Positions 1-64,000 of a stretch of DNA of 64,000 nucleotides are shown in pieces. The notes beneath the pieces were generated by a model. The model searched no databases and was not told where the DNA came from. It was given only the letters and a program-made list of their open reading frames with translations. Source of the DNA: Haliclystus octoradiatus (lineage: Eukaryota; Cnidaria; Staurozoa; Stauromedusae; Haliclystidae); NCBI GenBank assembly GCA_916610825.1, contig OU744446.1:10008309-10072308 (forward strand). The letters are read 5' to 3'. Within the stretch, counting starts at the first letter, position 1; every line of letters begins with the position of its first letter. The translations under genes and the position numbers were made by a program.

Positions 1-556
1 TTAACTGTATCACAATTAATCAACAGCGGTTCCGTATGATCCTTTGTATGTTTTGAAAACGTGTAGAAATTAGCAAATACACTTGGCTTAGAAAAGAGGC
101 CAACATGTGATTATTACCACTTCAGTTTCTTAGTCATCAGAAAGACCATGACATGTTTGATTAAATCTAGTGATAAATGCAGTTAAAATCAACGTAAAAA
201 TATTTTAAAAGATCCGATTTAATCCAAAAGAAAAATGTCAATCAGATTGGATCCGAAAGCATAAATTCAATCCAAAAGCACACCTTTACTTTAGACTATG
301 ATTTTTGTTCCACGTTTCTTTCCATACAATTTGTTAGTCCTATATTTTCAAGTTTCGGATTGAATTAAAAGGCAGCAAAACAGATATGAATCTCACCTTG
401 ATGTCTAACTTTTATCTTTGAAATTAGGGGAGCTTTGTGTAACATTGTATATTTCAGTCGTTTTATTCATTTTATCTACCATTTTGGATGCCCATATTAC
501 AACAAAACAACTATTGTAAGGCTGGTCATTTTGACTTTCCATTTCAATTCTTGCAG
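1..556 (+). other. Intron of UPF1 (5' part of gene outside window)
   Basis: The first recognisable UPF1 exon begins at 557 after the acceptor ttcttgcag, and its first base completes an Arg codon begun in an exon left of the window. I find no UPF1 coding sequence, RNA gene or clear mobile element here. The zinc-binding CH domain exons expected upstream must lie outside the window. Confidence 0.7.
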
Positions 557-11416
<10,860 letters not shown>

Positions 11417-11960
11417 ATGCTGTGCTGTCAAAGCGAGACAGTTGCTGATATTAACGGTTTCATCCATGAGGTTCACCCATTGTTGCTCCCTGTTGCTGAT
11501 TGAGTGACAGCCGCTGTTATGATTAGAAGAGAAACAACGTTTTAAACAAGCCAGCGTTGTTGGTTGCACATGCGCAGTCTCAATCATCACCACCTCTATG
11601 GAGACAATAAAACATACATACGTCGCTGTGCAAATACGGGAACAGTGGTTCGTCGTTTCTTAGTTCAGTGAGCAAATTTGAGTTGTCCTCGATGGTTTGA
11701 AATATTTCCTCTTCTATATTCAATGTTGTCAGCATGTTTTGACATCAAATTTCTATGTCTGTTGTAACTGGTATGTTCTTTGTCTACCTCCTGATAATTA
11801 TGATTAATTCAAATGCAGAATGTTGTAACTTGTGATATCATCTATATATATGTTGCATGTTTTAATTTGTGCTGCCCCGCACTATGGGGCAATTACGTAT
11901 ACCCTGTCATATATTCACTAATTATCGATTGTGTTTCTAATAAATAATAAATTGTTCTGG
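11417..11960 (+). terminator. UPF1 3' UTR and polyadenylation region
   Basis: After the TGA at 11414-11416 come about 540 bp without coding sequence. AATAAA signals are seen at 11606-11611 and in the overlapping run AATAAATAATAAA at 11939-11951. The second is followed by a T/G-containing stretch, so the transcript probably ends soon after it. Which signal is used cannot be decided from the sequence. Confidence 0.6.
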
Positions 11961-12029
11961 ATAATCAACCCAAACACTTCGTCTCATTTACCTCGTCAAT
12001 CGTCAATTTACTCTATTTACATGTACAAT

Positions 12030-12320
12030 TCATTAAAATAGTAGCGTGAACGATCACTTGCGATCAAGTCAGCATCACGTGACCGAATATCAAAAATTAG
12101 ATTAAAACCAGCTGAATGAATGATGAAAGTGACCATAGTACTCTTCTACAAAATAAAGAATGTAATAATGGCAGAATCCAATAGATTTGTTAGTCAAACG
12201 CCGTTAGCCTGTGTGCATTACGTCAGAACTCCATTTCATACAGGCTAACATCAATGAGGGTAAAAAGCGGGCCCACTAAGAAACATGTTTTTCAATGCGC
12301 ATGCGTAAAACCTCGCTAAA
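12030..12320. promoter_or_regulatory. Promoter-like cluster: CACGTG E-box, hairpin, NRF1-like palindrome
   Basis: Just past the UPF1 polyadenylation region are atCACGTGac (about 12075), an inverted repeat GTTAGCCTGT...ACAGGCTAAC (about 12205-12250) and TGCGCATGCG (about 12295-12306), which matches the NRF1 palindrome. Such clusters mark housekeeping promoters in animals, but I found no convincing first coding exon on either side. The assignment is motif-based inference. Confidence 0.3.
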
Positions 12321-12894
12321 ACCCTAAGTCTAGCCGAGACTGCTATTGAAATGACAAACGTAAAAACAAAATGAGTGTTCGACATTGCCAAATTCGACGT
12401 CTTGATATGTTATCCTGTTTCATTTCTAAAAGCTCAAAATGCTCTCTATTATCATTTTTTTCTTGATGGTAATTTAACTCAAAGTGTTTTGAAAAAGAAC
12501 ATAATTTATCATAAAGCAAGCAGTATTTTTCTTTACCAGAAACTGGAAGTTGCTTCGCAGACGCAGAGTGACGGTCCGAACCTAGCCAGGTTGGTATTAA
12601 TAAGACAGTAAATACGATCAACTGCAACTGATCAACTAAAACTTATGTCTGTTGTTGTCATTACGTTGAACTTTACTAATCCATATGCATATACTGACTC
12701 ATTTATGCTAGGCTGGCCAATGGCCCAATGCCCAATTGCCCATCTGTTTGTCTTCTCTTCATTTTTCACATTTTCAGGACTTCTAACCTACTAATACTTC
12801 GGATTAGCCTAGGCCAAATAGTATACTACAGCACACTTTACATACTAGTAATTATTATTATTATTTATATGTTGTTATAAAGCCTAAAGAGTAT

Positions 12895-13005
12895 TCTGGA
12901 ATCACAGATGCACTTAAACATTTTCTTTTCAATTTTTTTATTGATGTTTGACCAATAAATTATAAAATATCAATTTCCTTCTGAATTTGCTCCAATCTTC
13001 TGATT
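12895..13005. repeat. Diverged GGAATCCTAGA-family repeat
   Basis: Carries attctggaatcacagatgc, the internal cattttcttttcaattttttt and tgatgtttgacca tracts, and aatttgctcc, all in the order seen in the copy at 7139. The right end is eroded. Confidence 0.5.
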
Positions 13006-16000
13006 CCTACTTTTGTCGAACTCTAGCTGTAAGATTTTATCCTACGTGAATCAAGTGAAACAATACGCAGCAAATTTAATCAATCATTGGTAAATCTCTT
13101 TTACATCTTTAATCAGATAAGTACTACATAGATGAGTGTCATTATCAATAATTGGTTGAAACTTGAACATATGTGATATATGCTTAAGTCGCTGATTTCT
13201 CTCTAACTTTGTCTTCCGTCTTCTTTGATTGTTGAAATGTTCTCCTTGCGGCGTACAGCAGCATCAGATAACTATACATGAATTGCTAAAACTCTAAGGG
13301 TATTTATTTATAGGCATACTATTTTATTTACCAAGGTCATTTACAAATCGCAAGGCCTTAATTGGTCGTAAGGCAATCTTATTTAATGTCTTATGATAGA
13401 AAGAAGTTATCCTATTTCTGGTGTATAATCCCATGATTTTCACGATAGGAAGTATTTACATTATCCCATGATTTTCATAATAGGAAGCCAATGGAGACTA
13501 ACTTTGTAACAATACCTAGGACTTATTCATCCTCTTGGTGAAGGAGTTTATAGCATATATTTTTAGTTAAGAAACCTTCAAGTTTAAAAATAGAGGTAAG
13601 CTAATGTTATCAAATTTTGGCAGTTAAAGCAGTAAGTTATTTCAGCATGAGCGCACAATTTGGATAATTTGCAGTCTGGCAGTAAGCAAAATACTTCATT
13701 GAACATGTTATATGACACTGATATTGCATTGGTTATGTTGCTAAAAATAACATTTATTTACAAAATTATAAATAAATAATATTCATTTTCAAGATACAGT
13801 AAATATAGCCTACATATACAATGAATAATGAAATATTTTGATGCAGCCTCAATCGTAACAGGACCAACAAAATTGCCTAAAAGGTTATTTATTATCCAAT
13901 AAGATGACGATTGAATTTTGGATTTCAATGTTTACATGAACAATGAAGAGTTCCATTTTCTGTTCATAAATCTGTTTTAAGAGCATGCCAGCCTGATTAG
14001 CAGAAAATTAGTTCTGTGGACGCTTTGCATGATTTCCCTGAACTTCATCAGTTGGTGTGCTTGTCTGGAAGAATGTCTCTTCTTTCTTATCTGCATAAAA
14101 AATGGTATTTGGTAGGCTATTGGGCAAAGAGAGATCAACATCTATGTAATTTAGTGTCCTACATGACAGAGGATTCACCTGGTCACCCGCACTGGAACAT
14201 AGAGTAACTAACTATTAGAGCTTGTATCATAGGATTCGATTTGTGTAATTATTATTAAATTTGTAGAAAGATGATTTCTTACTATATTGCTTTCGTCCTG
14301 TAATTGCCTAAATCACATTTATTGTACTCCTGTTTAGACATATGAGCCTAGAAATTGCCCAAAACAATGCTAAAGATGAAATGATATATTGTTTTAATTT
14401 GTTTACTTCTCTGATGTATTTTGAGTATTATGTATTTAGTATGCCGGAACCTGGATCCTGTATTTTGTATATCTGGTGTACATTGTTACTAAATAGCAGC
14501 AACATTTTGCTGTTGAGGATTATTGTTTCACATTTTCTGAGGGGGGGTATTAATTCTCTTGCATAGATTGAAGTGAAATTTGAGGCACAAGTGACCCTTC
14601 GTGCAACACATAAAACAGGACAGACCTGAAATTAATTTTGGAGAATCTTGAATTCCAACATCTCAACCTATAGTGTTCTTAGCGGCTGAGAAACTGGGTC
14701 TATATGAAAACGGTGATCATCATAATTGTTCGATCACCAGGCTGCATGCTTAAATAATCCTCATTGTAACAGAGGCAGGTTTTCAATATTTCCAAATTAT
14801 CTTATCTTGTCTTCAAGCAGGTCAGAAATGGAATGTTTTCAAGTTTATAGAATGTTTATATGAAATCTAAAAAGTTACACAATAGTTGATATTGAATTTT
14901 TCTACATGTGAAACAATAAGTGATACACGAAGAAAGGGAAATCACCTCCAAGAGATATGCTTGCAGATATAATACAAAGATAATGGTTGAGACTGCAACA
15001 AGTTCTACAACAAAACAATTTTGATTCAAAGCATCTGCGAGTTGATATAGGCATCGAGCAAACCTTACTCTGTCTCTGTGTTGTTATATTTTTGTATTTT
15101 GTTCCCAACATATGTGAATTATGCAAAATAAAACACTTACCATGATGCGATTGGAAGACCGACCATGATCGTGAAAACAGTTTGGTAGGCACAAGACTCT
15201 AATTGTGGATGTAGGTATCTATAATCATGTGCAGTCATCGAGTATAAACACTTGGAACATCATCATTGAGCCTCAAAAAAGCAAGGCTAGATCGATGCAA
15301 CATCTGAACTTCAAGCATAGAAGGGTGAGATGAACGAAATAATTCTGATTGTACACAGTGCCATAAGCTCATCTCTCAAGTCATGAACTATTAGCGTTCA
15401 TCGCTCCCACATTTAATATGAATTATCAAAAACAATACGATGCTTCATATCCTTGATTCAAACGAGAGTATGACAATGTCAATATCTAATATACAAATGC
15501 CATTCATCCATATGTATATATAAATGATAATGCAGCATGCTTTGTACTTTATAGGCTGAGTTTATCAAACTTAACCGCCAAGTTTTCGAGGCAGCTGCCA
15601 GCTGCTAACAGAAATCTTCTGACGAATTGGCTTATCAAAGTTTAAAACCCAACACCAGATAATGAACAATTCTCATGAACAAACTCAATTATAATTCAAA
15701 TCCAGTCACAAAATGTCCACGTTGTTAAAGATTATAGGAAATAAGTAAAGACAGCAATTCAGTCTAATTAAATATACTGAAAACAGCGTTTCAATTCTCC
15801 AGGGTAGGCAGGCAAATTAAATAAACTTAACGAAGAATGATTCGAAGCATGGAAGCAGATTTTTGAAATTTTGGATATTATTGAAAAAATGATGAGTCAG
15901 ATTTCATGACGTAGGATATTTCAACCAATCAAAAAGGCTTACAGCTCCACGTGATCTTAAGGTCGCATGTGATTGGGCATTTCCGAATTCTGAAATGGTG

Positions 16001-16027
16001 GGCCAACTTTTAGTAAGAAATTCCTCT

Positions 16028-16036
16028 AGCCCGAGT
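16028..16036. repeat. Left 9-bp target site duplication of the MULE
   Basis: AGCCCGAGT directly precedes the left inverted repeat and is repeated exactly at 28862-28870 directly after the right one. A 9-bp duplication is the hallmark of Mutator-type transposition. Confidence 0.93.
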
Positions 16037-16099
16037 GGTAAGCAGAATATTCAACAGGCTGCAGGGCGTCATGCGCAGTAGCAACCCGTCCCGTCTGAT
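16037..16099. repeat. MULE left terminal inverted repeat
   Basis: 63 bp, matched base for base in reverse by 28799-28861 with about four mismatches. It contains CTGCAGGGCGTC and TGCGCAGTAG. Confidence 0.92.
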
Positions 16100-16610
16100 T
16101 AAATTCGTCAAGCATGATCCTATCTGACCCACCGATAAACCTGCGGATCACAACTGTCTGTAGTGTCAAGAATTATTGCGCGGGAAAGTTGATATTCGGA
16201 AATGAAAAGTGAAAAGACGAAAGATAACAGATAACAGATAAAACGGATTATTATTTACAAGGCAAAATATTAAACAATTATGTTGATTATATAATTTTGT
16301 AATAAGCTGTAACTTCAATAATCTAATAATCTATCAATTCTATGAATCAATAGGTGCATTGTGCCGTTTGTAATGTTATGCAAAAATGACAATCCTATAC
16401 ATTTTTGAAAGATCAATAAATCAAGCACATGTTTTTACAAATACAAACAGAAATAATATCATTACAGTAATACTGTATGTCAGTTTGTGAATGTTTGTCT
16501 GGTTTGGTATAATCAGGTATATCTCAGCATCTTAGATAGTAATTGAGACTCTCACTGGATTCATTTGAGTACTACTCCCATTTTTTACCTGGTTTTTACC
16601 TATCAACACA
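16100..16610 (+). promoter_or_regulatory. Probable promoter and 5' UTR of the MULE gene
   Basis: Non-coding stretch between the left inverted repeat and the first ATG. TTGCGCGGGAAAG near 16177-16189 matches the E2F site core GCGGGAAA, and the rest is AT-rich. A promoter is expected here because the gene starts downstream, but no TATA box or start site is certain. Confidence 0.35.
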
Positions 16611-16984
16611 ATGGAAAATGAGGGGAAATATGGAGATAAAGCTTCCAGTGATTCAAGAAATGGATTATGGCGTTCCCATTTCAAAGAGCAAATCACAGAC
16701 AATTCAGGGTTAGTCTCAAGCCTTGACAATTTAGACTCACTGATAAGAGAATATAGTTTAGAAAATACAGCAACTTTTGCTGTTTGGAGGACAGAAAATA
16801 AGAACTTTGGTGAAACAGGTAGGCATTGATACGATACTGACTGACAATAATAAACTGTGTAATCATCCAGAAACATGTCTGAGCATTGTGCAATGTAAAC
16901 AGTGAGGCTCATTGGAGCTGTGTAGACGTGTAATATTATACAGCAAAAATGCATTCCTCAGCCTTCAAATTGCAAATTTGAATA

Positions 16985-17615
16985 CAGTCAAACCTGTAAT
17001 AACGGTCAACTTTATACAGCAGCCACAACCTGTCTTTGTTTAGCGAAAATGATTTAATCAATCTGATTGGTTTAGAGTTTGAATCCAAATCACCATAGCA
17101 AAACGTGGTTCGAAAACACAATCAATCTTACAATTCGAACATGATATCACGAATGAGAATTTCCAAATTGATCATGAGTTTTCAAAACCATTTTATGAGC
17201 AAGATTGTCGTGTAGATGCTTGTAGATCTCGTGTAGAAGTTGTGGTAGTATAATAATGCAAATCAATTAGTGCACAATAATCATGTATCAATAGCTCATA
17301 GGAAACTGTGCATCAATCACTTAAAAGTGTTCACTCTTACAATGTTTAAAATAGTGTTTTCTATAAAATCAAACCTGTATATAAAGGTCACCTGTCTATA
17401 ATGGTCAATTTATCTACCTCTAGTAGCTGGCTGCTATTGCTTAATAGCCCTCCTCTGGTTTGAATGAAAAGTGGGATATTAAACAAGGTTGGAATATGAG
17501 AGTTGTTATGGAGAATGGAAAATAGAAATCAGTTTTATGTGGGGATATTAAGCAAGGTGGGATATTAAAAGAGGGGATATTAACCGAGTTTGACTGTATA
17601 CTACAGGTTTCACTG
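16985..17615. mobile_element. Disrupted Tc1-like MITE with nested insertions, in MULE intron 1
   Basis: Starts CAGTCAAACCTGTAATAAC after TA and ends CTACAGGTTTCACTG before TA. The inner parts match the 178-bp element at 9331 but are split by two insertions, about 17036-17335 and about 17427-17600. The second carries gggatattaa repeats and ends GAGTTTGACTGTA, so it is probably a different small element. Confidence 0.6.
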
Positions 17616-19465
17616 TACAGCATAATACACAAATTAAAAAAGTATTACTTTTATATTTCTTTGCATAACTGAAAGCTGCATGCATTCCTGCATTTGTGGG
17701 TTTCCAAACATCTATATAGATGCGAGTCCAAATGTATATTTGTGGCTAATAAAAATATATTTTGACCTTGAATTCCAAAAGTTTCTATTCCTTTGGACTT
17801 ACAGAATGCAGGATACAGCTTCTATGCAGTATTTGAAAATATTTTCCAGTATTTCATTTTCCTCTTTTCCAAATATCCTTGCGATGGGCCTGGCTCATCA
17901 TACAGTAAAATATATTTAACATCAATTATAATCTTTTTGGCAATAGCTCTATATAATAGTGTAATAATTCAAATATCATAATAAAACAATTTTGTGATGT
18001 GGTGCAATCTCGATCAAATGTTGAAGAATTATAATAATCTTTTTGTTCATCAAACAGGCCTACAAAAAGACGGGCAATACAAAATTCAGTGGTGGCTTAA
18101 CTCCATGCCCTATGTATCAGTTAATACCAAGTGGTATAGTTGCCAACATGGTCAAATTCAGCATAAAATTAAAGAATTGAAGGTATATAGAGTTACGTAA
18201 CTCAGATAACAGATTGGTTATTTTAAAGTTTATTAAGAGAAGTTACGGTGATCTATCCTTTGTCATATTCAGCACAACGGTTCATGAACTAACAATTGAG
18301 ATTGCATAAAGTGGCCTGAATAGTATAACCAGTGCACAGTATCCACATATATCTGTAGTATCTTAAATGACAAAATGTCCCCTATTGTGATCAGTGCTGT
18401 GAATAATGCTAGGTTATCAGCTCCTGCATAAACACAAACAAACAAACCTTTTGTTTCCTAAACAGAAGTCACCTGTTAATAGTGGTAACTTTTCTGCAAG
18501 GTCTGATTAAGCTTGTTGTACTTTGCAGAATGGATATTATAAATCAATCAAGCCATTCTATAAAGCAGTTTGAAATGTGAAAACTCACAATAGAAATTAC
18601 ATTTGTAAGTTTTCACACTTTACACTGCTCTTTACAATACTAAATACATGTTTGTAATTATTGGAATGATTCAAAAAGGATTTTGATAAGAAATTACTTA
18701 AATATTATTATACAACATGGAATACTCGTCACACATTTAGTCAATGAACACATGAATTTGCTTTCTCCTTTAAGGAACCAGAGCACAGCACAAAGAAAAA
18801 ATATGCGAAAATCCAAACTACAAAAAAGGTAGATTGCCCGGTCCAAATAAAAATCAAAGAGATGCTGACATTCCCATCTTGCAAGGTAATCATACTGTAT
18901 TGTAATGTTTATGACTTGGGAATGAAACAGGGCGGGGGATTTTCACAACCAGTTGACTAAAATAAATAACTGATGATATGAACAAGTGAACCTTACCTGT
19001 AAAATGTATAAGTTTTAATCATTCCTTTTTCAATTAGATTTCCATGAGCAGTGGACATCATCGTAAGAAAACATCAGCTGCAATAAGGAGGAATCTGGAA
19101 AAAGGGGAACAAGAAATGGAAAGGTGTTTTCTTGTGGAATTGCCAAATGTTGACAAGCACAATCACATAGTAGGAGAGGTAGGCGTTAATGTATGTGAAT
19201 AGCATGCTGGTCTTCATTCACAGTACTGTTGATATAAATCTATGCATAATATTGAATCTGTTAGTTGCTAGATTAATGACATTTCTATTGAATTCTATTC
19301 ATGAAGTTTTTCATCAATAATTTTTTTAAACATGTCTAATTGTTTGTAAATCCACTGTAAGTTGATCTTAAGTGAAACAATTTGAAATGAATACTAGAGT
19401 CATAATAAGGTAGACCTACCTAACTACAATAATGCAAAGGCAAAATGTAATTCCTATCCCTATTA

Positions 19466-19531
19466 TGAACATTTCATGAAAATTTTGAGCCATTTAATGT
19501 TTATGAACTCATGCACAGTTTTTCGCAGGGG
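19466..19531. repeat. Right-end fragment of the CCCCTGCGAAAAA MITE
   Basis: Sequence from gaacatttcatgaa to gtttttcgcagggg matches the right part of the element at 8475-8611. Located in the MULE intron between exons 19038-19178 and 20158-21051. Confidence 0.55.
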
Positions 19532-20244
19532 AAGTAATAACCTGAATACCAACTTGTTCTCAGTACTATTTTTTAGATGCTGTTGTGAAAATTCACTGTG
19601 AACCTGTCAAAAATCAGATAAAGGTTCCATAATTCACAGCCAAAACCTTCTTAGTCGCTTAGTGCGCTTCATAGTCTTTGGATCCTTTGTTATCCTATAA
19701 CATCAAGAATCAACAACCTTATGAATCATACTTATAAACTGTGAAAAATCTTACTTAGCCTGGAAATCCCTGTATCAAATCTATCTATCTATGATAACAA
19801 AAATTCATAGAAGCATGATGAAAACAGTAAACATGTACAATAGGCTACAATGAACATTAAGAAAGCTCTGACTGTAAATTGCTATTTAAATTCATTGTTG
19901 GTGAGTTTGTTGTTTGTTAGACAATGAAATTGGACTAAAACCAGAAACAAACATATTACTAAGATGATGTGGCACCCTGATAATATTGCATATTATGAAA
20001 TGTACATTGCGTAGTTTTATATAACTGAATGACAAAGCACAGTGGCTGTTGTTACTGCTAGGGTACTAATTTTCTGAATTTGCTGACACAGAATCACCTA
20101 AACAAAACATGTGACATATCTCTTGTAAAAAGACTTGTAACTTTCTTTTGATTTTAGTGTACTGGCATAATGCAGCCGCTTGATCGTATAATAATCGATG
20201 AGATAGATAGGAGCCTTGACGAGGAAGTTTTATAAGCTGATGAA

Positions 20245-23200
20245 ATGCAGCGACATCTAGTAAAATTCATCAAAAGCAAATTTCCTGACCATGATATCTC
20301 CAAGACAAATAGAAGGTTCTTCCCTACATTGGAACAAGTGAGAAAACACATATATTTGGCACAAACAAGAAGGCTTTTGCATAAAGATGAGCAAGAAAAC
20401 TTAAGACTTCACATAGAAAAATGGAAATCAGTCAAAGAGTATGAAAAAGATTTTTTTTATCTGGATAAAAGAATGGCAAACGACGAAAAAGAAGAAATAC
20501 AAAAGTTTCTCTTCATACATCAAACCAAGCAGCAAATGAAGCTACTTGAGAAGTATGGGGAAATCGTTTTAATGGATGCGACTTACAAGACCATGCGCTA
20601 CGCTATGCCATTATTTTTCTTATGTGTAAAAACAAATGTGAAATACGAAGTTGTGGCAACATTCATTATCCAAAACGAAACTGGTGATGAGATAAAACGA
20701 GCATTAAAGATTATCAAGGAAAAGAATGTAAACTGGAAAGCAAAGCATTTTATGACTGACTTTGACGAAAAAGAAATTAATAGTTTGGAGGAGGTGTTTA
20801 AGGAAGTTGCACCGTTTGTGTATATATGTGACTTTCACAGGGAGCAAGCATGGACTAGATGGGTCAGCAAAATTGAGAATGGAGTTTCCGGAAACAAGAA
20901 GCAAGTTTTAACAATGCTTAGGAAAATAGCAAATGCAAGTAATGTAGATGAATATGAGAAAAACGTGGAAGAACTAGCAGTATCAACGATATGGAAAAAC
21001 AGCAAACAGCTACAAAACTATTTTAACAAAACATGGAAACCGCAGTACAAAGTAAGTCATATCTGCCTGCTTCTATCAGAGTGATGCATTAAGGTATATG
21101 CAGCTGGTAGAGCTTGAATATGAAATCTTATCTGGAAGATATTACAGCTCAGAAATATGATTAACTGAACATTTAGTTTATTATTATGCAAACATAAATC
21201 GAAGGGAAATGCAGGAACTTTGATAATGTAATCCATGCATGAAAAGCATATCATGGCAAACTAATCTAATAATATATTTAAATATCTCTGTTAGTAATCT
21301 ATTTAACCTTGCCTGGAACTAGTAAAGTATGCCCCTGTCATGCTTATTGTGGGTTGCTTTGGTCAAGCCTGTATTTACTTCACTAATACAACATTGATTT
21401 CTGCTTTAGAGATGGGTGTGGGCATTCCGCAGCAACAGCTTTCAAGTACTTGTGAAAACCAATAATGGTATTGAAAGGCAAAACAGGATTTTGAAATACA
21501 AATACCTCAAGAAAAAAAGAAGGTGTACTCTTACACAGCTATGCAACATCTTAGTGAATAAGTTTATGCCAGATTCCTACAGCAAGTAAGTAAAGCACAT
21601 ATGATGATTGATATCTAATATGCCAGCTCATAATCATTTGTTCCATTTTCAATTAGAAGCATACTAATAGCCATTGAAATAGTACTTTGAAATCCATCCA
21701 CAGAATATCCTAAAACAATTTGAAAATCAAAATTAACAAGTGGAAAGTAGCCTGTTTAACTCCAGAGGCCTACCAAGTTTGCATCAAAGAGCAGCCTTTT
21801 CGATAATTATCAATCAACCTGCATATGCAGTCCAAATTGTGATTATAATTTTTTTTTACGTTAAGACTAATGATAGTTATGAAGTCCCGTAGTGGACAAA
21901 AAGTGTCAAGAATTAATTTGGTAGTCGACAAAATAAAGTCACAGAGTGGGAAATAGCAAAAAGGGTACAGAATTATTTTGTGGTTGAGAATTTGAAATCA
22001 CACAGTGACAAATTTGAGAAAATAATAAAAGAGGTTGAGAATATAAAATCAAATGGTAAGATAATAATTTGGTAGATAATCTATAAAATGCCTAAAATTG
22101 TATGCAGATAGATCCAGGAGGTTAGGGTATTTTGATGTGATGTGTTTTTGCCTTCTTAAAATGCAAGCTACGGTATAGTACAGTATATCATATCTATATG
22201 ATTTCATCCATTCAATATGTTAGTCTAACTCCTAAAATTATTCCGTTATTATGAAATAACATTTTTATATGATATCAAGAGCTAATAAGTTAAGATGGAA
22301 ATTGGTAAACGAATGTCACAATGAGTGACCACTGATAAATGTACTATCATTATACTGTCAACACCATGTAAGTGTTGACGCCCATACTGCTACATTCTGT
22401 TGCAAAGAGCAGATATATACGCCGTTTCCTTCGTAATTTATTAGCACGCTTGTATTTTATTTCATAATAAACGAATAATTGTAGGTGCTAGATTAGAATA
22501 TTGTAATGAAGAAATAAAATATACCATACCGTAGCTCGAGTTTTAAGAAGGCAAATACCTTAATGATTGGGTCACACACAACATTGATAGAAGAGGCTCT
22601 TGCCAACTTCCTGGATCTATATGCATACAATTTTAGGCATTTTAAGTTCTAGTCTATCTACCAAATTATTTTATCACAATTTTAGTTTATATTCTCGACC
22701 GCATTTATTATTTTCTCAAATTTCTTACCATGAGATTTTATATGGCCTACATATATTCTCGACATCTTCAATTATTTTCTCATCAGTTGATTTTATATTC
22801 CCAACTATGAAAAGAATTCTCAATCCTTTTTTTCCAATACAGCGTGTCATAGATAGTACTATGATTACAATGTAGTGATGTAGTAATTAAGACCTCTATA
22901 TGATGCCTATCATGAATATGAAATGTAAACACAAATTAGGGGTGGGTCCGATCCATCAACTAATTGATCATGATTTCATGAATCGATTATGAAATTTTGA
23001 ATTGATTAATCGTAAAAAAAACTTTTGTTTCTTTAGCGTTTTTTTGTACAAATAAAATAGTTTATTATTTATATTGTGTTCTGTTCTTCTTAATGTAGAT
23101 CTTATTTATTGAAAACAAAACTTATTTGATTTATTCCTCCGCAATTAAGCCTCTTTGAATAGATTGTAAATGTTTGTTTTCATCGCGAAGCATTGTAATT

Positions 23201-24894
23201 CAACTCCGTTAATTATTTGCCACACCATTTGACAAAATTTTTGATATTGTCTATTGTTATCATGAAGAGGTCATCACCTTTCCAGCATTACGATAAAAAC
23301 ATGTTCGAAAACATGTGAGGGTAAGAACAGTTTATTTTAATTCAATTCAATTTAATTCAAATCATTCAAATTTGTGCTCTTAATTCTAAACCTAAACACA
23401 AATTGTTTTGGAATAATCAATAGTTTCATCATTGATTCAGTATTTGCATGAAATTCTATTTTTTCCAATGAAAAAGATGGCATTGAAAATTTGGAATATA
23501 TTGGCGCTCACGAAAAACAAAAACATGCGACTAAAAATTGATAATTGACATACCAATTAACACGATGAAATAATCAAACATATTTGAAGTGAATTCATTA
23601 CATTTATTTCACGGGGAAAACGCCATTCATGTAAACTTAATAATGAATAATTTCGTAAACCCGAACTACAATAGGGCTATTGTTTTTGAACGATTAATCG
23701 ATTCTGAATGGATTCTTGTCCTCGATTAATAGATTCTGAATCGATTCTTGTCCTCGATTAATAGATTATGAGAAAATCCGAATCGACCCACCCCTGACAC
23801 AAATTGTCTAGCATTTGAGTTGTGCTACCAACCAGGAAATAAAAATAATGATATCAGTGATGTTGTGACAGCTATATCTGTAAACAAATAAGGCTACACT
23901 ACGGCATACATTAAAAATTAATTAATTATACAAGTAAAAGCTTTCTACTTTTTAATTACCAGGTATGTTGAAAAAAACCAAAAGTCATGTAACTCGTACA
24001 AATCATATTCAAGAGATGTCCCAAGCTACCTCCACAACCGTCCAACCAAATTTGTGAAAAGAGCAATGTTAAAACTTGACTTGGCCAACAGGACACCAGC
24101 CAATCATGTTTGGGAACAAGAAAAAGGTGTGGCAAGAGTGAAGAGTTCCAGCAGATCAGAGGTCATACATGTTGTGCATATCAACCCCTCTGCTATGCCA
24201 AATTGCACATGCGAGGATTGGTGTAAATCGTTCTTGCCTTGTAGGCATATGTTCTGCGTTATCACCAAGTTGAATGGATATTCATTTTCCAGTTTCTGCA
24301 TTAAATACCGCCAGTCGCCATATTTCACACTTGATGAAAATGTGACATTACCCTATAGAAGAGTTTTAAAAGAACAATCTCCTTCGACAATAACAGTTCA
24401 GACAGACCTGCCAGACTTCATTGAAGTTGGTGGAGGTTGCGACTATGTTGGTTCTCCTGAAGAGTTAGCTCCTACTTTACCCTTGCTGGAAAAGGAGAAT
24501 ACCAGTACGGCTTTGGTTTGCAGAGATGTGCTGCATCAGATTAAAACGCTATCCTACATAGTTGATAATAATAAGGCCCTTGATAGTTGTAGAAAAAAGT
24601 TGAACGAAGCACTCTTCATATTAAAGCAAAATATTCCAACAGATCATGGCCTAATCATACAGAAAAGTAAAAAGAAGCGGGATAAACGACAAAGAAAAAA
24701 AGAGAAAAAGAATAAAGCTCAAGGAAAAGATGAAAAAGAAAAGAAAGAAACGTGTAGAAGTACAAAGCAGAGCCATCAAATTCAGCTTCCTGTGCCTCCA
24801 AAAAACAAGGCCATCAAAAGAAGATTTGGCGCAGCTTTTGAGAATAGGATTGAGGAGAGTAAGATGAAGATCTATTTGGAAACTGGGGAGCCAG
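20245..24894 (+). CDS. MULE transposase catalytic core and SWIM finger (exons 20245-21051, 21410-21585, 23963-24894)
   Basis: This is the part of the fusion gene that remains open from the ATG at 20245, just after the in-frame TAA. The first catalytic Asp is in LMDATYKT (codon 20575), the second in FMTDFDEKE (codon 20758), followed by the MULE-typical CDFH motif, and the Glu is in TNNGIERQN (codon 21473). The 23963 exon contains the SWIM zinc finger CTC...CRH (from codon 24204), which MULE transposases commonly carry after the catalytic core. A Lys/Arg-rich run around 24660-24750 could bind DNA or act as nuclear signal. The encoded function is cut-and-paste transposition of DNA bounded by the element's inverted repeats. 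If translation can start at 20245, the catalytic core is intact. Confidence 0.88.
21880..22850. mobile_element. Foldback element with about 300-bp imperfect inverted arms
   Basis: Left arm about 21880-22195 and right arm about 22515-22850 are imperfect reverse complements. Examples are aatgcctaaaattgtatgca on the left against tgcatacaattttaggcatt on the right, and gccttcttaaaa with gctacggta against taccgtagctc with ttttaagaaggc. The arms also contain repeated gagaat-ataaaatca modules. No coding capacity. It lies in the long MULE intron before the SWIM exon. Confidence 0.7.
22937..23796. mobile_element. Non-autonomous hAT element (860 bp, 8-bp target duplication)
   Basis: The ends read TAGGGGTGGGTC on the left and, inverted, CAGGGGTGGGTCGATTC on the right, the hAT terminal pattern. 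The 8-bp duplication ACACAAAT is present at 22929-22936 and 23797-23804. Near both ends are several ATCGATT/AATCGATT motifs. No transposase is visible, so it depends on a partner. It is nested in the same MULE intron as the foldback element. Confidence 0.85.
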
Positions 24895-25813
24895 GTATGA
24901 TTGATAACCCACACACGGTGCACGAAAAAAGTTTAGCTTTTCTGAATCCCTCCCCATTTCAACTGTATTTTTCTGGATTTGCTGAGGTTTGGTCCAAATC
25001 ATATACTAAAATCAGAAAAAAATCTATGTTGTATTTTCTCTTGACTCTGAAATATGACTATCTTATATGATGAAAACTTAAATGACATGCTGCTTGTAAA
25101 TATCGTCAGGTTACCGTACCATTATGGATTATGCAGATTCTTACTTAACTTACATTGACTTAAATTGTTAAATTCCGCAGACACCGCAGCTACAGCTACA
25201 AACATCAAAAGAGCAAAGAAGTCAAAGCAAAATCAAAATGGACAGGTAAAGAATGAACAAAGAAGTGATGAATTCTTATTTGGTAAAATCGTTTTTCTAT
25301 CGAAAAAGGATCAAATACCTGACAAAAACATGGATGCTGTGTGGTAACTCTTTTATAAAACAAAGCAACATTTTTGGTGGCAATATATTGATTTACTTGC
25401 TCTAATCTGATAATTTTCTCCCATATTCTGTCAAAATCTTCACAAGATACAGCTTGGTCAAATCAGAGTGCACCCTTCTGCTTCGAACGCCAAACTGCTG
25501 TTTTTTGCTATTTTTTCCCTGCGTTTGTTATTCTCCAGTAAAGCATTTTTGATACAAATAAGTTAACATTTATGGATTTTAGAAGCAGTAAGCTTCTCAA
25601 AATAAACCCAAGAAATTGTAGAATTATACTGTTTTCATTCGGTCCCATTAATTAACTGTTTTACTTTATATAATTAATGAAATCCATGCCTCTACATTTT
25701 TACAATCAAATCTAGACATAAATTATTTACATTTGTGACAATGGGAGATATTTCATGCAGTTCTAAGCTGCTGTCGGATTGTTTCTTTACAAAGGAACGG
25801 TGTTGTGAATTAA

Positions 25814-26594
25814 AAGGAGAATATTGACCGGGGAACGTTGCACGCGCAACTTGAATTCTTCATACCAAATTCAAGTACTCGTTTTGAAACAGAGCTGGCC
25901 TTGCCTTTATTCTATTGTTTTGAACGAAATAATCAAAAACACGAGACAGAAACAAATGTCGAAGCCGTGAACTTGTGACAATCATCAAAGAATCAATGTT
26001 TATAAACAATGATTCACTCCATGCATTAAACTCAGATTCGCACAGTTTTATTGAATTATCACATTAGTTTGCTTTTGGTATATTTATCCTTGGTTATATT
26101 TACTGAAGTTGCCTTGTTATTAGCTGGCAAGTTTTTATGGACCGATCTTTACATCAAAAACATGAATAAGAACGATAGTCGATACGCAAAAGACGTCAAG
26201 AAACACAAGGACTTGGCTTTATAACGAAAATCAAAATGTTAAACAAGGTTCTTGTTTAGTGTTACTTTTCGTTCAACATATCAATCGAACCGATCGAACT
26301 AATACCGCTTCTGCATATCATACTTTTATGGTTATTATACTGTTGATCACATAGTAAACAATTCATTCTAGTCCAGAACGTAATAAAATAATGAAACCAT
26401 GAAGTATGTAGCATAGCTACCAAATTGTGATTTTAATTTGTTCATTAGCCTACTTTACCATAAAATCAACATAAGGCCAGAATAATAAAAACGAAGCTCA
26501 CTCCCACGCACGGCAGCTTTTCTCAAAGCTTTATTTGAATTGATGACGTATGAATTGGTTTAGTGCGCAATGTTCCCCGGTGAGTATTCTCCAT
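25814..26594. mobile_element. Unclassified inverted-repeat element (781 bp, TTAA flanks) in MULE intron 8
   Basis: The left end AAGGAGAATATTGACCGGGG and the inverted right end ATGGAGAATACTCACCGGGG match apart from a few bases. TTAA stands on both sides (25810-25813 and 26595-26598). TTAA duplication is typical of piggyBac, but the CCC-starting ends of that family are absent, so the class is left open. No transposase seen. Confidence 0.6.
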
Positions 26595-26917
26595 TTAACT
26601 GTCAACTAAATGTGTAACAAATTGTTTCCATTTTTGTTTGTTGAATTATTTGGTTTTGATAATTTTTATTCTGCAAAATCATATAAATTTTAAATTTCCT
26701 TTGTTTTGGCTGTGTGATCAAAACAAGGCTGTTAGCCAATCAAATTGCTGGAACACCAATTGGAGGTTTATGATTCAAATCTTAAATTGGTTTTGAGATT
26801 ATTTTGAAAAGAAAAAGTGATGAAATTTAACCTTAATAAGTTGACAGTTGTGCCTGCAGTAATTCTATTGTTCTCAAAGTGTGATTACAACTGGCGGTTG
26901 TCCCCTCTGTAAAACAG

Positions 26918-27015
26918 TCCAGAGTTCATGAACACTTCATGAACGTTAAATGGACCAATTTTAAAGGACTTTATCAAATTTATTAACAGTTCATGAACAG
27001 TCCATTGCATTTTTA
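26918..27015. repeat. Fragment related to the GTTCATGAAC-rich MITE
   Basis: Contains gttcatgaacacttcatgaacgttaaatgg and acagttcatgaacagtcc, like the core of the element at 8475. The CCCCTGCG ends are missing. Confidence 0.45.
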
Positions 27016-27140
27016 GCTGTGGTAATGAACCACTTAGATGCTGCAAAAGAATTAAATAGCTGCAATTAATTAATTGCAGCAACAGTGAAAGGAGTTCCTA
27101 GCTGTGGAAATCATTATTTCTCATTTTATTTCTTCTGTAG

Positions 27141-27851
27141 GAATCTATCCAATGTAAATTTGTACAAAGAGAACCTGATATGGTTAATTTTTCAGTATTG
27201 GATGATGATTTTAATATACCATCATCAATTTCAACAACTGATGTCATCGATATTTTATCTGATGATGAAGATCATGACTGTTTTGTAATGAAGTCAATAT
27301 ATTGGAAAAAAATTGGAAATGTTGAGCTTGCAGAAAAGGAAAGAGAAATTCTACTGTCAAATGATCTCTGGTTGAATGATAGCATAATAAATGCAGGGCA
27401 AACATTATTGAAGAAACAATTCCCTGACATATCTGGATTTTTTGACACTTTATTAATAAATAACAAATTTGTTCCCCCAACTGCAAAAGGCCAAAAATTG
27501 GTGCAAATAGTAAATGTCGACAGCAGTCATTGGATAACTATTTCAAGCACTAAAAGGGACAGCGTGGTAGTGTATGACAGCAGCAATCTGAGTTATCTTA
27601 CAACAGAGTTAAAAAAAATAATTGCAAACATAAAGCTCATTAGTGAGCAGTGTATGGTGGTCAAAGTTGGTGACGTGCACCAGCAGGCCGATAATCATAG
27701 TTGCGGACTATTTGCAATGGCATTTGCCACAGCAATTTGCTATGGCATAGAAGCTAGGTCATTGCAGTTCGCCAAGCCTACCACTTTACGCAGACATTTT
27801 TTAAAATGTCTACAGGATGAAAAAATGGACTTGTTCCCAACAGTTGGATAA
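27141..27851 (+). CDS. Ulp1/SENP-like C48 cysteine protease domain of the MULE fusion
   Basis: Last exon of the fusion model, entered in phase after the small 25181-25245 exon. An acidic N-terminal stretch is followed by an Ulp1-type domain: WLNDSIINA at its start, the catalytic His in DSSHWITIS, the Asp in VVVYDSS, a Gln in VHQQADNHS and the nucleophile in SCGLFAM. The triad H1014-D1030-C1072 (model numbering) is complete. C48 enzymes cleave SUMO or related modifiers. Several MULE and other transposon lineages carry such domains, with unknown benefit to the element. If the exon junctions are wrong it could be a separate gene starting at the ATG at 27180. Confidence 0.88.
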   Translation, partial: ESIQCKFVQREPDMVNFSVLDDDFNIPSSISTTDVIDILSDDEDHDCFVMKSIYWKKIGNVELAEKEREILLSNDLWLNDSIINAGQTLLKKQFPDISGFFDTLLINNKFVPPTAKGQKLVQIVNVDSSHWITISSTKRDSVVVYDSSNLSYLTTELKKIIANIKLISEQCMVVKVGDVHQQADNHSCGLFAMAFATAICYGIEARSLQFAKPTTLRRHFLKCLQDEKMDLFPTVG

Positions 27852-27853
27852 GA

Positions 27854-28084
27854 CAATTTCATCTGTCTAGACTACTAGTTTTTACCGTCCATTGCCTGTG
27901 TAGAATGCCGAAAGGAAAAGACAAAGATATGCTGTGCTGCACAATGTGTGGAGAAATTTATCATCATGCATGCCAAGTTAAAGCAGATGATCAATGGTTC
28001 AAGGATGAATTTTGGTATTGTGAGGAATGCTGTCATTTACTAGATAAGAACCAAGAACGTTATAATATTGTTAGCTTAGCATAG
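27854..28084 (+). CDS. PHD finger downstream of the Ulp1 domain, in another frame
   Basis: This 76-codon frame shows a C4HC3 PHD pattern: CLC at the start, CCTMC, then HHAC, then WYCEEC, ending at TAG 28082-28084. PHD fingers usually read histone H3 tails. The frame overlaps the TAA that ends the protease frame and differs from it by one base, and no splice donor is obvious between them. The simplest reading is a C-terminal PHD finger of the same protein, separated by a one-base indel in this copy. The first internal ATG (27905) lies after the first two Cys, so separate translation would give a broken finger. Confidence 0.7.
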   Translation, partial: QFHLSRLLVFTVHCLCRMPKGKDKDMLCCTMCGEIYHHACQVKADDQWFKDEFWYCEECCHLLDKNQERYNIVSLA

Positions 28085-28798
28085 TAATACTCATACACAG
28101 TCGTCAACACAAAATGTGAATAAAATGTGATGTTGGATGTGCTATCATATAATGTCGGTGCAGTTCACTAGGGCCAGTCCAAGCTCATCATCATGATCCA
28201 TTATCCATTATTTAGTTCTTTTTCTTACTTGTTTAATGTATACATCATCTATCTATTGTAATATGTCTATCAATCTTTCGATATTGAAATCTTGCTGATC
28301 AACAGAAATTGCACAGCACCTAGAACATAACGCTATAGGCGCAAACCTTGTGATTTTATTATTGTGATTTTATTATTATTATTATTATTATCAAAAATTG
28401 AGTTATGTTACACCTTGTTACATGTTAATTTTTTCAAATGTCTTGCCTTACCACAAGCAGAGATCATAACAACGAGGTGAACCACCGTCTGTCTTTTGAT
28501 GTACGTTAGTCTTTGATATGTTAGTCTGCCATTCAGCTGATAACAGACACAACGACCAACGAGCAAATAATAAATATAACATCAACATCACTGGAATTCG
28601 ACGATGAGAACTCACATATCCACATAAAATATATTGCATGACGATTGTCGAAAGCTTTTATGTTCAACATCATCACTTTCCGACAAGACCGCCATTTTTT
28701 CTGGCCATAAGAATTAAGAAATCTCTAAGTCAAGTCAAATTTGAAATTCAAATCAAAACGAAGTAAAGTGCGAGATATTAACAGATGTGGCCAAAGTT
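28085..28798 (+). other. MULE 3' UTR and subterminal region
   Basis: An AATAAA at about 28119-28124 is the likely polyadenylation signal of the MULE gene. A TTA microsatellite follows at 28363-28391. The rest up to the right inverted repeat has no coding or repeat signal I can support. Confidence 0.5.
28363..28391. repeat. (TTA)n microsatellite
   Basis: Short run of TTA/ATT units inside the MULE 3' region. Confidence 0.8.
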
Positions 28799-28861
28799 AT
28801 CAGACGGGACAGGGTTCTACTGCGCAGGACGCCCTGCAGCCTGTTGAATATTCTGCTTACC
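28799..28861. repeat. MULE right terminal inverted repeat
   Basis: Reverse-complement partner of 16037-16099, ending in GAATATTCTGCTTACC directly before the target duplication. Confidence 0.92.
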
Positions 28862-28870
28862 AGCCCGAGT
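28862..28870. repeat. Right 9-bp target site duplication of the MULE
   Basis: Exact AGCCCGAGT copy of 16028-16036. Confidence 0.93.
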
Positions 28871-28980
28871 GCAGCGACTCTCAGTTTCATGGAGCGGAAC
28901 ACGGGATAGAGGCTCTTGCCTATAGATTTGTTTCTCCTACGAGTTTAATGCAATTAATTTGAGCTTTATGTGGTTACAAT

Positions 28981-29119
28981 TTCGCAAATCTGCAGTATAA
29001 AATAGTCCCACAGAAATAATCAACCAATGGGCCATTTTAACTATCAATCGAACTGTCCCTACGGTTGGTTGGTTTTTTCTATGAGACTATACTACTACAC
29101 AGATTGTAGATTTGCGAGA
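28981..29119. repeat. Short palindromic element (about 139 bp)
   Basis: Left ttcgcaaatctgca...tagtcccacagaaa...caaccaa is mirrored on the right by ttggttgg...tttctatgagacta...tgtagatttgcga. The imperfect arms are about 60 bp each around a short loop. No target duplication is obvious. It lies between the MULE and the array. Confidence 0.55.
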
Positions 29120-29289
29120 TTCCAGTGTGAGGTTTCCAAACAGCATCAGCTTTAAACAATAATTGTTGTGCTCAACGTAATTAAATATCTCTTGAGGGTG
29201 ATCTTTTGTTTCTCAAACTGTATTTAGATCTCTTTGGATATAATTGAAAGCTATTTCGAAAAAATTTTTCGCTGCTCTGTTGTAGTTGT

Positions 29290-29889
29290 CTGGCAGGACT
29301 TCAATCTCTTACACGGCGATTTTGATAATTCTACATCGATGGGCATGGGCAGGCATAGATGTAAAATAATTCTGGCCTGAGAATGGCTTCAGCGCAAATC
29401 CGAAACAGTGCGAATAAAAACATAAATTTACTTGCATTAATTACGAAATTCCAAATAAGATCAACGTTTCATATTTTCAATAAAACCATACTTCCAGTTC
29501 TTATAAATTGGACTTCAATGTCTTACATGGGATGAAAATTCTTCTTTGAATAGGGGGGCCCAGTCACATAAGTGATTTTCAGTGGGGCCCTATGATAATG
29601 GAATAGTAGGAATACATAATGTGAATATGGGGAATATAGCTGCAACTGATACTAAAACACTGTAGGAATAAAACATAACTAAATTATATTAACTACCGGT
29701 ACATAATATTAAATTATTATCTGGCAAAATTCATTATAGCAATTTTAAAGTTTTTTAGTGACAATGATAGGATATCTTCGGGAATGCAGTTGGCCACTCC
29801 TTGAGATGGATTTCATAAATGCTGCTTTTTCCAGATATTCTAACACTTCGTTGATAGAAATTGTTTTTTGATCGTGTTTCATGCGCAAC
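29290..29889 (+). repeat. Decayed edge of the tandem array
   Basis: 29290-29540 is a diverged match to the 3' spacer of the array unit. It shows the same order of ggacttcaatctcttac, gataattct, agaatggcttca, aatttacttgcat-aattacgaaat and ccagttcttataaattgg as in 31840-32270. From about 29540 to 29889 I see no clear match. The unit match resumes near 29890 with several substitutions. Confidence 0.6.
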
Positions 29890-30031
29890 CACAGACGTAT
29901 ACAAAAGTGATTAATCACTTTGTCGTTATGATAAGTAAATAGATAAAAGATGATCAAAAGTTTTCATAACCAAAATGTCCAAAGAACACCATTCCTTTCC
30001 TGCCCATATTAATTCTTCCATTTGAGAAGCG

Positions 30032-30382
30032 CCAATAAGCAATTAGCGTCACTATTCATAGTAACCTTTAAAGACATTGAAGTGCGTATATTTATTTAAA
30101 AAGCGAATAAAAGTAACAATTAATGTTCGCTAAATATTGTGCCGTTGACCAATTATTACTACGTTGAAGCTTCTCAATCTCGAATAGCGTAAAAGTTTTT
30201 ATGACGACGACTGATGACGAAGAATCTTTTGCTGGAATACCAAAGATCACAAACTTGGATTTCTCAGAGAAGATGATAATTATCATTGTGACGCATTTCA
30301 TTGTTATCACGTGGTATATTTCCAGGCCACTTGAATAAGAATCTGTTGCTATGTTACTCAATTACTCTCAATCGTTTTCATG
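30032..30382 (+). promoter_or_regulatory. Conserved upstream region and putative non-coding first exon of the array gene (unit 1)
   Basis: In order: CCAAT (30032-30036), the 14-bp perfect palindrome ATGATAATTATCAT (30273-30286), TGACGCA (30289-30295, TGACGCAAT in inner units, like a CREB/ATF-C/EBP composite) and CACGTG (30308-30313) followed by gtatattt. A strong donor, CATG|GTGAGT, follows at 30382/30383. A matching acceptor (ttacctcag, about 30485) lies before the start codon, which suggests a spliced 5' UTR. All elements recur in every unit. Motif roles are inferred. Confidence 0.45.
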
Positions 30383-30542
30383 GTGAGTAGAAGTATGTAA
30401 ATGTTAACAGTTTTGTCTTCTATTTTATTAGTTGTAACCATAAAATTGGAACCTCAATTGTAATGAGTGATACTTTGTTACCTCAGATTGAAATCCATGA
30501 GGTTTTCAGAATTTAATTGGAGTAGATTAGTTATATTCGATT

Positions 30543-31181
30543 ATGGCAGTCATAAAAGTTGTACGAAAAGCAATGGCTGATATTCAGGTAAATAATTGAT
30601 AAGCAAACTGACAAATTCCACACTATCAATTGTGCAAAATCCTGTATTGCTTATGTAATGATGAAGGATACTAACATTGACATACCATGTGTAAATTTGC
30701 AGCGAGAAATTAAGGAGCGGTCGATTGGCGAAAGGCCAAAACGCCGTTGGAGAATGTCCTTGCAGCAAAGTTATCTAGTAAAGGTTGTCCCAGTCCCAGC
30801 TGCCCCGTTTGATAATGTATCTGCAATGTAAGCTTGACAACATATACATGTTCTAATTCATAGGCATAAATTAATTCAAAAAGATATTAAATGTTCATTT
30901 GATCGTATAGGTCAGAAATCAACCGTAGTCGCAAGAGGAAAAGAGAAATAATAGACAATAGCAACGACGACAATGACGATGAGCAATGCTCCCCTCCTGC
31001 AAGAAAAAGAAGGAAAGTATTTATAGAAAATATTAATGAAAGTACAATTAAAACTGAAAATAATAGTGAAGATAATAATGAACTAAACATCGCTATAGAT
31101 AAATTGATTGCTAACATGAGATTTGCATCAGATGCAGATCAAAAATTAAGTGAATGGGCAAACGAAATAATGAACATATAA
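30543..31181 (+). CDS. Array gene, copy 1: unknown 146-aa charged, probably nuclear protein
   Basis: Exons 30543-30587, 30703-30827 and 30911-31181 have consensus GT-AG borders and join to 147 codons including TAA. The first exon begins ATGGCAGTCATAAAAG. Exon 2 encodes a basic stretch (ERPKRRWRMSLQQSYLVK) and a Pro/Val segment (VVPVPAAP). Exon 3 encodes RSRKRKRE, an Asp/Asn/Glu run, a second basic cluster (PPARKRRKV), an acidic Asn-rich part, and a predicted helix ending EWANEIMNI. The two basic clusters resemble nuclear localisation signals. No signal peptide, membrane span or known catalytic motif is visible, and I do not recognise the family. AATAAA follows at 31337-31342. The gene model rests on the three frames staying open in all copies. 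This copy has REIID and RKVF in exon 3, a state shared with the last copy. Confidence 0.8.
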
Positions 31182-32490
31182 AATATTTTTAAAAACGTAA
31201 TGAGTATAACAAGGTTTAAAATATAATGTACTACATGAGCAGCAAATTTCTGGCATTGTATATGTAATTATAATAACTTCAACACATGTAACAAAAATTC
31301 TGTAATAGTGATTATCAAAATGTTTAAATTTTGAGGAATAAATTGGTTAATTTTTCCAAGGTATTAACTTTACATTTATAATTGAAGTATTTAGAAATCA
31401 AATAAAAGTTACAAAATACAAAAAATTTATATAGGAAAATGGGATAAATTGCTTAATTAATTAACCTAAAATAATATACGTATAACATAGATGATAGAAT
31501 ATTCTCTTTTTAATCTTCTTTTAACTAAATTCGAATATAAAACCGCTGGTAAGTATGATACTATTTGAAATCTATTTGATATAGTTTAACACATCATGTA
31601 TACCCATATTGCAATACGAATACAGCAAATAAGTAAATTTTTTGAATATTATCTTATTCATGAATTGTAATAATTTGATATCAATCGAATCATTAATGTT
31701 TATATATGTTATTTGAATTTAAAATGTAAACTGTTTAGATAAAACATAATATATATGGTTCTGATACCAATTCAAATTTGAATATCTTGTCATTGATGTG
31801 GTTTATTTCCGTGTCCTTTCGCTTTTCATTCTGATAGGTTGGACTTCACTCCCTTACATGAGACGATGATAATTCTTTAGCAATGGGCGTTGTCGTGCAT
31901 AGTTGTGTTCCTCCTAGATTTATTATTGCTTTGATCATTAAATACTGCATTTCACAGGACTTGACCAAACAGAGCGTAATAACTATCTATCTGCTACATT
32001 ACTATCCCAAGCAGACCTTTAATATTATAATCAACATACAAAAACATGTGCATTTTGTAAAATAATTCTAGCCTCAGAATGGCTTCATTGCGAAAATAAA
32101 CATACATTTACTTGCATGAATTACGAAATAACTGCATGACTTGTTCAAAATTATAATCATATTGTTGTCAAACTTACTTCAACTTTGTTTCCAAATAACA
32201 TCAAAATTTCATATTCCATTAAAACCATAATTCCAGTTCTTATAAATTGGAATTTAGTGTCTTATATCCGGTGGTAAATACTCTACACCAATGGGTGTTG
32301 TCCTGCATAAATATGTTCCTCCTAGATAATTAAGGCTGTGATCACACGGCTCAGATACGAAATCAAATAATGTAGTATTCAGTACTTAGCTACTCGTTGA
32401 TTATGAAATCAAATTCCACAGTCGCATACAAACGTGATTGATCATTTTGTCGTTATGGGAAGTGAATGGATAAAAGATCATCAAATATTT
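31182..32490 (+). other. Intergenic spacer of the array unit (first copy)
   Basis: AT-rich spacer between the gene and the next unit's upstream region. It contains a diverged internal direct duplication of about 90-100 bp (about 31828-31918 and 32236-32338), both parts ending ttcctcctagat. Neither the 60-codon + strand frame at 31883 nor other frames show coding character. Confidence 0.6.
31337..31342 (+). terminator. Polyadenylation signal of array gene copy 1
   Basis: AATAAA about 155 bp after the stop codon, kept in the corresponding place in every unit; a second CAAATAAAAG lies about 60 bp further on. Confidence 0.5.
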
Positions 32491-33071
32491 TCATAACCAA
32501 AATGTCCAAAGAACACCATTCCTTTCCTGCCCATATTAATTCTTCCATTTGAGAAGCGCCAATAAGCAATTAGCGTCACTATTCATAGTACTGTAACCTT
32601 TAAAGACATTGAAGTGCGTATATTTATTTAAAAAGTGAATAAAAGTAACAATTAATGTTCGCTAAATATTGTGCCGTTGACCAATTATTACTACGTTGAA
32701 GCTTCTCAATCTCGAATAGCGTAAAAGTTTTTATGACGACGACTGATAACGAAGAATCTTTTGCTGGAATACCAAAGATCACACACTTGGATTTCTCAGA
32801 GAAGATGATAATTATCATTGTGACGCAATTCATTGTTATCACGTGGTATATTTCCAGGCCACTTGAATAAGAATCTGTTGCTATGTTACTCAATTACTCT
32901 CAATCTTTTTCATGGTGAGTAGAAGTATGTTAACAGTTTTGTCTTCTATTTTATTAGTTGTAACCATAAAATTGGAACCTCAATTGTAATGAGTGATACT
33001 TTGTTACCTCACAGATTGAAATCCATGAGGTTTTGCAGAATTTTGTTGGAGTAGATTAGTTATATTCGATT

Positions 33072-33710
33072 ATGGCAGTCATAAAAGTTGTACGAAAAGC
33101 AATGGCTGATATTCAGGTAAATAATTGATAAGCAAACTGACAAATTCCACACTATCAATTGTGCAAAATCCTGTATTGCTTATGTAATGATGAAGGATAC
33201 TAACATTGACATACCATGTGTAAATTTGCAGCGAGAAATTAAGGAGCGGTCGATTGGCGAAAGGCCAAAACGCCGTTGGAGAATGTCCTTGCAGCAAAGT
33301 TATCTAGTAAAGGTTGTCCCAGTCCCAGCTGCCCCGTTTGATAATGTATCTGCAATGTAAGCTTGACAACATATACATGTTCTAATTCATAGGCATAAAT
33401 TAATTCAAAAAGATATTAAATGTTCATTTGATCGTATAGGTCAGAAATCAACCGTAGTCGCAAGAGGAAAAGAGAAAAAATAGACAATAGCAACGACGAC
33501 AATGACGATGAGCAATGCTCCCCTCCTGCAAGAAAAAGAAGGATAGTATTTATAGAAAATATTAATGAAAGTACAATTAAAACTGAAAATAATAGTGAAG
33601 ATAATAATGAACTAAACATCGCTATAGATAAATTGATTGCTAACATGAGATTTGCATCAGATGCAGATCAAAAATTAAGTGAATGGGCAAACGAAATAAT
33701 GAACATATAA
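33072..33710 (+). CDS. Array gene, copy 2 (subtype A)
   Basis: Exons 33072-33116, 33232-33356 and 33440-33710, open throughout. Compared with copy 1, exon 3 has Lys for Ile after KRE (REKID) and Ile for Lys in RRIVF. The upstream region carries gtgaataaaag, the subtype A marker. Confidence 0.8.
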
Positions 33711-35600
33711 ATTATTTTTAAAAACGTAATGAGTATAACAAGGTTTAAAATATAATGTACTACATGAGCAGCAAATTTCTGGCATTGTATATGTAATTAT
33801 AATAACTTCAACACATGTAACAAAAATTCTGTAATAGTGATTATCAAAATGTTTAAATTTTGAGGAATAAATTGGTTAATTTTTCCAAGGTATTAACTTT
33901 ACATTTATAATTGAAGTATTTAGAAATCAAATAAAAGTTACAAAATACAAAAAATTTATATAGGAAAATGGGATAAATTGCTTAATTAATTAACCTAAAA
34001 TAATATACGTATAACATAGATGATAGAATATTCTCTTTTTAATCTTCTTTTAACTAAATTCGAATATAAAACCGCTGGTAAGTATGATACTATTTGAAAT
34101 CTATTTGATATAGTTTAACACATCATGTATACCCATATTGCAATACGAATACAGCAAATAAGTAAATTTTTTGAATATTATCTTATTCATGAATTGTAAT
34201 AATTTGATATCAATCGAATCATTAATGTTTATATATGTTATTTGAATTTAAAATGTAAACTGTTTAGATAAAACATAATATATATGGTTCTGATACCAAT
34301 TCAAATTTGAATATCTTGTCATTGATGTGGTTTATTTCCGTGTCCTTTCGCTTTACATTCTGATAGGTTGGACTTCACTCCCTTACATGAGACGATGATA
34401 ATTCTTTTGCAATGGGCGTTGTCGTGCATAGTTGTGTTCCTCCTAGATTTATTATTGCTTTGATCATTAAATACTGCATTTCACAGGACTTGACCAAACA
34501 GAGCGTAATAACTATCTATCTGCTACATTACTATCCCAAGCAGACCTTTAATATTATAATCAACATACAAAAACATGTGCATCTTGTAAAATAATTCTAG
34601 CCTCAGAATGGCTTCATTGCGAAAATAAACATACATTTACTTGCATGAATTACGAAATAACTGCATGACTTGTTCAAAATTATAATCATATTGTTGTCAA
34701 ACTTACTTCAACTTTGTTTCCAAATAACATCAAAATTTCATATTCCATTAAAACCATAATTCCAGTTCTTATAAATTGGAATTTAGTGTCTTATATCCGG
34801 TGGTAAATACTCTACACCAATGGGTGTTGTCCTGCATAAATATGTTCCTCCTAGATAATTAAGGCTGTGATCACACGGCTCAGATACGAAATCCAATAAT
34901 GTAGTATTCAGTACTTAGCTACTCGTTGATTATGAAATCAAATTCCACAGTCGCATACAAACGTGATTGATCATTTTGTCGTTATGGGAAGTGAATGGAT
35001 AAAAGATCATCAAATATTTTCATAACCAAAATGTCCAAAGAACACCATTCCTTTCCTGCCCATATTAATTCTTCCATTTGAGAAGCGCCAATAAGCAATT
35101 AGCGTCACTATTCATAGTACTGTAACCTTTAAAGACATTGAAGTGCGTATATTTATTTAAAAAGCGAATAAAAGTAACAATTAATGTTCGCTAAATATTG
35201 TGCCGTTGACCAATTATTACTACGTTGAATCTTCTCAATCTCGAATAGCGTAAAAGTTTTTATGACGACGACTGATAACGAAGAATCTTTTGCTGGAATA
35301 CCAAAGATCACACACTTGGATTTCTCAGAGAAGATGATAATTATCATTGTGACGCAATTCATTGTTATCACGTGGTATATTTCCAGGCCACTTGAATAAG
35401 AATCTGTTGCTATGTTACTCAATTACTCTCAATCTTTTTCATGGTGAGTAGAAGTATGTTAACAGTTTTGTCTTCTATTTTATTAGTTGTAACCATAAAA
35501 TTGGAACCTCAATTGTAATGAGTGATACTTTGTTACCTCACAGATTGAAATCCATGAGGTTTTGCAGAATTTTGTTGGAGTAGATTAGTTATATTCGATT

Positions 35601-36239
35601 ATGGCAGTCATAAAAGTTGTACGAAAAGCAATGGCTGATATTCAGGTAAATAATTGATAAGCAAACTGACAAATTCCACACTATCAATTGTGCAAAATCC
35701 TGTATTGCTTATGTAATGATGAAGGATACTAACATTGACATACCATGTGTAAATTTGCAGCGAGAAATTAAGGAGCGGTCGATTGGCGAAAGGCCAAAAC
35801 GCCGTTGGAGAATGTCCTTGCAGCAAAGTTATCTAGTAAAGGTTGTCCCAGTCCCAGCTGCCCCGTTTGATAATGTATCTGCAATGTAAGCTTGACAACA
35901 TATACATGTTCTAATTCATAGGCATAAATTAATTCAAAAAGATATTAAATGTTCATTTGATCGTATAGGTCAGAAATCAACCGTAGTCGCAAGAGGAAAA
36001 GAGAAAAAATAGACAATAGCAACGACGACAATGACGATGAGCAATGCTCCCCTCCTGCAAGAAAAAGAAGGATAGTATTTATAGAAAATATTAATGAAAG
36101 TACAATTAAAACTGAAAATAATAGTGAAGATAATAATGAACTAAACATCGCTATAGATAAATTGATTGCTAACATGAGATTTGCATCAGATGCAGATCAA
36201 AAATTAAGTGAATGGGCAAACGAAATAATGAACATATAA
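35601..36239 (+). CDS. Array gene, copy 3 (subtype B)
   Basis: Exons 35601-35645, 35761-35885 and 35969-36239. The encoded protein appears the same as copy 2. Subtype B has gttgaatcttc upstream (others gttgaagcttc). The spacer after it has aaattcctggc and caacccatg, shared only with copy 8. Confidence 0.8.
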
Positions 36240-38129
36240 ATTATTTTTAAAAACGTAATGAGTATAACAAGGTTTAAAATATAATGTACTACATGAGCAG
36301 CAAATTCCTGGCATTGTATATGTAATTATAATAACTTCAACCCATGTAACAAAAATTCTGTAATAGTGATTATCAAAATGTTTAAATTTTGAGGAATAAA
36401 TTGGTTAATTTTTCCAAGGTATTAACTTTACATTTATAATTGAAGTATTTAGAAATCAAATAAAAGTTACAAAATACAAAAAATTTATATAGGAAAATGG
36501 GATAAATTGCTTAATTAATTAACCTAAAATAATATACGTATAACATAGATGATAGAATATTCTCTTTTTAATCTTCTTTTAACTAAATTCGAATATAAAA
36601 CCGCTGGTAAGTATGATACTATTTGAAATCTATTTGATATAGTTTAACACATCATATATACCCATATTGCAATACGAATACAGCAAATAAGTAAAGTTTT
36701 TGAATATTATCTTATTCATGAATTGTAATAATTTGATATCAATCGAATCATTAATGTTTATATATGTTATTTGAATTTAAAATGTAAACTGTTTAGATAA
36801 AACATAATACATATGGTTCTGATACCAATTCAAATTTGAATATCTTGTCATTGATGTGGTTTATTTCCGTGTCCTTTCGCTTCTCATTCTGATAGGTTGG
36901 ACTTCACTCCCTTACATGAGACGATGATAATTCTTTAGCAATGGGCGTTGTCGTGCATAGTTGTGTTCCTCCTAGATTTATTATTGCTTTGATCATTAAA
37001 TACTGCATTTCACAGGACTTGACCAAACAGAGCGTAATAACTATCTATCTGCTACATTACTATCCCAAGCAGACCTTTAATATTATAATCAACATACAAA
37101 AACATGTGCATTTTGTAAAATAATTCTAGCCTCAGAATGGCTTCATTGCGAAAATAAACATACATTTACTTGCATGAATTACGAAATAACTGCATGACTT
37201 GTTCAAAATTATAATCATATTGTTGTCAAACTTCCTTCAACTTTGTTTCCAAATAACATCAAAATTTCATATTCCTTTAAAACCATAATTCCAGTTCTTA
37301 TAAATTGGAATTTAGTGTCTTATATCCGGTGGTAAATACTCTACACCAATGGGTGTTGTCCTGCATAAATATGTTCCTCCTAGATAATTAAGGCTGTGAT
37401 CACACGGCTCAGATACGAAATCCAATAATGTAGTATTCAGTACTTAGCTACTCGTTGATTATGAAATCAAATTCCACAGTCGCATACAAACGTGATTGAT
37501 CATTTTGTCGTTATGGGAAGTGAATGGATAAAAGATCATCAAATATTTTCATAACCAAAATGTCCAAAGAACACCATTCCTTTCCTGCCCATATTAATTC
37601 TTCCATTTGAGAAGCGCCAATAAGCAATTAGCGTCACTATTCATAGTACTGTAACCTTTAAAGACATTGAAGTGCGTATATTTATTTAAAAAGCGAATAA
37701 AAGTAACAATTAATGTTCGCTAAATATTGTGCCGTTGACAAATTATTACTACGTTGAAGCTTCTCAATCTCGAATAGCGTAAAAGTTTTTATGACGACGA
37801 CTGATAACGAAGAATCTTTTGCTGGAATACCAAAGATCACACACTTGGATTTCTCAGAGAAGATGATAATTATCATTGTGACGCAATTCATTGTTATCAC
37901 GTGGTATATTTCCAGGCCACTTGAATAAGAATCTGTTGCTATGTTACTCAATTACTCTCAATCTTTTTCATGGTGAGTAGAAGTATCTTAACAGTTTTGT
38001 CTTCTATTTTATTAGTTGTAACCATAAAATTGGAACCTCAATTGTAATGAGTGATACTTTGTTACCTCACAGATTGAAATCCATGAGGTTTTTCAGAATT
38101 TTGTTGGAGTAGATTAGTTATATTCGATT

Positions 38130-38768
38130 ATGGCAGTCATAAAAGTTGTACGAAAAGCAATGGCTGATATTCAGGTAAATAATTGATAAGCAAACTGACA
38201 AATTCCACACTATCAATTGTGAAAAATCCTGTATTGCTCATTTAATGATGAAGGATACTAACATTGACATACCATGTGTAAATTTGCAGCGAGAAATTAA
38301 GGAGCGGTCGATTGGCGAAAGGCCAAAACGCCGTTGGAGAATGTCCTTGCAGCAAAGTTATCTAGTAAAGGTTGTCCCAGTCCCAGCTGCCCCGTTTGAT
38401 AATGTATCTGAAATGTAAGCTTGACAACATATACATGTTCTAATTCATAGGCATAAATTAATTCAAAAAGATATTAAATATTAATTTGATCGTATAGGTC
38501 AGAAATCAACCGTAGTCGCAAGAGCAAAGGAGAAATAATAGACAATAGCAACGACGACAATGACGATGAGCAATGCTCCCCTCCTGCAAGAAAAAGAAGG
38601 AAAGTATTTATAGAAAATATTAATGAAAGTACAATTAAAACTAAAAATAATAGTGAAGATAATAATGAACTAAATATCGCTATAGATAAATTGATTGCAA
38701 ACATGAGATTTGCATCAGATGCAGATCAAAAATTAAGTGAATGGGCAAACGAAATAATGAACATATAA
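38130..38768 (+). CDS. Array gene, copy 4 (subtype C, protein variant)
   Basis: Exons 38130-38174, 38290-38414 and 38498-38768. The exon 2/3 junction reads SEM instead of SAM. The first basic cluster is weakened (RKSKGEIID instead of RKRKREKID), the second keeps RKVF, and TKNN replaces TENN. The frame stays open, so this is a coding variant and not a dead copy. Confidence 0.8.
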
Positions 38769-40657
38769 AATATTTTTAAAAACGTAATAAGTAAATCAAG
38801 GTTTAAAATATAATGTACTACAGGAGCAGCAAAATTCTGGCATTGTATATGTAATTATAATAACTTCAACACATGTAACAAAAATTCTATAATAGTGATT
38901 ATCAAAATGTTTAAATTTTGAGGAATAAATTGGTTAATTTTCCAAGGTATTAACTTTAGATTAATAATTAAAGTATTTAGAAATCAAATAAAAGTTACAA
39001 AATACAAAAAATTTATATAGGAAAATGGGATAAATTGCTTAATTAATTAACCTAAAATAATATACGTATAACATAAATGATAGAATATTCTCTTTTTAAT
39101 CTTCTTTTAACTAAATTCGAATATAAAACCGCTGGTAAGTATGATACTATTTGAAATCTATTTGATATAGTTTAACACATCATATATACCCATATTGCAA
39201 TACGAATACAGCAAATAAGTAAATGTTTTGAATATTATCTTATTCATGAATTGTAATAATTTGATATCAATCGAATCATTAATGTTTATATATGTTATTT
39301 GAATTTAAAATGTAAACTGTTTAGATAAAACATAATATATATGGTTCTGATACCAATTCAAATTTGAATATCTTGTCATTGATGTGGTTTATTTCCGTGT
39401 CCTTTCGCTTCTCATTCTGATAGGTTGGACTTCACTCCCTTACATGGGACGATGATAATTCTTTAGCAATGGGCGTTGTCGTGCATAGTTGTGTTCCTCC
39501 TAGATTTATTATTGCTTTGAACATTAAATACTGCATTTCACAGGACTTGACCAAACAGAGCGTAATAACTATTTATCTGCTACATTACTATCCCAAGCAG
39601 ACCTTTAATATTATAATCAACATACAAAAACATGTGCATTTTGTAAAATAATTCTAGCCTCAGAATGGCTTCATTGCGAAAATAAACATACATTTACTTG
39701 CATGAATTACGAAATAACTGCATGACTTGTTCAAAATTATAATCATATTGTTGTCAAACTTACTTCAACTTTGTTTCCAAATAACATCAAAATTTCATAT
39801 TCCATTAAAACCATAATTCCAGTTCTTATAAATTGGAATTTAGTGTCTTATATCCGGTGGTAAATACTCTACACCAATGGGTGTTGTCCTGCATAAATAT
39901 GTTCCTCCTAGATAATTAAGGCTGTGATCACACGGCTCAGATACGAAATCCAATAATGTAGTATTCAGTACTTAGCTACTCGTTGATTATGAAATCAAAT
40001 TCCACAGTCGCATACAAACGTGATTGATCATTTTGTCGTTATGGGAAGTGAATGGATAAAAGATCATCAAATATTTTCATAACCAAAATGTCCAAAGAAC
40101 ACCATTCCTTTCCTGCCCATATTAATTCTTCCATTTGAGAAGCGCCAATAAGCAATTAGCGTCACTATTCATAGTACTGTAACCTTTAAAGACATTGAAG
40201 TGCGTATATTTATTTAAAAAGTGAATAAAAGTAACAATTAATGTTCGCTAAATATTGTGCCGTTGACCAATTATTACTACGTTGAAGCTTCTCAATCTCG
40301 AATAGCGTAAAAGTTTTTATGACGACGACTGATAACGAAGAATCTTTTGCTGGAATACCAAAGATCACACACTTGGATTTCTCAGAGAAGATGATAATTA
40401 TCATTGTGACGCAATTCATTGTTATCACGTGGTATATTTCCAGGCCACTTGAATAAGAATCTGTTGCTATGTTACTCAATTACTCTCAATCTTTTTCATG
40501 GTGAGTAGAAGTATGTTAACAGTTTTGTCTTCTATTTTATTAGTTGTAACCATAAAATTGGAACCTCAATTGTAATGAGTGATACTTTGTTACCTCACAG
40601 ATTGAAATCCATGAGGTTTTGCAGAATTTTGTTGGAGTAGATTAGTTATATTCGATT

Positions 40658-41296
40658 ATGGCAGTCATAAAAGTTGTACGAAAAGCAATGGCTGATATTC
40701 AGGTAAATAATTGATAAGCAAACTGACAAATTCCACACTATCAATTGTGCAAAATCCTGTATTGCTTATGTAATGATGAAGGATACTAACATTGACATAC
40801 CATGTGTAAATTTGCAGCGAGAAATTAAGGAGCGGTCGATTGGCGAAAGGCCAAAACGCCGTTGGAAAATGTCCTTGCAGCAAAGTTATCTAGTAAAGGT
40901 TGTCCCAGTCCCAGCTGCCCCGTTTGATAATGTATCTGCAATGTAAGCTTGACAACATATACATGTTCTAATTCATAGGCATAAATTAATTCAAAAAGAT
41001 ATTAAATGTTCATTTGATCGTATAGGTCAGAAATCAACCGTAGTCGCAAGAGGAAAAGAGAAAAAATAGACAATAGCAACGACGACAATGACGATGAGCA
41101 ATGCTCCCCTCCTGCAAGAAAAAGAAGGATAGTATTTATAGAAAATATTAATGAAAGTACAATTAAAACTGAAAATAATAGTGAAGATAATAATGAACTA
41201 AACATCGCTATAGATAAATTGATTGCTAACATGAGATTTGCATCAGATGCAGATCAAAAATTAAGTGAATGGGCAAACGAAATAATGAACATATAA
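40658..41296 (+). CDS. Array gene, copy 5 (subtype A, RRWKM variant)
   Basis: Exons 40658-40702, 40818-40942 and 41026-41296. Exon 2 has Lys for Arg in RRWKM, shared with copies 10 and 11; otherwise like copy 2. Confidence 0.8.
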
Positions 41297-43186
41297 ATTA
41301 TTTTTAAAAACGTAATGAGTATAACAAGGTTTAAAATATAATGTACTACATGAGCAGCAAATTTCTGGCATTGTATATGTAATTATAATAACTTCAACAC
41401 ATGTAACAAAAATTCTGTAATAGTGATTATCAAAATGTTTAAATTTTGAGGAATAAATTGGTTAATTTTTCCAAGGTATTAACTTTACATTTATAATTGA
41501 AGTATTTAGAAATCAAATAAAAGTTACAAAATACAAAAAATTTATATAGGAAAATGGGATAAATTGCTTAATTAATTAACCTAAAATAATATACGTATAA
41601 CATAGATGATAGAATATTCTCTTTTTAATCTTCTTTTAACTAAATTCGAATATAAAACCGCTGGTAAGTATGATACTATTTGAAATCTATTTGATATAGT
41701 TTAACACATCATGTATACCCATATTGCAATACGAATACAGCAAATAAGTAAATTTTTTGAATATTATCTTATTCATGAATTGTAATAATTTGATATCAAT
41801 CGAATCATTAATGTTTATATATGTTATTTGAATTTAAAATGTAAACTGTTTAGATAAAACATAATATATATGGTTCTGATACCAATTCAAATTTGAATAT
41901 CTTGTCATTGATGTGGTTTATTTCCGTGTCCTTTCGCTTTTCATTCTGATAGGTTGGACTTCACTCCCTTACATGAGACGATGATAATTCTTTAGCAATG
42001 GGCGTTGTCGTGCATAGTTGTGTTCCTCCTAGATTTATTATTGCTTTGATCATTAAATACTGCATTTCACAGGACTTGACCAAACAGAGCGTAATAACTA
42101 TCTATCTGCTACATTACTATCCCAAGCAGACCTTTAATATTATAATCAACATACAAAAACATGTGCATCTTGTAAAATAATTCTAGCCTCAGAATGGCTT
42201 CATTGCGAAAATAAACATACATTTACTTGCATGAATTACGAAATAACTGCATGACTTGTTCAAAATTATAATCATATTGTTGTCAAACTTACTTCAACTT
42301 TGTTTCCAAATAACATCAAAATTTCATATTCCATTAAAACCATAATTCCAGTTCTTATAAATTGGAATTTAGTGTCTTATATCCGGTGGTAAATACTCTA
42401 CACCAATGGGTGTTGTCCTGCATAAATATGTTCCTCCTAGATAATTAAGGCTGTGATCACACGGCTCAGATACGAAATCCAATAATGTAGTATTCAGTAC
42501 TTAGCTACTCGTTGATTATGAAATCAAATTCCACAGTCGCATACAAACGTGATTGATCATTTTGTCGTTATGGGAAGTGAATGGATAAAAGATCATCAAA
42601 TATTTTCATAACCAAAATGTCCAAAGAACACCATTCCTTTCCTGCCCATATTAATTCTTCCATTTGAGAAGCGCCAATAAGCAATTAGCGTCACTATTCA
42701 TAGTACTGTAACCTTTAAAGACATTGAAGTGCGTATATTTATTTAAAAAGCGAATAAAAGTAACAATTAATGTTCGCTAAATATTGTGCCGTTGACCAAT
42801 TATTACTACGTTGAATCTTCTCAATCTCGAATAGCGTAAAAGTTTTTATGACGACGACTGATAACGAAGAATCTTTTGCTGGAATACCAAAGATCACACA
42901 CTTGGATTTCTCAGAGAAGATGATAATTATCATTGTGACGCAATTCATTGTTATCACGTGGTATATTTCCAGGCCACTTGAATAAGAATCTGTTGCTATG
43001 TTACTCAATTACTCTCAATCTTTTTCATGGTGAGTAGAAGTATGTTAACAGTTTTGTCTTCTATTTTATTAGTTGTAACCATAAAATTGGAACCTCAATT
43101 GTAATGAGTGATACTTTGTTACCTCACAGATTGAAATCCATGAGGTTTTGCAGAATTTTGTTGGAGTAGATTAGTTATATTCGATT

Positions 43187-43825
43187 ATGGCAGTCATAAA
43201 AGTTGTACGAAAAGCAATGGCTGATATTCAGGTAAATAATTGATAAGCAAACTGACAAATTCCACACTATCAATTGTGCAAAATCCTGTATTGCTTATGT
43301 AATGATGAAGGATACTAACATTGACATACCATGTGTAAATTTGCAGCGAGAAATTAAGGAGCGGTCGATTGGCGAAAGGCCAAAACGCCGTTGGAGAATG
43401 TCCTTGCAGCAAAGTTATCTAGTAAAGGTTGTCCCAGTCCCAGCTGCCCCGTTTGATAATGTATCTGCAATGTAAGCTTGACAACATATACATGTTCTAA
43501 TTCATAGGCATAAATTAATTCAAAAAGATATTAAATGTTCATTTGATCGTATAGGTCAGAAATCAACCGTAGTCGCAAGAGGAAAAGAGAAAAAATAGAC
43601 AATAGCAACGACGACAATGACGATGAGCAATGCTCCCCTCCTGCAAGAAAAAGAAGGATAGTATTTATAGAAAATATTAATGAAAGTACAATTAAAACTG
43701 AAAATAATAGTGAAGATAATAATGAACTAAACATCGCTATAGATAAATTGATTGCTAACATGAGATTTGCATCAGATGCAGATCAAAAATTAAGTGAATG
43801 GGCAAACGAAATAATGAACATATAA
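43187..43825 (+). CDS. Array gene, copy 6 (subtype B)
   Basis: Exons 43187-43231, 43347-43471 and 43555-43825. The encoded protein appears like copy 2. The following spacer has cgaaatcaaataatg, shared with the spacer after copy 1. Confidence 0.8.
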
Positions 43826-45715
43826 ATTATTTTTAAAAACGTAATGAGTATAACAAGGTTTAAAATATAATGTACTACATGAGCAGCAAATTTCTGGCAT
43901 TGTATATGTAATTATAATAACTTCAACACATGTAACAAAAATTCTGTAATAGTGATTATCAAAATGTTTAAATTTTGAGGAATAAATTGGTTAATTTTTC
44001 CAAGGTATTAACTTTACATTTATAATTGAAGTATTTAGAAATCAAATAAAAGTTACAAAATACAAAAAATTTATATAGGAAAATGGGATAAATTGCTTAA
44101 TTAATTAACCTAAAATAATATACGTATAACATAGATGATAGAATATTCTCTTTTTAATCTTCTTTTAACTAAATTCGAATATAAAACCGCTGGTAAGTAT
44201 GATACTATTTGAAATCTATTTGATATAGTTTAACACATCATATATACCCATATTGCAATACGAATACAGCAAATAAGTAAAGTTTTTGAATATTATCTTA
44301 TTCATGAATTGTAATAATTTGATATCAATCGAATCATTAATGTTTATATATGTTATTTGAATTTAAAATGTAAACTGTTTAGATAAAACATAATACATAT
44401 GGTTCTGATACCAATTCAAATTTGAATATCTTGTCATTGATGTGGTTTATTTCCGTGTCCTTTCGCTTCTCATTCTGATAGGTTGGACTTCACTCCCTTA
44501 CATGAGACGATGATAATTCTTTAGCAATGGGCGTTGTCGTGCATAGTTGTGTTCCTCCTAGATTTATTATTGCTTTGATCATTAAATACTGCATTTCACA
44601 GGACTTGACCAAACAGAGCGTAATAACTATCTATCTGCTACATTACTATCCCAAGCAGACCTTTAATATTATAATCAACATACAAAAACATGTGCATTTT
44701 GTAAAATAATTCTAGCCTCAGAATGGCTTCATTGCGAAAATAAACATACATTTACTTGCATGAATTACGAAATAACTGCATGACTTGTTCAAAATTATAA
44801 TCATATTGTTGTCAAACTTACTTCAACTTTGTTTCCAAATAACATCAAAATTTCATATTCCATTAAAACCATAATTCCAGTTCTTATAAATTGGAATTTA
44901 GTGTCTTATATCCGGTGGTAAATACTCTACACCAATGGGTGTTGTCCTGCATAAATATGTTCCTCCTAGATAATTAAGGCTGTGATCACACGGCTCAGAT
45001 ACGAAATCAAATAATGTAGTATTCAGTACTTAGCTACTCGTTGATTATGAAATCAAATTCCACAGTCGCATACAAACGTGATTGATCATTTTGTCGTTAT
45101 GGGAAGTGAATGGATAAAAGATCATCAAATATTTTCATAACCAAAATGTCCAAAGAACACCATTCCTTTCCTGCCCATATTAATTCTTCCATTTGAGAAG
45201 CGCCAATAAGCAATTAGCGTCACTATTCATAGTACTGTAACCTTTAAAGACATTGAAGTGCGTATATTTATTTAAAAAGTGAATAAAAGTAACAATTAAT
45301 GTTCGCTAAATATTGTGCCGTTGACCAATTATTACTACGTTGAAGCTTCTCAATCTCGAATAGCGTAAAAGTTTTTATGACGACGACTGATAACGAAGAA
45401 TCTTTTGCTGGAATACCAAAGATCACACACTTGGATTTCTCAGAGAAGATGATAATTATCATTGTGACGCAATTCATTGTTATCACGTGGTATATTTCCA
45501 GGCCACTTGAATAAGAATCTGTTGCTATGTTACTCAATTACTCTCAATCTTTTTCATGGTGAGTAGAAGTATGTTAACAGTTTTGTCTTCTATTTTATTA
45601 GTTGTAACCATAAAATTGGAACCTCAATTGTAATGAGTGATACTTTGTTACCTCACAGATTGAAATCCATGAGGTTTTGCAGAATTTTGTTGGAGTAGAT
45701 TAGTTATATTCGATT

Positions 45716-46354
45716 ATGGCAGTCATAAAAGTTGTACGAAAAGCAATGGCTGATATTCAGGTAAATAATTGATAAGCAAACTGACAAATTCCACACTATC
45801 AATTGTGCAAAATCCTGTATTGCTTATGTAATGATGAAGGATACTAACATTGACATACCATGTGTAAATTTGCAGCGAGAAATTAAGGAGCGGTCGATTG
45901 GCGAAAGGCCAAAACGCCGTTGGAGAATGTCCTTGCAGCAAAGTTATCTAGTAAAGGTTGTCCCAGTCCCAGCTGCCCCGTTTGATAATGTATCTGCAAT
46001 GTAAGCTTGACAACATATACATGTTCTAATTCATAGGCATAAATTAATTCAAAAAGATATTAAATGTTCATTTGATCGTATAGGTCAGAAATCAACCGTA
46101 GTCGCAAGAGGAAAAGAGAAAAAATAGACAATAGCAACGACGACAATGACGATGAGCAATGCTCCCCTCCTGCAAGAAAAAGAAGGATAGTATTTATAGA
46201 AAATATTAATGAAAGTACAATTAAAACTGAAAATAATAGTGAAGATAATAATGAACTAAACATCGCTATAGATAAATTGATTGCTAACATGAGATTTGCA
46301 TCAGATGCAGATCAAAAATTAAGTGAATGGGCAAACGAAATAATGAACATATAA
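45716..46354 (+). CDS. Array gene, copy 7 (subtype A)
   Basis: Exons 45716-45760, 45876-46000 and 46084-46354. Like copy 2, including the spacer markers ctttacattctg and attcttttgcaatggg seen only after copies 2 and 7. Confidence 0.8.
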
Positions 46355-48244
46355 ATTATTTTTAAAAACGTAATGAGTATAACAAGGTTTAAAATATAAT
46401 GTACTACATGAGCAGCAAATTTCTGGCATTGTATATGTAATTATAATAACTTCAACACATGTAACAAAAATTCTGTAATAGTGATTATCAAAATGTTTAA
46501 ATTTTGAGGAATAAATTGGTTAATTTTTCCAAGGTATTAACTTTACATTTATAATTGAAGTATTTAGAAATCAAATAAAAGTTACAAAATACAAAAAATT
46601 TATATAGGAAAATGGGATAAATTGCTTAATTAATTAACCTAAAATAATATACGTATAACATAGATGATAGAATATTCTCTTTTTAATCTTCTTTTAACTA
46701 AATTCGAATATAAAACCGCTGGTAAGTATGATACTATTTGAAATCTATTTGATATAGTTTAACACATCATGTATACCCATATTGCAATACGAATACAGCA
46801 AATAAGTAAATTTTTTGAATATTATCTTATTCATGAATTGTAATAATTTGATATCAATCGAATCATTAATGTTTATATATGTTATTTGAATTTAAAATGT
46901 AAACTGTTTAGATAAAACATAATATATATGGTTCTGATACCAATTCAAATTTGAATATCTTGTCATTGATGTGGTTTATTTCCGTGTCCTTTCGCTTTAC
47001 ATTCTGATAGGTTGGACTTCACTCCCTTACATGAGACGATGATAATTCTTTTGCAATGGGCGTTGTCGTGCATAGTTGTGTTCCTCCTAGATTTATTATT
47101 GCTTTGATCATTAAATACTGCATTTCACAGGACTTGACCAAACAGAGCGTAATAACTATCTATCTGCTACATTACTATCCCAAGCAGACCTTTAATATTA
47201 TAATCAACATACAAAAACATGTGCATCTTGTAAAATAATTCTAGCCTCAGAATGGCTTCATTGCGAAAATAAACATACATTTACTTGCATGAATTACGAA
47301 ATAACTGCATGACTTGTTCAAAATTATAATCATATTGTTGTCAAACTTACTTCAACTTTGTTTCCAAATAACATCAAAATTTCATATTCCATTAAAACCA
47401 TAATTCCAGTTCTTATAAATTGGAATTTAGTGTCTTATATCCGGTGGTAAATACTCTACACCAATGGGTGTTGTCCTGCATAAATATGTTCCTCCTAGAT
47501 AATTAAGGCTGTGATCACACGGCTCAGATACGAAATCCAATAATGTAGTATTCAGTACTTAGCTACTCGTTGATTATGAAATCAAATTCCACAGTCGCAT
47601 ACAAACGTGATTGATCATTTTGTCGTTATGGGAAGTGAATGGATAAAAGATCATCAAATATTTTCATAACCAAAATGTCCAAAGAACACCATTCCTTTCC
47701 TGCCCATATTAATTCTTCCATTTGAGAAGCGCCAATAAGCAATTAGCGTCACTATTCATAGTACTGTAACCTTTAAAGACATTGAAGTGCGTATATTTAT
47801 TTAAAAAGCGAATAAAAGTAACAATTAATGTTCGCTAAATATTGTGCCGTTGACCAATTATTACTACGTTGAATCTTCTCAATCTCGAATAGCGTAAAAG
47901 TTTTTATGACGACGACTGATAACGAAGAATCTTTTGCTGGAATACCAAAGATCACACACTTGGATTTCTCAGAGAAGATGATAATTATCATTGTGACGCA
48001 ATTCATTGTTATCACGTGGTATATTTCCAGGCCACTTGAATAAGAATCTGTTGCTATGTTACTCAATTACTCTCAATCTTTTTCATGGTGAGTAGAAGTA
48101 TGTTAACAGTTTTGTCTTCTATTTTATTAGTTGTAACCATAAAATTGGAACCTCAATTGTAATGAGTGATACTTTGTTACCTCACAGATTGAAATCCATG
48201 AGGTTTTGCAGAATTTTGTTGGAGTAGATTAGTTATATTCGATT

Positions 48245-48883
48245 ATGGCAGTCATAAAAGTTGTACGAAAAGCAATGGCTGATATTCAGGTAAATAATTG
48301 ATAAGCAAACTGACAAATTCCACACTATCAATTGTGCAAAATCCTGTATTGCTTATGTAATGATGAAGGATACTAACATTGACATACCATGTGTAAATTT
48401 GCAGCGAGAAATTAAGGAGCGGTCGATTGGCGAAAGGCCAAAACGCCGTTGGAGAATGTCCTTGCAGCAAAGTTATCTAGTAAAGGTTGTCCCAGTCCCA
48501 GCTGCCCCGTTTGATAATGTATCTGCAATGTAAGCTTGACAACATATACATGTTCTAATTCATAGGCATAAATTAATTCAAAAAGATATTAAATGTTCAT
48601 TTGATCGTATAGGTCAGAAATCAACCGTAGTCGCAAGAGGAAAAGAGAAAAAATAGACAATAGCAACGACGACAATGACGATGAGCAATGCTCCCCTCCT
48701 GCAAGAAAAAGAAGGATAGTATTTATAGAAAATATTAATGAAAGTACAATTAAAACTGAAAATAATAGTGAAGATAATAATGAACTAAACATCGCTATAG
48801 ATAAATTGATTGCTAACATGAGATTTGCATCAGATGCAGATCAAAAATTAAGTGAATGGGCAAACGAAATAATGAACATATAA
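48245..48883 (+). CDS. Array gene, copy 8 (subtype B)
   Basis: Exons 48245-48289, 48405-48529 and 48613-48883. Like copy 3, with the same private spacer differences, so it is the counterpart of copy 3 in a five-unit duplication. Confidence 0.8.
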
Positions 48884-50773
48884 ATTATTTTTAAAAACGT
48901 AATGAGTATAACAAGGTTTAAAATATAATGTACTACATGAGCAGCAAATTCCTGGCATTGTATATGTAATTATAATAACTTCAACCCATGTAACAAAAAT
49001 TCTGTAATAGTGATTATCAAAATGTTTAAATTTTGAGGAATAAATTGGTTAATTTTTCCAAGGTATTAACTTTACATTTATAATTGAAGTATTTAGAAAT
49101 CAAATAAAAGTTACAAAATACAAAAAATTTATATAGGAAAATGGGATAAATTGCTTAATTAATTAACCTAAAATAATATACGTATAACATAGATGATAGA
49201 ATATTCTCTTTTTAATCTTCTTTTAACTAAATTCGAATATAAAACCGCTGGTAAGTATGATACTATTTGAAATCTATTTGATATAGTTTAACACATCATA
49301 TATACCCATATTGCAATACGAATACAGCAAATAAGTAAAGTTTTTGAATATTATCTTATTCATGAATTGTAATAATTTGATATCAATCGAATCATTAATG
49401 TTTATATATGTTATTTGAATTTAAAATGTAAACTGTTTAGATAAAACATAATACATATGGTTCTGATACCAATTCAAATTTGAATATCTTGTCATTGATG
49501 TGGTTTATTTCCGTGTCCTTTCGCTTCTCATTCTGATAGGTTGGACTTCACTCCCTTACATGAGACGATGATAATTCTTTAGCAATGGGCGTTGTCGTGC
49601 ATAGTTGTGTTCCTCCTAGATTTATTATTGCTTTGATCATTAAATACTGCATTTCACAGGACTTGACCAAACAGAGCGTAATAACTATCTATCTGCTACA
49701 TTACTATCCCAAGCAGACCTTTAATATTATAATCAACATACAAAAACATGTGCATTTTGTAAAATAATTCTAGCCTCAGAATGGCTTCATTGCGAAAATA
49801 AACATACATTTACTTGCATGAATTACGAAATAACTGCATGACTTGTTCAAAATTATAATCATATTGTTGTCAAACTTCCTTCAACTTTGTTTCCAAATAA
49901 CATCAAAATTTCATATTCCATTAAAACCATAATTCCAGTTCTTATAAATTGGAATTTAGTGTCTTATATCCGGTGGTAAATACTCTACACCAATGGGTGT
50001 TGTCCTGCATAAATATGTTCCTCCTAGATAATTAAGGCTGTGATCACACGGCTCAGATACGAAATCCAATAATGTAGTATTCAGTACTTAGCTACTCGTT
50101 GATTATGAAATCAAATTCCACAGTCGCATACAAACGTGATTGATCATTTTGTCGTTATGGGAAGTGAATGGATAAAAGATCATCAAATATTTTCATAACC
50201 AAAATGTCCAAAGAACACCATTCCTTTCCTGCCCATATTAATTCTTCCATTTGAGAAGCGCCAATAAGCAATTAGCGTCACTATTCATAGTACTGTAACC
50301 TTTAAAGACATTGAAGTGCGTATATTTATTTAAAAAGCGAATAAAAGTAACAATTAATGTTCGCTAAATATTGTGCCGTTGACAAATTATTACTACGTTG
50401 AAGCTTCTCAATCTCGAATAGCGTAAAAGTTTTTATGACGACGACTGATAACGAAGAATCTTTTGCTGGAATACCAAAGATCACACACTTGGATTTCTCA
50501 GAGAAGATGATAATTATCATTGTGACGCAATTCATTGTTATCACGTGGTATATTTCCAGGCCACTTGAATAAGAATCTGTTGCTATGTTACTCAATTACT
50601 CTCAATCTTTTTCATGGTGAGTAGAAGTATCTTAACAGTTTTGTCTTCTATTTTATTAGTTGTAACCATAAAATTGGAACCTCAATTGTAATGAGTGATA
50701 CTTTGTTACCTCACAGATTGAAATCCATGAGGTTTTTCAGAATTTTGTTGGAGTAGATTAGTTATATTCGATT

Positions 50774-51412
50774 ATGGCAGTCATAAAAGTTGTACGAAAA
50801 GCAATGGCTGATATTCAGGTAAATAATTGATAAGCAAACTGACAAATTCCACACTATCAATTGTGAAAAATCCTGTATTGCTCATTTAATGATGAAGGAT
50901 ACTAACATTGACATACCATGTGTAAATTTGCAGCGAGAAATTAAGGAGCGGTCGATTGGCGAAAGGCCAAAACGCCGTTGGAGAATGTCCTTGCAGCAAA
51001 GTTATCTAGTAAAGGTTGTCCCAGTCCCAGCTGCCCCGTTTGATAATGTATCTGAAATGTAAGCTTGACAACATATACATGTTCTAATTCATAGGCATAA
51101 ATTAATTCAAAAAGATATTAAATATTAATTTGATCGTATAGGTCAGAAATCAACCGTAGTCGCAAGAGCAAAGGAGAAATAATAGACAATAGCAACGACG
51201 ACAATGACGATGAGCAATGCTCCCCTCCTGCAAGAAAAAGAAGGAAAGTATTTATAGAAAATATTAATGAAAGTACAATTAAAACTAAAAATAATAGTGA
51301 AGATAATAATGAACTAAATATCGCTATAGATAAATTGATTGCAAACATGAGATTTGCATCAGATGCAGATCAAAAATTAAGTGAATGGGCAAACGAAATA
51401 ATGAACATATAA
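50774..51412 (+). CDS. Array gene, copy 9 (subtype C, protein variant)
   Basis: Exons 50774-50818, 50934-51058 and 51142-51412. Carries the subtype C changes SEM, RKSKGEIID and TKNN. Its spacer has aaatacgaaaaattt, shared with copy 13 but not copy 4. Confidence 0.8.
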
Positions 51413-53301
51413 AATATTTTTAAAAACGTAATAAGTAAATCAAGGTTTAAAATATAATGTACTACAGGAGCAGCAAAATTCTGGCATTGTATATGTAATT
51501 ATAATAACTTCAACACATGTAACAAAAATTCTATAATAGTGATTATCAAAATGTTTAAATTTTGAGGAATAAATTGGTTAATTTTCCAAGGTATTAACTT
51601 TAGATTAATAATTAAAGTATTTAGAAATCAAATAAAAGTTACAAAATACGAAAAATTTATATAGGAAAATGGGATAAATTGCTTAATTAATTAACCTAAA
51701 ATAATATACGTATAACATAAATGATAGAATATTCTCTTTTTAATCTTCTTTTAACTAAATTCGAATATAAAACCGCTGGTAAGTATGATACTATTTGAAA
51801 TCTATTTGATATAGTTTAACACATCATATATACCCATATTGCAATACGAATACAGCAAATAAGTAAATGTTTTGAATATTATCTTATTCATGAATTGTAA
51901 TAATTTGATATCAATCGAATCATTAATGTTTATATATGTTATTTGAATTTAAAATGTAAACTGTTTAGATAAAACATAATATATATGGTTCTGATACCAA
52001 TTCAAATTTGAATATCTTGTCATTGATGTGGTTTATTTCCGTGTCCTTTCGCTTCTCATTCTGATAGGTTGGACTTCACTCCCTTACATGGGACGATGAT
52101 AATTCTTTAGCAATGGGCGTTGTCGTGCATAGTTGTGTTCCTCCTAGATTTATTATTGCTTTGAACATTAAATACTGCATTTCACAGGACTTGACCAAAC
52201 AGAGCGTAATAACTATTTATCTGCTACATTACTATCCCAAGCAGACCTTTAATATTATAATCAACATACAAAAACATGTGCATTTTGTAAAATAATTCTA
52301 GCCTCAGAATGGCTTCATTGCGAAAATAAACATACATTTACTTGCATGAATTACGAAATAACTGCATGACTTGTTCAAAATTATAATCATATTGTTGTCA
52401 AACTTACTTCAACTTTGTTTCCAAATAACATCAAAATTTCATATTCCATTAAAACCATAATTCCAGTTCTTATAAATTGGAATTTAGTGTCTTATATCCG
52501 GTGGTAAATACTCTACACCAATGGGTGTTGTCCTGCATAAATATGTTCCTCCTAGATAATTAAGGCTGTGATCACACGGCTCAGATACGAAATCCAATAA
52601 TGTAGTATTCAGTACTTAGCTACTCGTTGATTATGAAATCAAATTCCACAGTCGCATACAAACGTGATTGATCATTTTGTCGTTATGGGAAGTGAATGGA
52701 TAAAAGATCATCAAATATTTTCATAACCAAAATGTCCAAAGAACACCATTCCTTTCCTGCCCATATTAATTCTTCCATTTGAGAAGCGCCAATAAGCAAT
52801 TAGCGTCACTATTCATAGTACTGTAACCTTTAAAGACATTGAAGTGCGTATATTTATTTAAAAAGTGAATAAAAGTAACAATTAATGTTCGCTAAATATT
52901 GTGCCGTTGACCAATTATTACTACGTTGAAGCTTCTCAATCTCGAATAGCGTAAAAGTTTTTATGACGACGACTGATAACGAAGAATCTTTTGCTGGAAT
53001 ACCAAAGATCACACACTTGGATTTCTCAGAGAAGATGATAATTATCATTGTGACGCAATTCATTGTTATCACGTGGTATATTTCCAGGCCACTTGAATAA
53101 GAATCTGTTGCTATGTTACTCAATTACTCTCAATCTTTTTCATGGTGAGTAGAAGTATGTTAACAGTTTTGTCTTCTATTTTATTAGTTGTAACCATAAA
53201 ATTGGAACCTCAATTGTAATGAGTGATACTTTGTTACCTCACAGATTGAAATCCATGAGGTTTTGCAGAATTTTGTTGGAGTAGATTAGTTATATTCGAT
53301 T

Positions 53302-53940
53302 ATGGCAGTCATAAAAGTTGTACGAAAAGCAATGGCTGATATTCAGGTAAATAATTGATAAGCAAACTGACAAATTCCACACTATCAATTGTGCAAAATC
53401 CTGTATTGCTTATGTAATGATGAAGGATACTAACATTGACATACCATGTGTAAATTTGCAGCGAGAAATTAAGGAGCGGTCGATTGGCGAAAGGCCAAAA
53501 CGCCGTTGGAAAATGTCCTTGCAGCAAAGTTATCTAGTAAAGGTTGTCCCAGTCCCAGCTGCCCCGTTTGATAATGTATCTGCAATGTAAGCTTGACAAC
53601 ATATACATGTTCTAATTCATAGGCATAAATTAATTCAAAAAGATATTAAATGTTCATTTGATCGTATAGGTCAGAAATCAACCGTAGTCGCAAGAGGAAA
53701 AGAGAAAAAATAGACAATAGCAACGACGACAATGACGATGAGCAATGCTCCCCTCCTGCAAGAAAAAGAAGGATAGTATTTATAGAAAATATTAATGAAA
53801 GTACAATTAAAACTGAAAATAATAGTGAAGATAATAATGAACTAAACATCGCTATAGATAAATTGATTGCTAACATGAGATTTGCATCAGATGCAGATCA
53901 AAAATTAAGTGAATGGGCAAACGAAATAATGAACATATAA
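53302..53940 (+). CDS. Array gene, copy 10 (subtype A, RRWKM variant)
   Basis: Exons 53302-53346, 53462-53586 and 53670-53940. Counterpart of copy 5, five units away, with the same RRWKM change. Confidence 0.8.
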
Positions 53941-55830
53941 ATTATTTTTAAAAACGTAATGAGTATAACAAGGTTTAAAATATAATGTACTACATGAGCA
54001 GCAAATTTCTGGCATTGTATATGTAATTATAATAACTTCAACACATGTAACAAAAATTCTGTAATAGTGATTATCAAAATGTTTAAATTTTGAGGAATAA
54101 ATTGGTTAATTTTTCCAAGGTATTAACTTTACATTTATAATTGAAGTATTTAGAAATCAAATAAAAGTTACAAAATACAAAAAATTTATATAGGAAAATG
54201 GGATAAATTGCTTAATTAATTAACCTAAAATAATATACGTATAACATAGATGATAGAATATTCTCTTTTTAATCTTCTTTTAACTAAATTCGAATATAAA
54301 ACCGCTGGTAAGTATGATACTATTTGAAATCTATTTGATATAGTTTAACACATCATGTATACCCATATTGCAATACGAATACAGCAAATAAGTAAATTTT
54401 TTGAATATTATCTTATTCATGAATTGTAATAATTTGATATCAATCGAATCATTAATGTTTATATATGTTATTTGAATTTAAAATGTAAACTGTTTAGATA
54501 AAACATAATATATATGGTTCTGATACCAATTCAAATTTGAATATCTTGTCATTGATGTGGTTTATTTCCGTGTCCTTTCGCTTTTCATTCTGATAGGTTG
54601 GACTTCACTCCCTTACATGAGACGATGATAATTCTTTAGCAATGGGCGTTGTCGTGCATAGTTGTGTTCCTCCTAGATTTATTATTGCTTTGATCATTAA
54701 ATACTGCATTTCACAGGACTTGACCAAACAGAGCGTAATAACTATCTATCTGCTACATTACTATCCCAAGCAGACCTTTAATATTATAATCAACATACAA
54801 AAACATGTGCATCTTGTAAAATAATTCTAGCCTCAGAATGGCTTCATTGCGAAAATAAACATACATTTACTTGCATGAATTACGAAATAACTGCATGACT
54901 TGTTCAAAATTATAATCATATTGTTGTCAAACTTACTTCAACTTTGTTTCCAAATAACATCAAAATTTCATATTCCATTAAAACCATAATTCCAGTTCTT
55001 ATAAATTGGAATTTAGTGTCTTATATCCGGTGGTAAATACTCTACACCAATGGGTGTTGTCCTGCATAAATATGTTCCTCCTAGATAATTAAGGCTGTGA
55101 TCACACGGCTCAGATACGAAATCCAATAATGTAGTATTCAGTACTTAGCTACTCGTTGATTATGAAATCAAATTCCACAGTCGCATACAAACGTGATTGA
55201 TCATTTTGTCGTTATGGGAAGTGAATGGATAAAAGATCATCAAATATTTTCATAACCAAAATGTCCAAAGAACACCATTCCTTTCCTGCCCATATTAATT
55301 CTTCCATTTGAGAAGCGCCAATAAGCAATTAGCGTCACTATTCATAGTACTGTAACCTTTAAAGACATTGAAGTGCGTATATTTATTTAAAAAGCGAATA
55401 AAAGTAACAATTAATGTTCGCTAAATATTGTGCCGTTGACCAATTATTACTACGTTGAATCTTCTCAATCTCGAATAGCGTAAAAGTTTTTATGACGACG
55501 ACTGATAACGAAGAATCTTTTGCTGGAATACCAAAGATCACACACTTGGATTTCTCAGAGAAGATGATAATTATCATTGTGACGCAATTCATTGTTATCA
55601 CGTGGTATATTTCCAGGCCACTTGAATAAGAATCTGTTGCTATGTTACTCAATTACTCTCAATCTTTTTCATGGTGAGTAGAAGTATGTTAACAGTTTTG
55701 TCTTCTATTTTATTAGTTGTAACCATAAAATTGGAACCTCAATTGTAATGAGTGATACTTTGTTACCTCACAGATTGAAATCCATGAGGTTTTGCAGAAT
55801 TTTGTTGGAGTAGATTAGTTATATTCGATT

Positions 55831-56469
55831 ATGGCAGTCATAAAAGTTGTACGAAAAGCAATGGCTGATATTCAGGTAAATAATTGATAAGCAAACTGAC
55901 AAATTCCACACTATCAATTGTGCAAAATCCTGTATTGCTTATGTAATGATGAAGGATACTAACATTGACATACCATGTGTAAATTTGCAGCGAGAAATTA
56001 AGGAGCGGTCGATTGGCGAAAGGCCAAAACGCCGTTGGAAAATGTCCTTGCAGCAAAGTTATCTAGTAAAGGTTGTCCCAGTCCCAGCTGCCCCGTTTGA
56101 TAATGTATCTGCAATGTAAGCTTGACAACATATACATGTTCTAATTCATAGGCATAAATTAATTCAAAAAGATATTAAATGTTCATTTGATCGTATAGGT
56201 CAGAAATCAACCGTAGTCGCAAGAGGAAAAGAGAAAAAATAGACAATAGCAACGACGACAATGACGATGAGCAATGCTCCCCTCCTGCAAGAAAAAGAAG
56301 GATAGTATTTATAGAAAATATTAATGAAAGTACAATTAAAACTGAAAATAATAGTGAAGATAATAATGAACTAAACATCGCTATAGATAAATTGATTGCT
56401 AACATGAGATTTGCATCAGATGCAGATCAAAAATTAAGTGAATGGGCAAACGAAATAATGAACATATAA
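55831..56469 (+). CDS. Array gene, copy 11 (subtype B upstream, RRWKM variant)
   Basis: Exons 55831-55875, 55991-56115 and 56199-56469. It combines the subtype B upstream marker with the RRWKM change otherwise found in subtype A copies 5 and 10. This suggests gene conversion or unequal crossover inside the gene. Confidence 0.8.
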
Positions 56470-58359
56470 ATTATTTTTAAAAACGTAATGAGTATAACAA
56501 GGTTTAAAATATAATGTACTACATGAGCAGCAAATTTCTGGCATTGTATATGTAATTATAATAACTTCAACACATGTAACAAAAATTCTGTAATAGTGAT
56601 TATCAAAATGTTTAAATTTTGAGGAATAAATTGGTTAATTTTTCCAAGGTATTAACTTTACATTTATAATTGAAGTATTTAGAAATCAAATAAAAGTTAC
56701 AAAATACAAAAAATTTATATAGGAAAATGGGATAAATTGCTTAATTAATTAACCTAAAATAATATACGTATAACATAGATGATAGAATATTCTCTTTTTA
56801 ATCTTCTTTTAACTAAATTCGAATATAAAACCGCTGGTAAGTATGATACTATTTGAAATCTATTTGATATAGTTTAACACATCATGTATACCCATATTGC
56901 AATACGAATACAGCAAATAAGTAAATTTTTTGAATATTATCTTATTCATGAATTGTAATAATTTGATATCAATCGAATCATTAATGTTTATATATGTTAT
57001 TTGAATTTAAAATGTAAACTGTTTAGATAAAACATAATATATATGGTTCTGATACCAATTCAAATTTGAATATCTTGTCATTGATGTGGTTTATTTCCGT
57101 GTCCTTTCGCTTTTCATTCTGATAGGTTGGACTTCACTCCCTTACATGAGACGATGATAATTCTTTAGCAATGGGCGTTGTCGTGCATAGTTGTGTTCCT
57201 CCTAGATTTATTATTGCTTTGATCATTAAATACTGCATTTCACAGGACTTGACCAAACAGAGCGTAATAACTATCTATCTGCTACATTACTATCCCAAGC
57301 AGACCTTTAATATTATAATCAACATACAAAAACATGTGCATCTTGTAAAATAATTCTAGCCTCAGAATGGCTTCATTGCGAAAATAAACATACATTTACT
57401 TGCATGAATTACGAAATAACTGCATGACTTGTTCAAAATTATAATCATATTGTTGTCAAACTTACTTCAACTTTGTTTCCAAATAACATCAAAATTTCAT
57501 ATTCCATTAAAACCATAATTCCAGTTCTTATAAATTGGAATTTAGTGTCTTATATCCGGTGGTAAATACTCTACACCAATGGGTGTTGTCCTGCATAAAT
57601 ATGTTCCTCCTAGATAATTAAGGCTGTGATCACACGGCTCAGATACGAAATCCAATAATGTAGTATTCAGTACTTAGCTACTCGTTGATTATGAAATCAA
57701 ATTCCACAGTCGCATACAAACGTGATTGATCATTTTGTCGTTATGGGAAGTGAATGGATAAAAGATCATCAAATATTTTCATAACCAAAATGTCCAAAGA
57801 ACACCATTCCTTTCCTGCCCATATTAATTCTTCCATTTGAGAAGCGCCAATAAGCAATTAGCGTCACTATTCATAGTACTGTAACCTTTAAAGACATTGA
57901 AGTGCGTATATTTATTTAAAAAGCGAATAAAAGTAACAATTAATGTTCGCTAAATATTGTGCCGTTGACCAATTATTACTACGTTGAATCTTCTCAATCT
58001 CGAATAGCGTAAAAGTTTTTATGACGACGACTGATAACGAAGAATCTTTTGCTGGAATACCAAAGATCACACACTTGGATTTCTCAGAGAAGATGATAAT
58101 TATCATTGTGACGCAATTCATTGTTATCACGTGGTATATTTCCAGGCCACTTGAATAAGAATCTGTTGCTATGTTACTCAATTACTCTCAATCTTTTTCA
58201 TGGTGAGTAGAAGTATGTTAACAGTTTTGTCTTCTATTTTATTAGTTGTAACCATAAAATTGGAACCTCAATTGTAATGAGTGATACTTTGTTACCTCAC
58301 AGATTGAAATCCATGAGGTTTTGCAGAATTTTGTTGGAGTAGATTAGTTATATTCGATT

Positions 58360-58998
58360 ATGGCAGTCATAAAAGTTGTACGAAAAGCAATGGCTGATAT
58401 TCAGGTAAATAATTGATAAGCAAACTGACAAATTCCACACTATCAATTGTGCAAAATCCTGTATTGCTTATGTAATGATGAAGGATACTAACATTGACAT
58501 ACCATGTGTAAATTTGCAGCGAGAAATTAAGGAGCGGTCGATTGGCGAAAGGCCAAAACGCCGTTGGAGAATGTCCTTGCAGCAAAGTTATCTAGTAAAG
58601 GTTGTCCCAGTCCCAGCTGCCCCGTTTGATAATGTATCTGCAATGTAAGCTTGACAACATATACATGTTCTAATTCATAGGCATAAATTAATTCAAAAAG
58701 ATATTAAATGTTCATTTGATCGTATAGGTCAGAAATCAACCGTAGTCGCAAGAGGAAAAGAGAAAAAATAGACAATAGCAACGACGACAATGACGATGAG
58801 CAATGCTCCCCTCCTGCAAGAAAAAGAAGGATAGTATTTATAGAAAATATTAATGAAAGTACAATTAAAACTGAAAATAATAGTGAAGATAATAATGAAC
58901 TAAACATCGCTATAGATAAATTGATTGCTAACATGAGATTTGCATCAGATGCAGATCAAAAATTAAGTGAATGGGCAAACGAAATAATGAACATATAA
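58360..58998 (+). CDS. Array gene, copy 12 (subtype B)
   Basis: Exons 58360-58404, 58520-58644 and 58728-58998. The encoded protein appears like copy 2. Two subtype B upstream regions stand in a row here (copies 11 and 12), breaking the A-B alternation. Confidence 0.8.
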
Positions 58999-60888
58999 AT
59001 TATTTTTAAAAACGTAATGAGTATAACAAGGTTTAAAATATAATGTACTACATGAGCAGCAAATTTCTGGCATTGTATATGTAATTATAATAACTTCAAC
59101 ACATGTAACAAAAATTCTGTAATAGTGATTATCAAAATGTTTAAATTTTGAGGAATAAATTGGTTAATTTTTCCAAGGTATTAACTTTACATTTATAATT
59201 GAAGTATTTAGAAATCAAATAAAAGTTACAAAATACAAAAAATTTATATAGGAAAATGGGATAAATTGCTTAATTAATTAACCTAAAATAATATACGTAT
59301 AACATAGATGATAGAATATTCTCTTTTTAATCTTCTTTTAACTAAATTCGAATATAAAACCGCTGGTAAGTATGATACTATTTGAAATCTATTTGATATA
59401 GTTTAACACATCATATATACCCATATTGCAATACGAATACAGCAAATAAGTAAAGTTTTTGAATATTATCTTATTCATGAATTGTAATAATTTGATATCA
59501 ATCGAATCATTAATGTTTATATATGTTATTTGAATTTAAAATGTAAACTGTTTAGATAAAACATAATACATATGGTTCTGATACCAATTCAAATTTGAAT
59601 ATCTTGTCATTGATGTGGTTTATTTCCGTGTCCTTTCGCTTCTCATTCTGATAGGTTGGACTTCACTCCCTTACATGAGACGATGATAATTCTTTAGCAA
59701 TGGGCGTTGTCGTGCATAGTTGTGTTCCTCCTAGATTTATTATTGCTTTGATCATTAAATACTGCATTTCACAGGACTTGACCAAACAGAGCGTAATAAC
59801 TATCTATCTGCTACATTACTATCCCAAGCAGACCTTTAATATTATAATCAACATACAAAAACATGTGCATTTTGTAAAATAATTCTAGCCTCAGAATGGC
59901 TTCATTGCGAAAATAAACATACATTTACTTGCATGAATTACGAAATAACTGCATGACTTGTTCAAAATTATAATCATATTGTTGTCAAACTTCCTTCAAC
60001 TTTGTTTCCAAATAACATCAAAATTTCATATTCCATTAAAACCATAATTCCAGTTCTTATAAATTGGAATTTAGTGTCTTATATCCGGTGGTAAATACTC
60101 TACACCAATGGGTGTTGTCCTGCATAAATATGTTCCTCCTAGATAATTAAGGCTGTGATCACACGGCTCAGATACGAAATCCAATAATGTAGTATTCAGT
60201 ACTTAGCTACTCGTTGATTATGAAATCAAATTCCACAGTCGCATACAAACGTGATTGATCATTTTGTCGTTATGGGAAGTGAATGGATAAAAGATCATCA
60301 AATATTTTCATAACCAAAATGTCCAAAGAACACCATTCCTTTCCTGCCCATATTAATTCTTCCATTTGAGAAGCGCCAATAAGCAATTAGCGTCACTATT
60401 CATAGTACTGTAACCTTTAAAGACATTGAAGTGCGTATATTTATTTAAAAAGCGAATAAAAGTAACAATTAATGTTCGCTAAATATTGTGCCGTTGACAA
60501 ATTATTACTACGTTGAAGCTTCTCAATCTCGAATAGCGTAAAAGTTTTTATGACGACGACTGATAATGAAGAATCTTTTGCTGGAATACCAAAGATCACA
60601 CACTTGGATTTCTCAGAGAAGATGATAATTATCATTGTGACGCAATTCATTGTTATCACGTGGTATATTTCCAGGCCACTTGAATAAGAATCTGTTGCTA
60701 TGTTACTCAATTACTCTCAATCTTTTTCATGGTGAGTAGAAGTATCTTAACAGTTTTGTCTTCTATTTTATTAGTTGTAACCATAAAATTGGAACCTCAA
60801 TTGTAATGAGTGATACTTTGTTACCTCACAGATTGAAATCCATGAGGTTTTTCAGAATTTTGTTGGAGTAGATTAGTTATATTCGATT

Positions 60889-61527
60889 ATGGCAGTCATA
60901 AAAGTTGTACGAAAAGCAATGGCTGATATTCAGGTAAATAATTGATAAGCAAACTGACAAATTCCACACTATCAATTGTGAAAAATCCTGTATTGCTCAT
61001 TTAATGATGAAGGATACTAACATTGACATACCATGTGTAAATTTGCAGCGAGAAATTAAGGAGCGGTCGATTGGCGAAAGGCCAAAACGCCGTTGGAGAA
61101 TGTCCTTGCAGCAAAGTTATCTAGTAAAGGTTGTCCCAGTCCCAGCTGCCCCGTTTGATAATGTATCTGAAATGTAAGCTTGACAACATATACATATTCT
61201 AATTCATAGGCATAAATTAATTCAAAAAGATATTAAATATTAATTTGATCGTATAGGTCAGAAATCAACCGTAGTCGCAAGAGCAAAGGAGAAATAATAG
61301 ACAATAGCAACGACGACAATGACGATGAGCAATGCTCCCCTCCTGCAAGAAAAAGAAGGAAAGTATTTATAGAAAATATTAATGAAAGTACAATTAAAAC
61401 TAAAAATAATAGTGAAGATAATAATGAACTAAATATCGCTATAGATAAATTGATTGCTAACATGAGATTTGCATCAGATGCAGATCAAAAATTAAGTGAA
61501 TGGGCAAACGAAATAATGAACATATAA
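60889..61527 (+). CDS. Array gene, copy 13 (subtype C, protein variant)
   Basis: Exons 60889-60933, 61049-61173 and 61257-61527. Subtype C protein changes as in copies 4 and 9, with a silent difference (GCT for GCA) late in exon 3. Confidence 0.8.
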
Positions 61528-63409
61528 AATATTTTTAAAAACGTAATAAGTAAATCAAGGTTTAAAATATAATGTACTACAGGAGCAGCAAAATTCTGGC
61601 ATTGTATATGTAATTATAATAACTTCAACACATGTAACAAAAATTCTATAATAGTGATTATCAAAATGTTTAAATTTTGAGGAATAAATTGGTTAATTTT
61701 CCAAGGTATTAACTTTAGATTAATAATTAAAGTATTTAGAAATCAAATAAAAGTTACAAAATACGAAAAATTTATATAGGAAAATGGGATAAATTGCTTA
61801 ATTAATTAACCTAAAATAATATACGTATAACATAAATGATAGAATATTCTCTTTTTAATCTTCTTTTAACTAAATTCGAATATAAAACCGCTGGTAAGTA
61901 TGATACTATTTGAAATCTATTTGATATAGTTTAACACATCATATATACCCATATTGCAATACGAATACAGCAAATAAGTAAATGTTTTGAATATTATCTT
62001 ATTCATGAATTGTAATAATTTGATATCAATCGAATCATTAATGTTTATATATGTTATTTGAATTTAAAATGTAAACTGTTTAGATAAAACATAATATATA
62101 TGGTTCTGATACCAATTCAAATTTGAATATCTTGTCATTGATGTGGTTTATTTCCGTGTCCTTTCGCTTCTCATTCTGATAGGTTGGACTTCACTCCCTT
62201 ACATGGGACGATGATAATTCTTTAGCAATGGGCGTTGTCGTGCATAGTTGTGTTCCTCCTAGATTTATTATTGCTTTGAACATTAAATACTGCATTTCAC
62301 AGGACTTGACCAAACAGAGCGTAATAACTATTTATCTGCTACATTACTATCCCAAGCAGACCTTTAATATTATAATCAACATACAAAAACATGTGCATTT
62401 TGTAAAATAATTCTAGCCTCAGAATGGCTTCATTGCGAAAATAAACATACATTTACTTGCATGAATTACGAAATAACTGCATGACTTGTTCAAAATTATA
62501 ATCATATTGTTGTCAAACTTACTTCAACTTTGTTTCCAAATAACATCAAAATTTCATATTCCATTAAAACCATAATTCCAGTTCTTATAAATTGGAATTT
62601 AGTGTCTTATATCTGGTGGTAAATACTCTACACCAATGGGTGTTGTCCTGCATAAATATTTTCCTCCTAGATAATTAAGGCTGTGATCACACGGCTCAGA
62701 TACGAAATCCAATAATGTAGTAAGCAGTACTTAGCTACTCGGTGATTATGAAATCAAATTCCACAGTCGCATACAAAAGTGAATGATCACTTTGTCGTTA
62801 TTCGAAGTGAATGGATAAAAGATCATCAAATATTTTCATAACCAAAATGTCCATAGAACACCATTCCTTTCAAGCCCATATTAATTCTTCCATTTGAAAA
62901 GCGCCAATAAGCAATTAGCGTCACTATTCATAGTAACCTTTAAAGACATTGAAGTACGTATATTTATTTAAAAAGCGAATAAAAGTAACAATTAATGTTC
63001 GCTAAATATTGTGCCGTTGACCAATTATTACTACGTTGCAGCTTCTCAATCTCGAATAGCGTAAAAATTGGATGACGACGACTGATAACGTAGAATCTTT
63101 TGCTGGAATACCAAAGATCACACACTTGGATTTCTCAGAGAAGATGATAATTATCATTGTGACGCAATTCATTGTTATCACGTGGTATATTTCCAGGCCA
63201 CTTGAATAAGAATCTGTTGCTATGTTACTCAATTACTCTCAATCTTTTTCATGGTGAGTAGAAGTATGTTAACAGTTTTGTCTTCTATTTTATTAGTTGT
63301 AACCATAAAAGTGGAACCTCAATTTTAATGAGTGATACTTTGTTACCTCACAGATTGAAATCCATGAGGTTTTCAGAACTTTATCGGAGTAGATTAGTTA
63401 TATTCGATT

Positions 63410-64000
63410 ATGGCAGTCATAAAAGTTGTACGAAAAGCAATGGCTGATATTCAGGTAAATAATTGATAAGCAAACTGACAAATTCCAAACTATCAATTGT
63501 GCAAAATCCTGTATTGCTTATGTAATGATGAAGGATACTAACATTGACATACCATGTGTAAATTTGCAGCGAGAAATTAAGGAGCGGTCGATTGGCGAAA
63601 GGCCAAAACGCCGTTGGAGAATGTCCTTGCAGCAAAGTTATCTAGTAAAGGTTGTTCCAGTCCCAGCTGCCCCGTTTGATAATGTATCTGCAATGTAAGC
63701 TTGACAACATATACATGTTTTAATTCATAGGCATAAATTAATTCAAAAAGATATTAAATGATGATTTGATCGTATAGGTCAGAAATCAACCGTAGTCGCA
63801 AGAGGAAAAGAGAAATAATAGACAATAGCAACGACGACAATGACGATGAGCAATGCTCCCCTCCTGCAAGAAAAAGAAGGAAAGTATTTATAGAAAATAT
63901 TAATGAAAGTACAATTAAAACTGAAAACAATAGTGAAGATAATAATGAACTAAACATCGCTATAGATAAATTGATTGCTAACATGAGATTTGCATCAGAT
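63410..64000 (+). CDS. Array gene, copy 14 (cut by window end)
   Basis: Exons 63410-63454 and 63570-63694, with exon 3 from 63778 running off the window about 48 bp before its expected stop. Exon 3 has REIID and RKVF like copy 1. The upstream part has more substitutions than inner copies and lacks the ctgta insertion typical of copies 2-13. It resembles copy 1 and may be near the other edge of the array. Confidence 0.75.

Follow-up and report, generated by a model that had tools for sequence, protein, structure and literature searches.

A probable protein gene of no recognised family amplified into two opposed tandem arrays on chromosome 1 of the staurozoan Haliclystus octoradiatus

Background

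Homogenised arrays of protein genes with as many copies as described here are uncommon, and the known ones encode bulk products, toxins or conflict genes. Histone genes form tandem protein-coding units with their own spacers and are homogenised, a layout that the present array shares. Each histone unit contains several genes, the bulk genes are intronless, and the products have a known fold; here there is instead one spliced gene per unit and no known fold.

In the sea anemone Nematostella, the venom peptide Nv1 is encoded by a cluster of at least 12 genes (PMC6802032). Our locus differs from Nv1 in having approximately 84 copies that carry exon 3, in encoding a probably nuclear 146-aa protein of no recognised family, and in showing no signal peptide by eye. 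A study of Hydractinia and Nematostella describes tandem arrays of non-coding RNA genes, including rRNA, tRNA, snRNA and the like (PMC11067881). At our locus, by contrast, the conserved element is an open reading frame with introns. The locus also resembles Stellate and Suppressor of Stellate of Drosophila, where a small protein gene is amplified in tandem alongside a second amplified set. Stellate is a casein kinase II beta homologue, X-linked and suppressed via Y piRNAs (PMC10618873); of the Stellate system, the present locus shows the paired amplified arrays and none of these other features. A limited literature search found no published description of the array.

Array structure and extent

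We analysed a window of 64,000 nucleotides on chromosome 1 (C1) of H. octoradiatus (assembly GCA_916610825.1, contig OU744446.1, positions 10,008,309 to 10,072,308). An insect origin was considered and rejected: the mitochondrial contig of the assembly, C33, reads TGA inside cox1 and, judged by eye, carries rnl-cox1 on one strand with cox2-trnW-atp8-atp6 on the other. The main array starts near window position 30030 and runs beyond the window end to C1:10200716, for a total of 162 kb. BLASTN with the first unit as query recovers 13 full units in the window and one cut by its end, all on the + strand, which agrees with the first-pass annotation of head-to-tail copies of about 2.53 kb. The features of the window, in window coordinates, are as follows.

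30030..64000, + strand: array of ~2.53-kb units, 13 full and one cut, continuing to C1:10200716
29889..30036, + strand: decayed partial unit tail at the left array edge, 92% identity
29296..29545, + strand: further upstream, more decayed stretches like the intergenic part of the unit (BLASTN, roughly 74-86% identity)
30543..31181, + strand: gene copy 1, 146 aa; exons 30543-30587, 30703-30827, 30911-31181
32900..32914, + strand: 3' end of the predicted non-coding first exon of copy 2; donor CATG/GTGAGT, intron 32915-33014
33072..33710, + strand: gene copy 2; exons 33072-33116, 33232-33356, 33440-33710
35601..36239, + strand: gene copy 3; exons 35601-35645, 35761-35885, 35969-36239
38130..38768, + strand: gene copy 4, with the same coding sequence as copy 9 and almost the same as copy 13; exons 38130-38174, 38290-38414, 38498-38768
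40658..41296, + strand: gene copy 5, with R32K, common to copies 5, 10 and 11; exons 40658-40702, 40818-40942, 41026-41296
43187..43825, + strand: gene copy 6; exons 43187-43231, 43347-43471, 43555-43825
45716..46354, + strand: gene copy 7; exons 45716-45760, 45876-46000, 46084-46354
48245..48883, + strand: gene copy 8; exons 48245-48289, 48405-48529, 48613-48883
50774..51412, + strand: gene copy 9; exons 50774-50818, 50934-51058, 51142-51412
53302..53940, + strand: gene copy 10; exons 53302-53346, 53462-53586, 53670-53940
55831..56469, + strand: gene copy 11; exons 55831-55875, 55991-56115, 56199-56469
58360..58998, + strand: gene copy 12; exons 58360-58404, 58520-58644, 58728-58998
60889..61527, + strand: gene copy 13; exons 60889-60933, 61049-61173, 61257-61527
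63410..64000, + strand: gene copy 14, running off the window end; exons 63410-63454, 63570-63694, 63778 onward

Gene-to-gene distances are 2521-2529 bp among the window copies, and units across the main array are mostly 2.51-2.53 kb. The 12 other full units in the window are 97.4-98.9% identical to unit 1, the unit cut by the window end is 97.3% identical, and whole-unit matches along the entire main array range from 95.9 to 98.9%. Chance is excluded because this identity extends over several kilobases with frame and splice sites kept. With its head-to-tail order and near-identical coding and spacer sequence, the main array is a concerted array, and variants recur along it. It contains a gap of 200 N and holds 64 modelled genes plus one truncated copy. 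The earlier figure of at least 14 copies is therefore right for the window but an undercount for the locus, since the window ends inside the array; there is, in addition, a second, inverted array.

The second array has approximately 27 units and lies 194 kb upstream of the main one, on the opposite strand (about C1:9785406-9844714). The units read, four of them in full, are 84-86% identical overall to the main array and about 93-97% identical in exons. Exon 3 is whole and open in 16 of the 20 units that have it, while seven of the ~27 units have lost exon 3 together with the last part of exon 2. Together, the main array (64) and the second array (20) account for the ~84 copies bearing exon 3.

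A search of the assembly with exon 3 (E<=10) gives 92 matches, 91 of them at 9.787-10.433 Mb on C1; the last is on C8 at a chance-level E of 8.65, and no other convincing copy was found in the assembly outside the C1 array region. Relic fragments occur at C1:10431859-10433191, 231 kb downstream of the main array. This confinement to one 0.65-Mb region, with no dispersal, argues against an origin as a mobile-element accessory gene that later came to be arranged in tandem, which we regard as highly improbable. A MULE-type transposase frame, an Ulp1-type protease and a PHD finger are indeed found ~2-10 kb upstream in the window, and the relic copies appear by eye to stand beside inverted repeats, but the array protein has no match in the left 29.9 kb of the window (best tblastn E 1.3) and the unit has no frame longer than 92 aa.

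Gene model and copy integrity

Each unit contains a gene of three coding exons preceded by a plausible, predicted non-coding first exon. All 14 window copies are open with GT-AG introns, as the first-pass annotation had it, and 13 encode the 146-aa protein; copy 14 is open over its 131 aa inside the window and is whole and intact in the contig. Both coding introns are GT-AG in 67/67 modelled copies (64 in the main array and three of the four read in the second). The predicted first-exon donor is kept in 64/64 main-array copies and the acceptor pattern in 62. A further upstream frame starting ATGACGACG (copy 2, within 32700-32870) was considered as coding, but it meets an earlier stop in the second-array sequence and we treat it as 5' leader.

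Coding frames are intact in 52 of the 64 main-array copies and so, as with exon 3 in the second array, are kept in most copies. The earlier proposal of a protein gene with introns, in copies homogenised along the array, is thereby supported. None of the 12 broken copies falls inside the window, which is why broken copies had gone unseen. Ten of the 12 have an identical 69-aa end, so the dead allele has itself been multiplied. The 22.65-kb spacing of these amplified 69-aa alleles would fit a clear nine-unit higher-order block, which is supported only in part: one 20-kb pair in this register is 99.5% identical versus 98.6-98.9% one unit off, other pairs in register (98.6-99.0%) are no better than one unit off, and a pair at 45.3 kb is better off register (99.3% versus 98.8%).

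The spread of one truncated allele to 10 copies is consistent with a gene-bearing satellite, in which a gene that functioned at its first duplication now sits in an array that grows and shrinks by unequal exchange, most copies are unexpressed or unneeded, and frames are open through youth and not selection. The high identity of whole units to unit 1 indicates that the copies are young, and the relics and edge units show the kind of decay typical of satellites. Depletion of broken alleles is only mild, with one nonsense and two frameshift events where non-coding rates predict ~4.3 stop alleles and ~4 indels. We nevertheless consider a satellite unlikely, on account of the divergence patterns described below.

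Predicted protein

The product is 17 kDa with a predicted pI of 9.1. It contains the two basic clusters noted in the first-pass annotation, at residues 64-68 and 88-92, with an acidic stretch between them. Pfam gives no family above cut-off, the only hit being Pox_Ag35 at 18 bits (cut-off 28.3, residues 55-127), and a PDB search returns nothing at E<=10. A protein collection gives 23 candidates, none at E<=10, a result that says little as the collection may lack cnidarian proteins. The protein thus stays unrecognised, as first described, and in Pfam and PDB it has no match to histones or to any other known family of nuclear proteins. Exon 2 was considered as a possible relative of the IER family, a reading dropped because Pfam gives no such match at E<=10.

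The basic clusters, pI and high copy number could suit a protein that packs sperm DNA or chromatin, is required in large amounts and was amplified like histone genes. This is very improbable, as K+R content is moderate (12 in the first 60 residues, 11 in residues 61-95), acidic residues are common, histones and other Pfam families give no match above cut-off, and broken copies are tolerated.

Structure prediction covered exon 3 only, from five near-identical sequences, and is weak (mean pLDDT 64.7, pTM 0.29). Residues ~109-144 are predicted to form one long helix, with pLDDT block means of 71-87, and prediction is poor elsewhere in exon 3.

A virus-derived gene was also considered and has no confirmed relative in IMG/VR, where six pattern matches to viral contigs were found, none confirmed, in a search that reaches close relatives only. 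An array of RNA genes was rejected: Rfam, searched with a single 7-kb segment of the array (window 29000-36000), gives nothing at E<=1, and ARAGORN, run with the bacterial code, finds no tRNA in the window.

Divergence and selection

Copy 2 differs from four second-array copies by 3.2-6.7% in exons, 4.5-10.4% in introns and 16-18% downstream of the gene. Upstream of the ATG, divergence between arrays is 5.9-8.6%, below that of the spacer. Copies are more alike within than between arrays, as five main-array copies differ from copy 2 by 0.3-5.3% in post-gene sequence. Low divergence of introns and upstream sequence between arrays could mean gene-centred conversion rather than selection. Five comparisons between arrays, which all involve the same second-array copy, give dN/dS values of 0.31-0.49.

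We counted variant alleles in the 52 intact copies, leaving out the 12 broken ones, with expected numbers from the non-coding mutation spectrum of 57 units. Residues 107-146 have 7 silent and 2 replacement alleles (expected 3.0 and 14.2), a silent excess with a binomial p of 1.3e-4 for boundaries chosen after looking; once the choice of boundaries is allowed for, a scan yields p 0.011 over residues 95-142. The C-terminal end of the protein is thus apparently under selection. Residues 30-106 have 5 silent and 29 replacement alleles (expected 7.5 and 28.8), showing no constraint. Residues 1-29 contain 1 variant versus ~14 expected, silent sites included, a paucity beyond explanation by protein-level selection alone. 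Over the whole protein there are 12 silent and 32 replacement alleles (expected 13.8 and 53.9), and constraint within the array is loose.

Diversity and indels were taken from 57 of 62 delimited units, five of odd length being dropped, including one that spans the N gap. Diversity is 0.011 in exon 2 and 0.009 in exon 3, not below intron 1 (0.009); the zero diversity of exon 1 is an artefact of the exon-1 seed used to delimit units, which misses substituted exon 1s. Exons have 3 indel events in 441 bp versus 20 in ~2,090 bp elsewhere, not clearly rarer.

A passive satellite would not be expected to show the exon/spacer contrast between arrays or the C-terminal silent excess, and because of these two patterns the locus is probably a protein gene, not a plain satellite, and homogenised by recombination. 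The first-pass annotation held that a dN/dS near 1 with frequent stops would indicate a plain satellite. Overall we find otherwise, although the broken copies and the unconstrained middle approach it, and the middle by itself would pass for one.

Free change in the middle residues but not in the C-terminal part is also what a conflict or dosage-driven locus could show, where transmission bias by the gene or its RNA, or a contest with a suppressor, drives an arms race in copy number, and the inverted array would be a rival or silencing partner, by analogy with Stellate. Two amplified arrays in opposite orientation, 194 kb apart and 84-86% identical overall but about 93-97% in exons, fit such a locus, as do the absence of convincing copies elsewhere in the assembly and the loss of exon 3 and the end of exon 2 from seven second-array units. 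We find it improbable, as the genome note gives sex chromosomes as not applicable (PMC9975415) and the open exon 3 of most second-array units makes that array look like a second coding array, not a suppressor. A more specific version is similarly improbable: a young, staurozoan-specific conflict or dosage system built on a nuclear protein with selected copy number, a free middle and a fixed C-terminal interaction helix, in which the second array would have evolved into a rival or regulator.

Proposed origin and significance

We favour, with some reserve, a real protein gene, known only from H. octoradiatus, that was amplified into two opposed arrays with copies kept alike by exchange. Unequal exchange would have produced the two oppositely oriented tandem arrays, and exchange together with gene conversion would keep the copies alike. 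Each unit may have its own promoter and non-coding first exon, so that many copies may be transcribed. The product may enter the nucleus via its basic clusters and, through its predicted, conserved C-terminal helix, serve in protein interaction or regulation. The many copies may give high dosage, or may simply be tolerated. The likeliest reading is that the arrays may encode a dosage-amplified nuclear interaction or regulatory protein; composition alone suggests nuclear location and dosage, and dosage amplification, also proposed in the first-pass annotation, is something that we continue to infer.

PolyA RNA-seq of the same specimen exists (ERR9434978; PMC9975415). With ~84 copies in a little-studied, early-branching class of animals, this orphan and possibly nuclear gene would represent a bulk nuclear product or a conflict locus, new in either case. 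The two arrays, the relics and the public reads from the sequenced animal make the choice between bulk product and conflict directly testable.

Main array and its gene

The first-pass annotation proposed a tandem array of a spliced gene for a 146-amino-acid protein, in at least 14 copies. The array is real and bigger than that, with 64 modelled genes and a truncated one on the plus strand. It ends at position 10200716 of chromosome 1 (contig OU744446.1), within a unit and shortly past exon 1. The true gene number is uncertain because of a 200-N assembly gap inside the array (10089132-10089331), which lies near irregular units of 2,723 and 2,081 bp.

In the window (10008309-10072308 of chromosome 1), 13 complete units are followed by a cut one, all head to tail, with a gene spacing of 2521-2529 bp. 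The three exons of a full copy measure 45, 125 and 271 bp, counting the stop codon, and encode 146 amino acids; the frames are open in 14 of 14 window copies. Among the 64 main-array frames, 29 have 146 amino acids, 23 have 145 (one codon missing, frame kept), 10 have 69, one has 18 (nonsense) and one has 114 (frameshift). The 69-amino-acid copies are frameshifted with a common end in all 10, and the single copy read letter by letter has a one-base deletion.

Upstream of the coding exons, all 64 main-array copies keep the donor CATG/GTGAGTAGA; 62 also show an acceptor pattern and 61 a 100-bp intron, so the non-coding first exon suggested earlier is plausible on sequence grounds. A perfect palindrome, ATGATAATTATCAT, lies upstream of the second gene copy (window 32805-32845), with CACGTG 20-odd bases further by eye; both are possible promoter elements.

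The product has a computed mass of 17.0 kDa and pI of 9.1. It has basic clusters at 64 (RKRKR) and 88 (RKRRK) with an acidic stretch in between, and we predict from these clusters that it may enter the nucleus. Exon 3, folded on its own, is predicted to form a single long C-terminal helix (mean pLDDT 64.7 for the exon, with block means of 71-87 along the helix). The sole Pfam match, to Pox_Ag35 (residues 55-127), is sub-threshold. Searches with the array protein gave no match in PDB, IMG/VR or a protein collection whose cnidarian coverage is not established. The function of the gene and its dosage role are putative and unproved.

Genome setting

The assembly comprises 33 contigs (261.86 Mb), with 39,977,743 bases in chromosome 1. 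The published genome description gives 33 scaffolds, 262 Mb, a longest chromosome of 39,977,743 bases, 33.8% GC for chromosome 1 and polyA RNA-seq from the same specimen, ERR9434978 (PMC9975415). The mitochondrial contig, judged by eye, is compatible with a medusozoan. Upstream of the main array are pieces of UPF1, an RNA helicase (window 2535-11413), and several frames (window 20236-28084) that perhaps belong to a MULE element carrying domains of the Ulp1 and PHD types.

Features upstream of the main array
2535-2885: UPF1 1B domain (Pfam E 1.2e-23; PDB UPF1 matches)
10572-11413: UPF1 serine/glutamine-rich tail (by eye only; without Pfam match)
within 20236-28084: MULE-type transposase frame (PF10551 and ZSWIM1-3 RNaseH-like)
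within 20236-28084: basic frame with SWIM-like cysteine/histidine motif (by eye; without Pfam match)
within 20236-28084: Ulp1-type protease (PF02902, slightly above cut-off)
within 20236-28084: PHD finger (slightly below cut-off)

The second array and outlying relics

Searching the assembly with the protein, with 150 of 189 candidates scored, found extra minus-strand copies at 9.787-9.844 Mb of chromosome 1 and one near 10.433 Mb. Family matches by exon 2 alone (93 of 93 candidates scored) and exon 3 alone (92 matches; 96 of 96 scored) all lie between 9.787 and 10.434 Mb; these assembly-wide searches gave no family match outside this region, the single other row (C8, E 8.65) being chance-level.

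The second array and the main array are oriented away from one another. By exon 2, the second array has about 27 units: 19 whole, one damaged and seven cut after residue 18-19. Exon 3 is present in 20 units, whole and open in 16, and has no match at any of the seven cut units. These seven (9798593-9823742) have the exon 2 cut in common, and three adjacent ones are spaced at 1,871 bp; they are apparently a shorter unit type spread by exchange. The second array was read directly in its outer 10 kb only, where unit spacing is about 2.31-2.33 kb and identity to the main-array unit is 84-86%. The four units there include two full-length frames (one with the first ATG lost), one frameshifted and one unmodellable.

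About 231 kb past the main array, two partial gene copies lie in tandem on the minus strand (1000-4500 of the stretch L043). These relics are broken, are without exon 1 and adjoin apparent long inverted repeats (by eye).

Protein gene or satellite

We conclude with fair confidence that the array unit is a protein gene and not a plain satellite. GT-AG is kept at both coding introns in 67 of 67 modelled copies, a count that leaves aside two unmodellable copies, one in the second array and the truncated one at the end of the main array. Between the second window copy and four second-array copies, divergence is 4.4-6.7% for exon 1, 3.2-5.6% for exon 2 and 3.3-5.2% for exon 3. Introns 1 and 2 differ by 9.4-10.4% and 4.5-6.0%, the sequence preceding the ATG by 5.9-8.6% and that following the gene by 16-18%. 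The dN/dS between arrays is 0.31-0.49 (one second-array copy against five main-array copies). Coding variants number 44 alleles over 441 positions in 52 intact copies versus 261 over 1,720 non-coding positions in 57 units (Fisher p 0.0045, on these differing copy sets). Residues 107-146 carry seven silent and two replacement changes (expected 3.0 and 14.2; binomial p 1.3e-4, limits picked post hoc), and a scan correcting for region choice gives p 0.011.

Several results weaken the protein-gene reading. The whole protein, with 12 silent and 32 replacement changes versus 13.8 and 53.9 expected, is under mild constraint only, and residues 30-106 have five silent and 29 replacement changes (expected 7.5 and 28.8). 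Twelve of the 64 main-array copies are broken, depletion of exon indels (three) is not clear, and diversity of exons 2 and 3 within the main array is not below that of intron 1. Residues 1-29 have no silent and one replacement change (expected 3.3 and 10.9); this stretch, which covers exon 1 and the beginning of exon 2, is nearly variant-free, silent sites too (1 versus about 14 expected). The dS between arrays (0.06-0.086) is far under the divergence of the spacers, and gene-centred conversion may therefore play a part.

Proposed homogenisation and related systems

Unequal exchange and conversion are established routes of tandem-array evolution. Window copies 4 and 9 have a coding sequence in common, to which copy 13 is nearly identical, and copies 5, 10 and 11 have another. 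Farther right in the main array, the 69-amino-acid alleles recur at a spacing of 22,645-22,646 bp. One 20-kb pair at this spacing has 99.5% identity versus 98.6-98.9% one unit off; in the remaining tested pairs identity is no better than off register. Copies at the array edges are decayed. The shared alleles, recurrent spacing and decayed edges fit a history that we infer for this locus, of repeated unequal exchange, partly in blocks, with local conversion.

A limited literature search found no published description of the array, which does not prove absence. Among known systems, the Nv1 cluster of Nematostella (PMC6802032) comes closest, both by organisation and by phylum; tandem ncRNA arrays are known in Hydractinia and Nematostella (PMC11067881), and Stellate is a model of amplified small conflict genes (PMC10618873). 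The Haliclystus octoradiatus array falls among concerted tandem protein-gene arrays, and its product is an orphan.
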